A DNA stretch of 64,000 nt from Muricea muricata. Its lineage: Eukaryota > Cnidaria > Anthozoa > Malacalcyonacea > Plexauridae. Location: positions 10,930,115 through 10,994,114 of the forward strand of contig OY979729.1 of NCBI GenBank assembly GCA_963855995.1, in the 5' to 3' direction. The translations under genes were made by a program, and so were the position numbers. A model generated the notes under the pieces. The model was not told the DNA's origin and did not search any database. It saw only the letters and a program-made list of their open reading frames with translations. The stretch's first letter is position 1, and every line of letters starts with the position of its first letter. This document shows positions 1 to 64,000 of this stretch, one piece after another.

Positions 1-1365
1 AGTATATCGTGGATATGATCTATAACATAGCTAGCAATACATAGAGGATATTACACCGTGCATGGCGCGAAGATATTATTTACGAGTGTACATGGTGCGA
101 AATAAATTATACATTTTATATGCGCCCTGTAGAATATGCAATTAAATTGTCGTATTCTCGATTCCAGACTTATATATCATGATGAGGGTACATTAACTGG
201 CAGCGAATGTGTTTTTAGTGAAGACACAGACATAGTAATGAAATTGAAAGCACAGTGATGAAAGCAAAAACTCATACTTTACAAACAAATAGTTTACAAA
301 ATGGAATGGATAAGCATTTAGAACTGTAGCCTGTGTATGTGTATATAAACGTTCATAGCATGTTTTGAAGGCCTACGATTAGTACGATGATATTAGATAA
401 CACTTGTATTATATTTCAATGTATGAAACTACTGCATGTAAATTTCAGAATAAGTAAAATAATAAAATTATCCAGGTGCAAATACATGAAAATTTTGCCA
501 GGATTTTTACATAATTGGGCAGTTCGCACACGCGTATTTTGTTGTGATTCAGCAGAAGAGAAAATGAGCGACAATTACTGTACGTCAAACAGGCTAAATT
601 CTCGCTCAAGCTACCAAAATCACATCTATGCCTATGCCTATGGCGTGCACCTGGACGAGAGCATTATATCATGTTTATACGATATAATATCACGACGAGA
701 GCACATATTGTGCTTATATTGCATTATATTGAATCTGGGATTGTAATATGTAGTAAAAAACTGTATACAGTATAACAGTTTGAAATATATTCCAGGCTAT
801 TATGCTTGAAACACAAAATTAACACTTCCAGAGACATCAACGCCTAAGTCTAAGATACACCGACAATTTTAATACCGGACATTCAAACTCGCAATTTCCG
901 CATCCCGCTTCGCGACTTTGAATTCACTCATTACTTTGAATTTGTTTGGGAAACGGATTGTAAAAGTTACTATACCATAGAGTTAATGGAATCGAGAATA
1001 CGACAATTTAATTGAATATTCTACAGTACAGGGTCTATATAAAATGTATAATTTATTTCACACCTTGTACAAGCGGTTGAAGCCTGCACTCAATATCTGT
1101 GCAAGCCATCGAATAAGCTCATTTATTATATGGTTATGGCTTTATGGGCGTTTCACCGTAAACTAAAACACTCGTATCTCCCATATTTTCACTAGTGAAG
1201 ACGTGAAAAACGCGTGTGTTTTCCCCTGGGATTTATATGTTCTCTGTCCGCTTGTTCCAACCTGAACATGTTTTCACCACTCGTAAATAATATATTCGCG
1301 CCATGCACCGTGTAATATCCTCTATGTATTGCTAGCTATGTTATAGATCATATCCACAATATACT
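1..1365. mobile_element. Foldback element with long inverted ends
   Basis: The first bases (AGTATATCGTGGATATGATC) reappear inverted at about 1346-1365 with one mismatch. Pairing continues for roughly 170 bases from the left end, reaching a shared word in TGTCGTATTCTCGATTCCA near 150-170 and about 990-1010. The right arm carries an extra segment of about 240 bp (about 1063-1275) that the left arm lacks, so the ends are asymmetric. The interior has one 119-codon open frame (387-746) with no motif I recognise, so I do not call it a transposase. The left boundary coincides with the window edge and may extend beyond it. It is most likely a non-autonomous DNA transposon. Confidence 0.7.
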
Positions 1366-2332
1366 CATTGAGTGATATACAGACTACAGTATCGTGATTT
1401 TCTTTTGATAAAATTGGTTCTCTGCCAAAATTGTGATTGCATGTAAGGTTCCTCTCTACACTGTTTCATGTTTTAAACATACTTGTCAACTTCTAAATAC
1501 ATCCTGAATATTATTGGTAGAACTCAGCTAGCGTAACTAGCTTAAATTTCCTTATTATGTGAAAGTAATACAATATATTTCTTACCACATTGCATGACAG
1601 AGCCTGTGACTGTGAGCATGTCGTGACTCGCGAATATTCTGTAGTGCGATTCGAAGTCTCGAACGAAACCCACAGCATCTGAAGCAAAAGCTACCGAACG
1701 CGAATAATTAAACCTTTAGGCGACGCGATTTGCCGCGTTTTCAGAATCCAATATTAATTGTTTGATCTTGAAAGTCTCAAAGCAACAATTTTTATGCCAG
1801 GACTTGATGCGCCATCGCTCCTTGCAATACCACAGAGAACGATTCAGACGGCCGCGCGTGTTTCTGTTTATGCCATGGGACTGGAAACTTGTTTTGAGGA
1901 GGCTCCTCATAACAAACCTATCGCACATGCGCAGAAGCGACTGTAACCTACCTTTAAGGAAATTTACGGAAATTGAAAACTCTGCTTAAAAGATTACTCT
2001 TACACCCGCAAAGAACACTGGACCTGGAGTACCAAGATGGCGGCGATGACTTCAAAATTTTATTATGTATGCGTGATCCAGTATTATTCAGATCAATGGA
2101 AAACACGGCCGAAACACGGAAAAGTACTGGCACTAGTTGTCAGATAGTAATCTATTTTGATCCAAATTATTAAACTTCTCATGAAATATGTACTTGTTCC
2201 TAAATTTTTGGCAGGCTAATAAGTTTGTTTATTAAAGACAGTTATAAGTTTCAACAAATTTCACAACGGAAAACAAAAGATATAAGTGTTAAAAACAGCA
2301 AAATGGATTTCTATTTGGTAACTAGTCCCAGG
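1366..2332. other. Unassigned DNA with a promoter-like patch
   Basis: No confident gene. The stretch 1600-2100 is richer in CpG than its surroundings and ends in an AAGATGGCGGCG word at 2034-2045, listed separately. Confidence 0.4.
2037..2147 (+). CDS. Candidate short ORF or first exon at a YY1-like start
   Basis: A 36-codon frame starts at an ATG in the context CAAGATGGCGGCG, which matches both a good Kozak context and the YY1 core AAGATGGCGGC found at many animal translation starts. The peptide begins MAAMTSKFYYVCVIQYYSDQ and ends at TAG. I recognise no domain. A weak donor-like GTACTG lies inside the frame near 2123, so it could be a first exon, a micropeptide or chance. The surrounding 400 bases are more CpG-rich than the neighbourhood. 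No downstream exon could be linked to it. Confidence 0.2.
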   Translation: MAAMTSKFYYVCVIQYYSDQWKTRPKHGKVLALVVR

Positions 2333-2466
2333 CCTTTTACTCACGGTCAGATCAGCTAGTGTGTCAAATTTTTTTGAATGTAAATTTGATAAAACCCTAA
2401 TTTACATGGTCAAAAAGCCTTTGCACAGGAAATTTGACAAAAAAAAATTTGGCCGTGTAAAAAAGG
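2333..2466. mobile_element. Small palindromic MITE, family shared with 61129-61276
   Basis: CCTTTTACTCACGGTCAG at the left pairs imperfectly with the inverted GCCGTGTAAAAAAGG at the right. The interior contains TTTGACA/TGTCAAA words and the phrase GGTCAAAAAGCCTTT. The same layout occurs at 61129-61276, where the pairing is cleaner. Confidence 0.55.
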
Positions 2467-3799
2467 CTTCCCACGTTGCACAAAAGAAATTTGCACGCAT
2501 GAATACATGGAGAATCAGTTAAGAATAATAGAATAATCGAAAGCTGTACAATTAAGCAAACAGATAAATTAAAGTAGTTAAATTACTGAATGTTACAACT
2601 AGTGTTGGATAAAGATTGCAGTAAATTATGTAAATTATGGGAAAGCGTTTGCGAAGTTGCCTTGTACCTAGGGCTAGGTTTAAGAAACTAGTGATGAAAT
2701 ATTCCTGCTGGAGTTTCGGTATAGTTTTGCGAAAGTTTAGAGCGGGTATTTCACAATGCCACAACTCACAATACTGTATAATGAAGCTTTTAAGAAATAA
2801 ATCCGTACAAAATAATTAAAACCAATTTAACTACTCGTGCTAGCAAGAAGCATATTCAGCTTGATTTCACCGCATGTTTGAGCTATATAGATTCAGCGGT
2901 GGCGGCATTATAACACCAGAAATATTTCACTCAGGTTGAGAAACAAAACATTCAAATTAAGACTTGGTCGTCCTTCCCTATGACATTCAGCAGTGGAATA
3001 AGTGTGGTGCATAGGTGATCAGTTTTCCTCTGTTGTAAATTACACGCATACGTAACTCGTTTTGTCCGCAATGTTTTATAATTTTAACACACACTGCTAG
3101 AGTTTTTTATCTGCCACTTGACCACCATGGTAATAGTGAAGACTAAACAAAATCACAGCGGGCACTAGAATAACACGAACATCTGTCACGATGACTTTCT
3201 TCATATTATAGTAATTCTCTGCATATATACTGCAAATTCGAAAAGTTTCACTCAAAACAGCATACAATATATGGCTAATGCAACAGCCAATCAAATCTTG
3301 CTATTTTCCGTTAAGCTATCTTCGCGTCCTTAGATGCAGGTCAACTAACTAAAATTGTTATGATTTTGGCCACAAGTAATTGAAAATTTTCATTCAAAAC
3401 ATATTCCCTCGTGTTTCGCGCATAAATGTCAGCAGGGGCATAGTTCAGCGGTCAGGGGTTGTTGGGCGGGGCCGGTGGGGGGGACCCTACTTCATTCAGA
3501 ATAAGATTTATAACTCGTTCAAAACCTGCTAGAAATGCAGGAAGGAGTACATCTACAGAAGTAATACGTATAGAATGCGTAGTTGATCACGAATCATGTC
3601 GCCAAATGTGTGGCCGCATTTGTATGACTAAACATTTCGCTAGCAAGGCGATTAAATTATTTTTTTCAAGATAATTAGGGCTTTAAAGTTTTCCGTTTCA
3701 AAAACAGCATTATATTTGATATTTAAAATACGAGCAAGAGTGCTTTATCAGGCTGATATTACGCGAATTGCGAGGGTTTAAAATAGCTTCTAAACAATC

Positions 3800-3831
<32 letters not shown>

Positions 3832-5249
3832 CAAATTTCGCACAGAAAGTGCTAAAAATTTCAACTTTGGAAGCCTGTAGAATCTGTTAGAATTGACCAG
3901 ATTTAATTCAGTTTGTCGTAAGCATGTCAGAAGGGAAGGTTCTTTAGATTAAGTGCTAATTGCGCTGCAGTGGCACTTCAAATGAACCCCGGCAAAAGCA
4001 ACACAAGTGACCCTTTTTAGAGCACTGTTGAACTTCACTTTGTGTATTTTGAAACGCTAAAACATACGTGTCGAGATTCTTTTTATCCTTTTTAAATGTT
4101 ATTTGAATTTTCTTTACACAGCAAGCTTGTGGAAATCTTGCATATATTTCGAAACAATTTCTTCGTATCATTTGCTCTTGTCGTCTGCATTATCGCAGTT
4201 TCCAGTTTCTTTGTGTCGTCGTTTACGTAAAAAGTCCTATAAACTCTTTTTTCCTTCATTCGAAATCACACTCCTTGTTACCGCGCGAAATTCTCACTCG
4301 CAGGAGTCTGGAACTAGTCAAAATACGCTCATAAATCCGCCATTGTGTGGTGACAAATTTTTCACCGAGAAAAGATGGGAGTACGCCTTCTATATCTATT
4401 ATTTGTACGGCGTTTAAGGAAAATAGATATTAAAACTGCCTTATTACAGTCGTCTAAAATGCATGATAAACGTTACGGGCATCTATTAAACGGGATACCC
4501 GCGTATACTGAGTTATTGGACCCTTCACCCCCCCCCCTCGTTTAGGGCTGGCTACGCCTCTGAGGTACCGTTCTTTAACACTCTGCTCTTTCGTTGATCT
4601 GTAACAACTAATCCATTTTTATTAACATTTCGTTATTTAATTCGTCTATAACAATTTTTCTATTTTCTGTTTTCAGATCAATGTGCTGAAAGAACACCTC
4701 CATCCCATACTGCGGTAGGCAGTCACGCTTTTAACACCTGCACATTTTTTGTTTTGATTGCCTTTTTTTCTTTTACTTTCGCATACATTCATGACTCATG
4801 ACGTTGAGGACGGAAGAAGTTGAAAAGCCCCACTCAACTGCATGTCTTCCAATCGCCAGATTCCGTTTGCATTGCACCATTTTAACACTGAAATATATAT
4901 TTCATGTTCATGTCATTCACGCGCGTGAAAAAATAGGTACGTAATGCGTACATAAGGCAGGTCACGCGGGTAGTGGCATTGCGACTTTATTATTTTTCCA
5001 AGATCTCTGCGAGGCTTTCAGTCGTTCAACATAAACAAGCAGTACATGTAAAAAGAAGGCGCCACTTTTTGGGTGAACTGTTTCTCAGTGTCGGGCGGCT
5101 GAAGTGTTGCAGGTATCTCGGGATATCTAATAAAGACGCGATGCTATTTTCAATGCTGTTTCTATAGAGGGCAGCCAGCTATCGCTTGCGATTCAGCTAA
5201 AAGTCGTTTAGTTTCTTCATAAATTGAAAGTTTTAATGTTTCAAGCCCT
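2467..5249. other. No gene seen; simple repeats and unassigned DNA
   Basis: Short frames only, the longest 104 codons at 4103-4417 with no recognisable motif. A (TA)n tract lies at 3805-3831 and a C-run near 4530. A phrase at 3437-3462 (GGCATAGTTCAGCGGTCAGG) resembles a tRNA 5' half, but no matching T-arm follows. Confidence 0.5.
3805..3831. repeat. (TA)n microsatellite
   Basis: Uninterrupted alternating TA for 27 bases. Confidence 0.95.
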
Positions 5250-8200
5250 GTGACCATCAATCGCAAATAGTAGTTGCTGTGCCCTCGGGCTGCGTCTATG
5301 AAGCAAGATCTGAGGTGCCCCTTGGGAAAGTCTAGCAACGAACTTGTGGTTGTAGTCTGCCAAATTATAAAACTGTTTCAAATTCCGGTTTTTACAATCA
5401 ATTGCAAATGGTAGTTGCTGTACTCTTGGGTTGCACTTATGAAGAAAAAGATCTGAGGTGCCCCTTGGGAAAGTCTAGCAACGAACTTGTGGTTGTAGTT
5501 TGCCAAAATATAGAACTGTTTAAATTCCGGTTTTTACAATTAACTGCAAATGTAGTTGCTGTACTCTTGGGTTGCACTTATGAAGAAAAAGATCTGAGGT
5601 GCCCCTTGGGAAAGTCTAGCAACGAACTTGTGGTTGTAGTCTGCCAAATTATAAAACTGTTTCAAATTCCGGTTTTTACAATCAATTGCAAATGTAGTTG
5701 CTGTACTCTTGGGTTGCACTTATGAAGAAAAAGATCTGAGGTGCCCCTTGGGAAAGTCTAGCAACGAACTTGTGGTTGTAGTCTGCCAAATTATAAAACT
5801 GTTTAAAATTCCGGTTTTTACAATCAATTGCAAATGTAGTTGCTGTACTCTTGGGTTGCACTTATGAAGAAAAAGATCTGAGGTGCCCCTTGGGAAAGTC
5901 TAGCAACGAACTTGTGGTTGTAGTCTGCCAAATTATAAAACTGTTTCAAATTCCGGTTTTTACAATCAATTGCAAATGTAGTTGCTGTACTCTTGGGTTG
6001 CACTTATGAAGAAAAAGATCTGAGGTGCCCCTTGGGAAAGTCTAGCAACGGACTTGTGGTTGTAGTCTGCCAAATTATAAAACTGTTTAAAATTCCGGTT
6101 TTTACAATCAATTGCAAATGTAGTTGCTGTACTCTTGGGTTGCACTTATGAAGAAAAAGATCTGAGGTGCCCCTTGGGAAAGTCTAGCAACGAACTTGTA
6201 GTTGTAGTCTGCCAAATTATAAAACTGTTTCAAATTCCTGTTTTTACAATCAATTGCAAATGGTAGTTGCTGTACTCTTGGGTTGCACTTATGAAGAAAA
6301 AGATCTGAGGTGCCCCTTGGGAAAGTCTAGCAACGAACTTGTGGTTGTAGTCTGCCAAATTATAAAACTGTTTCAAATTCCTGTTTTTACAATCAATTGC
6401 AAATGGTAGTTGCTGTACTCTTGGGTTGCACTTATGAAGAAAAAGATCTGAGGTGCCCCTTGGGAAAGTCTAGCAACGAACTTGTGGTTGTAGTCTGCCA
6501 AATTATAAAACTGTTTCAAATTCCGGTTTTTACAATCAATTGCAAATGTAGTTGCTGTACTCTTGGGTTGCACTTATGAAGAAAAAGATCTGAGGTGCCC
6601 CTTGGGAAAGTCTAGCAACGAACTTGTGGTTGTAGTCTGCCAAATTATAAAACTGTTTAAAATTCCGGTTTTTACAATCAATTGCAAATGTAGTTGCTGT
6701 ACTCTTGGGTTGCACTTACGAAGAAAAAGATCTGAGGTGCCCCTTGGGAAAGTCTAGCAACGAACTTGTGGTTGTAGTCTGCCAAATTATAAAACTGTTT
6801 CAAATTCCGGTTTTTACAATCAATTGCAAATGTAGTTGCTGTACTCTTGGGTTGCACTTATGAAGAAAAAGATCTGAGGTGCCCCTTGGGAAAGTCTAGC
6901 AACGAACTTGTGGTTGTAGTCTGCCAAATTATAAAACTGTTTCAAATTCCGGTTTTTACAATCAATTGCAAATGTAGTTGCTGTACTCTTGGGTTGCACT
7001 TATGAAGAAAAAGATCTGAGGTGCCCCTTGGGAAAGTCTAGCAACGAACTTGTGGTTGTAGTCTGCCAAATTATAAAACTGTTTCAAATTCCGGTTTTTA
7101 CAATCAATTGCAAATGGTAGTTGCTGTACTCTTGGGTTGCACTTATGAAGAAAAAGATCTGAGGTGCCCCTTGGGAAAGTCTAGCAACGAACTTGTGGTT
7201 GTAGTCTGCCAAATTATAAAACTGTTTAAAATTCCGGTTTTTACAATCAATTGCAAATGTAGTTGCTGTACTCTTGGGTTGCACTTATGAAGAAAAAGAT
7301 CTGAGGTGCCCCTTGGGAAAGTCTAGCAACGAACTTGTGGTTGTAGTCTGCCAAATTATAAAACTGTTTCAAATTCCGGTTTTTACAATCAATTGCAAAT
7401 GGTAGTTGCTGTACTCTTGGGTTGCACTTATGAAGAAAAAGATCTGAGGTGCCCCTTGGGAAAGTCTAGCAACGAACTTGTGGTTGTAGTCTGCCAAATT
7501 ATAAAACTGTTTCAAATTCCGGTTTTTACAATCAATTGCAAATGGTAGTTGCTGTACTCTTGGGTTGCACTTATGAAGAAAAAGATCTGAGGTGCCCCTT
7601 GGGAAAGTCTAGCAACGAACTTGTGGTTGTAGTCTGCCAAATTATAAAACTGTTTCAAATTCCGGTTTTTACAATCAATTGCAAATGTAGTTGCTGTACT
7701 CTTGGGTTGCACTTATGAAGAAAAAGATCTGAGGTGCCCCTTGGGAAAGTCTAGCAACGAACTTGTGGTTGTAGTCTGCCAAATTATAAAACTGTTTCAA
7801 ATTCCGGTTTTTACAATCAATTGCAAATGTAGTTGCTGTACTCTTGGGTTGCACTTATGAAGAAAAAGATCTGAGGTGCCCCTTGGGAAAGTCTAGCAAC
7901 GAACTTGTGGTTGTAGTCTGCCAAATTATAAAACTGTTTCAAATTCCGGTTTTTACAATCAATTGCAAATGTAGTTGCTGTACTCTTGGGTTGCACTTAT
8001 GAAGAAAAAGATCTGAGGTGCCCCTTGGGAAAGTCTAGCAACGAACTTGTGGTTGTAGTCTGCCAAATTATAAAACTGTTTCAAATTCCGGTTTTTACAA
8101 TCAATTGCAAATGTAGTTGCTGTACTCTTGGGTTGCACTTATGAAGAAAAAGATCTGAGGTGCCCCTTGGGAAAGTCTAGCAACGAACTTGTGGTTGTAG

Positions 8201-9910
8201 TCTGCCAAATTATAAAACTGTTTCAAATTCCGGTTTTTACAATCAATTGCAAATGGTAGTTGCTGTACTCTTGGGTTGCACTTATGAAGAAAAAGATCTG
8301 AGGTGCCCCTTGGGAAAGTCTAGCAACGAACTTGTGGTTGTAGTCTGCCAAATTATAAAACTGTTTCAAATTCCGGTTTTTACAATCAATTGCAAATGTA
8401 GTTGCTGTACTCTTGGGTTGCACTTATGAAGAAAAAGATCTGAGGTGCCCCTTGGGAAAGTCTAGCAACGAACTTGTGGTTGTAGTCTGCCAAATTATAA
8501 AACTGTTTCAAATTCCGGTTTTTACAATCAATTGCAAATGTAGTTGCTGTACTCTTGGGTTGCACTTATGAAGAAAAAGATCTGAGGTGCCCCTTGGGAA
8601 AGTCTAGCAACGAACTTGTGGTTGTAGTCTGCCAAATTATAAAACTGTTTCAAATTCCGGTTTTTACAATCAATTGCAAATGTAGTTGCTGTACTCTTGG
8701 GTTGCACTTATGAAGAAAAAGATCTGAGGTGCCCCTTGGGAAAGTCTAGCAACGAACTTGTGGTTGTAGTCTGCCAAATTATAAAACTGTTTCAAATTCC
8801 GGTTTTTACAATCAATTGCAAATGTAGTTGCTGTACTCTTGGGTTGCACTTATGAAGAAAAAGATCTGAGGTGCCCCTTGGGAAAGTCTAGCAACGAACT
8901 TGTGGTTGTAGTCTGCCAAATTATAAAACTGTTTCAAATTCCGGTTTTTACAATCAATTGCAAATGTAGTTGCTGTACTCTTGGGTTGCACTTATGAAGA
9001 AAAAGATCTGAGGTGCCCCTTGGGAAAGTCTAGCAACGAACTTGTGGTTGTAGTCTGCCAAATTATAAAACTGTTTCAAATTCCGGTTTTTACAATCAAT
9101 TGCAAATGTAGTTGCTGTACTCTTGGGTTGCACTTATGAAGAAAAAGATCTGAGGTGCCCCTTGGGAAAGTCTAGCAACGAACTTGTGGTTGTAGTCTGC
9201 CAAATTATAAAACTGTTTCAAATTCCGGTTTTTACAATCAATTGCAAATGTAGTTGCTGTACTCTTGGGTTGCACTTATGAAGAAAAAGATCTGAGGTGC
9301 CCCTTGGGAAAGTCTAGCAACGAACTTGTGGTTGTAGTCTGCCAAATTATAAAACTGTTTCAAATTCCGGTTTTTACAATCAATTGCAAATGTAGTTGCT
9401 GTACTCTTGGGTTGCACTTATGAAGAAAAAGATCTGAGGTGCCCCTTGGGAAAGTCTAGCAACGAACTTGTGGTTGTAGTCTGCCAAATTATAAAACTGT
9501 TTCAAATTCCGGTTTTTACAATCAATTGCAAATGGTAGTTGCTGTACTCTTGGGTTGCACTTATGAAGAAAAAGATCTGAGGTGCCCCTTGGGAAAGTCT
9601 AGCAACGAACTTGTGGTTGTAGTCTGCCAAATTATAAAACTGTTTCAAATTCCGGTTTTTACAATCAATTGCAAATGGTAGTTGCTGTACTCTTGGGTTG
9701 CACTTATGAAGAAAAAGATCTGAGGTGCCCCTTGGGAAAGTCTAGCAACGAACTTGTGGTTGTAGTTTGTCAAATTATAAAACTGTTTAAAATTCCGTTT
9801 TTTAAAATCAATTGCAAATGTAGTTGCTGTACTCTTGGGTTGCACTTATGAAGAAAAAGATCTGAGGTGCCCCTTGGGAAAGTCTAGCAACGAACTTGTG
9901 GTTGTAGTCT
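5250..9910 (+). repeat. 142-bp satellite array, about 33 copies
   Basis: The word GATCTGAGGTGCCCC recurs every 141-143 bases from 5307 to 9859, which gives about 33 units. The first unit is clearly diverged (CCCTCGGGCTGCGTCTATG in place of CTCTTGGGTTGCACTTATG) and the last stops abruptly in GTTGTAGTCT. Interior units are almost identical. Two main variants are AAATGTAG (142 bp) versus AAATGGTAG (143 bp), and TTCAAATTCC versus TTAAAATTCC. Because 142 is not a multiple of three, the recurring 60-66 codon frames in both strands are by-products of the repeat and not genes. The function is unknown; a local tandem satellite is the simplest reading. Confidence 0.97.
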
Positions 9911-12356
9911 ATAAAGGCAAGTTGCTATTGCTATAAGCTTTAGTTTAAAACCCAATGCAGAAGTTGCTTATGCTGTGATGCTGATGTGTCAGAATGGTGC
10001 TTTGCAAACGGGGTGATTCACTAGGATTGCACTTACTCAGTCGACATTAGGTCTCTTAGGTCTCAGTTTAACGCCAGCACGAGTGAGTGAGATAAACTCA
10101 CGTTAGCTTAGGTTAAGGCACCAGGCGTGAAATCCACGCACCAGGCCCCTCAGACGGACCCCAAACCTTTTTTCAATTCTTGTGAAATTCTCCCACCTTC
10201 CCACAACGCTTTGGTGTGGATATCCTGGGCAAATGTTGCATTACTTCATTGAGTGACTTGGTGGATATCTTGGGCACTGTGTGCGCTAAATGAAATTGTA
10301 GGGCGGTCATGCGGTCGGGCAGCGTGTGTCTTAACGGTACTGCAGCTTGTACACTGCATGATTGCTTCATACTGAAGAAAGAAGATGCTGTAAGGTTTGT
10401 GGTGATAAATAATATGGGTTATGGGGGTCCCTGCGGTTTTTAAATGGGGGGTGCCCTGCGGTTAGGAATTCCACTTAGGTAAGCCGTTCATTAGCGGCAA
10501 CAATATGGCGAAGCAATATGGCGAAACAATTTCAAACAATATGGCAGTTAATTTGCAACAATATGGCGAAATAATAAAATTTAGAACAAAATGTGATTGG
10601 TAAGTTATGAATAAATTTTTATGAAAATAATTGTAAGCTATGATAAGGCTTTAGGTGCAATATTAGTTGGGATTTTTTCTGTGAACGGGGGGCCCTATGT
10701 AATTGTAGTAGTTCATTTAATTTTGAAGTAATTAATTTCTGTACATCTGAGTTTGTAATATAAGTTCATTGGTATAATGAATCTTTGATACAAGATGCTC
10801 GTGTGATACGTACATCTTTGTAATGTAATTACTCCTATATTGAAATGTAAGATAAAAGTAAAAAGGAGTACTTTGTAATTAAAAACTGAAGAGAGCAATC
10901 TTGTAAAATATGCTAAATGTATTAAATCATATGTGACTAAATGAACAAAAAAAAAAAACAGCGGCCGTGTTGGGAATGAAGCTAATACTGTTCGTGAATT
11001 GTTTTTTCAGAAACTATTCCAAACTTTTAGAATTGATTTTCAGGCTGTTACAAGTCAAAGTGTGACCATGCTTGCTAAAATTGACTTAAAAAAAACAAAA
11101 AATAGTTTTTCAACTTACTGCGTTATAAAACGAAGAAATCCCATGTTGATAATAATAGCGGAGAAATCTACCTCTGTCAAGAAATAGGTAAAAATATATT
11201 ACGCCATAAATTCGATAATTTGTGATAATTGTCTCTCTTCAAGCCAAAGTTTCCACAACAAATATTGAATCAGTTTATTTTTGAAATCAGACGTTTTGTT
11301 CTACATACATATTTTGGCATATAATAGTAAAGTTTGTTTGGTTAAATATAATTCCGTTCAAGAAAGTTCCACGCATGTTCTCAATTTTTGCCTTACTGGA
11401 ATTACAAAATTAATTTCTATGCTACAACTTCAGTGAGCTTGAAATTTTGTAATTTGGTTAAGAATGAACTCGATAATGCATGCAGTAATATGTCTCTTGT
11501 CTCTTCGTGCAGGAAAGAAAACCATAAAACACTCGTTCAGTCTAGAAAGAATACCATTCCGTTCAGCGTTGATAACTGTTCGGTTCGCTCGTTTTCGTGT
11601 GTCCACATAAAAATCTTAACTTGTAACTCCTAAATTTCTGCCTCTTTACGACGACTGTTAATTTTTATCGAAATCTTTAAGTTAGTACAGCAATAATGAA
11701 CAGTAATGTTTCATCTCTGGGTTAAACTCCTGGAACGCTGCCCCTTTAAGGGATTTGTAAATTTAGGTCGAATATGCATTCAACCTGGAAAGAGTTCGTC
11801 TACATGGTCGTTCATTTTACAAGGGCAGTCGTGTTTGGATTACCTTCAGAAAGTTCAATTCTTGGAGCAGTTCGCAGCAAGCCGTTTGTTAAATATTCAT
11901 TAAGGCGAATTCATCAGGGGCAAATTGTTCAAAAGCTGGTGTTAACTGAACTCTGAAACTCAAAATTGAGAACAAATTTTCTGTCAAAGCATGTTCCTCA
12001 ATAAAAAATAATTTTGTTTTAAAACAAAAAATGCTTTGAATAGCAAAATCTAGATGAGAGGTATATTCCAAGAGGAAAAATTTTTATGGCATTTTTGGCT
12101 CTTTAAGTTACTAGAACTAACGTCATCTAAAACGTTTCGTGCTTTAAAACTGACTTCAATAATGTTCAGCTCCTCTAACTTGAGCAACCAAAAAATTATA
12201 AGAGTTTTTCTGTGAAGAAACATTTCGTCTTAAAATGTATTAGTTTTTGAAATATATCAATTCCAAATGACAGAATGTGTGCACCCTAAGGTTAAAGCTA
12301 AACCAGCTCTGAACAACTGTCGCCAATGGGAATTCTGATTAGCCAGAAGATCTGTA
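9911..12356. other. No gene seen; unassigned DNA after the satellite
   Basis: Holds a cluster of short CAATATGGCGAA words at about 10500-10570 and an A-run near 10950. No frame exceeds 81 codons and none has a recognisable motif. Confidence 0.5.
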
Positions 12357-12723
12357 CAGGGTGTCCCAAAAAAACCCCAAAAACTATTACAATTCACCTT
12401 TGTTAACATTTGAATGCCCTAGCACTTTTTAAAAATTAAAATATCTTTGTAAAGTACGTTTGTTTTGCTCATGGGAATATTGATGAAAACCAAATTGCAT
12501 AGGCTAAAATATCCCATGCATAAAATTTGATTACATTTTTAATATGCACTCGTAGGTTTAGTTTTTTTGTCTGGCATAAAAATGGTTAACACTGAGTATT
12601 ACTATTAATTATGACGGTCATGTCAATAGTTTATCCACTCGTGGGTTCAATTTAGTGCTAGGCATTGAAATTCTAACAGTAGATAATTTTCAATAGTTTT
12701 TGGGTTTTTTTGGGACACCCTGT
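12357..12723. mobile_element. Mariner/Tc1-type MITE, 367 bp
   Basis: The left end CAGGGTGTCCCAAAAAAACC and right end GGTTTTTTTGGGACACCCTG are inverted copies, flanked by TA on both sides (12355-12356 and 12724-12725). A TA target site with CAGGGTGTCCC-type ends is characteristic of non-autonomous mariner/Tc1 elements. There is no transposase frame inside. Confidence 0.85.
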
Positions 12724-12958
12724 ATAGGGTACAGCATTGTTTTAAGACTGGATAGTGCATCGTAGTACAAAACCTAAATAAATTTGAGCCTCTAATGCGT
12801 CATATTTTGAGATCGGAGTAAAAACCAAGGAGTGTGCATCAACGTAAATTGTGTCAGAAAAATGATTTTTAGGAAGGTTTAATTTGTTTCAAAACGAAGG
12901 TTTAGCATCCTGTGGAAAACACGAAAAGTTTAAAAGTTTAGTTAAAAGATTAGTTTAG

Positions 12959-13213
12959 CCATAGATATTAGAAAAAGGGATGGATTGGCAACTCTTCTGT
13001 TATCTATATTTTATCTTCAGTTGAGCACACCGGAAGCAAACATTGCCCAAAATGAATGGTATTTATGCTCATGAACTCAATTTCGTTCATGCGCATCATT
13101 ACCATAGCGAGTTGTGCAATGTTTGTTTCCGATTTATTCAAAATAACTGAACCGAAGATCGTGTATAGTTTTGAATAGCGTTGCCAATCCATTCCCCTTT
13201 CTAATATCTATGG
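12959..13213. mobile_element. MITE, 255 bp, with 5-bp target duplication TTTAG
   Basis: The ends CCATAGATATTAGAAA and TTTCTAATATCTATGG are perfect inverted copies. Pairing continues through GGATGGATTGGCAAC with small gaps. TTTAG flanks both sides (12954-12958 and 13214-13218). The superfamily is not assigned. Confidence 0.8.
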
Positions 13214-13218
13214 TTTAG

Positions 13219-15122
13219 CATCCATCCTCCATCCAACATGGTCCCAAGTCTTAAAATGTGACGTACTTCCGTCTTCAAAACCCAACAATAAATGAGCTAT
13301 TCATCAATATACATAGGTGGTGTTCCGTTGCTCCTCTAACTTTGCCTATCTTAACTATGTACATATTACCTAACCATATTTACAATATTTTAATTTAATG
13401 CGCAAGAATTGGGAACATTGTTAAATTGTGGTAGTTAGGCTGTGATATTACAGCGAAGTTAAATTTCTGCTAAATAATGCATGTTTCGTACTTCTACTCG
13501 ATTCGCGAAAAAATCCTTTGTCTTTTGCCTGTGTGTAATGTACTGACAAGAACTTACAGTGCACATCAAACCGTTTGGAACTCAAAGTTTGATCAGTTGA
13601 CCCTCCCCCCGCCAATCGTTTGACAATCCATTTCTTTAAATATCTTCAAATGTCTGGATAAAGGGGGGAGGGTTGAGGTAAATAGAGACCACTCTGCAAG
13701 AAAACTTAATCTATGAATGCTGGAATTGTCATTTCAGATGCCATAAAATTTTCAATTTGTTTTGGGTGTTTAAGATTTGAGCCATCCAGTTCGAACGGTT
13801 GCAGCCCAGTAAGATACGATCATCAGGTTATTGTATCTACTAAATTATTGGGATTATCACGGTTAGGGTTGGGGTTTGGGTCGGGGTTCATTTCGTACGC
13901 ATGAAATGACAAATCTAATAAGTATTGGAATTATCAGACGTCGTACCAGTAATTTTATTGCTGGGTTACAACGCTCGGATCGGTTGTTTGAGCAAGGCAG
14001 TCACACTAGGATTATGAAATTTGTGGACTTGATAAGGTTGAAGAGTTCGTGTGATAAAATTCCGTTATTTCCCTCGAAAAGTCCCGAACTTACTGTTGAT
14101 GAGCCAACCACATCAAAGCAGTTTCTGAAAGCTGATTTTGATTGGCTCAATAACAGAGAGTTGAGAAATTTTTGAGACTTATCAAACGAATTCCTCAAAT
14201 GAACTGATCAACATTTTGCGGAGCGCTTCCAATGGCACAGTTGTTAAATGTGGTTTGGCCAGGGTTTGGCTTGCGCTTGCTCTTCCCATCGTGAGCCCAC
14301 TGTATTCTCGGAAAAAAGTCCGCGCAGTACTTCATCGTATACAAATCATACACTATTTAGATTTAAGTGAGCTATTTAATACTTGTTTAATGTTCCAGGA
14401 AGCCTAGCTGCCTTTATCATGGTGTATGTATATTATGAATTATGGTGTATGTATATTATTAATTTGTTGATGTGGTCAGATGAATATTGTGAGAAAAACT
14501 TAGCTAGCAACTTTAAATACTCCGTCTTGTACTATTGTTCCCAGTTAACTGTGAAATGACCAGTATTTTTTTAGCAAATCTGACCACCAACCGGCAGTAA
14601 AGCTTGTGATTTTGATTACTTTTGTGTGCTTGCAGTAATAAAAAATATGTTCCTGATTATATAATATACTAATAGAATTCTGTGTTAAATTTTATTTTTA
14701 TATTTTCAAGAAATTCTTACCATGAGGTATACAAACATGCAATGACAATATTATCACTTTTAAACCATTGTAAAAGTTATTGTTTTTGCAGTTACCTGGG
14801 AACAATGGCATTCTCCTAAATTGCTATGTGCTTGAACAGATTAATTGAAGTTATTGTTCCCCAAGTGTATTCATCAAATATCATTTGCATATATGCCTTC
14901 CTCTAAGTCTCTGAACTGTTTGAAATACTATAGAGTATTGAATATTTTATAATGATTGTTGGTTGTAGACCATGCAGACTTCTTTCATGAAAAAAGTCAA
15001 CTTTTCCACTTCAAACATGTTTAAATAAGTTTCTAAAATTTCATCTATGACAGTAGAACGTTGATATGAATATCTGGGATGTAACAGAATACTAATTAAT
15101 GGTTCACACTTTGCAATTTTCA
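13219..15122. other. No gene seen; unassigned AT-rich DNA
   Basis: Contains a degenerate telomere-like G/T run at 13860-13890 (GGTTAGGG, TTGGGG, TTTGGG, TCGGGG) and a short inverted CCCTCCCCCC / GGGGGGAGGG pair at about 13600-13677. The longest frame (99 codons, 13876-14175) has no motif I recognise. Confidence 0.45.
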
Positions 15123-15679
15123 ATCGGTGGCTTTTTAACCTTAAATAAATCAATCTTGTGCATAATATTCCTTTTATAGCTGTTAGAAACTTGCAGAATT
15201 GTTTATTCTTGTGCAATAGTCGGTCAGTCTCGTGCGATGTTCGTTTAGTATTATTGGTTTTTAATATATTGCCAAGGTTGGCAACTAAATGTTAATAAGT
15301 TGCCTAAAAACATACAAATTTCATGAAAAGTAATAGTAATAACAGAAACTACAGCATGTTGGACATGGAAAATTTTACTACATTCTTACTAATTTTCGCC
15401 AAATTCTTTCCAAAGTATGAGAAAAAAGCGAGAGTTTTGAAGGGTTTTTCAGCGTCAAAAATATTTTTTTAAAACCTATGCTGTGGGGTCGCCCGATCAA
15501 CGAATTTGTGATATTTTTGAATTTTCCTGTCTTCTCTTATTAGCTCACATATTTTTGCTGCAATTTCAGCCAACTGACTGACAATCGCACGAGAAAAAAA
15601 ACAATTCCGCGAGTTTCTAACAGCTGTAAAAGGAATATTATGCACAAGACTGATTGATTTAAGGTTTAAAACCACCGAT
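15123..15679. mobile_element. Foldback element, arms of about 107 bp
   Basis: ATCGGTGG at the left and CCACCGAT at the right begin arms sharing long words such as TGCATAATATTCCTTTTA and its complement near 15600-15640. Arms are 15123-15229 and 15571-15679, imperfect, with an AT-rich centre and no coding frame. Confidence 0.75.
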
Positions 15680-15864
15680 TTCTGGGCCACCTCTATGCTC
15701 AAACATGCCTTTTTATTTGTGTGTGTGTCAGTGTGTGTGTGTACTCAAATAAATTGACAGTTTAGTAACAAAGCTACAGTTTACATTAGCCTGTTCATGC
15801 TGCTGAAACCAAGTCAATGTCCCTAAATATGCAAACGAACTAAAAAACCTTTAATTTTGCTTTT

Positions 15865-16092
15865 ATTCTTGGGTTTCACGTGACGTCATAAATTTCACTG
15901 GGGGTCAACTCCAAATCGATACACTGTCATCAGACTGAAAAAAATTTCACTGTATGTGTTGACCTTGTGTTTGGCAGCAAATGTGTGCAATTTCGTGAGA
16001 TTTCTTTGCTCCAGTGCAGTACAATCATCAATACATTTTGGGTTGACCCCCACTCAGACTTACTGAAAAAGGTTCCAGTGAAACCCAAGAAT
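15865..16092. mobile_element. Small foldback with a TGACGTCA-containing arm
   Basis: ATTCTTGGGTTTCAC at the left is the inverse of GTGAAACCCAAGAAT at the right. A second inner pair is GGGGGTCAAC and GTTGACCCCC. The left arm includes CACGTGACGTCA, which combines E-box and CRE words. Confidence 0.7.
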
Positions 16093-16250
16093 ACACGCCA
16101 TATTTATTCATTTGTTAATAATTCTTTTTATAATATAGCATTTGTAAATTCTGAACTCTGATTGGCTAAGAGCCGTGTTGATATAACTCTTTGTCAACAC
16201 GGAAAATTTCCCGCCACTCTTCTGTTAAAGTTCTTTGTGCTATATTATAA

Positions 16251-16441
16251 AAGAAATATAAAACATTTTTTCCGTATTGATATACAGTTATATCAACACT
16301 CGTGAAAATTGGAAAAACTCGAAATTGTGTGAAAGCACTCCGCCCTGCGGGCGTCGTGTTTCCACACAATTTCTCGTTTTTCCAATTTCCACTTGTGCTG
16401 ATATAACTGTATATCAACACGGAAAATGTTTTATATTTCTT
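16251..16441. mobile_element. Palindromic element, 191 bp, GC-rich tip
   Basis: AAGAAATATAAAACATTTT at the left pairs with AAAATGTTTTATATTTCTT at the right, and ATATACAGTTATATCAACAC with its inverse. The tip carries CCGCCCTGCGGGCG. Upstream, 16116-16250 repeats parts of the arm (GTGTTGATATAAC, TTGTCAACACGGAAA) next to CTGATTGGCTAAGAGC, so the full element may start near 16116. Confidence 0.75.
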
Positions 16442-17166
16442 AAATTATACACTATTCATTTGCTAATGTTTTTGTGCAGCTATTTTTTGGCAGCATAATT
16501 TTTACTCTGTGTAAGTTTCAGTAACGCGAGATAACTCTGAAAATCATTTGCGAAACTTCAGAAAAATGAGAAAATCAAGTTGGCTGTTTTTTTCATAGCT
16601 TTTAAGGTGAGGCATCCAATTGGCCTGCGACAAGATGAGGTATGACGAGGCGTACAGATATCTGTGTTCCATCATTGGACATGAACCTGTATATGGTACA
16701 TAACCATGCCAATGAGGTAGGCTGGGGTGGGTTTGTGACATCGTAAAGATGTTGGAGATCCATCTGTCTTGTATGAATTCGTTATCATTGGCTCTTTTCT
16801 TGTTTGAAAGACAGGTGTATATCTTATTAAAGTTAACTAAAAACATGCAATTAAATAGTTCATTGCTGTTAACCCTGTGTCTCAGATGCTTGCACATTGG
16901 TTGTTTTTATTGAATTGACATAAAAATAAGATTAAGCCACTGTCTATGGTAGAGGTGGCTGGATCCAGAAAGGTTTTTCAGGTTAGAGCTGGTTCATCGG
17001 AGCTGCCTGATTCATCTTCATTTGGACTTTGGCTGCCTTCTGCTGGACACTTCTCATTCTGAAGTATTACATACACCTTGTTCAGTGTCGGACTCATGCA
17101 AGAAATTATGTTATTGTCAGGCAAGTATTGCTAGCTTCATTGAAGTATCTAATCTTCTATAGTCTA

Positions 17167-18690
17167 CAGTGCGAACCATGGTATTAGTTTTATAAGATAT
17201 TTATGCCGTACGTATTCAAAATGAGCAGTGTTATTCATTAAAACTTACGAACATCATAACAAAGTTGTGAGAAGATCCTGGCGATGTTGATATTTGATGT
17301 TAGTCACATGACTGAAAAAATATGGCGCTGTTTCATATTTCATGCGGACCACGCTATTAGTTTTAAAAATATGATAACACGATAAGACGTCGTTTTTAAC
17401 TTAATTGGAAGTGGAAACGACATTCTTTAACCAAAAACAGCATAGGTAACAACAAGAGAATGTTTTAGTTAGAAAATAAACGAACTTGGGGTCATAGTTG
17501 AAGGGATTTTCAAAGATTACGTAGAACGGTGGAAAAGAGGGATTCTGGACTTCTAAAATGGATAAGAATGGGAGGTATTAGGCGTTTGAAGGAGAACTGT
17601 TCGTAAATTATCATGATCAACGTCTATCAACATTTTGAGAAAGTTTGCTTTGCCATATATTTTCAAAACTAGCAATGATGGATTCCTGGTAAGCAATAAT
17701 AATTCTAAAAGTACCTCCACTGGTGTCGTGGAATAAACGTTTGGAACTGGATTGAGGCAAAAAAATGCTTGAGAACACAACAGAAGTTTGTCCTTTTGAC
17801 GGGCAGACGAAATCAGCATGATAAAGCTTGGAAAATGCATGCATGGATTAGATTATTGATATTGAATGATGGTATGTGCCCGGCGAGGCTAAGGATCAAC
17901 AAAAAAGTGGTAAAGTAAACGAGCTCTGCTGGTAACAGCGGAAATAGGGATCAGAGGTCTCTTTTGCACATTTAGGCATATATGAAGACATGTTGGTTGC
18001 TAATAATACGGATCTAAATGATCGTTCTACCACTTCTTTGGCAGTATCTAAAACCTTTCATCAGAAGTTCCTTTTCCCAGCATTAGGGCATTATCATGCA
18101 CTTTTCGCTTAATCCAGTTTCTTCCATGAGAGTTGATAAGGTATATTTTTAGAATCATTATTGCTTACCAGGAATCCATCATTGCTAGTTTTGAAGATAT
18201 ATGGCAAAGCAAACTTTCTCAAAATGTTGGCAGACGTTGATCATGATAATTTACGAACAGTTCTTCTTCAAACGCCTAATACCTCCCATTCTTATTCATT
18301 TTAGAAATCCAGAATCCCTCTTTTCCACCGTTCCACGTAATCTTTGAAAAATCCTTCAACTATGACACCAAGTTCATTTATTTTCTAACTAAAACATTCC
18401 CTTGTTGTTACCTATGCTGTTTTTGGTTAAAGAATGTCATTTCCACTTCCAATTAAGTTAAAAACGACGTCCTATTGTGTTATCATATTTTTAAAACTAA
18501 TAGCGTGGTCCACCTCAAATATGAAACAGTACCGTATTTTTTCAGTCATGTGACTAACATCAAATATCAACATCGCCAAGATCTTCTCACAATTTTGTTT
18601 TGATGTTCGTAAGTTTTAATGAATAGCAATGCTCATTTTGAATACGTGCAGCATAAATATCTTATAAAACTAATACCATGGTTCGCACTG
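17167..18690. mobile_element. 1.5-kb foldback transposon with ~540-bp inverted arms and TA target site
   Basis: The left arm (17167-17706) starts CAGTGCGAACCATGG and the right arm (about 18150-18690) ends CCATGGTTCGCACTG. The arms pair along their whole length with scattered mismatches and small indels, around a spacer of about 445 bp. TA flanks both ends, as expected for the Tc1/mariner superfamily. The arm contains an internal imperfect copy of its own start (a word like CGCTATTAGTTTTAAAAATA). Open frames in the left arm (up to 95 codons) have no transposase motif, so it is probably non-autonomous. Confidence 0.85.
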
Positions 18691-19350
18691 TATATAAAAT
18701 TGGGCCCTTTGCATTATCAGTGCCATTTTTGACAATACATGATGGAAAAGATGTGAAGAATGCTTTTGTGAAGGCATGTAGTAGTTTTGCTACACTCTGT
18801 CCCTCTCTCTGATACAAGTTCATGGCATTCTGCCATCTATCATGTGCTGAGGCATAAATTTTGTGCACGAGGAGGGGTTTGAAACCCTCTGGGGCATACC
18901 AGTCACTTTCGCGGTCATTAAAAACAGAGTTTGTGAAAAAAACACTGACTTATTAGTTGCAAAATTTTGAGTAAATTTATCAGAAGAATTGCTACGGCAA
19001 GTTTATATTGAAAAGTGGGTGCATACTGGTAGAATAAAAACGTAAAATGTTTACTTTTCTGCGAGTTGTAGTGGATGAACTTGCTTTTTACAATTCATTC
19101 AGTGTCTGAATCTTTATTGCGATGAGTGTAGGACATGAGTGGCTTATATGACAGCAATTCTTGTCTGCGAAGGGATATGTTTGCATAATGTTCTTCCTGT
19201 CCCAATGCACTTCCCTAAAAAACCAATCAAGGTAAGGTTTTAAAATTCCTGTTTGGAGTAACAAACTGATAAAAAAAAAGGATCAGGCAAAATGATATGT
19301 GTAGTAAAAACGTAAAGGCCCAGTCAATATGTATGTCTGATGTTTGACCC

Positions 19351-19593
19351 CAGGTCTGGTTGATTGCGGGTCCTGAAATATCACAAATGATAGAGGAGTT
19401 CAAGAAGATGAACAGCGTAGCCGAGTTTGGTTGTATTCTAGTGCACGCCATGACTTCAAAGTATCCGCGTGTTTCTGTGCCGATACGTTGGAGTCACAGC
19501 TGTCCTTTCCCAGAATTGCAAAAAAGCCACGGGTGTGCGGGTATTACCCGTGAGGAAGGTTTGCAAAATGGGCAGTCACTGAGGAAGTTTTAA
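19351..19593 (+). pseudogene. Possible decayed exon of a repeated invertebrate ORF
   Basis: After an acceptor-like TTGACCCCAG, the frame reads VWLIAGPEISQMIEEFKKMN and continues to a stop at 19593. The GPEI-x-x-MI-x-EF pattern reminds me, from memory only, of domain-like repeats found in many cnidarian predicted proteins linked to transposons. No ATG opens the frame and the preceding in-frame codons include a stop, so it is at most an exon or a fragment. After about 30 codons the composition stops looking coding. Confidence 0.25.
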
Positions 19594-19798
19594 TGCCAAC
19601 ACACTAGATAATGTTTCCTGAACACTAACATAACAAAAAATTGATCTGTTTCCAGAAATTGATCTATTCAAGTAATCATGCCTTCTTTCTGAAAAAAATA
19701 GTGATTCATTCTCAAGATTCATTCTGATCTTCAGTTTGGAAAGCCCAGCATTCGCAACATTTTGAGGAAGGTTTGCAAACTTTGAAAATTTTGCTCGG

Positions 19799-20053
19799 AT
19801 GAAAGTTCAACACTTTTTGCCACTCTGTCCTTTCCTCATGAAAGCACTGGTCGAAACATCGATACACGCGTCGATTATTCATGGTTCTCAATGGGTGGAA
19901 AATCAGTATGTGGATCTTGAATCACTAATGTCATGTGTGATAGAAGAAGAAGATGAACTTATGTTTGTCCAAGTCCAACATGCTGCTGAATTCTGTCACG
20001 TATTTGGGCAAGTATCTCCGTGTCCGGACTCGGGCCTCGCGTCCGGAAAATAG
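19799..20053 (+). CDS. Unrecognised 84-codon ORF
   Basis: ATG-initiated frame with an acidic centre (IEEEDELMFVQVQ) and several His/Cys residues. It lies about 200 bp downstream of the exon-like fragment above and could belong to the same decayed element. I recognise no family, and chance is a serious alternative. Confidence 0.15.
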   Translation: MKVQHFLPLCPFLMKALVETSIHASIIHGSQWVENQYVDLESLMSCVIEEEDELMFVQVQHAAEFCHVFGQVSPCPDSGLASGK

Positions 20054-20167
20054 CAGATTTCGTTACGTTTCGTCTTTAAGGGGGTGCAACCTTTATTCTT
20101 TTGAGGCGTTTTGGACGGGAAAAAACATAAGGGGCTGACTAATTAAATGTTGGCCTCTTTTTTTACC

Positions 20168-21173
20168 GATTAAATTAGGTTTTCAAGGTTCAATTCTTGA
20201 GCAATATAGATGTACACTTTAAATTGACACGTCACTGGAAACTGAGACCTTCATTGCTCTCCTATTTCTCCTTGGTGGCTTTATCAAGAGTTGTGTGTTG
20301 GGCTCTTTTGCGAAAAAAACGTTTTAAGAAAAGAGTGGCCCAGGGGAGGACCTATTAAATTAAGTTTCCAGGTTCAATTCCTGGGGCCGGTTGTAACAAA
20401 GGCGTTTAGCGTAAACGGTGGATAAGTGAAATTTAAAAATCACTTTTACACCTAGTACGGGATCGAAATTACGAGTTTAAAAAAATGAATATTTAGTTTT
20501 ATAAATAATTGTTCTTCTCAGGTCAAATAACTTTAGCTGGTTTGTTTATACAACATGCAAACTTGTTTTATATTTTTCACTTATCCACCGTTTAAGCTAA
20601 ACACCTTTGATACAACCGGCCCCTGGAGCAATATAGATGTGCACTAACCAATGGTTACAAGCGTGACAATACTGTATGTGGTAAGGTACCGTACATTACT
20701 TATACTAGGTATAGGTTATAGCTTACGTATACCTCAGTATAGTAAGTAGACTATAGTCTGATATGCAAGTAAATATGTTTAATTTTCTCCTTATTTTATG
20801 ATAGTTGACTGGATATGAGTGAACTTGTTACCAACTGGACCGGCGTGATGTTGTATGAAGAGAGAGTGCCAACCAGATGAAGCCATAAACATGAAACGTC
20901 ATGATAAGACGGGACCAGTTGAAGCCACAACCATTCAAAGATATAGTGAAAGTAAGTTTGTTAATTTTATTTTGTCGTTTCCATTTTCTTTGTCAGCCCA
21001 GTTTTTGGTTACAATGGGCGGTAGTTGCAGTCAAGAACACACAAAAACATAGGTGGCCAATTACAATATTTTCTACTATGTTTTATGTCACATTGTAACC
21101 TTATTAACATGCTTTCTACTGCGTTTTATTGTGTCACGCCTGTAACCTTATTACAAAGTTTAAAAAGCATTGC
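20168..21173 (+). repeat. Diverged copies of the 487-bp family, interrupted by a MITE
   Basis: A T-arm-like CCAGGTTCAATTCCTGG occurs at 20368-20384, split at its last base by the MITE at 20384-20622. A more decayed version sits near 20185 (GGTTCAATTCTTGAG). A diverged body follows from 20626, with TTAATTTTCTCCTTATTTTA near 20778 and ATGAAGAGAG at 20855. The relationship to the three regular units downstream is clear, but indels shift every reading frame. Confidence 0.75.
20384..20622. mobile_element. PIF/Harbinger-type MITE, CTG target duplication
   Basis: GGGCCGGTTGTAACAAAGGC at the left pairs with the inverted end, which includes CCTTTGATACAACCGGCCC. CTG flanks both ends (20381-20383 and 20623-20625). 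A 3-bp CWG or TWA duplication is typical of PIF/Harbinger elements. Removing the element and one CTG restores the uninterrupted CCAGGTTCAATTCCTGG-AG of the host repeat. Two further copies of the family lie in the palindrome arms. Confidence 0.88.
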
Positions 21174-22634
21174 CCCTGGAGGGGACCTAATTAGAGTGGA
21201 CCTAATTAGGTTTCCAGGTTCAATTCCTGGAGACAAAAAGTTGTGCACTAATTGATATATACACTAACTGTACTTAGTATAGTTAGTAGAAGTAAGTATA
21301 CTAAATTTACAATAGTGTAGCATTAATTTTCTCCTTATTTTATGCCGGTTGCCTGGATATGAGTTGCTTGTTACCCACTGCACCGGCGTGATGTTCTATG
21401 AAGAGAGAAATCCAACCAGAAGGAACCATAAGCAGCAATGATAAAACGAGACCAACCGAAGCCAACAAAGATCCAAGATAGAGTGAACGTAAGTTTGTTA
21501 ACTTATTTTGTCATTTCCACTTTCTTTGCAAGTTCAGTTTTTTCGTTTTAATAAAAATTGATATCACAAACAAACGTTGCAAGTGTCCGTGGTGCAGTGA
21601 AAAGCACAGAAATACATGTATCTACGTTACCATATTTACTTCAAAGTTCTTAAAAAAAGGCCCTGGAGGGTACCTAATTAGGATGGACCTAATTAGGTTT
21701 CCAGGTTCAATTCCTGGAGACAAAAAGTTGTGCACTAATTGATATATACACTAACTGTACTTAGTATAGTTAGTAGAAGTAAGTATACTAAATTTACAAT
21801 AGTGTAACATTAATTTTCTCCTTATTTTATGCTGGTTGCCTGGATATGAGTTGCTTGTTACCCACTGCACCGGCGTGATGTTCTATGAAGAGAGAAAGCC
21901 AACCAGAAGGAACCATAAGCAGCAATGATAAAACGAGACCAACCGAAGCCAACAAAGATCCAAGATAGAGTGAACGTAAGTTTGTTAACTTATTTTGTCA
22001 TTTCCACTTTCTTTGCAAGTTCAGTTTTTTCGTTTCAATAAAAATTGATATCACAAACAAACGTTGCAAGTGTCCGTGGTGCAGTGAAAAGCACAGAAAT
22101 ACATGTATCTACGTTACCATATTTACTTCAAAGTGCTTAAAAAAAGGCCCTGGAGGGTACCTAATTAGAGTGGACCTAATTACGTTTCCAGGTTCAATTC
22201 CTGGAGACAAAAAGTTGTGCACTAATTGATATATACACTAACTGTACTTAGTATAGTTAGTAGAAGTAAGTATACTAAATTTACAATAGTGTAACATTAA
22301 TTTTCTCCTCATTTTATGCCGGTTGCCTGGATATGAGTTGCTTGTTACCCACTGCACCGGCGTGATGTTCTATGAAGAGAGAAAGCCAACCAGAAGGAAC
22401 CATAAGCAGCCATGATAAAGCGAGACCAACCGAAGCCAACAAAGATCCAAGATAGAGTGAACGTAAGTTTGTTAACTTATTTTGTCCTTTCCCCTTTCTT
22501 TGTGAGTTCAGTTTTTTCGTTTCAATAAAAATTGATATCACAAACAAACGTTGCAAGTGTCCGTGGTGCAGTGAAAAGCACAGAAATACATGTATCTACG
22601 TTACCATATTTACTTCAAAGTTCTTAAAAAAAGG
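21174..22634 (+). repeat. Three head-to-tail units of 487 bp with a T-arm-like motif
   Basis: Units start with CCCTGGAGGG at 21174, 21661 and 22148, exactly 487 bases apart, and a fourth start at 22635 leads into diverged DNA. Each has (i) CCAGGTTCAATTCCTGG, a 5-bp stem with a TTCAATT loop that matches a tRNA T-arm and Pol III B box, (ii) a TA-rich stretch with small palindromes, (iii) ATTAATTTTCTCCTTATTTTATG, and (iv) ATGAAGAGAGAAA followed after about 90 bases by a splice-donor-like GTAAGTTTG. Frames after the ATG differ between copies and meet stops, so I do not call them genes. No clear A box is present. Confidence 0.9.
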
Positions 22635-23049
22635 CCCTGGAGGGGACCTAATTAGAGTGGACCTAATTGGGTTTCCAGGTTCAATTCCTGGAGCCATATA
22701 GATGAGCACTTGATGACCATACAGAAGTAAGTATACTAGATATAAACTAATATCAGGTGCTTACAGTTCTTTATAGTAACTCCTTGAATACCTCAAAAAA
22801 CTAAAGGTGTTAACACCTCTTAAGTTTGTTTGGTCAAGAATACCTCAAAGAGGTAATGCTTAATCCCTTAGGAAGTAAAGGTTAACCACTTAGAATTTTC
22901 GTAAAAACACCTCAATTTACTATAGTTTTCCAAGTTTTGGTAAGGTTAACTATAACTGTACGCACTAACTATACTAGATATATGTTTTACCTAAGTATAC
23001 CTTAGTAAAGTAAATGGACTGTAGTCTATAATATCCTAGTAAATATGTT

Positions 23050-23250
23050 CAATTTCCTCTTTATTTTATGATGGTCGACGATGTGTTCTATGAAGAAAGG
23101 ATGCCAACCAACCTCGTCCTAATGCCAACCAGATGAACCATAAGCAGCATCAAACGAGACTAACCGAAGCCACGACCATCAAAAGATAGAGTGAAATTAA
23201 GTAAGTTTGATTATTTTACTTTGTTTTTATTTTCGTTTTTCGGTGTTAAC
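23050..23250 (+). repeat. Diverged copy of the 487-bp family body
   Basis: Holds TTATTTTATGATGGTCGAC, ATGAAGAAAGGATGCCAACC and, after about 100 bases, a donor-like AAGTAAGTTTG. Its mirror partner is at about 55490-55625 on the minus strand. Confidence 0.75.
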
Positions 23251-23270
23251 TCCTGGTTGTTGCAGTCTAA

Positions 23271-23503
23271 AGGCTGTTTTCCAGTTACGCGTTTTTCACA
23301 CGTACGTACACGCACGTAAAAGTCTAAATCAATATCAATGTTACATTTGAAATGAATAAATGTTTTGATGGAGAGAACTCATCATTCCCTACGAGTTAGC
23401 ATACTTTAGTGATTCTACTTGTTAAATACAAACTACTTAGAAGAGTTTAAACTTTTACGTGCGTGCAGGTACGTATACAAAACGGATAACTGGAAACCAG
23501 CCT
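23271..23503. mobile_element. MITE with TAA target duplication, left arm only
   Basis: The ends AGGCTGTTTTCCAGTTA and TAACTGGAAACCAGCCT are inverted copies (15 of 17 match). TAA flanks both sides (23268-23270, 23504-23506). The mirrored right-arm site lacks the element but reads TAATAA on the corresponding strand. Confidence 0.85.
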
Positions 23504-23534
23504 TAAAGCACAAAAAAACATAGCGATTATCATT

Positions 23535-23929
23535 TAACACTTATTGACTGAGACCGAGGGAAACAGTATGTTTTGTGGACCAGAGACTGTCGATGTTTCC
23601 CGAGGCGAAGCCGAGGGAAACATCGACAGTCGAGGGTCCACAAAACATACTGCTTTCCCGAGGTCTCAGTCAATAAGTATTTTATTATATACTGAGTGTC
23701 AAAAGAGAAGAAAAGTACCACAAATCAATCAAACATGTGTAAAAAGGATTACCTTTTACCTGACAAGGCTCCGTGAGGCTCTGTGGATTTGTTATTTACC
23801 GGTGAATAAAAGTAATGTCCACCGCTTAGCAACGTTGCCAGGGAGACAGCAGAATTTCTCCACTATCACGTGATACGTTCTTAACCAATAAGAAACAGGA
23901 ATAAATGATGAACTTTGACATTCAGTATA
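23535..23929. mobile_element. Palindrome-headed MITE of ~395 bp, left arm only
   Basis: One end is a near-perfect hairpin of about 140 bp: ACACTTATTGACTGAGACC to GGTCTCAGTCAATAAGT with the GC tip CGAGGCGAAGCCGAG. The remainder is a unique body ending ATTCAGTATATAATAA. The mirrored right-arm site (near 55383-55395) is empty. Related copies lie at 33639-34404 and 44894-45260. Apparent reading frames come from the hairpin and are not genes. Confidence 0.85.
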
Positions 23930-23950
23930 TAATAATATATTTTCTACTAT

Positions 23951-24550
23951 AACCATTTGCAAGCTACCGTTCACCGTGCATTCAAAACAACGTTTTAAAA
24001 AGTTATGAAGAGCATGTTAGTCAGTCGAAACTTATTAGTTTCAGCTGTCAAACTTGTAAGTTTTGAACGCGTAACTTGTAGTTTTGTGCGCGTAACTTGA
24101 AGTTTTGGTGCTGTAACTTGTAGTTTTGATGCCATAACTTGTAGTTTTGATGCCATAACTTGTAGTTTTGATGCCGTAACTTGTAGTTTTGATGCCGTAA
24201 CTTTTCGCTTTGTGATTCCAAAATGATGAATATCGCAACACATATACAGTAGCGGAAATTCAGTTGAAGAGGTTTCAACTGAATTTCCGCTACTGTATAT
24301 GTGTTGCAATATTCATCATTTTGGAATCACAAAGCGAAAAGTTACGGCATCAAAACTACAAGTTATTGGAATCAAAACTACAAGTTACGGCATCAAAACT
24401 ACAAGTTACGCGCACAAAACTACAAGTTACGCGTTCAAAACTTACAAGTTTGACAGCTGAAACTAATAAGTTTCAACTGACTAACATGCTATTCATAACT
24501 TTTTAAAACGTTGTTTTGAATGCACGGTGAACGGTAGCTTGCAAATGGTT
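23951..24550. mobile_element. 600-bp palindrome with 21-bp internal tandem repeat
   Basis: AACCATTTGCAAGCTACCG at the left is the inverse of CGGTAGCTTGCAAATGGTT at the right, and pairing continues to a centre near 24268. Both arms contain repeats of a 21-bp unit (AACTTGTAGTTTTGATGCC plus AT/GT). Because 21 is a multiple of three, long frames run through it (for example repeated ASKLQVT), but these reflect the repeat. The mirror copy at 54985-55367 is the same element with a shortened first arm. Confidence 0.9.
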
Positions 24551-24633
24551 GTATGTCTTGTTCTGTCACGTCTGTAAGCTTATTACTCCGCCTGCCGTAG
24601 GCGAGGCGGAGTTTTAAATTCGCCCCGTTTCTG

Positions 24634-24659
24634 TTTTTTTTTTTTTTTTTTTTTTTTTT
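24634..24659. repeat. Poly-T tract, 26 bases
   Basis: Uninterrupted T run. On the minus strand it would be a poly-A tail, so a decayed retroposon is possible, but I could not define its 5' end. Confidence 0.9.
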
Positions 24660-25241
24660 CGGTGTCAGAAGTCGGTGCAGCGCTCATGGGTGATACCGCT
24701 GGCACAAACCGCGTGAGCCGACCTAAACACGGCGTTTAAACTCAATTTCTAGCGAAATGTGTCAACAAAACACGCATTTAAACGTGCATGCTAGAACATC
24801 TAAACCGCAAGAAGGTTTTACGTGCAAAGATTCTCATGCAAAATGCTTTAAAACGACAAATTCCAGCGATGTGTCGCGGTGAAGTTTTGAGAGCGTGTTT
24901 CCGTCATTTTCTGGTTTATTCCTACTTTTAAGGAAATTTAGAAATTTCTACACAAGAATCAAACGCAAATTCTACTGAAATATCTACATACATACAAAAT
25001 GAAGATCGGTGAAGGAACTTCGCAAAAATATTCATTTTTGTACTTTCGAACGGCGTTTTTCCTATGCTTTTGACTGAAAACACGACGAACGACACTTGCC
25101 AGAGCAATTTGCGTGGCGCGTGGAATGACGTGAGCACGGGGACACAAAAATTGAGGTTATTGAGTGCGAGTTCCCTATCTGTATATATCTGATCTGTGAT
25201 ACAGCTTCTTCTGAATCAGGAACAAGGAACTTGCTCGGAGC

Positions 25242-25346
25242 ATGTCGACACAAAGTGGTAGTTTCGGCGTTCCTCGGAATTCGTCGGTTTCCGACGCTGC
25301 TCGAAGATTTTCCGAATACTATTTTTTCAAAATTTTTCTCTAGCTC
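25242..25346 (+). CDS. Candidate first exon or short ORF in a GC-richer patch
   Basis: ATG-initiated frame beginning MSTQSGSFGVPRNSSVSDAA and stopping after about 34 codons. The first 20 codons have mixed, coding-like composition and lie at the end of a locally GC-richer block (25060-25310), as a 5' UTR and first exon might. The second half becomes AT-rich. Only weak donor-like sites are present inside. No downstream exon was identified. It sits in the left spacer next to the palindrome boundary, so a truncated gene fragment is possible. Confidence 0.2.
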
Positions 25347-25896
25347 GAAGATTTTGCTCCTTGAAAGTCCTCTAAATTTTCATGCATCCTAACTTTGTTT
25401 TAAGGTAATATGCTTTATTTTCTATCATTATTTGTAGCAAAGTACTTAGATTGTGCATAGAGATCGATTTTTGAGAGATCAGACTGGAAATAAGTACAAT
25501 TTTCGAGTATTGTAAGTTTGTGCTTTCCAAGCATGGCTATGGTCGCATGTAAGATTAAGGCTACCGTTTTCAGTTGAAGTTGGTTCGATAATAATACCAT
25601 GAAATCCGCTATAGAAACTGAATGAGGTCTTGAATTGTTGAGATTGTCGAAGAAAGTATGCTGAGACAGTTCTATGTATAGAGTTGGTTCTGGTTCAAAT
25701 TTATTGAAAAAAGGCAATTTAATTTTAATTTTGTGAATTTCGATTACAAAACATGCCTTGGACTGTCGACCAATTGATTTCGTCAGGCGATTACAGACTT
25801 GTGAGAGGAGGGGGGTAGCCTAATTACTAAAATGTAGTGAAAAAAGGACTTTCCATCTAATGGTGGGAGCAGGTTGGCGGGAACACTGGAGAATAA

Positions 25897-26327
25897 AGGT
25901 CCTGTCACAATGCAATTTTTCTTGCAACTTGAAATGCAATTCTACTATTGGGAGATGTAAAATTGGCAAATGCAAGTTTCCATCACAGTTTGCTGGGGTT
26001 TTTTAACGTACCAAACATTTGTCACAAATTTACTTAAGAGTAGATTTTCCCTGTAGCAAAAAAGATGGCAAATGTCGATTTTACCAGAGTGCATGGTAGT
26101 CTGAAATTGTTTAAAAAGGCAAATTAACGTCTTTTAAAGAACAGACAGAAGACAATAGGTTATTTTCACACTTGTGTTAAAATTTCAATCCAGTAGCTTT
26201 GTTTCTTGTCATCTTTTCCCGCGTATTCTTTCTTGATACCTGCAATGCATTCTGGTAAAATCGACATGTCGCCATCTTTTTTGCTACGGTGAATGCAAGG
26301 AAAAGTGCACCGTGTGACAGGGCCTTA
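25897..26327. mobile_element. Nested MITE pair at the left palindrome boundary
   Basis: Outer ends are GGTCCTGTCACAATGCAA and the inverse TTGCAAGG...GTGTGACAGGGCC (imperfect). Inner ends at about 26053-26288 are GTAGCAAAAAAGATGGC and GCCATCTTTTTTGCTAC, with a shared ATTTTACCAGA/TCTGGTAAAAT pair. A further outer-end fragment follows at 26360-26405. The mirror symmetry starts inside this element at 26221. The right partner retains only its last portion (52572-52678). Confidence 0.75.
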
Positions 26328-26405
26328 AGGGTAAGAGGTGGATAGAGAAGGAGACGGAGCAGTTACAAGTGCAAGAAAAATTGCACCGTGTGACAGGGCC
26401 TTGAG

Positions 26406-28676
26406 GGTGGGAGGTGGATAGGAGGAGACGGAGCAGGATGTGGGAGTCGTGCAAGGTCGGGAGGTTAAAAAAGAACAAGGAATGTTATGTTTTTAATGCC
26501 TTTTAGACTTTTCTTGAGGCAATTAAAATTCAAACTGTCAAATCCAAACACTGTACAGAATGGCCGACTTTACGTGGTCTTTAGTTTTTACACAACCACT
26601 TGCATTGTTATCTTTTGCAGTTTGTTTACCATTTCAGTTATCTATCTTCAATAGAATTCTTTGAAATTTGTTTGTAGATCGACAAAATGCTTAACCTCCT
26701 CTCAACAACTGGCAGATTATGAAAAATGAAATTGTTAAAGGTATTGGAATATTGCATGTACAATATTGAATATGGGACAATTTGGGACGGTATAATTTTG
26801 GACATGACGGTTTCATTCTCACCTAATTTGACGATTATTTTGTGGGTACACATACCGTGGAATGTCATGTGCTCCAGAAGCATTTTAATCTTAGAAAAAG
26901 TCAAATAATGATGAACTGTGTTTTAAAAGAAAGTTAGAATCTTATTTGGTTCAAATCAATTGAATTATGGCCCAAGAGTTCATGAAAACACATACAAAAG
27001 GCTTTCTTAAAAAACTGAAATATCAAATCTAGCAATTTTATATGTTATGCCTCTAAACAACACAATTCTGTTTCTAAAAATTGGTACCCTACTAGACCTA
27101 TATGCATGATTATACTAATTTGGACATATTTATTTTTACCCATTAAAATATAAATTTGTGTTTAATCATTCGTGTTTGTCATTATTTGACTTTGTAATGT
27201 TGGTTAAACATAAGGAGATTGAGGTGACTTTGCCAGAAACAAAAACATCCATTATTATACTAAAATTTCAATATATGTAGCAATTAAAACTAACCACAGG
27301 AAATATATTTCTACTTTTTAATTGAAATGTTTCTGTTATATGCACTATATCATATTTTTGATAAAAAATTACAACACCTATGTTATTTCCTGGTTTACTA
27401 TCTCAATCATCTTTTGTTTAAGCTGGCTTTGAGTGTTCATTTGAAAGTTTGGAAAGTTCATTTGAAAATCACAATAGTTCTCAATGTTATATTGGACCCT
27501 TTAAAGTTAAAAAAATACTTTGTAATATTTTATACTACTGGTAATTTATCTTAGATACAGACTTTGTGATTTTGTACTAGAATGTTGACTTTCAAACTTT
27601 AAGATGAACTACTTATTAAGGACAAAATAAGCTAGCATATTGTCTTTTGTTTACAAAGTGGAACTTGTTTGGAATTGAGATGAACTGATGCAGTTGTTCT
27701 TTAACTTTATCAATTAATTACATATCTTAAATGAAAAAGAAAACCACAACTTGCCAAATAAATTCTGTGGGCTCTTTTTATTAGCAAAGAAAAGATGTGG
27801 CAGATGTAAGAATTTAAGAGTAAAAAAGTTTCCTTGGACTAAAAAAATTGACAGTATGCCAGATTTTCTAGATAAACAAGCAGTACAGATGTTGGCCAAT
27901 AATAAGTATAAGTAACTACAATTTTTAATTTTAAAAGTTTTCTATTGATGCCTGGATACAGTAAATACTTTACCAGAGTTCTTCGTATTACATCGACTTG
28001 AAAAAGTTTTAAGTCACATGAAGCTTTTAGTTGATACTATGCAATTTCAAATTTTACAGACTTCTTAATTAACATGCCAAATTTACCTTGTTGAACATAA
28101 GGTCTTTCCTGAGAAAAAGTAAAACTGTCTGGCATTATATGGAGTAGAGTAATTTAAATTAGTTTGAGACTTTGATTTGATAACAATTTTGATTTGTACT
28201 ATTTACAATACAAGTGACCGGGTTGTATCGGATATACAAACCCAAGCTGAAGGCGAGATATCTGACATACACAGATGCGAATGTTGTAAATGGCTTGTGA
28301 AACTCGTCAATTTTATACATCAGATCTATAGCAAAGTGATTTTGAAAATACCGATTCTGTAAGATGAGAAAATGATTTCTTTTGTGTTTCCTGTATGATT
28401 TATTACTTTATAAGTTTCTTAATTAAAATTACAACATATTGCCTACTGGAACTTTTTATATTGTTTGGTTGTGGTGAATTTGTATTTTGGCAATTGAAAT
28501 ATTTCTGAATTTGTATGTGCATTTCCTTTGCTTCAGTTCAAGTTTACATTTCAAATATTCCACTTTGTAATACTTGCGTGGTAATAATAATATAAGAAAA
28601 CAGGTTTACATGGCTCTTGAATATAGTCTTTTCAACAAGTAAGTAAAGATGAATTTATACTTCAAAGAGATATGTT
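26406..28676. other. AT-rich arm DNA without a recognisable gene
   Basis: Frames up to 88 codons (for example 26638-26904 minus) are hydrophobic and AT-driven, with no motif. The mirror copy is at about 50223-52493. Confidence 0.4.
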
Positions 28677-29205
28677 CCTAACCTGACAATGGTACCTTCC
28701 AAAAAGACTAAATTTAAATTGATTCTTCGAATAAATTTTTTACTTTTCAATCCAAGATCAATCTAAGTTATGTATTTCTACTTTTATTTTGGTCTCTTTA
28801 ACACTGAAACTATCAATTGTATATAAAGCAACTTCACTATCGAGTGACTTCATTAGTTGCTGGGCAAAGCCAAAGCATTGATTTTTTGGCTGTTTTCAAT
28901 GAAAAATAGAATTTTGCCCAAAGTTATCTCAAATAAATTATCACAATTTGAACAAAAAGCTTCTGTTCTTGTGCCCACCAGAAAAATGAGATGTCTGAGA
29001 CTTTCTTTGTATTTTTTTGCGAAAAATAGATCGCATGCACTGTTATGCAAAGAAAAGTGTAAGAGATTGGTTTCTGAAAAATGTCGTGCTACACACAATA
29101 TTCTAAAAATGCTTGGTTTTTATTCTATGTATTTTTGAATTTTTTGTTAAAAAAAATAAAGGTAGCAATGTTTAGTGCATTTCACATTGTCAGGTTAGAA
29201 ACGCA
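28677..29205. mobile_element. Possible element with 17-bp terminal inverted repeats
   Basis: TTCCTAACCTGACAATG at the left and CATTGTCAGGTTAGAAA at the right are inverted copies with one mismatch, 529 bp apart. A 93-codon frame (28857-29138) lies between but has no recognisable motif. The mirror copy is at 49694-50222. Confidence 0.45.
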
Positions 29206-29995
29206 ATAAGAAAAATGTGGCTCCGAACATTACAGCTTGGTCAATTTGGAATTTATAAAAAAAATCGTTTCTTCGTTGTTTTTCGACGTTTTGAAGGGTT
29301 GTTTCGAGTACAAAAAAGTGTTTTTAGGAAGAATTATGTGCCCACGTTTGATTAAAGCACAATTGATTAAAAATAATATTTTTCTTTTGACAAAAATACC
29401 TTTCTTCTGTGAGGCTGGCTGTATTTGAAAAAGCGTTGGTCAACGCTCCGCCAAAACTCGTGGGTTTTCTCCGGGTACTCCGGTTCTTCCCACTGGGAGA
29501 GTTGACAGGGTAGTTACATATGGTTATAAAAATGTGACTAACTTTTGAAAACCTTTCTACTTAGACTTGTTAAGCCTTCTCGTCATCTCTATCAGTTGCA
29601 TGTTTTGAGCCACATGTTTTTCTTTGTAATTGTGAAACAACTCGTTATATGCTGGGTAAACCTTTGCAAAACTCTCAAAATTTATCACTTCAAGTTGTTT
29701 CATTGTTATAATATATTTTGAAGTATAAACATTTACTTACGTTGAAAAGACCCAAGTTTTTTAGGACTTTGTTCATTCACTTGTGTTATTGTTCTCTCTG
29801 CCATGTTCTGTTTTCTTCTGTTGTTATTTTAATAAGTACAATGTGTGGTAGTTAATCTCTTTTTATTGTTATTCAAATTGTATGTAATCTTTACAAATTT
29901 TTTCAATAAATTGTTTACAAAATTTACTTGTGACCCCTTTTTAATTAAAAATTCAATTCCCATGGGAATTGAGAAATTGAATAAAAAAAATCCCC
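29206..29995. other. AT-rich arm DNA with a SINE-tail-like fragment
   Basis: 29457-29520 contains CGTGGGTTTTCTCCGGGTAC then TCCGGTTCTTCC and GTTGACAGGGTAGTTA, matching the tail of the SINE at 36150-36400. No gene is seen. Mirror at about 48904-49693. Confidence 0.5.
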
Positions 29996-30113
29996 CTACC
30001 CCGGCCAGCTCCCCAAGTGCCACTTCCACCTAAGTAGAAGTACTTATAGATGTAGTACAAGTACTTCTACTTATTCACGGTGGAAGTAGCACTCGGAGAA
30101 CTGGCCGGGGTAG
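29996..30113. repeat. Palindrome of ~118 bp
   Basis: CTACCCCGGCCAGCTCC pairs with GAACTGGCCGGGGTAG, and AAGTAGAAGTACTT words fill the centre. Mirror copy at 48786-48903. Confidence 0.8.
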
Positions 30114-30948
30114 CCGGCAAAGAGAAGACCAACTTTGCAAGTGCTAATACAATTGCTAAGTTGATCTTCCCTAGAGAGCAGCCGCGCGTACCTAACAAAT
30201 TAAAACAACAAACGTTAGTGACTTAAGTACTTAGCATGCAAATTTGATTCCCAAAGCCAAAATGTCAAGTGCCCCCCGCTGATCCTACCAACTGCCTACC
30301 TGCCTCAGTTCTAAGCTGTCTTCCTCAGTTCTAAGCTCCTGCATTCCATTCGTTACCTTCACTTTCCTCACCATCGCACAGTCACTCACAGCTGATAAAC
30401 CCGCATGCACCACCACCACCCCGACTGCCACCCAATTTCGAAAATTAAAAGAGTTAAAATTTCGGTAAAGTATGCATTTTAAATGCAATTTATTTGGATA
30501 TTTTAGATCAAACGTAAACAGAAAAAGCTCGTACATAAAAACAGGTGAGAATTCTATTTAAAATTTGCTTGCAAAATATAAAACTTAATTCGCATTTTTC
30601 TTAGTTAATAGTATAGATCAATTTAGTTGATGTTGAAACCTACTCTTAACTGTTTTGTTAGAAGTGACGACAGATTTTGGTTTTTAAGCATACTTTCAAA
30701 AATTTTAATTCCTTTAATAAACCTAACCCCATGCAACTTACACACGGCGCACACCCTCGCAGTCCATACATTTAGCTAATAAATTACGTTATAAACAAAA
30801 AAGCAAAATAAAAAGATAAATTACGTTATCTCTAGCTACTTAAACCCACTTAGACTGAGTTTTTGATTGAATTTTCAAACGTAAAACCTTAGCTGAATGG
30901 GCATGGGCTTTTCGTTGTGTTAACTGTTCCGGAGTAAATATAAACCTG
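30114..30948. other. Arm DNA without a recognisable gene
   Basis: Contains a short direct repeat of CCTCAGTTCTAAGCT (about 30300-30340). No frame above 83 codons, none recognisable. Mirror at about 47951-48785. Confidence 0.4.
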
Positions 30949-31188
30949 GGGCCGGTTGTATCAAAGGCGTTTAGCTTAAACGGTGGATAAGTGAAATTTA
31001 AAAATCAGTTTTACACCTAGTACGGAACCGAAATTATGAGTTGAAATAGAATAAATATTTAGTTTTATATATAATTGTTCTTCTCAGGTCAAATAACTTC
31101 AGCTGGTTTGTTTATACAACATGGAAACGTGTTTCATATTTTTGACTTATCCACCGTTTAAGCTAAACGCCTTTGATACAACCGGCCC
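30949..31188. mobile_element. PIF/Harbinger-type MITE, left-arm copy
   Basis: 240 bp, ends GGGCCGGTTGTATCAAAGGC and the inverse, with CTG target duplications at 30946-30948 and 31189-31191. Same family as 20384-20622. Confidence 0.9.
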
Positions 31189-31691
31189 CTGATACTTACC
31201 AAAGTCCAAGGCTGGGTCAAATAAGCATGAGAATTAGGCAAAAATAAAAAGCAATTGAAACTCAACAGATTCACTAAAGTTGTTTTTTTTTTTGGCAACT
31301 TATATCCTTAAGTGTAGATGACATGCAATTTTTAATGCCGTAATTCTCACACTTATTTAACCGAAACGCCTTCATTTGCATGGTACCTCGCAGCTGCTCT
31401 CAAACCACCTTCGTAATTTGCTTTAGTGTACACAAACAATGACTTCATTGTTCCTGCTTACCAAAACAAATCTGAAAGCACCAAGATACTTATCATATTA
31501 ATAATCAAAGAGGATTCGCATTATGCAGTAATTACCATAAACAGACGCATCACCATTGAAACAAAGCATGCCGTATTCCCATGGGAATTTAAAATGCACA
31601 AAAAAATATAATGATCCTACTGATTTGCATGGATGTATGAACCAAATTAGCTAAGAAACAAAGAAATGATATATTCCCTTGGGAATTTAAT

Positions 31692-31922
31692 GTAGCAAAA
31701 AGATGGCGGGTGTTGATTTTACCAGAATGCCTTGCGGTCTGAAATCGTTTAAAAACTTAAGGTAAATTAACCTCGTTTGAGGAACAGACAGATAGGTTAT
31801 TTTGTCACTTGTGTTAAAATTCCGTCCATTAGCTTATCTTAAATATCATTTCACTGGTATTCTTGATTGATACCCGCATTAAATTCTGGTAAAATCGACA
31901 TGCCACCATCTGTTTTGCTACG
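31692..31922. mobile_element. MITE with AAAAAGATGG/CCATCT ends, left-arm copy
   Basis: GTAGCAAAAAGATGGCGGG and CCACCATCTGTTTTGCTAC are inverted ends, with inner pairs TTTTACCAGAATG and ATTCTGGTAAAA. Same family as 26053-26288. Mirror copy at 46977-47207. Confidence 0.75.
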
Positions 31923-32861
31923 GTGAATTGGAATACAAGTCACATTTTCTCGCTTTTTAACCAGAGAACACATTCTTTAAAGGTAGAACGACGGAATTGA
32001 TCGTTTGCAATCGACGCCATCTTTGTTGACGTTTGAAACACATGGCAACCACAAAGTATCTATTCATTATATCTGATCCTATCGAGCCATACATCTTTAA
32101 AGTATCATTCATAATACGCTAAAACTAACGATGAAATAGTAAATTGACACTAGTGTTTCGCTGTAAACAGCTGAAGTAATCTGCAGAGTCAACCAAGATG
32201 GCGCCCAATCACACGAAATGACGTCATGTGCAAACCAAGAATAGTGACAAAATGCATCAACTATAATTTAGTGGCATTATTACGAAACTTATTTTTGTAA
32301 AACGTTCAATCCTACATGTTATTTTGTTTTGTTTTTAGAAATATCCAAATCCAAATGTTAGAGACGAAATTTCCAGGCGTTAAGGTATTGTTTCTTTAAA
32401 AAATATTGTCGACATTTACCATATTTTTACCTGTTTTTTGACTCGAAAATTGACTGCCAAACTCCTAGATATTCTATTTAATTATTTTGTTGAATGTATT
32501 TGATATCAATGTTATTTCAATCCAATTTTTTTCACTTAATTTGCTGTCTTTTCTTTTTCATTAACGAGAAATTTCTATTAAATCCTCTTTGATCCCTCAA
32601 TAATAAGTATCTTGTTTTCTACTAACTTGCACATTACCACTACTTTCTATTACAATGTCGTGTCTTCTTATTCTTGTGGATTGTTGTTTTGTGGGTCTTG
32701 CCGTCCAGGATCGTTCATTCTTTTCTCTTCTTGTGCGTTTTTTTCACATCCCATCACCCTTTGCAATAGTAGAAAGAATTAAGTCATGAGATGATAGTTA
32801 CGAATAATTTATAAACTATAACATGATAAGTTTCTTGTACGTTTGCATGGTGAATACAATA
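31923..32861. other. Unassigned arm DNA
   Basis: No gene seen. Includes an AAGATGGCGCCC word (32208-32219) followed by TGACGTCA at 32220-32227. Mirror at about 46038-46976. Confidence 0.4.
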
Positions 32862-32947
32862 TACTTATTAAGCTTTGTGGAAACACCACGTAAATTTATT
32901 ATTGCAATAATAAATTTACGTGGTGTTTCCACAAAGCTTAATAAGTA
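32862..32947. repeat. Perfect 86-bp palindrome
   Basis: Two 43-base halves meet at 32904/32905 without a spacer or mismatch. The start is TACTTATTAAGCTTTGTGG and the centre is TTATTATTGCAATAATAA. Confidence 0.97.
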
Positions 32948-32963
32948 AACTATAACATATTAA

Positions 32964-33107
32964 GCACTTATTGGATGAGGTTTTTGTGATATGCGAAATG
33001 ATCAATGTCGAGGTAAGAGTTATCAGCCGAGCCGAAGGCGAGTCAGATAACTCTTACCAAGACATTGATAATTTTGCATATCACAAAAACCGAATCCGAT
33101 AATTGCT
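32964..33107. mobile_element. Hairpin element with GC-rich tip
   Basis: GCACTTATTGGATGAGG and CACAAAAACCGAATCCGATAATTGC are inverted ends; GTAAGAGTTATC pairs with GATAACTCTTAC. The tip is GCCGAGCCGAAGGCGAG. Mirror copy at 45792-45935. Confidence 0.85.
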
Positions 33108-33328
33108 TTATTATACATTGTAAGTCTTTTTCCTCGAGCAATTGACGAATTTCGCCTTCGGAAGAGCTTAAAAAGCAAGATGCCATGACATGAAACAGAA
33201 AATATCGAAAAAATGTTGTTGCCATGCCAACCATTGATGCCAACGGATACCGCATACTGTAATAATCTGCACCGTAGGCTCAACATGCAGATAACTCAGT
33301 TATCTGCTAGCAGATAACTGAGCCATAG

Positions 33329-33541
33329 AATAAGAATACATAGAAGGGCCACTCGCGTCGGAGCCTTTGGAGTTTTTGAAGCCGCGCATGTCGCATTACG
33401 CACGTTATTAGCATTTTCTCAGCCAGTCAATTGCATTTTCTGGCCAATAGGAATGCTGAACTGGCTGGTGGCAGCCAGTAAACTGCATAAACATAGTGTG
33501 ACATGCTGCACTGCTGAGTGGCCCTTCTATGTATTCTTATT
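33329..33541. mobile_element. MITE, 213 bp, AATAAGAATACATAG ends
   Basis: AATAAGAATACATAGAAGGG and CCCTTCTATGTATTCTTATT are perfect inverted ends. The element sits inside a larger symmetric block built of CAGATAACTCAG words. A related, more diverged copy lies in the gene intron at 61398-61618. Mirror copy at 45358-45570. Confidence 0.88.
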
Positions 33542-33638
33542 GTATGACTGAGTTATCTGCAGATTGTGTGATAGTCGCATTTATCTGCATACAACTGACC
33601 AATCACAACGCATAAAACAACTGCAATGTATAGTAATT

Positions 33639-34405
33639 AACACTTATTGACTGAGACCGAGGGAAACAGTATGTTTTGTGGACCAGAGACTGTCGATGTC
33701 GAGGGTCTACAAAACATACTGCTTTCCCGAGGTCTCAGTCAATAAGTATTTTATTATATACTGAGTGCCAAAAGAGAAGAAAAGTACCACAAATCAATCA
33801 AACATGTGTAAAAAGGATTACCTTTTACCTGACATGGCTACGTGAGGCTTTGTGGATTTGTTGTCTACCGGTGAATAAAAGTAATGTCCACCGCTTAGCT
33901 ACGTTGCCAGGGAGACAATAGAATTTATTATATACTGAGTGTCAAAGTTCATTTATTCCTGTTTCTTATTGGTTAAGAACGTATCACGTGATAGTGGAGA
34001 AATTCTACTGTCTCCCTGGCAACGTAGCTAAGCGGTGGACATTACTTTTATTCACCGGTAAACAACAAATCCACAGAGCCTCACGGAGCCGTGTCAGGTA
34101 AAAGGTAATCCTTTTTATACATGTTTGATTGATTTGTGGTACTTTTCTTCTCTTTTGACACTCAGTATATAATAAAATACTTATTGACTGAGACCTCGGG
34201 AAAGCAGTATGTTTTGTGGACCCTCGACTGTCGATGTTTCCCTCGGCTTCGCCTCGGGAAACATCGACAGTCTCTGGTCCACAAAACATACTGTTTCCCT
34301 CGGTCTCAGTCAATAAGTGTTAATTCTCCACTATCACGTGATACGTTCTTAACCAATAAGAAACAGGAATAAATGAACTTTGACACTCAGTATATTATAA
34401 AATAG
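33639..34405. mobile_element. Palindrome-headed MITE with a nested second copy
   Basis: The outer copy is 33639-33926 plus 34326-34405 and has lost part of its hairpin tip. A second copy of the same family lies inside it in the opposite orientation at 33927-34325 (399 bp). The right arm (44894-45260) has the outer copy uninterrupted. Confidence 0.9.
33927..34325 (-). mobile_element. Left-arm-only nested insertion of 399 bp
   Basis: The junction reads GAATTT then ATTATATACTGAGTG on the left and AGTGTTAATT then CTCC on the right. The undisrupted partner site on the right arm reads GAATTTCTCC. Target duplication is at most 2-3 bp (TT). Confidence 0.9.
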
Positions 34406-34899
34406 TATTAATTAGGCCGGCCAAATTATTGTGTAAGCTGTTAATATGAAATTTTTTTATTAAAATCTCGAGAATCATTAATAAATCGTGAGCAAAACAC
34501 AAAAGAAAATCATAGCCGTGAAGGAGTCTTTATTTCTCACACGCACACAACTTGCAGCTACCCTAATTTATGAATTTAGATTAAAATATCTCGAGAATTA
34601 AACAACACGTAAGGAATGTGTAAATTCTTAAAGCTCTTTCGAACAATAAAAATTAATATCTCGCACTAATCTCTCTCAAAAGCTCTCTCAAATTTATTGC
34701 CGATATCTCTTTGAGAATTACTGTGCACGTGAAATGTAACTTATATCAAAACTAGCTTACTTCAAGCTGTTTGGGAATCAAGATTTTACGTGTCAACGAG
34801 ATCAAATATGAATCTAAGATGGCAGACAGCGCATTAAATTTCTATCTTTACGACCAACTCCCCAACGAAAGGCTTTAATTCGCTCGAAAGTCGAATTTT
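34406..34899. other. Unassigned arm DNA
   Basis: No gene. Contains several CTCGAGA words in AT-rich DNA. Mirror at about 44399-44893. Confidence 0.4.
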
Positions 34900-35225
34900 G
34901 TTTTTTTTTATTGTTTCAGGTAGTGAAAGGTCCTGTGTGCTTTTTACAGTACTACCGACACTAGCAACGTTAGTGCGAGATGTTAATTTTTATTGAAACA
35001 AAAGCTGAACTGCTAAAAAAATGGAAACGACAAGATAAAATAAAAAAACTTACTTTCACTCTATCTTTGGATCTTCTTGGCTTCGGTTGTTCTCGTTTCA
35101 TCATGCTGTTTATGGTTTCATCTGGTTGGCGCACTCTCTTCATGGAGCATCAAGGCGGTCCAGTAGGTAACTAGCTCACTCGTGTCCAGTCAACCAACAT
35201 AAAATAAGGAGAAAATTAATGTTAC
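34900..35225 (-). repeat. 487-bp-family body, left-arm copy
   Basis: On the minus strand: TTAATTTTCTCCTTATTTTATG, then ATGAAGAGAGTGCGCC and, about 100 bases on, a donor-like GTAAGTTTTTT. This is the most open of the copies: the frame after ATG runs MKRVRQPDETINSMMKREQP and stays open past the donor. Mirror copy at 44073-44398 on plus. Confidence 0.8.
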
Positions 35226-35339
35226 AAAATATTTTAGAATATAGGACACTAAGCTTTAATTGAATTGACTTTAACAAACCGTACATTGTGATAGTATTTG
35301 CATCTTAACATCTGATGGAGACGGCTTGTGATTTACTTC

Positions 35340-35699
35340 TTATGTCGATATGAATTCTTTCCCATCTTGTTGCATCATTAGTTGATGGTTGTTGTATTCA
35401 CTTTTTACTTGGCATTCTTTGAAAAAAAAATTACGATGTTCAGAAAACTGTTTACAAGATAAGCAAAGAAAACTACGTTCACAAGCATTAGAGAGGACTA
35501 AGTAATTATAATAGGCGTGACAGGTCACAGAGGTTAGTCGACGAAGAAACTCATGGACAAATTCCCGGCATGATGATACCCCGATAGCAAGAAATACAGC
35601 AAGTGTAGAACGTGTACGTGTGAGCTTAAACTGTATGTATGCAACTCCAAGAAAAGCGCAACACAAAATGGCGGAATTTAAAGACATTTCTGGTGTCAT
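35340..35699 (-). CDS. Unrecognised 119-codon ORF, left-arm copy
   Basis: From its first ATG the frame encodes 119 residues (MTPEMSLNSAILCCAFLGVA at the start). The N-terminal third is hydrophobic and could span a membrane once. The middle is Cys-rich (a C-x-x-C within SFLCLSCKQF). The frame is also open upstream of the ATG. The mirror copy (43599-43958) has Ser for Pro at residue 3. Conservation between arms reflects recent duplication and not selection. I recognise no family, and it may be chance. Confidence 0.2.
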   Translation of the reverse strand: MTPEMSLNSAILCCAFLGVAYIQFKLTRTRSTLAVFLAIGVSSCREFVHEFLRRLTSVTCHAYYNYLVLSNACERSFLCLSCKQFSEHRNFFFKECQVKSEYNNHQLMMQQDGKEFIST

Positions 35700-36149
35700 T
35701 TCCAGTTCCCTAACTTTCGCGGACAAATATATTTATATATTTTTCTCAAATTTTTTTGAAGTAAATCTAGATGGATTTTGTGAATAAACAAATTGAAAAA
35801 AGTATTGCCCACGTTAGGAAACTAGAACGGGCGCCCAAGAATGCCCACAATTTCTCCAATCTGGATTATATTTATTGATTGCGCAAATGACTGATAAAAA
35901 AAAAGGGAGTAATAAAATACCAAATGGTTTCCTCTTCAAGATAGTGTCATACATGCGCGCGGCATTTCGGGATATTTGGGAAAACTCATGTTGAAGTTGA
36001 ACCTAAGGCAACATGCCAAGTACATGGATGACGCTATCCTGCTCAGGAAACTATTTAGTAATTGTCTTACAAAATGATGACAGTGAAACACAAGTCAACG
36101 CCACGGCATTTAAATTTCTCGTGTAGGATTGTTTGATCCTGCACAGTAA

Positions 36150-36400
36150 TAGCCAAGTGGCGCAATCGTCAGAGCAAACGCCTATCACATGTGAGGTCGT
36201 GGGTTGAATCCTTACTTCAGACTCGTGACACCCATGTGAGGAGTTAGTCAGTCGTGGGTTTATTCCGGGTACTCCGGTTTGCGAATGTTGACTGGATGGT
36301 TAAAATTGTAAAATATCAGTAATCACCGGAACACGGGTACTTAACTAAACTGCTGACGATGAGGCGGAACTCATAATGAATTAATGAAAATGTGTTTCAC
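36150..36400 (+). mobile_element. tRNA-derived SINE, left-arm copy
   Basis: TAGCCAAGTGG (36150-36160) fits the Pol III A box TRGCNNAGYGG at every position. GGGTTGAATCC (36201-36211) is a B box lacking one C relative to GGGTTCGAATCC. The tail contains CGTGGGTTTATTCCGGGTAC and TCCGGTT, shared with 29457-29520. The 3' boundary is uncertain. Mirror copy on the minus strand at 42898-43148. Confidence 0.75.
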
Positions 36401-36476
36401 TGTAGTTATCATATAATGTAATTGCCAAGCTGAATGAATAATTCTCCAGTAACTACGTCATATGAATAACTTACAA

Positions 36477-36770
36477 TTATGAGAGTAGTGGGGGGGGGGG
36501 GCAGCATAAAGATTGAAGTAGTGTCAAGGAAGGGGTACTACCCTGACGGGTACTAGGCGAAGAAGTAGAGTAAACAGGAGGAAGAAGATTAAATTGGAGT
36601 AAATAAGGGGGATTGGGGTAAAGAAGGGGAGAAGCAGGATAAAGAAACCAGTGGAAGGGGGTGCTATCCTGGAAGGAGTACCCGGGAAAGAAGAGGGTGA
36701 ACAGGAGGAAAAGTAGATTGGAGAAAAGAAAGGGGAAATTAAACGGATCAGGAAATTCAGACTTGCAATT
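36477..36770. repeat. Purine-rich low-complexity tract
   Basis: Starts with 12 G (36490-36501) and continues as GA/GGA-rich DNA. It contains two similar blocks (GGGGTACTACCCTGACGG near 36533 and GTGCTATCCTGGAAGG near 36660). Pyrimidine-strand frames here are a composition artefact. Mirror at about 42525-42820. Confidence 0.7.
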
Positions 36771-37522
36771 CAAATGAAAGGCAGCTCATTGGTCATGTAA
36801 ACACTCGTTGAATCATGGTTCTCGCTTGCCTTTAGCTTGGAATCATCTTTGAATTTGAACTGAAAGTCTGAATTTGCATGTTTCTTGTATAGAGTGCAGT
36901 GTATCAGAACAGAAGAGGTTTTGAAGAAAAAGAAAGAAAGAATAAAAGTAAGTTAAAATTTGTAAAGAATAATGAAGAAACTATTGGTACAGCACTTGAT
37001 ACATGATGATAATCATCATTATAAACTCTCTATTAATCCGGGGGGGGGTATAATAGAGAATTTGCAATGATAGTAAGTATATTGTAATATTTGGGTTTTT
37101 ACCACTAAATCCTCTTGAAAGTTCTTTTTGGCTGTGGCTTCTCTCATCACAGTTGTCACGTGCTTGTCTTGCAAAATCTCTGGAATATCTATAACGTGAA
37201 GGTCAATATTTGAGATTAGAAAAATAGAAACCGTAAAATAGAAAGAAATTTATATCGTGGCGAATACTTTTTACGGTCTTGCTGGCATGACAAAAAGAGA
37301 GTATAGATTTATAAGATCATGTTGATTTATCCTTTATCTGAACTATATTTAACTTAGATTTTAAAATAGATTTCACCCTGGTAAGCAGACCGAATGGGTT
37401 TTCAAACAAGATAACATTTAATGACTAAAACGTGCACAGAATAGTTAGAGAATGCTTACATGTCGAATAAAAATCCAATACTTTTAATGTCCAACTACAC
37501 AATAGCGATTTTCGTTGCATTT
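36771..37522. other. Unassigned arm DNA
   Basis: No gene seen. A G-run (about 37041-37048) and AT-rich DNA. Mirror at about 41773-42524. Confidence 0.4.
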
Positions 37523-37663
37523 CTAGACTGGAGAAGAAGACGACGCCATTTTGATTTTGATTTCTCCCGACAACGGCAGATTTGTCTTCGCAATTTTTTT
37601 CCATTTCTTCGTCGTTTCAGCTCCAATTTGCTCGTTGTGTTTCTTTCGTACCTTCCTCGCCAT
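37523..37663 (-). CDS. Candidate 46-codon basic ORF or first exon, left-arm copy
   Basis: ATG in the context GAAATGGCG opens a frame starting MARKVRKKHNEQIGAETTKK, Lys-rich throughout and ending in a Ser run (ASSSSPV). About 115 bp upstream on the same strand is TGACGTCA (37777-37784), a perfect CRE. A donor-like AAG|GTACGA follows the fourth codon, so the real product could differ. Composition is more coding-like than the neighbourhood. I recognise no family. The same frame is intact in the other arm. Confidence 0.3.
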   Translation of the reverse strand: MARKVRKKHNEQIGAETTKKWKKIAKTNLPLSGEIKIKMASSSSPV

Positions 37664-37776
37664 TTCCGTACAACCAATGGACATTTATACTCAAGATTAA
37701 GACTGTATCGAGACTTTCAAAATGTTCGTCAGGAGACATAAAAATCGAAGCTTCTTCTTCGGGTTGCAGAAGCAAA

Positions 37777-37784
37777 TGACGTCA
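37777..37784. promoter_or_regulatory. CRE-like TGACGTCA
   Basis: A perfect CREB/ATF palindrome upstream of the 46-codon ORF, duplicated at 41511-41518 in the other arm. Confidence 0.35.
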
Positions 37785-38049
37785 GACGACCTTTGTCCGC
37801 CAGCAAATACCCGTATGTATAACATTCAATGATCTTTTTAGGAAGCTGAAAATCAGTTTTTATTGCGCGAACGAAATGTTTTTGCCATTATTTCTTACTC
37901 AGGTCTTTGTTCTACTACTTTACTTCCAGTTTAGTTAGGTAACTTGCCAAAAGAAACGCCTGTAAGGGACAATTTTGCATTTTTTTTTATTTCGATGCTG
38001 ATGAAGAAGAGAAGACTCGTTAGAGCTTTCATTGGCAAATATCTTTCCC

Positions 38050-38175
38050 TCCGTGGCCGAGAGGTAAAGACAACTGTCTTGACTTCGATTTTGGGTGGAT
38101 CGAGGACCGGTCCAGTTCAACTGAGTTTGGTAAGAATTTAATTCTGATCGGTGCTCGATCCACCCAAAACTGAAT
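38050..38175 (+). repeat. tRNA-like (Ser/Leu type) fragment inside a foldback
   Basis: TGGCCGAGAGG (38054-38064) fits an A box of a Ser/Leu tRNA, and GGTGGATCGAGGACC (about 38094-38108) is a weak B box. No acceptor stem or anticodon arm is convincing. TTTTGGGTGGATCGAG also pairs with CTCGATCCACCCAAAA at about 38155-38170. Probably a SINE remnant. Confidence 0.35.
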
Positions 38176-38322
38176 TCAAAGCTGGGCGTGGAGTGCAGGA
38201 AAACACTAGGCAGTACCGCGAGGCCAAGGAGGCAAACGTTATTTTCCTAGTGTTGTTAACTAATATTTAAGCAAATTTCATTAACTTGACTGTTGGGGAC
38301 AGACCTGTAGGGTTGGTGCATT

Positions 38323-38468
38323 GAAGACTTCTCGTCGTTATTTCCCTTCGTTCAAGAAGACAAGTTGTCTTCATCGAGAAATAACGACGAAAAGACTTCA
38401 AGACACCACTAAACCACTACACTTTAAAGCTACAGTGTAGTGGTTTAGCTAGCTAAACCACTACACTG
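38323..38468. repeat. Two adjacent perfect or near-perfect hairpins
   Basis: GAAGACTTCTCGTCGTTATT pairs with AATAACGACGAAAAGACTTC (38323-38389). Then 38433-38468 is a perfect 36-bp palindrome, CAGTGTAGTGGTTTAGCT and its inverse. Mirror of the latter at 40827-40862. Confidence 0.85.
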
Positions 38469-38864
38469 TGCCAATAATATATGGCTGACTTCTTCCTAAC
38501 GCTTACGGTACGACCATGGATGCGCAAAGATGCGCAAACACATTAAAGCCTTGAAAGCAAGTGTTTTCTTTTAGGAAAGAATCAAGGACGACAACGCTTA
38601 CTAAATCAAAGCCGTCTAGTCATGTTTTAAGTACTTCAGCTATGTTTAACGATCTTTTACCAGATCTTTGCAAGAGGAAAAGTAAAATTTTGCATCATTA
38701 TTATTAACTTTCCGTCAGTCGTTTCTTTCTTGATCGAGTATTATATGCCATTGTGTTCAGTGTCCTTGATATAGGAGCCATATACTTATGGCCTTGGGTT
38801 TAATTCCCAAACACTGAATGGCAGTGTTTTGCTCTTCCAATGAGATAACAAGATGGCACTGTAG

Positions 38865-39300
38865 AACGCGTGGTTTTATATAAGCTACGAGCGTCAAGAT
38901 ATCCTTGATAGGTAACTATTGATCCTACAATGGACACTTATGTTCACTGCCAATAGGAACGTTTCCAACTCACAGCTTGTACATAATGGATTTTATAGGT
39001 TGTGTCACAAGGAAACTGCAGTTCGGTCGTAAAATCAACTTGTTTTCAAGGTTGCCGGGTTTTAAACATTACTGACACTGTTAATGTTGTAGCTCGGAAT
39101 TGTAAAACAACGGCGGCAATGCAGTTTTCTTGTGCCATAACCTGTAAAATGGGTGGTTTTATCATTTATATAAGCTACGACCGCCAAGCTTTATCCTTGA
39201 TAGGAAACAATTGATCCCACCAACGACATTTGTATTCTCTACCGATAGGAACGTTTGAGACTTACAGCTTGTACATAACGCATTTTATCGGTGAGTCGTA
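38865..39300 (+). repeat. Diverged tandem repeat next to the loop
   Basis: Two related units, 38871-39010 and about 39153-39300, share TATATAAGCTACGA, CCTTGATAGG, ATAGGAACGTTT, ACAGCTTGTACATAA and ATTTTAT in the same order, with roughly one base in six differing. Their inverse lies in the right arm at about 40020-40440. Confidence 0.8.
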
Positions 39301-39373
39301 AAACCAACCTGTTACTGCTCAGCAAACTACCAGTTCCCTCGATCAACGATAGTCGATGAAGCTTGGCGCTCGT

Positions 39374-39948
39374 AGGTTGTGTAAAACCAAGCATTTTACA
39401 GGTTATAGCCAGGTTGGCAGTATCTGCAATGTTTCAAAGCAACCACGAATAGAAACTGACAGCCAACGTTCTGAGTTAAGGTTTGTAGAATATACTACAT
39501 GATTAGTTACAGCATGACCAGGCATATAGTAAATAACGCATTGCCATCTTGTTCCAAAGTTATCTTATTACTTGAAAGAGCTGAAGACTGCCATGCAGTG
39601 TTTGGGAATCAAACCCAAGGCCATAAATACATGACTCCTATATCAAGGACACTGAACACAATGACATATAAAGCTCGATCAAGAAAGAAACGACCGACGG
39701 AAAGTCAATAGTATATGCAAACTTCGCCTTTCCTTCTTGCAAAGGCCTGGTCATAAAAGATCGTTAAACATAGCTGAGCAACTTAAAACATGCCTACACA
39801 GTTTTGATTTAATAAGCGTTATCGTCTTTGACTCTTTCCCGAAAGAAGACATATTCTTTACAGGCTGTACAGTGTTTGCGCATCTATGCTTCATGCCTTC
39901 TTGAAAAGACCTCGCCATAAAAGATCGTTTAACTTAGCTGAACAACTC
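39374..39948. other. Loop of the giant palindrome
   Basis: About 575 bp with no mirror partner at this position. Most of it (about 39540-39950) is a diverged same-strand copy of the right-arm block 40440-40780, sharing CAAGGACACTGAACACAATG and GATCAAGAAAGAAACGAC. The loop is therefore not unique DNA but a third copy of a local repeat. Confidence 0.85.
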
Positions 39949-40826
39949 GAGCGCCAAGCTTCATCGACTATCGTTGATCGAGGGAAATGGTAGTTTGCTG
40001 AGCAGTAACAGGTTGGTTTTACGACTCACCGATAAAATGCGTTATGTACAAGCTGTAAGTCTCAAACGTTCCTATCGGTAGAGAATACAAATGTCGTTGG
40101 TGGGATCAATTCTTTCCTATCAAGGATAAAGCTTGGCGGTCGTAGCTTATATGGTTATGGCACAAGAAAACTGCATTGCCGCCGTTGTTTTACAATTCCG
40201 AGCTACAACATTAACAGTGTCAGTAATGTTTAAAACCCGGCAACCTTGAAAACAAGTTGATTTTACGACCGAACTGCAGTTTCCTTGTGACACAACCTAT
40301 AAAATCCATTATGTACAAGCTGTGAGTTGGAAACGTTCCTATTGGCAGTGAACATAAGTGTCCATTGTAGGATCAATAGTTACCTATCAAGGATATCTTG
40401 ACGCTCGTAGCTTATATAAAACCACGCGTTCTACAGTGCCATCTTGTTATCTCATTGGAAGAGCAAAACACTGCCATTCAGTGTTTGGGAATTAAACCCA
40501 AGGCCATAAGTATATGGCTCCTATATCAAGGACACTGAACACAATGGCATATAATGCTCGATCAAGAAAGAAACGACTGACGGAAAGTTAATAATAATGA
40601 TGCAAAATTTTACTTTTCCTCTTGCAAAGATCTGGTAAAAGATCGTTAAACATAGCTGAAGTACTTAAAACATGACTAGACGGCTTTGATTTAGTAAGCG
40701 TTGTCGTCCTTGATTCTTTCCTAAAAGAAAACACTTGCTTTCAAGGCTTTAATGTGTTTGCGCATCTTTGCGCATCCATGGTCGTACCGTAAGCGTTAGG
40801 AAGAAGTCAGCCATATATTATTGGCA

Positions 40827-40862
40827 CAGTGTAGTGGTTTAGCTAGCTAAACCACTACACTG
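40827..40862. repeat. Perfect 36-bp palindrome, right-arm copy
   Basis: Mirror of 38433-38468. Confidence 0.9.
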
Positions 40863-41631
40863 TAGCTTTAAAGTGTAGTGGTTTAGTGGTGTCTTGAAGT
40901 CTTTTCGTCGTTATTTCTCGATGAAGACAACTTGTCTTCTTGAACGAAGGGAAATAACGACGAGAAGTCTTCAATGCACCAACCCTACAGGTCTGTCCCC
41001 AACAGTCAAGTTAATGAAATTTGCTTAAATATTAGTTAACAACACTAGGAAAATAACGTTTGCCTCCTTGGCCTCGCGGTACTGCCTAGTGTTTTCCTGC
41101 ACTCCACGCCCAGCTTTGAATTCAGTTTTGGGTGGATCGAGCACCGATCAGAATTAAATTCTTACCAAACTCAGTTGAACTGGACCGGTCCTCGATCCAC
41201 CCAAAATCGAAGTCAAGACAGTTGTCTTTACCTCTCGGCCACGGAGGGAAAGATATTTGCCAATGAAAGCTCTAACGAGTCTTCTCTTCTTCATCAGCAT
41301 CGAAATAAAAAAAAATGCAAAATTGTCCCTTACAGGCGTTTCTTTTGGCAAGTTACCTAACTAAACTGGAAGTAAAGTAGTAGAACAAAGACCTGAGTAA
41401 GAAATAATGGCAAAAACATTTCGTTCGCGCAATAAAAACTGATTTTCAGCTTCCTAAAAAGATCATTGAATGTTATACATACGGGTATTTGCTGGCGGAC
41501 AAAGGTCGTCTGACGTCATTTGCTTCTGCAACCCGAAGAAGAAGCTTCGATTTTTATGTCTCCTGACGAACATTTTGAAAGTCTCAATACAGTCTTAATC
41601 TTGAGTATAAATGTCCATTGGTTGTACGGAA

Positions 41632-41772
41632 ATGGCGAGGAAGGTACGAAAGAAACACAACGAGCAAATTGGAGCTGAAACGACGAAGAAATGGAAAAAA
41701 ATTGCGAAGACAAATCTGCCGTTGTCGGGAGAAATCAAAATCAAAATGGCGTCGTCTTCTTCTCCAGTCTAG
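41632..41772 (+). CDS. Candidate 46-codon basic ORF or first exon, right-arm copy
   Basis: Mirror of 37523-37663 with the same 46 codons and stop. The CRE-like site lies at 41511-41518. An overlapping ATG frame starts near 41556 (MSPDEHFESLNTVLILSINV) and reads through the same region in another phase, so the true start, if any, is unresolved. Confidence 0.3.
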   Translation: MARKVRKKHNEQIGAETTKKWKKIAKTNLPLSGEIKIKMASSSSPV

Positions 41773-42897
41773 AAATGCAACGAAAATCGCTATTGTGTAG
41801 TTGGACATTAAAAGTATTGGATTTTTATTCGACATGTAAGCATTCTCTAACTATTCTGTGCACGTTTTAGTCATTAAATGTTATCTTGTTTGAAAACCCA
41901 TTCGGTCTGCTTACCAGGGTGAAATCTATTTTAAAATCTAAGTTAAATATAGTTCAGATAAAGGATAAATCAACATGATCTTATAAATCTATACTCTCTT
42001 TTTGTCATGCCAGCAAGACCGTAAAAAGTATTCGCCACGATATAAATTTCTTTCTATTTTACGGTTTCTATTTTTCTAATCTCAAATATTGACCTTCACG
42101 TTATAGATATTCCAGAGATTTTGCAAGACAAGCACGTGACAACTGTGATGAGAGAAGCCACAGCCAAAAAGAACTTTCAAGAGGATTTAGTGGTAAAAAC
42201 CCAAATATTACAATATACTTACTATCATTGCAAATTCTCTATTATACCCCCCCCCCCGGATTAATAGAGAGTTTATAATGATGATTATCATCATGTATCA
42301 AGTGCTGTACCAATAGTTTCTTCATTATTCTTTACAAATTTTAACTTACTTTTATTCTTTCTTTCTTTTTCTTCAAAACCTCTTCTGTTCTGATACACTG
42401 CACTCTATACAAGAAACATGCAAATTCAGACTTTCAGTTCAAATTCAAAGATGATTCCAAGCTAAAGGCAAGCGAGAACCATGATTCAACGAGTGTTTAC
42501 ATGACCAATGAGCTGCCTTTCATTTGAATTGCAAGTCTGAATTTCCTGATCCGTTTAATTTCCCCTTTCTTTTCTCCAATCTACTTTTCCTCCTGTTCAC
42601 CCTCTTCTTTCCCGGGTACTCCTTCCAGGATAGCACCCCCTTCCACTGGTTTCTTTATCCTGCTTCTCCCCTTCTTTACCCCAATCCCCCTTATTTACTC
42701 CAATTTAATCTTCTTCCTCCTGTTTACTCTACTTCTTCGCCTAGTACCCGTCAGGGTAGTACCCCTTCCTTGACACTACTTCAATCTTTATGCTGCCCCC
42801 CCCCCCCCACTACTCTCATAATTGTAAGTTATTCATATGACGTAGTTACTGGAGAATTATTCATTCAGCTTGGCAATTACATTATATGATAACTACA

Positions 42898-43148
42898 GTG
42901 AAACACATTTTCATTAATTCATTATGAGTTCCGCCTCATCGTCAGCAGTTTAGTTAAGCACCCGTGTTCCGGTGATTACTGATATTTTACAATTTTAACC
43001 ATCCAGTCAACATTCGCAAACCGGAGTACCCGGAATAAACCCACGACTGACTAACTCCTCACATGGGTGTCACGAGTCTGAAGTAAGGATTCAACCCACG
43101 ACCTCACATGTGATAGGCGTTTGCTCTGACGATTGCGCCACTTGGCTA
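42898..43148 (-). mobile_element. tRNA-derived SINE, right-arm copy
   Basis: Mirror of 36150-36400, with the A box at 43138-43148 read on the minus strand and one tail difference (GGGTGCTTAACT versus GGGTACTTAACT). Confidence 0.75.
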
Positions 43149-43598
43149 TTACTGTGCAGGATCAAACAATCCTACACGAGAAATTTAAATGCCGTGGCGT
43201 TGACTTGTGTTTCACTGTCATCATTTTGTAAGACAATTACTAAATAGTTTCCTGAGCAGGATAGCGTCATCCATGTACTTGGCATGTTGCCTTAGGTTCA
43301 ACTTCAACACGAGTTTTCCCAAATATCCCGAAATGCCGCGCGCATGTATGACACTATCTTGAAGAGGAAACCATTTGGTATTTTATTACTCTCTTATTTT
43401 TTATCAGTCATTTGCGCAATCAATAAATATAATCCAGATTGGAGAAATTGTGGGCATTCTTGGGCGCCCGTTCTAGTTTCCTAACGTGGGCAATACTTTT
43501 TTTAATTTGTTTATTCACAAAATCCATCTAGATTTACTTCAAAAAAATTTGAGAAAAATATATAAATATATTTGTCCGCGAAAGTTAGGGAACTGGAA

Positions 43599-43958
43599 AT
43601 GACATCAGAAATGTCTTTAAATTCCGCCATTTTGTGTTGCGCTTTTCTTGGAGTTGCATACATACAGTTTAAGCTCACACGTACACGTTCTACACTTGCT
43701 GTATTTCTTGCTATCGGGGTATCATCATGCCGGGAATTTGTCCATGAGTTTCTTCGTCGACTAACCTCTGTGACCTGTCACGCCTATTATAATTACTTAG
43801 TCCTCTCTAATGCTTGTGAACGTAGTTTTCTTTGCTTATCTTGTAAACAGTTTTCTGAACATCGTAATTTTTTTTTCAAAGAATGCCAAGTAAAAAGTGA
43901 ATACAACAACCATCAACTAATGATGCAACAAGATGGGAAAGAATTCATATCGACATAA
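43599..43958 (+). CDS. Unrecognised 119-codon ORF, right-arm copy
   Basis: Mirror of 35340-35699, differing by one substitution (MTSEMS in place of MTPEMS). Frame intact. No family recognised. Confidence 0.2.
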   Translation: MTSEMSLNSAILCCAFLGVAYIQFKLTRTRSTLAVFLAIGVSSCREFVHEFLRRLTSVTCHAYYNYLVLSNACERSFLCLSCKQFSEHRNFFFKECQVKSEYNNHQLMMQQDGKEFIST

Positions 43959-44072
43959 GAAGTAAATCACAAGCCGTCTCCATCAGATGTTAAGATGCAA
44001 ATACTATCACAATGTACGGTTTGTTAAAGTCAATTCAATTAAAGCTTAGTGTCCTATATTCTAATATATTTT

Positions 44073-44398
44073 GTAACATTAATTTTCTCCTTATTTTATG
44101 TTGGTTGACTGGACACGAGTGAGCTAGTTACCTACTGGACCGCCTTGATGCTCCATGAAGAGAGTGCGCCAACCAGATGAAACCATAAACAGCATGATGA
44201 AACGAGAACAACCGAAGCCAAGAAGATCCAAAGATAGAGTGAAAGTAAGTTTTTTTATTTTATCTTGTCGTTTCCATTTTTTTAGCAGTTCAGCTTTTGT
44301 TTCAATAAAAATTAACATCTCGCACTAACGTTGCTAGTGTCGGTAGTACTGTAAAAAGCACACAGGACCTTTCACTACCTGAAACAATAAAAAAAAAC
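44073..44398 (+). repeat. 487-bp-family body, right-arm copy
   Basis: Mirror of 34900-35225, with ATGAAGAGAG at 44154 and a donor-like GTAAGTTTTTT near 44245. Confidence 0.8.
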
Positions 44399-44893
44399 AA
44401 AATTCGACTTTCGAGCGAATTAAAGCCTTTCGTTGGGGAGTTGGTCGTAAAGATAGAAATTTAATGCGCTGTCTGCCATCTTAGATTCATATTTGATCTC
44501 GTTGACACGTAAAATCTTGATTCCCAAACAGCTTGAAGTAAGCTAGTTTTGATATAAGTTACATTTCACGTGCACAGTAATTCTCAAAGAGATATCGGCA
44601 ATAAATTTGAGAGAGCTTTTGAGAGAGATTAGTGCGAGATATTAATTTTTATTGTTCGAAAGAGCTTTAAGAATTTACACATTCCTTACGTGTTGTTTAA
44701 TTCTCGAGATATTTTAATCTAAATTCATAAATTAGGGTAGCTGCAAGTTGTGTGCGTGTGAGAAATAAAGACTCCTTCACGGCTATGATTTTCTTTTGTG
44801 TTTTGCTCACGATTTATTAATGATTCTCGAGATTTTAATAAAAAAATTTCATATTAACAGCTTACACAATAATTTGGCCGGCCTAATTAATAC

Positions 44894-45260
44894 TATTTTA
44901 TAATATACTGAGTGTCAAAGTTCATTTATTCCTGTTTCTTATTGGTTAAGAACGTATCACGTGATAGTGGAGAAATTCTATTGTCTCCCTGGCAACGTAG
45001 CTAAGCGGTGGACATTACTTTTATTCACCGGTAGACAACAAATCCACAAAGCCTCACGTAGCCATGTCAGGTAAAAGGTAATCCTTTTTACACATGTTTG
45101 ATTGATTTGTGGTACTTTTCTTCTCTTTTGGCACTCAGTATATAATAAAATACTTATTGACTGAGACCTCGGGAAAGCAGTATGTTTTGTAGACCCTCGA
45201 CATCGACAGTCTCTGGTCCACAAAACATACTGTTTCCCTCGGTCTCAGTCAATAAGTGTT
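44894..45260. mobile_element. Palindrome-headed MITE, uninterrupted right-arm copy
   Basis: Mirror of the outer copy at 33639-34405, without the nested 399-bp insertion. Its hairpin tip is shortened (ACCCTCGACATCGACAGTC in place of the full GC tip). Confidence 0.9.
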
Positions 45261-45357
45261 AATTACTATACATTGCAGTTGTTTTATGCGTTGTGATTGG
45301 TCAGTTGTATGCAGATAAATGCGACTATCACACAATCTGCAGATAACTCAGTCATAC

Positions 45358-45570
45358 AATAAGAATACATAGAAGGGCCACTCAGCAGTGCAGCATGTCA
45401 CACTATGTTTATGCAGTTTACTGGCTGCCACCAGCCAGTTCAGCATTCCTATTGGCCAGAAAATGCAATTGACTGGCTGAGAAAATGCTAATAACGTGCG
45501 TAATGCGACATGCGCGGCTTCAAAAACTCCAAAGGCTCCGACGCGAGTGGCCCTTCTATGTATTCTTATT
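45358..45570. mobile_element. MITE, 213 bp, right-arm copy
   Basis: Mirror of 33329-33541. Confidence 0.88.
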
Positions 45571-45791
45571 CTATGGCTCAGTTATCTGCTAGCAGATAAC
45601 TGAGTTATCTGCATGTTGAGCCTACGGTGCAGATTATTACAGTATGCGGTATCCGTTGGCATCAATGGTTGGCATGGCAACAACATTTTTTCGATATTTT
45701 CTGTTTCATGTCATGGCATCTTGCTTTTTAAGCTCTTCCGAAGGCGAAATTCGTCAATTGCTCGAGGAAAAAGACTTACAATGTATAATAA

Positions 45792-45935
45792 AGCAATTAT
45801 CGGATTCGGTTTTTGTGATATGCAAAATTATCAATGTCTTGGTAAGAGTTATCTGACTCGCCTTCGGCTCGGCTGATAACTCTTACCTCGACATTGATCA
45901 TTTCGCATATCACAAAAACCTCATCCAATAAGTGC
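45792..45935. mobile_element. Hairpin element with GC-rich tip, right-arm copy
   Basis: Mirror of 32964-33107. Confidence 0.85.
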
Positions 45936-45951
45936 TTAATATGTTATAGTT

Positions 45952-46037
45952 TACTTATTAAGCTTTGTGGAAACACCACGTAAATTTATTATTGCAATAA
46001 TAAATTTACGTGGTGTTTCCACAAAGCTTAATAAGTA
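45952..46037. repeat. Perfect 86-bp palindrome, right-arm copy
   Basis: Mirror of 32862-32947, unchanged. Confidence 0.95.
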
Positions 46038-46976
46038 TATTGTATTCACCATGCAAACGTACAAGAAACTTATCATGTTATAGTTTATAAATTATTCGTA
46101 ACTATCATCTCATGACTTAATTCTTTCTACTATTGCAAAGGGTGATGGGATGTGAAAAAAACGCACAAGAAGAGAAAAGAATGAACGATCCTGGACGGCA
46201 AGACCCACAAAACAACAATCCACAAGAATAAGAAGACACGACATTGTAATAGAAAGTAGTGGTAATGTGCAAGTTAGTAGAAAACAAGATACTTATTATT
46301 GAGGGATCAAAGAGGATTTAATAGAAATTTCTCGTTAATGAAAAAGAAAAGACAGCAAATTAAGTGAAAAAAATTGGATTGAAATAACATTGATATCAAA
46401 TACATTCAACAAAATAATTAAATAGAATATCTAGGAGTTTGGCAGTCAATTTTCGAGTCAAAAAACAGGTAAAAATATGGTAAATGTCGACAATATTTTT
46501 TAAAGAAACAATACCTTAACGCCTGGAAATTTCGTCTCTAACATTTGGATTTGGATATTTCTAAAAACAAAACAAAATAACATGTAGGATTGAACGTTTT
46601 ACAAAAATAAGTTTCGTAATAATGCCACTAAATTATAGTTGATGCATTTTGTCACTATTCTTGGTTTGCACATGACGTCATTTCGTGTGATTGGGCGCCA
46701 TCTTGGTTGACTCTGCAGATTACTTCAGCTGTTTACAGCGAAACACTAGTGTCAATTTACTATTTCATCGTTAGTTTTAGCGTATTATGAATGATACTTT
46801 AAAGATGTATGGCTCGATAGGATCAGATATAATGAATAGATACTTTGTGGTTGCCATGTGTTTCAAACGTCAACAAAGATGGCGTCGATTGCAAACGATC
46901 AATTCCGTCGTTCTACCTTTAAAGAATGTGTTCTCTGGTTAAAAAGCGAGAAAATGTGACTTGTATTCCAATTCAC

Positions 46977-47207
46977 CGTAGCAAAACAGATGGTGGCATG
47001 TCGATTTTACCAGAATTTAATGCGGGTATCAATCAAGAATACCAGTGAAATGATATTTAAGATAAGCTAATGGACGGAATTTTAACACAAGTGACAAAAT
47101 AACCTATCTGTCTGTTCCTCAAACGAGGTTAATTTACCTTAAGTTTTTAAACGATTTCAGACCGCAAGGCATTCTGGTAAAATCAACACCCGCCATCTTT
47201 TTGCTAC
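46977..47207. mobile_element. MITE with AAAAAGATGG/CCATCT ends, right-arm copy
   Basis: Mirror of 31692-31922. Confidence 0.75.
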
Positions 47208-47710
47208 ATTAAATTCCCAAGGGAATATATCATTTCTTTGTTTCTTAGCTAATTTGGTTCATACATCCATGCAAATCAGTAGGATCATTATATTTTTTTG
47301 TGCATTTTAAATTCCCATGGGAATACGGCATGCTTTGTTTCAATGGTGATGCGTCTGTTTATGGTAATTACTGCATAATGCGAATCCTCTTTGATTATTA
47401 ATATGATAAGTATCTTGGTGCTTTCAGATTTGTTTTGGTAAGCAGGAACAATGAAGTCATTGTTTGTGTACACTAAAGCAAATTACGAAGGTGGTTTGAG
47501 AGCAGCTGCGAGGTACCATGCAAATGAAGGCGTTTCGGTTAAATAAGTGTGAGAATTACGGCATTAAAAATTGCATGTCATCTACACTTAAGGATATAAG
47601 TTGCCAAAAAAAAAAACAACTTTAGTGAATCTGTTGAGTTTCAATTGCTTTTTATTTTTGCCTAATTCTCATGCTTATTTGACCCAGCCTTGGACTTTGG
47701 TAAGTATCAG

Positions 47711-47950
47711 GGGCCGGTTGTATCAAAGGCGTTTAGCTTAAACGGTGGATAAGTCAAAAATATGAAACACGTTTCCATGTTGTATAAACAAACCAGCTGA
47801 AGTTATTTGACCTGAGAAGAACAATTATATATAAAACTAAATATTTATTCTATTTCAACTCATAATTTCGGTTCCGTACTAGGTGTAAAACTGATTTTTA
47901 AATTTCACTTATCCACCGTTTAAGCTAAACGCCTTTGATACAACCGGCCC
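47711..47950. mobile_element. PIF/Harbinger-type MITE, right-arm copy
   Basis: Mirror of 30949-31188, flanked by CAG (the complement of CTG) at 47708-47710 and 47951-47953. Confidence 0.9.
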
Positions 47951-48785
47951 CAGGTTTATATTTACTCCGGAACAGTTAACACAACGAAAAGCCCATGCCC
48001 ATTCAGCTAAGGTTTTACGTTTGAAAATTCAATCAAAAACTCAGTCTAAGTGGGTTTAAGTAGCTAGAGATAACGTAATTTATCTTTTTATTTTGCTTTT
48101 TTGTTTATAACGTAATTTATTAGCTAAATGTATGGACTGCGAGGGTGTGCGCCGTGTGTAAGTTGCATGGGGTTAGGTTTATTAAAGGAATTAAAATTTT
48201 TGAAAGTATGCTTAAAAACCAAAATCTGTCGTCACTTCTAACAAAACAGTTAAGAGTAGGTTTCAACATCAACTAAATTGATCTATACTATTAACTAAGA
48301 AAAATGCGAATTAAGTTTTATATTTTGCAAGCAAATTTTAAATAGAATTCTCACCTGTTTTTATGTACGAGCTTTTTCTGTTTACGTTTGATCTAAAATA
48401 TCCAAATAAATTGCATTTAAAATGCATACTTTACCGAAATTTTAACTCTTTTAATTTTCGAAATTGGGTGGCAGTCGGGGTGGTGGTGGTGCATGCGGGT
48501 TTATCAGCTGTGAGTGACTGTGCGATGGTGAGGAAAGTGAAGGTAACGAATGGAATGCAGGAGCTTAGAACTGAGGAAGACAGCTTAGAACTGAGGCAGG
48601 TAGGCAGTTGGTAGGATCAGCGGGGGGCACTTGACATTTTGGCTTTGGGAATCAAATTTGCATGCTAAGTACTTAAGTCACTAACGTTTGTTGTTTTAAT
48701 TTGTTAGGTACGCGCGGCTGCTCTCTAGGGAAGATCAACTTAGCAATTGTATTAGCACTTGCAAAGTTGGTCTTCTCTTTGCCGG

Positions 48786-48903
48786 CTACCCCGGCCAGTT
48801 CTCCGAGTGCTACTTCCACCGTGAATAAGTAGAAGTACTTGTACTACATCTATAAGTACTTCTACTTAGGTGGAAGTGGCACTTGGGGAGCTTGCCGGGG
48901 TAG
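48786..48903. repeat. Palindrome of ~118 bp, right-arm copy
   Basis: Mirror of 29996-30113. One visible difference: GAGCTTGCCGGGG against the left-arm complement of CCCCGGCCAGCTC. Confidence 0.8.
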
Positions 48904-49693
48904 GGGGATTTTTTTTATTCAATTTCTCAATTCCCATGGGAATTGAATTTTTAATTAAAAAGGGGTCACAAGTAAATTTTGTAAACAATTTATTGAAAAA
49001 ATTTGTAAAGATTACATACAATTTGAATAACAATAAAAAGAGATTAACTACCACACATTGTACTTATTAAAATAACAACAGAAGAAAACAGAACATGGCA
49101 GAGAGAACAATAACACAAGTGAATGAACAAAGTCCTAAAAAACTTGGGTCTTTTCAACGTAAGTAAATGTTTATACTTCAAAATATATTATAACAATGAA
49201 ACAACTTGAAGTGATAAATTTTGAGAGTTTTGCAAAGGTTTACCCAGCATATAACGAGTTGTTTCACAATTACAAAGAAAAACATGTGGCTCAAAACATG
49301 CAACTGATAGAGATGACGAGAAGGCTTAACAAGTCTAAGTAGAAAGGTTTTCAAAAGTTAGTCACATTTTTATAACCATATGTAACTACCCTGTCAACTC
49401 TCCCAGTGGGAAGAACCGGAGTACCCGGAGAAAACCCACGAGTTTTGGCGGAGCGTTGACCAACGCTTTTTCAAATACAGCCAGCCTCACAGAAGAAAGG
49501 TATTTTTGTCAAAAGAAAAATATTATTTTTAATCAATTGTGCTTTAATCAAACGTGGGCACATAATTCTTCCTAAAAACACTTTTTTGTACTCGAAACAA
49601 CCCTTCAAAACGTCGAAAAACAACGAAGAAACGATTTTTTTTATAAATTCCAAATTGACCAAGCTGTAATGTTCGGAGCCACATTTTTCTTAT

Positions 49694-50222
49694 TGCGTTT
49701 CTAACCTGACAATGTGAAATGCACTAAACATTGCTACCTTTATTTTTTTTAACAAAAAATTCAAAAATACATAGAATAAAAACCAAGCATTTTTAGAATA
49801 TTGTGTGTAGCACGACATTTTTCAGAAACCAATCTCTTACACTTTTCTTTGCATAACAGTGCATGCGATCTATTTTTCGCAAAAAAATACAAAGAAAGTC
49901 TCAGACATCTCATTTTTCTGGTGGGCACAAGAACAGAAGCTTTTTGTTCAAATTGTGATAATTTATTTGAGATAACTTTGGGCAAAATTCTATTTTTCAT
50001 TGAAAACAGCCAAAAAATCAATGCTTTGGCTTTGCCCAGCAACTAATGAAGTCACTCGATAGTGAAGTTGCTTTATATACAATTGATAGTTTCAGTGTTA
50101 AAGAGACCAAAATAAAAGTAGAAATACATAACTTAGATTGATCTTGGATTGAAAAGTAAAAAATTTATTCGAAGAATCAATTTAAATTTAGTCTTTTTGG
50201 AAGGTACCATTGTCAGGTTAGG
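49694..50222. mobile_element. Possible element with 17-bp inverted ends, right-arm copy
   Basis: Mirror of 28677-29205. Confidence 0.45.
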
Positions 50223-52571
50223 AACATATCTCTTTGAAGTATAAATTCATCTTTACTTACTTGTTGAAAAGACTATATTCAAGAGCCATGTAAACCTGTT
50301 TTCTTATATTATTATTACCACGCAAGTATTACAAAGTGGAATATTTGAAATGTAAACTTGAACTGAAGCAAAGGAAATGCACATACAAATTCAGAAATAT
50401 TTCAATTGCCAAAATACAAATTCACCACAACCAAACAATATAAAAAGTTCCAGTAGGCAATATGTTGTAATTTTAATTAAGAAACTTATAAAGTAATAAA
50501 TCATACAGGAAACACAAAAGAAATCATTTTCTCATCTTACAGAATCGGTATTTTCAAAATCACTTTGCTATAGATCTGATGTATAAAATTGACGAGTTTC
50601 ACAAGCCATTTACAACATTCGCATCTGTGTATGTCAGATATCTCGCCTTCAGCTTGGGTTTGTATATCCGATACAACCCGGTCACTTGTATTGTAAATAG
50701 TACAAATCAAAATTGTTATCAAATCAAAGTCTCAAACTAATTTAAATTACTCTACTCCATATAATGCCAGACAGTTTTACTTTTTCTCAGGAAAGACCTT
50801 ATGTTCAACAAGGTAAATTTGGCATGTTAATTAAGAAGTCTGTAAAATTTGAAATTGCATAGTATCAACTAAAAGCTTCATGTGACTTAAAACTTTTTCA
50901 AGTCGATGTAATACGAAGAACTCTGGTAAAGTATTTACTGTATCCAGGCATCAATAGAAAACTTTTAAAATTAAAAATTGTAGTTACTTATACTTATTAT
51001 TGGCCAACATCTGTACTGCTTGTTTATCTAGAAAATCTGGCATACTGTCAATTTTTTTAGTCCAAGGAAACTTTTTTACTCTTAAATTCTTACATCCGCC
51101 ACATCTTTTCTTTGCTAATAAAAAGAGCCCACAGAATTTATTTGGCAAGTTGTGGTTTTCTTTTTCATTTAAGATATGTAATTAATTGATAAAGTTAAAG
51201 AACAACTGCATCAGTTCATCTCAATTCCAAACAAGTTCCACTTTGTAAACAAAAGACAATATGCTAGCTTATTTTGTCCTTAATAAGTAGTTCATCTTAA
51301 AGTTTGAAAGTCAACATTCTAGTACAAAATCACAAAGTCTGTATCTAAGATAAATTACCAGTAGTATAAAATATTACAAAGTATTTTTTTAACTTTAAAG
51401 GGTCCAATATAACATTGAGAACTATTGTGATTTTCAAATGAACTTTCCAAACTTTCAAATGAACACTCAAAGCCAGCTTAAACAAAAGATGATTGAGATA
51501 GTAAACCAGGAAATAACATAGGTGTTGTAATTTTTTATCAAAAATATGATATAGTGCATATAACAGAAACATTTCAATTAAAAAGTAGAAATATATTTCC
51601 TGTGGTTAGTTTTAATTGCTACATATATTGAAATTTTAGTATAATAATGGATGTTTTTGTTTCTGGCAAAGTCACCTCAATCTCCTTATGTTTAACCAAC
51701 ATTACAAAGTCAAATAATGACAAACACGAATGATTAAACACAAATTTATATTTTAATGGGTAAAAATAAATATGTCCAAATTAGTATAATCATGCATATA
51801 GGTCTAGTAGGGTACCAATTTTTAGAAACAGAATTGTGTTGTTTAGAGGCATAACATATAAAATTGCTAGATTTGATATTTCAGTTTTTTAAGAAAGCCT
51901 TTTGTATGTGTTTTCATGAACTCTTGGGCCATAATTCAATTGATTTGAACCAAATAAGATTCTAACTTTCTTTTAAAACACAGTTCATCATTATTTGACT
52001 TTTTCTAAGATTAAAATGCTTCTGGAGCACATGAGATTCCACGGTATGTGTACCCACAAAATAATCGTCAAATTAGGTGAGAATGAAACCGTCATGTCCA
52101 AAATTATACCGTCCCAAATTGTCCCATATTCAATATTGTACATGCAATATTCCAATACCTTTAACAATTTCATTTTTCATAATCTGCCAGTTGTTGAGAG
52201 GAGGTTAAGCATTTTGTCGATCTACAAACAAATTTCAAAGAATTCTATTGAAGATAGATAACTGAAATGGTAAACAAACTGCAAAAGATAACAATGCAAG
52301 TGGTTGTGTAAAAACTAAAGACCACGTAAAGTCGGCCATTCTGTACAGTGTTTGGATTTGACAGTTTGAATTTTAATTGCCTCAAGAAAAGTCTAAAAGG
52401 CATTAAAAACATAACATTCCTTGTTCTTTTTTAACCTCCCGACCTTGCACGACTCCCACATCCTGCTCCGTCTCCTCCTATCCACCTCCCACCCTCAAGG
52501 CCCTGTCACACGGTGCAATTTTTCTTGCACTTGTAACTGCTCCGTCTCCTTCTCTATCCACCTCTTACCCT

Positions 52572-52678
52572 TAAGGCCCTGTCACACGGTGCACTTTTCC
52601 TTGCATTCACCGTAGCAAAAAAGATGGCGACATGTCGATTTTACCAGAATGCATTGCAGGTATCAAGAAAGAATACGT
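52572..52678. mobile_element. Truncated MITE at the right palindrome boundary
   Basis: Holds GGCCCTGTCACACGGTGCA, GTAGCAAAAAAGATGGC and TTTTACCAGAATGC, then leaves the mirror at 52678 within GAATACGTGGG. The left partner continues as the complete element 25897-26327. Confidence 0.8.
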
Positions 52679-52877
52679 GGGAACACAGGTCACCCGGAAT
52701 GCGTACAGTTCTAATATAGCGTTCAGTGGGACAGCATCTGTTACATAATGTATATATTAACACAAAGGTTGGCAAGTAAATACAAATTTGAACACTCGTA
52801 CAAAATTTAAACCACAAAAAAATCTGCAAAAAGACTTCGATATTCATTTAAAAACATACACATATTGAGAAGACATA

Positions 52878-53431
52878 CCTGAAAAGCATGTACGTTGTAT
52901 TTTTGTGTCATTTCAACATTATTTACCCGACGAAATTCGCGAAAAGTCATCAAATTTTTAGTTGATTTTCGCTAAAACTATGCGCGATGCCGGCTGCCTG
53001 CCTTACGTCACAGGAAAAAGCCCCCTGATTGGCCAGCTGAAAACTCAATTTTTTTACCGCGAAAGCAAAACCGGGGGGAGAAATGTTAAAATTTTCAAAG
53101 AGCTACGCCAACGCTGCGGAGGGAAATTTGAAGTGAAAGCTTTTTTAAAAACAGCAACTCAGTAACAACTGCAAACAACTGCGAAAAATTTTAAACTGAA
53201 GTGCAAAAGATGTGAAGAGGTGCAAACGAAGAAGCATTGTAAATTCATTGTATATTACGTGCTCCCCGGTTTTGCTTTCGCGGTAAAAAAATTGAGTTTT
53301 CAGCTGGCCAATCAGGGGGCTTTTTCCAGTGACGTAAGGCAGGCAGCCGGCATCGCGCATAGTTTTAGCGAAAATCAACTAAAAATTTGATGACTTTTCG
53401 CGAATTTCGTCGGGTAAATATGCTTTTCAGG
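52878..53431. mobile_element. MITE with long inverted arms, TA-flanked
   Basis: CCTGAAAAGCAT at the left pairs with ATGCTTTTCAGG at the right, both next to TA. Inside, ATTTACCCGACGAAATTCGC pairs with GCGAATTTCGTCGGGTAAAT and pairing continues for about 150 bp through a CTGATTGGCCAGCTG word. The left arm has a 33-bp insertion after its first 12 bases. Frames in the two arms are mirror images and not genes. Confidence 0.85.
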
Positions 53432-53546
53432 TAGCCTCCTCCTCAGGCAACTTGGGTGGATAACAGGAGATCGTGAAATACTTGGGTGGGATATTGAGGG
53501 GTGTGTGGGGATCTCAATAAGTTTTACGAAAAATCATCGGGGAGTG

Positions 53547-53600
53547 TTAGGGTTAGGGTTAGGGTTAGGGTTAGGGTTAGGGTTAGGGTTAGGGTTAGGG
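53547..53600 (+). repeat. Interstitial telomeric tract, (TTAGGG)9
   Basis: Exactly nine perfect TTAGGG units, with sharp edges (GAGTG before, TTTCC after). Confidence 0.98.
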
Positions 53601-54278
53601 TTTCCTCGACTTTTCATTTTCTACTACTCGTCCCCAAGCCCCTGTAGACCATTTTCGCTCGGCCAATTTTATTTCTCACTCAGAATATTGTCTAAAAGCA
53701 TGCAATTTTCGGATTAAAAACTGCTCGAAAACTTGTCAACTAGTCAAAATCCTTACCAACATTTTATAAACATGCCAAATATTTACCTGACACCTTATCA
53801 ACACATCAAATATCTAATTCAAAGCTGGTCAATATATCAAAAGGCTGGTCAATATATCAAAAGGCTAGCCAACATTTTCCCAACAAATTATATCGTGGAG
53901 ACTTCAGGCAGTGTGCTACAGAATAGATTTAATAAATTGATGGATTTAATAGACTGATGTATTGTATACACTTTTAGTAAAATTTTCTTTACTTGCAAAA
54001 TAAAACAGCTATTTGTTGGTGGCATTATGGCAAAAGAATCTTGTTTAACATATGTACTATTAAAGTCTTTAATCTAAATTAAATTCTAAAAAATGCAATC
54101 CTACTAGGACTCTGGACAGAGCGCCTGGCAGGTCACTCAGACATTGATTTTTGGTTATCTTAGTGATTGCATAAGATGTGCTAGCAATGTCTTAAAATGC
54201 CTTGGAAGGTACCGTAATAATAATTGATTTAAAAAGGAATTAGTTGGACAGAACAGAAATAAGTGAATGTACCCCACC

Positions 54279-54753
54279 CACTAACCACCCCCGACCATTT
54301 GAATTTCCACCCCTACCAGTTTTCGTAGCTTTATAGTTCTCACCACACTCTAGTTATTACGGTTACTGTCAGGTAGGTAAGCCTATCTGACATGCTCAGA
54401 AGGTAACTCTAGTCTACTATAGTTAGTATACTAGAGTTACCTTAGTTGACTAAAGTAACTCTAGTCTACCTTAGTGGTAGACTAGAGTTACGTTAGTTAA
54501 CTAAGGTAGAGTCATGGTAACTTTACCTTAGTTAACTAACGTAACTCTAGTCTGCCACTAAGGTAGACTAGAGTTACTTTAGTCAACTAAGGTAACTCTA
54601 GTATACTAACTATAGTAGACTAGAGTTACCGTCTGAGCATGTCAGATAGGCTTACCTACCTGACAGTAACCGTAATAAACCGACAACACTGAGAACTATA
54701 AAGCTACGAAAACTGGTAGGGGTGGAAATTCAAATGGTCGGGGGTGGTTAGTG
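54279..54753. mobile_element. 475-bp palindrome with TAACTCTAGT-type internal repeats
   Basis: CACTAACCACCCCCGACC at the left pairs with GGTCGGGGGTGGTTAGTG at the right, centre near 54516. Both arms contain repeated GTAACTCTAGTCTAC and complements, so each arm is also locally self-complementary. The left arm has a short segment (CACCACACTCTAGTT) not matched on the right. Confidence 0.9.
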
Positions 54754-54950
54754 AGATTACAAAAACTGTAAGTACCTACATAGTACTATTCATGTTTAGT
54801 ACACTTACCTCTACTAACTATACTAAGTATAGTTAGTGTATACCTGTTAGTGCACATCTATATGGCTCCAGGAATTGAACCTGGAAACCTAATTAGGTCC
54901 ACTCTAATTAGGTCCCCTCCAGGGTCATTTTTTTGTTAAAACTTTATAGC

Positions 54951-56049
54951 AATAAGCTTACAGACGTGACAGAACAAGACATACAACCATTTGCAAGCTA
55001 CCGTTCACCGTGCATTCAAAACAACGTTTTAAAAAGTTATGAATAGCATGTTAGTCAGTTGAAACTTATTAGTTTCAGCTGTTGAAACCTCTTCAACTGA
55101 ATTCCCGCTACTGTATATGTGTTGCGATATTCATCATTTTGGAATCACAAAGCGAAAAGTTACGGCATCAAAACTACAAGTTACGGCATCAAAACTACAA
55201 GTTATGGCATCAAAACTACAAGTTACAGCACCAAAACTTCAAGTTACGCGTTCAAAACTTACAAGTTTGACAGCTGAAACTAATAAGTTTCGACTGACTA
55301 ACATGCTCTTCATAACTTTTTAAAACGTTGTTTTGAATGCACGGTAAACGGTAGCTTGCAAATGGTTATAGTAGAAAATATAATGATAATCTCTATGTTT
55401 TTTTGTGCTTTATTAGACTGCAACAACCAGGAGTTAACACCGAAAAACGAAAATAAAAACAAAGTAAAATAATCAAACTTACTTAATTTCACTCTATCTT
55501 TTGATGGTCGTGGCTTCGGTTAGTCTCGTTTGATGCTGCTTATGGTTCATCTGGTTGGCATTAGGACGAGGTTGGTTGGCATCCTTTCTTCATAGAACAC
55601 ATCGTCGACCATCATAAAATAAAGAGGAAATTGAACATATTTGCTAGGATATTATAGACTACAGTCCATTTACTTTACTAAGGTATACTTAGGTAAAACA
55701 TATATCTAGTATAGTTAGTGCGTACAGTTATAGTTAACCTTACCAAAACTTTGAAAACTATAGTAAATTGAGGTGTTTTTTACGAAAATTCTAAGTGGTT
55801 AACCTTTACTTCCTAAGGGATTAAGCATTACCTCTTTGAGGTATTCTTGACCAAACAAACTTAAGAGGTGTTAACACCTTTAGTTTTTTGAGGTATTCAA
55901 GGAGTTACTATAAAGAACTGTAAGCACCTGATATTAGTTTATATCTAGTATACTTACTTCTGTATGGTCATCAAGTGCTCATCTATATGGCTCCAGGAAT
56001 TGAACCTGGAAACCCAATTAGGTCCACTCTAATTAGGTCCCCTCCAGGG
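54951..56049. repeat. Outer right arm of the giant palindrome
   Basis: Mirror of 22635-24584. Contains the shorter copy of the palindromic 21-bp-repeat element (54985-55367), the empty site of the TAA MITE (55410-55415), a minus-strand 487-family body (about 55440-55640) and the T-arm motif at 55993-56009. Confidence 0.85.
54985..55367. mobile_element. Shortened copy of the 21-bp-repeat palindrome
   Basis: Same outer ends as 23951-24550, but one half is largely deleted: AAACTTATTAGTTTCAGCTG is followed directly by the central TTGAAACCTCTTCAACTG. Confidence 0.88.
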
Positions 56050-57240
56050 TCATTTTTTGTCAAAACGTGGTAATAAGGTTAACAGCAGTTAACAGCGCGA
56101 ATGGAAACGACAAAGTAAAATCAAACTTACCTTCACTTTATTTTTGTCGTGCCTTCGGTTGATCTCGTTTTATCATTCTCCTTATGGTTTCACCTGGTTG
56201 GCATTAGGACCAGGCTGGTTGGCATTCTTCATAGATCACATCACGCCAGTTCACTCAACCATCTCTCTCATATCAAGTCAACCATCATAAAATAAGGAGA
56301 AAATTGAACATACCAGGATATTAGACTACAGTCTACTTACTTTACTAAGTATACTTAGGTAAAACCTATACCTAGTATAGTTAGTGTGTACAGTTATTGT
56401 TAAACTTACCATACACAGTATTGTCACGCTTGGCATCGGTTACTTCACATCTACAGTATACTGCTTCAGGAGCTGAACTTCTGAACCTAATTTAATAGGA
56501 CCCCGCCAGAGCCGCGATTTTGTCAAAACTTTTTCCCGCAAAAGAGCCCAAGATAAAACTCAATAAAAATTTTTGTAAATTGAAAAACTATAGTAAATTT
56601 GAGGTATTTTTACGAAAACTTCAACTTCCTAAGGGATTAACCATTACTTTTTTGAGGCATTTTCAACAAAAAATCGTAAGTGGTTTGTAAACCTTTACTT
56701 TTCCCAAGCATTTTCGATTAGACAAACCTAAGGGGTTAACCTTTATCTTTTCAAACGTAAGAAGTTATTCTTTAAAACGTAAACGGCGTTACTTTTTCAG
56801 GCATTTATATTAGGTTTGTTTGGTTAATCCTTAAACAAACGTAAGCGTTTGTTCAAGGGTTACCCGCACAAACCTAATAACCAGTAATTTTTTCAGGCAT
56901 TTTAAACAAAAAACCGTCAGGGGCTAACCTTTACTTTCCTGGGGGATTTTTGGCCAAACAAACCTAAGAGGTTAGCCTGTAATTTTTGCAAGCATTGTTG
57001 ACCAAAAAGCATAAGGGGTTAATCGTTACTCCTTTTCAAACCTAAGGGGATAACCCAGGCTTTTTTGGCCAAACAAACGTCACCAAGGGGTTACTTTTTC
57101 ACGCATTTTTGAAAACAAAAACGTAAGAGGTGAGCTTTCCTTTTTTGAAGCATAAAGCCATGAAGCCTTATAAAACAAATTTTAGTAGTTACGTTAGATT
57201 AGTTTATTAAGGAGGAAACGTAACCCTACAAAAAATAAAC
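56050..57240 (-). repeat. Further diverged 487-family copies and degenerate repeat
   Basis: 56110-56310 (minus) holds a diverged body, and 56460-56510 a decayed T-arm region. 56580-57130 is built of irregular repeats around AAACCTAAGGGGTTAACC and TTTTGACGCATTTT-like words, which resemble the CTTAAGAGGTGTTAACACC block of the outer arms. No gene seen. Confidence 0.6.
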
Positions 57241-57390
57241 GTTAACCCTAGCGGCGAAGCCAGCCCGACGTTTGGTCAAGCAAATTTTCTAAGTTTACAG
57301 GCTGTATAAGGAGTCAACTTCTAAAGAAATGAATGATGTAAATTTGCATAGCATGACCAAATTGCCGGGCTGGCTTCGCTACTTGTTAAC
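57241..57390. mobile_element. Foldback element of 150 bp
   Basis: GTTAACCCTAGCGGCGAAGC and CGGGCTGGCTTCGCTACTTG with GTTAAC form inverted ends; TTGGTCAAGC pairs loosely with GCATGACCAAA inside. Confidence 0.7.
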
Positions 57391-57529
57391 CCCTTGGGCT
57401 TTTAGTCAAAAATGTACATTTTAACTAAAATCAATGAGACTGTATTTACTTTGGTCATGTACTCGAGACTATACTCTTGCGCAGTACAACCTTCCATTTA
57501 AAACCACCCACTGCTATGGCAGAAACGTC

Positions 57530-57870
57530 CTACGCGCGGTAATTACATTATCTACAATCCTGGCAAAAATTATGCGGATAGTAAGCTTTCTAAGGCAGCG
57601 TCACATCTGCCTGGCGCTGACCTTCGCTTTAATAAATCCCCCCTTACCCCCCTCCTCAATGTTGTTGAATGTAATTTGTTGTTGACATTGCCAACAACCA
57701 GTTTTCGTGATAGAAGGCAGTTTTCGTGATATTCAACATTCATTAGGGGGAAGAGGGGAGAGGAGGGATTTTTTTGACGAAGTTATAACAAGATGCGTGT
57801 AATTTGAGATCCGCGCGTGCTGTCCACGATAATTTTTGCCAGGATTGTAGCGTCTGCCAGTACTAATCGC
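57530..57870. mobile_element. Probable foldback element
   Basis: CTACAATCCTGGCAAAAATTA (21 bases at 57551-57571) has its exact inverse at about 57830-57851. Inner inverted words include the C-rich CCCCCCTTACCCCC and the partner GGGGAGAGGAGGGATTT. An 83-codon frame over it has no motif. Confidence 0.6.
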
Positions 57871-60133
57871 ATAATTCTTATCAAAGGTAATTGTGTTCGT
57901 TCAGGTCTCAGCAGTGATACTCTGAGGTTATAGTCAGCTAATAAATTCAAACACAAATATTTTATCCTGTCATTTTATTTTCTATATTATGTTCCTGGTA
58001 TAAAATTCTCATGCATTCTTTCTACGCAGTATTATACAAAACAATATATCCAAATATATCTACATCTATGAAACTAGCGAATGAACGTACTAACATCTTC
58101 AAGACTATTATTCTATCAAAATAATTCATATTTTCTAATAAGCTGCCAAGCAATGGTGAACTTGCGAGAATCAACACAATTCTAGCCAGTTCACAGACCT
58201 AACTCTAAAAGAGTAAGGTCTGTTAAGACTTGAAGGATCACTTGTCCTGGCCGAGAGAAGAATGCTAACTATATTCTAGGTTTACATGGCAAATGTTCGC
58301 TTCTTGTGCAATTTATAGTAGAGATATTTTACAGAAAAAATGGAAATTGAAAATTTTCTTAATGTATTATATTATAATGTTGCATAAATTAATTCTTGAA
58401 AACTTGAGATTTAATTTATGCATGGACAAAAAATCTTTCAAGTATTCACAGACCTTAATCATTCTGATTTAGGTCGGTGCACAGGCTAACACAATTCATG
58501 CAATACGAGGAATATTGCACAAATGACGTCACCCGAGGCAATATATTTAATAATTGCATTACAAGCTCGAGATTTACATGAGGTGAGAGTTGATTCGGGC
58601 CACTATCATCTCATAGAAACTGAGGGCGAGTAATCCAATTGTTTTAGTAGAATCAAATATCAGACATGACATATTCAACAAAAATATTGATTTTCAGGTA
58701 ATTTTTCAAAAAGAAATTTCAACGTAGACGCTTTGGCTATCCGAAGTCTATTTAACAATTAGTCGCCGAAGGCGAGGTGATTACAAGCCTATATTCACTG
58801 AGCCGAAGGCGAAGTGAATATAGGCTTGTAATCACCGAGCCTGAGGCGACTACTTGTTTTAGTATAAATTTCCAGCTGTTTACAAATAATAATCAACTAA
58901 ACTTTACAAAAATCAAAAAGCTAGAGTCACTGGTCAGTGACTATCACACTTCAGAGACAGTGAATCTTGACCAATCAGAATGCAGGAAAATCAATAGTCA
59001 CCTGGAAATTTATACTAACGAGGAATAGATAGCGAGCAAACTAGCCAATCAAACGAGAGCATTTGTAATAGTATACCTGTATGATTCTACCCAAGAAAAA
59101 TATTGTACTTTATGACGTCATATATATTGTGGCGTAGTTACCCCAATAGGAAAGCTGTAGATTTGACTACGTCTACAAGACTTTTATTTCTTTAAATACT
59201 ATTCTACGAGCCTTTACTCCAAAAACAGAATAACTGACATTTTGAACCGCAAAATCCTGTACTCGCAGCCGTTCTGGTTGCGTTGGTCAAATCTGAAAGC
59301 CCCCATTAATTAGGGCGGGCAGGGGGGGGGGGTCACAGTCATTTTATGTTCATATTCATCTTCTGTATAATTGTTTTGTTTTGAAATCGATCGTTCTTGC
59401 AGTCTGAACACGAATGAAAGACATATGCCTCCTCATGTAAATGAAGCCATTTCAAATCACATGATTGTTGAATGGCCAATAAAAGAAAGCCATTTCAGAT
59501 CACATGATTTGAAATTGGTTAATTTACGTGTAATCTAAAGAGGTCTTCTACCGAACATGGCTACGCCACTACGGTTACCTTCCATAGAAATTAAATTTTT
59601 TCTATTTTTTAAATCGATAATAAGTGTCACCGTTCTGGTCATTTGGCACAGCGTTTTAACGCGTTTCAGTTATCATATAACATTGCTGTAATTGTAATTA
59701 ATAATTAATTTAAATATTCATTGCGAACAGTGATTCCCTTGACGAAGCATGTGTGAGGATAATTAACCAATGATGGACTGGTAGTGCATGTTGCATGCGT
59801 TGACTACGTGATCACGAAAGATTAAATTGGAGGATGATAAGGAAATATTTAACACCAGTCTTCAGAATCCCTAAAAATCAAGATAGTTGTGTCAGCCATC
59901 ACTGTGATCAATTGAGACAAGGCCAGGTGAAAGAGATGATGAAATAGACAAAGTTGAAAGGATTATTCTTGCACTAGACTGCCATGGCCAGAAACATCAA
60001 CTTGATAAAAGCTTGTGAATAAAATGTCTTGAGAATCAACTTGTATCGAATTGGTTGACAACTTGCAGAGACACGACCCCACAAACTTGTGAGTTAAAAA
60101 AACCCATCGTGTTGAAATAAAGTCATTATTATT
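57871..60133. other. No gene seen apart from hairpins and homopolymer runs
   Basis: Holds the hairpin at 58761-58851, a G-run near 59322-59331, the duplicated phrase CATTTCAAATCACATGATT / CATTTCAGATCACATGATT (59450-59510), and a TGAAATAAAGTCATTATTATT end near 60112. A 44-codon frame from 59557 (MATPLRLPSIEIKFFLFFKS) could span a membrane but is too short to support. Confidence 0.4.
58761..58851. mobile_element. 91-bp hairpin with CGCCGAAGGCGAG ends and tip
   Basis: AGTCGCCGAAGGCGAGGTGA pairs with the inverse TCACCGAGCCTGAGGCGACT, and ATTACAAGCCTATATTCACT with its exact inverse. The tip repeats GCCGAAGGCGAAG. Confidence 0.88.
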
Positions 60134-60182
60134 CTAATCACGAAGCCCGAGCAAGCGCTGCGAACGCATTCTGATGATCAGA
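60134..60182 (-). CDS. Candidate terminal exon of the coiled-coil gene
   Basis: After an acceptor-like TTATGTATTTTAG the sequence supplies the one base needed to complete the split codon left by the preceding exon (AG + T = Ser), then 15 codons (LIIRMRSQRLLGLRD) and TAG. The intron would be 159 bp and contains a 14-base C/G run. Phase fits, but the stretch is short and the phrase around the stop looks repeat-like. The alternative is that the previous exon is terminal, because an in-frame TAA lies at its donor. Confidence 0.25.
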
Positions 60183-60341
60183 CTAAAATACATAAAACCA
60201 TGAAGGGGGGGGGGGGGGCTCTATGTTTTGTATTATAATTAATCCAAACCTTAAATCAAGTCCTAACACTGGGCCTAATCCTAGCTCTAAAAATAGCAAC
60301 AACCTCAAAGTGGTTACTCGTGTGGTATGGAGCCAGCTTAC

Positions 60342-60478
60342 CTTGAACTGAGAGTTTTATTAAGAGCTTCTAAAATTGACGGATCTTTCTCTTTGACTAA
60401 CGCGATCAAATGCTTAAGATAAACTTTATTTTGTTCGTACGCGTGTTCCTTGGCTTGTAGCTCAGTTTTTGGAGCGCC
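60342..60478 (-). CDS. Coiled-coil gene, downstream exon (137 nt)
   Basis: An acceptor CTTTTACCACAG precedes GGCGCTCC. The exon reads GAPKTELQAKEHAYEQNKVY and continues through KEKDPSILEALNKTLSS, ending TCAAG|GTAAGC. Entry is phase 0, matching the end of the previous exon, and exit leaves two bases. The peptide is charged, with hydrophobics at heptad-like spacing and then a short Pro-Ser segment, consistent with the C-terminal end of a coiled coil. If the GTAAGC donor is not used, translation stops at TAA (60338-60340) after one Arg, giving a C-terminus of NKTLSSR. Both readings should be tested with transcripts. Confidence 0.75.
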
Positions 60479-60598
60479 CTGTGGTAAAAGAGAGAGAGAG
60501 AGTTCAGTTCAGCAAGTCTTTCATGTTTCTTTAAAGTTAGTCTAGTTTAACAAGAAATTTATTTATTTCAGTTTCTTTACTGTAAAAAATGTTCTTAC

Positions 60599-60688
60599 CG
60601 ATAACGCAATTTGTTTTTTCAGTTCTTTTATTCTCAAATCCCTCTCATTGACGAGTTCCTCTAGATTTGAGACCATCACAGAAAGACT
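60599..60688 (-). CDS. Coiled-coil gene, middle exon (90 nt)
   Basis: A strong acceptor (CCTTTTTTTAG) precedes AGTCTTTCTG, and a strong donor (TCG|GTAAGAAC) follows. The 30 codons read SLSVMVSNLEELVNERDLRI then KELKKQIALS, without stops, in phase 0 at both ends. Leu, Val and Ile fall at heptad a/d spacing, which continues the coiled coil of the large exon. It is too short to be noticed as a frame alone; the evidence is the splice signals, the phase match and the coiled-coil pattern together. Confidence 0.82.
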
Positions 60689-61128
60689 CTAAAAAAAGGA
60701 AAATTAATTCAGTGTTCGTTTGCAAATAAATAGATTAGATCTTTTTTAGGGCAAATATCAACCTAAAATGATCAGGCTTTGTGACTGGACTTTTAAAAAA
60801 AGTCATCATTGTTTATGACTCGTTCTTTAGAAGACCAATTTCCACAGTTACTGTCCATCATTGTTATAACCATCCATTCACAAAGCCTGTTAGTATGGGT
60901 TGGTAGCGGCGAATTGAATAATCGGGGTTATGAACCTGTTACGACAGGTTGTTGTTGACAAAATCGTAACACAAAACTTATTATATTCTCTACATCGCTG
61001 CAAAATGTATATGAACCTCACAATAACTTTACTTGATGGACAGGTGTAAACTTCGTATTAATATTCACCAACATTAATTACAACTCATAGTCTCACAATT
61101 GCAATATATGTAGAGGGTGTGTATTACG

Positions 61129-61276
61129 CCCCTTTTACACGACCAATTTTCCTTTGTCAAATTTCATATGTGAAAGGCTTTTTGACCCTGTAACTAAGGG
61201 GTTTTTGACAAACTTACACTCAAAACACATTTGACACACGAAATTTGGCAAAGAAAATTCGGTCGCGTAAAAGGGG
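61129..61276. mobile_element. Palindromic MITE in the coiled-coil gene intron
   Basis: CCCCTTTTACACGACCAATT pairs with AATTCGGTCGCGTAAAAGGGG, and TTTGTCAAATTT pairs with AAATTTGGCAAA. Same family as 2333-2466. Confidence 0.75.
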
Positions 61277-61397
61277 ATTTACTTGCACTAACATAGAAAA
61301 AACAGTGGGGTCAGCAGGAAAAACAGGTCTTCCAGGAAACCACAGTTACTAGTAAGTTTTGGCTTTATGACTTACGTCGGATAACGGAGTAGAGACA

Positions 61398-61618
61398 CAG
61401 TATAGGGAATGGGCAGTAGGGTCACTCAAGTGAATTTTATATCTCTGAACACGTCGCGTTACGCATGTCACTGGCATTATCCCAGCTAGTCAATTGTATT
61501 TTCTGGCGAGTATGAACGCTGAAGTAACTGGCCGCAGCCAGTCAACTGCAGAAAAATGGGACACCATGTTGCGCTGCTGAGTGGCCCTTCTGTCCGTTCA
61601 TACTCTGTCTATTCTTAC
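61398..61618. mobile_element. Diverged MITE in the same intron, related to 33329-33541
   Basis: Shares with the arm MITE the words GCCAGT...CAATTG...TATTTTCTGGC, GGC(T)GCAGCCAGT and GCTGCTGAGTGGCCCTTCT, and the end TATTCTTA. The left end (TAGGGAATGGGCAGTAGGGTCACTC) is more decayed. Confidence 0.65.
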
Positions 61619-61775
61619 CACCTCGCGTGAACACCTGCCTAGACACGGGCGTGAACAGGGCGTGATACTGATCCACAACAGCAATGTAGCATAAAATATT
61701 AAGAATAGGATCTAGCACTGACCATCAGCTGTTGTTCTGCGTGCAATGTTAAGCTAGCAATAAACATTATCCTAC

Positions 61776-63455
61776 CTCATCTTTGATCATACTTTGTTTC
61801 TCCATCTCAGCAATGGTCGCTTCATGCTCCGCATCTTTATTCTTCATTTCCTCTCGCAATGTTTCCACATTACCTTCAAAACTTTGCATCTTCACACACA
61901 ATTCCTTTTTCTCTTCCTTCATGATTAAAATCTCGTACTCTCGATCAGACACGCGCTTTTGCAAATCTTTTTTTTCCACGGCATGGTTATTTTTCAACAC
62001 TTCCATCTCTGTTTCCACATCAAGTACTTGTTTTTCTTTCTCTTGTTTTTCTTTCTCCATTTCTTGCAAAGAATTTTCCATCTTTTGAGTTTCCAGTTCT
62101 AGTTCTAAAATCTCTTTCTCTTTACCCTTCAAATCCTTCTTTACCTCCACGAGTTCTTTTTTACCCTCTTCTATCCTTTCATTAAGCTTCTGCACTTCCA
62201 CTTCAAGTTCGTGCATTTTCTTGTTTTCCACTTCGAGGCTTTTACATTTCCTCTGAATTTCCTCAATTTCCTCATCCTTTTTGTCGCATTCCTCCGCACT
62301 GAGCGACAACTGCCCGCGAATATCCTCGAACACGTCCCGCGTAACCCAACCATCGACGTCGCTGAGCTTCGTGTTTGCCTCGTCAACCTCCGCCCGTAGT
62401 TCGGTATTGGCCGCCCTCAACGAGTGCAGCTCTGTCGCCATTTCCTGAACCTGGTCAGTTAGTTCATTTTTCTCCGCTTCCATTTCCTCCAATTCTCGTT
62501 CTTTCAGTCGACTCTTTCCTTCAAATGTTCTACATTTCTTTTTCAGTTCTCTGTTCTCCTCGACTAAAAGTGTGTTCTCATTTTGTAGTCCTTTGTTCTT
62601 TTCAAACACTTCACTCACTTTCGGTGGCATGACGAAGGCAGATGCGTCGCTTCCAGTTTCTTTTGGCGCGGTCTCGTCCTCAGTTCCTATAAGCGCGGTT
62701 TCAATCCCAGAGTCTCCAACTTCAGCCTCATCTGTCGCTTTTGAAACATGCATAGCTCCATTCACACCAACTTTGCTATCTGAGGGAACATCTATCGATC
62801 CCTCTACATCACCCTCCATCCCCAATCCCTTACCATCAATGCTATCCCCCACTGTACTCACACCATCCTGATTACTAGCATCAACCCCTATTTCAACGGC
62901 TTTTCCCTCAATTCTTGCCTTGCCTTGTAACCTCAATCGGTCCGATAATCGTTTCGACGACTTACGAAGTTGCTGCGAGTATTCGAATTCGCCAACATTC
63001 GTGGACGCCTCGAGATCTTCCGTCGAACTGTCGAGATTCGTTGTAGGCCCGTTGCCAATAACCGTCAAATCGTTTTCTGCGTTCAAAAAGTCAAAATTCT
63101 TGGAAATTAAAAGATTTGGCCCTTCATCTTGGTCCCCATCTATCATATCTTTCTGAGAAAGGTCAGGACACGACGAAACCAATCTTTTAGAAGCGCTTTG
63201 AATGGAATCGGGGTCATCGTCATTGACGTTAAAGTAATTATGAGAATTGTGTGGTACTACATCGTTATTTTTCTCGGTTTTTTCTGCTTCTGTGTTAGAT
63301 TTTTTCTCACGATCAACTTCAACGACATAGGCAAACTCAGTTTCCATGACGTCATTGTTTGTCGCGTCATTCGAGCCAGGAGAGTCCGCGTCTGAAGTTG
63401 ACAAACTTGACGGGGGGCTGGAGGTTCTGTCTTCTTGAACTTCGTGGCCAGGTTC
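61776..63455 (-). CDS. Coiled-coil protein, large internal exon (560 codons)
   Basis: The exon starts after TTTCTTTTTGAAG at GAACCTGGCC and ends GATGAG|GTAGGA, phase 0 at both ends, with no internal stop over 1,680 bp. No ATG lies at the 5' end, so the start codon is in an exon beyond the window. Residues 1-280 are acidic, Ser/Thr/Asp/Glu-rich and probably disordered, with one basic patch (RKSSKRLSDRLRLQGKARIE near 165-185). Residues 285-560 form a long Glu/Lys-rich coiled coil (for example NELTDQVQEMATELHSLRAA), with one break near DVDGWVTRDVFEDIRGQLSL around residue 370. I see no signal peptide, membrane segment or catalytic motif. Scaffold, centrosomal, cytoskeletal or Golgi roles are typical of this architecture, but I cannot name the family. 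Confidence 0.93.
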
Positions 63456-63640
63456 CTTCAAAAAGAAATAGTTTTATAGAAATAGTTTGCGACATTCAGT
63501 ACAAATGTCAGGGACCGCTCTAGAACGTTAATTGAGGGGGTGTATATTCATTTGTTGAGGTTCTGCCCGACTAATTTCTGTCAAGTTAAAATGAGGTTTA
63601 ATTTCAAAAGAAATTAGAGGATAGAAACTGAATCAATCTA
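63456..63640 (-). other. Upstream intron of the coiled-coil gene
   Basis: Intronic DNA upstream of the large exon. The acceptor pyrimidine tract is modest (ATTTCTTTTT). No further exon is recognised before the window edge. Confidence 0.6.
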
Positions 63641-64000
63641 GCTCTAGATCCGTCCATGACAAATGCACAGGATTTCTCCCAAATAAGGACATCTGATCGA
63701 CTGGACCTTAAGGGAAAACAGCCTAGAAAATATTTATGAAGTTAGTTTAGCTTAGGTTTCCTCCTGTAGTAACACTAGATCAATAAGAGATGATCTTTAC
63801 TGGACCTCTAGGAAGAACAGTGTAGAACTGATAGAGCTATCCAGTATAGATAAAGTTTGTTTAGTTTAGGTTTCCTCCTGTAATAACACTGGATCAATAA
63901 GAGATGATCCTTACTGGACCTCTAGGAATAACAGTTTAGAACTGATAGAGCTATCCAGTATAAATAAAGTTAGTTTAGTTTAGGTTTCCTCCTGTAGTAA
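63640..64000. repeat. 114-bp minisatellite in the intron, open at the window edge
   Basis: GTTTCCTCCTGTA recurs at 63756, 63870 and 63984, exactly 114 bases apart. Units share CAATAAGAGATGATC, TTACTGGACCTCTAGGAA and TAGAACTGATAGAGCTATCC. The first unit (from about 63640) is diverged. The array continues past 64000. Confidence 0.9.

Follow-up and report, generated by a model that had tools for sequence, protein, structure and literature searches.

The window, a 64,000-nucleotide stretch of the Muricea muricata genome, contains a giant palindrome whose arms of about 13 kb enclose a 575-bp loop, as had been proposed in a preliminary description of the sequence and as was confirmed here by self-BLAST and base-level alignment (Table 1). 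Paired coordinates sum to 78899 in the outer part and to 79298-79320 in the inner part, in agreement with that description, and the length and identity of the match exclude a chance resemblance. The arms differ by 15 substitutions in 12,733 aligned bases, a divergence of 0.12% which falls to 0.09% once CpG-context columns are removed. Further differences are the 399-bp insertion and the 25-bp block, both confined to the left arm, and two short gaps, one of 1 bp and one of 2 bp; the insertion has a related copy at 23534-23945 (96.9% identity). Scans of the window for Rfam families (at the gathering threshold) and for tRNAs returned no matches.

Table 1. Positions of the palindrome, the mobile unit and neighbouring features in the window.
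Feature	Position	Strand	Remark
Host flank, 5' side	22626-24579	+	belongs to palindromic/tandem repeat families
Helitron2/Helentron-type 5' end	24580-24612	+	T-rich border, then ACTCCGCCTGCC repeat within hairpin
Left arm of mobile unit, 14.8 kb	24580-39372	+	core of the finding is 26216-39372
5' ATIR ACTCCGCCTGCC	24585-24596	+	part of hairpin 24585-24612
Poly-T tract of 26	24634-24659	+	downstream of 5' hairpin
Arm/HINE joining point of other copies (arm position 1129 from 5' end)	25708	.	no join in window
Left arm core	26216-39372	+	self-BLAST and base-level alignment
MITE-like insertion, 399 bp, left arm only	33925-34323	+	not transferred to right arm
25-bp block, left arm only	39143-39167	+	loop-proximal L/R difference that escaped conversion
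Loop, 575 bp	39373-39947	.	source of the 33-mer found at 272 places in assembly
Right arm	39948-52683	-	inner part of left-arm type up to ~200 bp from loop
Sequence replacing outer end of right arm	52684-53720	.	holds inverted-repeat stretch (by eye)
(GTTAGG)9.5 run	53546-53602		within 52684-53720
HINE remnant	53721-54279	+	99.6% match to bases 1297-1855 of the 1941-bp HINE in copy C15
Self-palindromic MITE-like stretch	54279-54753	.	adjoins HINE remnant
Host flank, 3' side	54951-56058	-	inverted near-copy of much of 22626-24579

The palindrome was formerly taken to be separated by unrelated spacers from an outer zone of resumed symmetry, a picture that requires revision on both sides. The left spacer (24580-26215) is not foreign but constitutes the outer part of the arm, and large parts of it are found, to differing extents, in both arms of the copies C4, C8 and C9_8153/C9_4228, while the right spacer is in part (53721-54279) a HINE remnant from which the last 86 bp, comprising the 3' ATIR and hairpin, are gone. 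The unit in the window thus spans about 24580-54279 with its 3' tip lost, and its mobility is therefore read from other copies. The outer symmetry itself was recovered by self-BLAST for 22626-23270 against 55413-56058 (99.2%); the match of 24274-24553 to 55092-55370, however, involves a piece of a self-palindromic stretch. Inclusion of the flanks 22626-24579 and 54951-56058 in the palindrome was rejected, as the element ends at 24580 and the HINE remnant intervenes, and their likeness may reflect either a landing of the element within an array of palindromic repeats or a local inverted copy. No match could be made between these flanking repeats and the coral MITEs in the available excerpt of one published account. 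Further out, a 568-aa frame at 61767-63473 has 13 relatives, counting one identical entry; one of the 13 carries PF01166.

A dispersed unit with Helitron2-like ends

Pattern searches of the 453-Mb assembly, allowing up to two mismatches, located the loop 33-mer at 272 places (none for the reversed control), an arm 37-mer marker situated 10 kb from the loop at 525 places, or 1.93 per loop, and the arm/HINE junction pattern at 174 places. These counts are whole, and the places compared with one another are the first 100 listed, exact matches first. An exact inverted pair of arm markers flanks 42 of the 56 loops compared (exact arm marks only), with a median span of 19.8 kb, and 66 of the 68 listed junctions within the compared range are paired with a loop at a median distance of 13.2 kb. 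For 33 of the 98 loops on the list, no exact junction is listed at a distance of up to 26 kb, a number that is an upper bound because junctions with one or two mismatches lie outside the list; two loops that match exactly, on C14 and C15, did not enter this comparison. The copies have differing flanks. The two largest contigs hold no copy of the unit at zero or one mismatch, an absence that is not predicted by simple transposition, and the same 3' end is, unlike the unit, common on them.

The structure of the unit was pieced together from eight copies that could be read to their ends. It runs from the 5' end through the 14.8-kb arm and the 575-bp loop, then returns along the inverted arm as far as position 1129, and finally enters a 1.94-kb HINE which supplies the 3' ATIR and 3' hairpin and thereby closes the element. 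All eight copies carry a 28-nt 5' hairpin on one side or both (in C8 the whole hairpin lies on the right side and the left copy is degenerate), and it folds at -12.8 kcal/mol, a value matched by none of 200 shuffles. The 5' ATIR lies within this hairpin and close to the 5' end (TT-ACTCCGCCTGCC...), in line with the Helitron2 layout of an ATIR 0-2 bp from that end. The arm/HINE junction was read in five of the eight copies, being absent from the window, C8 and C4, and the 3' end is kept in four, whole in C15, C9_4228 and C7 and with one hairpin base changed in C8. There the 3' ATIR, GGCAGGCGGAGT, occupies a subterminal position 22 bp before the 3' end and is followed by the hairpin ACGCCTTAGCAGGCGT, which taken by itself makes a weak fold, equalled in 15 of 200 shuffles; the bases after CTTG are TT in all four.

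The termini thus read TT-ACTCC and GTCTTG with T-rich borders, and the features of canonical Helitrons (Helitron1), namely a 5' TC, a 3' CTRR and insertion between A and T, are not found. The unit also carries a microsatellite and a central tandem repeat, represented by the poly-T of 26 and by 31-bp repeats, of which the HINE module of C7 holds 12.1. For a 30,990-bp copy a paralogous empty site was identified in which the joined flanks match one contiguous stretch (94.7% over 511 bp), placing the insertion between TATAT and TTTAC without target duplication; T-rich insertion without target duplication is thus seen at one paralogous empty site. No spanning empty site for the joined flanks of C15, C8 or C7 was present among the matches listed, which for C8 were the best 25.

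Of the frames inside the unit, 23 unspliced ones from outside the HINE module were compared with Pfam, namely 22 of the 34 frames of at least 70 aa and one right-arm frame. None passed a Pfam cut-off and no gene was recognised in the arms; one frame gave two hits below the cut-off (E 0.025 and 0.044), and none of three frames outside the unit passed. Over the 23 frames tested the unit therefore has no coding capacity, as expected of a non-autonomous element. Elsewhere in the assembly, Helitron_like_N (PF14214) gave 150 scored hits among 352 candidates, the longest open frame being 2,738 aa, and the 3' end motif occurs at 1,094 places; together, these frames and motifs make it likely that the transposition machinery is present in the genome.

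Arm homogenisation and interior inversion

In five of ten copies compared, the two arms of one copy are sisters (support 0.69 to 0.97) and are more alike than arms of different copies; four copies keep separate L and R lineages and one has arms of two lineages. Copy-private variants are present in both arms in five of six copies, although these could partly be inherited from an unsampled source copy. Arms have thus been homogenised copy by copy and in both directions, and arm-to-arm gene conversion, one of the processes put forward in the preliminary description, is supported both by the sister arms and by the shared private variants.

The inner L and R arms of the four unconverted copies, compared within and between copies, lie 12.6-17.2 per mille apart, and the arms in the window 0.5 per mille apart in the outer segment and 2.2 in the inner segment. 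In the ten-copy comparison, 49 diagnostic columns, 25 of which represent one 25-bp indel, were chosen from the four unconverted copies, so that the apparent purity of these four is built into the definition. By these columns most of the inner right arm in four homogenised copies is of L type, R type appearing only near the loop, while a few columns contradict the main type of the homogenised copies. In the window, the inner right arm has been overwritten by the left arm except beside the loop.

Of the 65 listed copies that have an arm/HINE junction, 47 have it on one side of the loop, 17 on the opposite side and one on both sides, which means that in 17, or about one quarter, the interior is flipped with respect to the ends.

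Nature of the unit, alternatives and known systems

On these findings the unit is very probably a giant non-autonomous rolling-circle transposon of the Helitron2/Helentron (HINE) kind, with the palindrome as its body. An inverted duplication would have created the A-to-A palindrome, after which a HINE landing in one arm would have provided the 3' terminator that was lacking; RepHel proteins encoded by autonomous relatives in the same genome could then start at the 5' end and stop at the HINE terminator, and inter-arm recombination (conversion and crossover) would keep the arms alike and flip the middle. The earlier suggestion of recent formation does not hold for this locus, as the palindrome came to it ready-made, in the form of a transposing unit; this mobility, the element end at 24580 and the HINE remnant up to 54279 go beyond the preliminary description. 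We consider it a speculative and rather unlikely extension that the palindromic body is a working part of the transposition cycle and not cargo, the single strand folding into a shielding 13-kb duplex and stem repair resetting the arms at each jump, with some 270 loci reached but hardly the largest chromosomes.

An assembly artefact, in which two haplotypes or a read fold had been joined head to head, might be invoked since the arms are very alike and the window by itself cannot exclude it, and an inverted haplotype join had indeed been raised earlier. The 272 loops and 525 arm markers, which show one arrangement throughout the comparison, the 174 arm/HINE junctions spread over the assembly, the distinct L and R inner arms that four copies keep in common at several loci and the differing flanks rule out such a join or foldback and leave this reading practically no probability. 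Spread of the palindrome by segmental duplication or ectopic recombination without transposition would draw on the palindromic-family repeats which flank some copies and could mediate exchange, yet the constant ends beside differing flanks, the clean empty site and the single internal junction in 174 copies render it very improbable. Equally remote is the reading as a TIR (DDE) transposon, or as a Foldback element, whose terminal inverted repeats would measure 14 kb: identical termini and a target duplication were not found, as the outer ends differ in the four of eight end-read copies with the HINE 3' end and the one empty site has no duplication, C8, with 5' end sequence on both sides, and C4, both arms of which continue beyond the junction point and reach arm positions 99 and 3, being less clear-cut.

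A further alternative concerns the timing of homogenisation. The arms may have been equalised at birth, either by synthesis templated on the hairpin or by mismatch repair within the 13-kb stem of a single-stranded transposition intermediate, and not by later chromosomal conversion, and the four homogenised copies with R type restricted to the vicinity of the loop are what a folded strand predicts. Against this, C9_8153 has no private variants in both arms versus 42 in one arm, so that transposition alone need not equalise the arms; in C8 host flank has been copied to the other side, the tract taking in about 260 bp of the flank at that very locus; and in C4, C8 and C9_4228 the L/R mismatches cluster inward of window position ~31500, with few in the outer arm. 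Equalisation at birth is consequently regarded as unlikely, though less so than the alternatives of the preceding paragraph.

Long palindromes are usually regarded as unstable single-locus oddities; in the present case one has become a high-copy mobile element, apparently through a terminator from a second transposon. The approximately 270 replicates of one palindrome render the direction, tract length and loop-side barrier of conversion measurable, as well as the rate at which the interior inverts and the run-through into host sequence, and they raise the question of how a rolling-circle mechanism handles a 13-kb self-complementary strand.

The palindromes of ape sex chromosomes combine large near-identical arms and a short spacer with arm-to-arm gene conversion and inversions, all of which are common to the Muricea unit. 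They are, however, amplicons at fixed loci, whereas the unit, with 272 loop copies, is a dispersed repeat and not a conversion-maintained palindrome of one locus. Among the literature matches listed, judged by title and abstract opening and with most subscription journals outside their scope, no palindromic Helitron or Helentron is described. As far as the available excerpts of the accounts cited here extend, Helitron2 ends consist of a 5' ATIR in a 5' hairpin and a subterminal 3' ATIR before a hairpin, with a T-rich border (PMC3627910). With Helitron2/Helentron HINEs the unit shares this ATIR/hairpin layout of both ends and the T-rich border (PMC3627910, PMC4067079, PMC7492417), in addition to the absence of target duplication (at one empty site), a poly-T near the 5' end, 31-bp central repeats and the lack of a transposase in the frames tested. 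It differs from them in its size of about 30 kb, compared with 657 and 673 bp for two described non-autonomous Helitron2 families (PMC3627910), in a body that is a 26-29-kb palindrome, in a 3' end borrowed from a nested HINE and in arms that convert and invert. Foldback elements and Teratorn, in the portion of the account available, likewise contain long inverted repeats within a mobile element, but the unit has another type of end, no transposase or viral gene in the frames tested and a body that is almost wholly palindromic (PMC6431247). For the Helraiser Helitrons, the excerpt available states that transposition from the 5' end may stop at another terminator and so carry the intervening DNA (PMC4778049). 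In its presumed history the unit would resemble such read-through in starting at a 5' end and stopping at an added terminator, and would depart from it in that the terminator sits within an arm of the unit itself and that the unit carries its mirror image as cargo.

The palindrome and its copies in the assembly

Self-comparison of the window bore out the large palindrome claimed in the preliminary description, with inverted arms of about 13 kb on either side of a short loop (see table). Base-level alignment of the arms revealed 15 substitutions (9 transitions, 6 transversions) in 12,733 aligned bases, which amounts to 0.12% overall and 0.09% outside CpG context, a distinction that the description had proposed to draw. 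Four mismatches fall in the outer 7,711 bp versus 11 in the inner 5 kb, where the arms are 2.2 per mille apart, and beside two blocks confined to the left arm the remaining differences are gaps of 1 and 2 bp. The right arm stops at arm position 1637, where other sequence replaces it, and a MITE-like stretch adjoins the remnant of a HINE (a non-autonomous Helentron); the window copy spans about 24580-54279. The outer symmetry that had also been described is present but lies outside the element.

Features of the window
Feature	Position	Strand	Remarks
Left arm	26216-39372	+	window self-comparison
Loop	39373-39947		575 bp, between inverted arms
Right arm	39948-52683	-	inverted relative to left arm; window self-comparison
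MITE-like insertion	33925-34323		399 bp, left arm only
Short block	39143-39167		25 bp, left arm only
HINE remnant	53721-54279		99.6% identity, without last 86 bp
Outer symmetry	22626-23270 / 55413-56058		99.2% over 646 bp
Interstitial (GTTAGG)9.5 run	53546-53602		perfect; within sequence replacing outer right arm
Tandem satellite array	5256-9910		142-bp unit, 32.7 copies, 98% matches
Further inverted repeat	17165-17713 / 18144-18692		549 bp, 94.5%
Tandem repeat	21174-22693		487-bp unit, 3.1 copies
Open frame	61767-63473	-	568 aa

Elsewhere in the window, the 487-bp repeat is related to repeats flanking several copies of the palindrome, and its unit holds a GGTTCAATTCCTGG stretch which we take to resemble a tRNA B box. 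The 568-aa open frame gave weak matches to coiled-coil families below the cut-off and 13 relatives in a protein search, one of them with PF01166 (TSC22); judged from these similarities, the frame may belong to an animal gene of TSC22 type, as one of its exons.

The palindrome is a dispersed repeat. In the assembly containing the window (453,007,491 bases, 74 contigs), a 33-mer from the loop has 272 matches with no more than 2 mismatches (148 on the forward and 124 on the reverse strand; no match to the reversed-pattern control). A 37-mer arm mark located some 10 kb from the loop has 525 (265 and 260, likewise with no control match), or 1.93 marks per loop. Among the matches listed, 56 loops lie in the stretch common to both listings, and 42 of these are flanked on each side by an exact arm mark in inverted order (median span between paired marks 19.8 kb), with 9 having one exact mark and 5 none. 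Were every one of the 272 copies complete, together they would cover approximately 8 Mb (1.8% of the assembly), which is an upper bound.

Ends and insertion of the unit

Five further copies, named here by contig and position, were read together with 20 kb of sequence to either side, and four others around the loop; two of the latter were also read at their ends, giving eight end-read copies with the window. The 5' terminus (window 24580), consisting of a T-rich border and ACTCCGCCTGCC within a 28-nt hairpin, was found on at least one side in all eight. The other arm halts at arm position 1129 (window 25708) in five (C15, C9_4228, C9_8153, C7_14052 and C9_8556), where a junction of GCCTTTTT with ACTCCGCC joins it to a 1.94-kb HINE or to the HINE start, and in four copies (C15, C9_4228, C7 and C8) the HINE reaches a 3' end of the form GGCAGGCGGAGT-GA-hairpin-CTTG. 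The junction pattern occurs 174 times in the assembly at up to 2 mismatches, and 66 of the 68 exact junctions listed pair with a loop at a median distance of 13.2 kb within the range common to both lists. Unit lengths read directly were 30,990 bp (C9_4228), 33,388 bp (C15) and 28,765 bp (C7).

With the element removed, the joined flanks of C9_4228 (500 bp) match a contiguous stretch at 36115-36621 of the same piece with 94.7% identity over 511 bp, and the empty site has the border TATAT/TTTAC without target duplication. On the basis of this empty site the unit is inserted as one piece. Joined flanks of C15, C8 and C7 returned no spanning empty-site match among the matches listed. Matches of at least 250 bp that the outer parts of five copies have with one another are, in our reading, arm, HINE or short repeat-family sequence. 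The mobility of the unit is well supported. Beside the C4 copy, a flank stretch of about 1.4 kb (36820-38236 of the C4_15381500 piece) is some 80% identical to arm region 29606-30947 of the window, and by its resemblance it is possibly an older relative of the arm.

Exchange between the arms

Gene conversion between the arms, one option raised in the preliminary description, gains support from sister arms and from private variants shared by both arms. The two arms of a copy are sisters in five of ten copies (the window, C15, C7_14052, C8_11768 and C9_8556; support 0.69-0.97), and the inner arms of C15 are 1.2 per mille apart. In four of these five the right arm is mainly of the left-arm type (L), turning to the right-arm type (R) near the loop, while both arms of C7_14052 are mainly R, and conversion has therefore run in both directions. 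The inner right arm forms a separate lineage in C4_15381, C8_14168, C9_4228 and C9_8153: the divergence of L from R inner arms is 12.6-17.2 per mille, whether both come from one of these copies or from two, versus 5.2-6.4 for L-L and 3.4-7.7 for R-R, with L-R values of 9.2-14.5 per mille over the shorter piece of the ten-copy analysis. The transposing unit therefore had unequal arms, both of which were passed on. The two arms of C9_2839 also fall in different lineages.

Comparing the full arms of six copies over 11,845 complete columns yielded private variants in both arms and in one arm, respectively, of 8 and 10 for the window, 9 and 6 for C15, 9 and 25 for C9_4228, 6 and 29 for C8, 11 and 33 for C4, and 0 and 42 for C9_8153, which by this count shows no sign of conversion. 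Some both-arm variants in the other copies may come from an unsampled source. L/R mismatches in C4, C8 and C9_4228 are sparse in the outer arm and cluster on the inner side of about window position 31500. Arm homogenisation is well supported.

Its operation in place is the simplest reading of the flank copy in C8, whose right side bears the 5' end inverted, beyond a 3-kb stretch that interrupts the arm. Next come some 260 bp matching the left host flank of the same locus (96.8% identity along 253 bp), and after about 160 bp of other sequence the HINE sets in at its position 121. The simplest interpretation of this order has the copying of the left arm continue past the element end into host DNA. 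The flank match may have an independent origin, as the host flank belongs to a repeat family, although its identity is well above the 85-87% that this flank shares with C9_4228.

Among the 98 loops listed, the junction lies to the right in 47, to the left in 17 and on both sides in one, while 33 have no listed junction within 26 kb; the 5' end lies to the left in six of the eight end-read copies (counting C8, both sides of which carry it) and to the right in C9_4228 and C4. Crossover between the arms explains these interior flips, the 17 representing many events or one flipped lineage. The loop with two junctions, on contig C3 near 19905345, gives the impression that the HINE was carried over into the second arm by conversion.

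Origin and family of the unit

Within the unit, 23 open frames were scanned (22 of 34 frames with at least 70 aa, and one right-arm frame), and none passed the Pfam cut-off. Helitron_like_N candidates elsewhere in the genome numbered 352, of which 150 were scored; the longest open frame is 2,738 aa, and some frames have stops. Since such proteins are encoded, the predicted transposition machinery is probably present. Across the assembly the 3' end motif is present at 1,094 places, and the unit is therefore one member of a large family.

As to its history, the stretch behind a Helentron 5' end would have been duplicated in inverse, for which replication-based inverted amplification is one possibility, yielding a palindrome that had a 5' end on each side and lacked a terminator. 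Insertion of a HINE at a T run in one arm would then have supplied a 3' end, and RepHel proteins could have moved everything between the 5' end and the HINE terminator. Excerpts of PMC4778049 document that Helraiser can use another terminator further downstream.

The scarcity of the unit on contigs C1-C3, which reach at least 123.8, 67.1 and 59.9 Mb and together make up about 55% of the assembly, does not fit simple transposition. Within a mismatch class, matches are listed contig by contig, and among the matches listed C1 and C2, the two largest contigs, have no loop at 0-1 mismatch, no exact arm mark and no exact junction; C3 has 2 loops, 2 arm marks and 3 junctions, and C4, C5, C6 and C7 have 16, 28, 23 and 20 loops. 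The family does occur on C1 and C2, where the 3' end motif is common (83 and 17, respectively, of 100 exact matches listed).

Excerpts of PMC3627910 place the Helitron2 5' terminal repeat motif (ATIR) within the 5' hairpin, at a distance of 0-2 bp from the 5' end, and the 3' ATIR directly before a hairpin, at 20-30 bp from the 3' end, with some elements inserting after T runs without target duplication, and HINEs are described, in parts of PMC4067079 and PMC7492417, as having the same parts, often with a microsatellite and central tandem repeats. The unit has these features: its 3' ATIR lies 22 bp from the end, its HINE carries a 31-bp repeat in 12 copies, and a poly-T tract comes after the 5' hairpin. 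This hairpin is far better than shuffled sequence (0/200 as good); the 3' hairpin alone is unremarkable (15/200). The palindrome, with its loop at 272 places, is a giant non-autonomous Helentron, a known kind of element in a new form.
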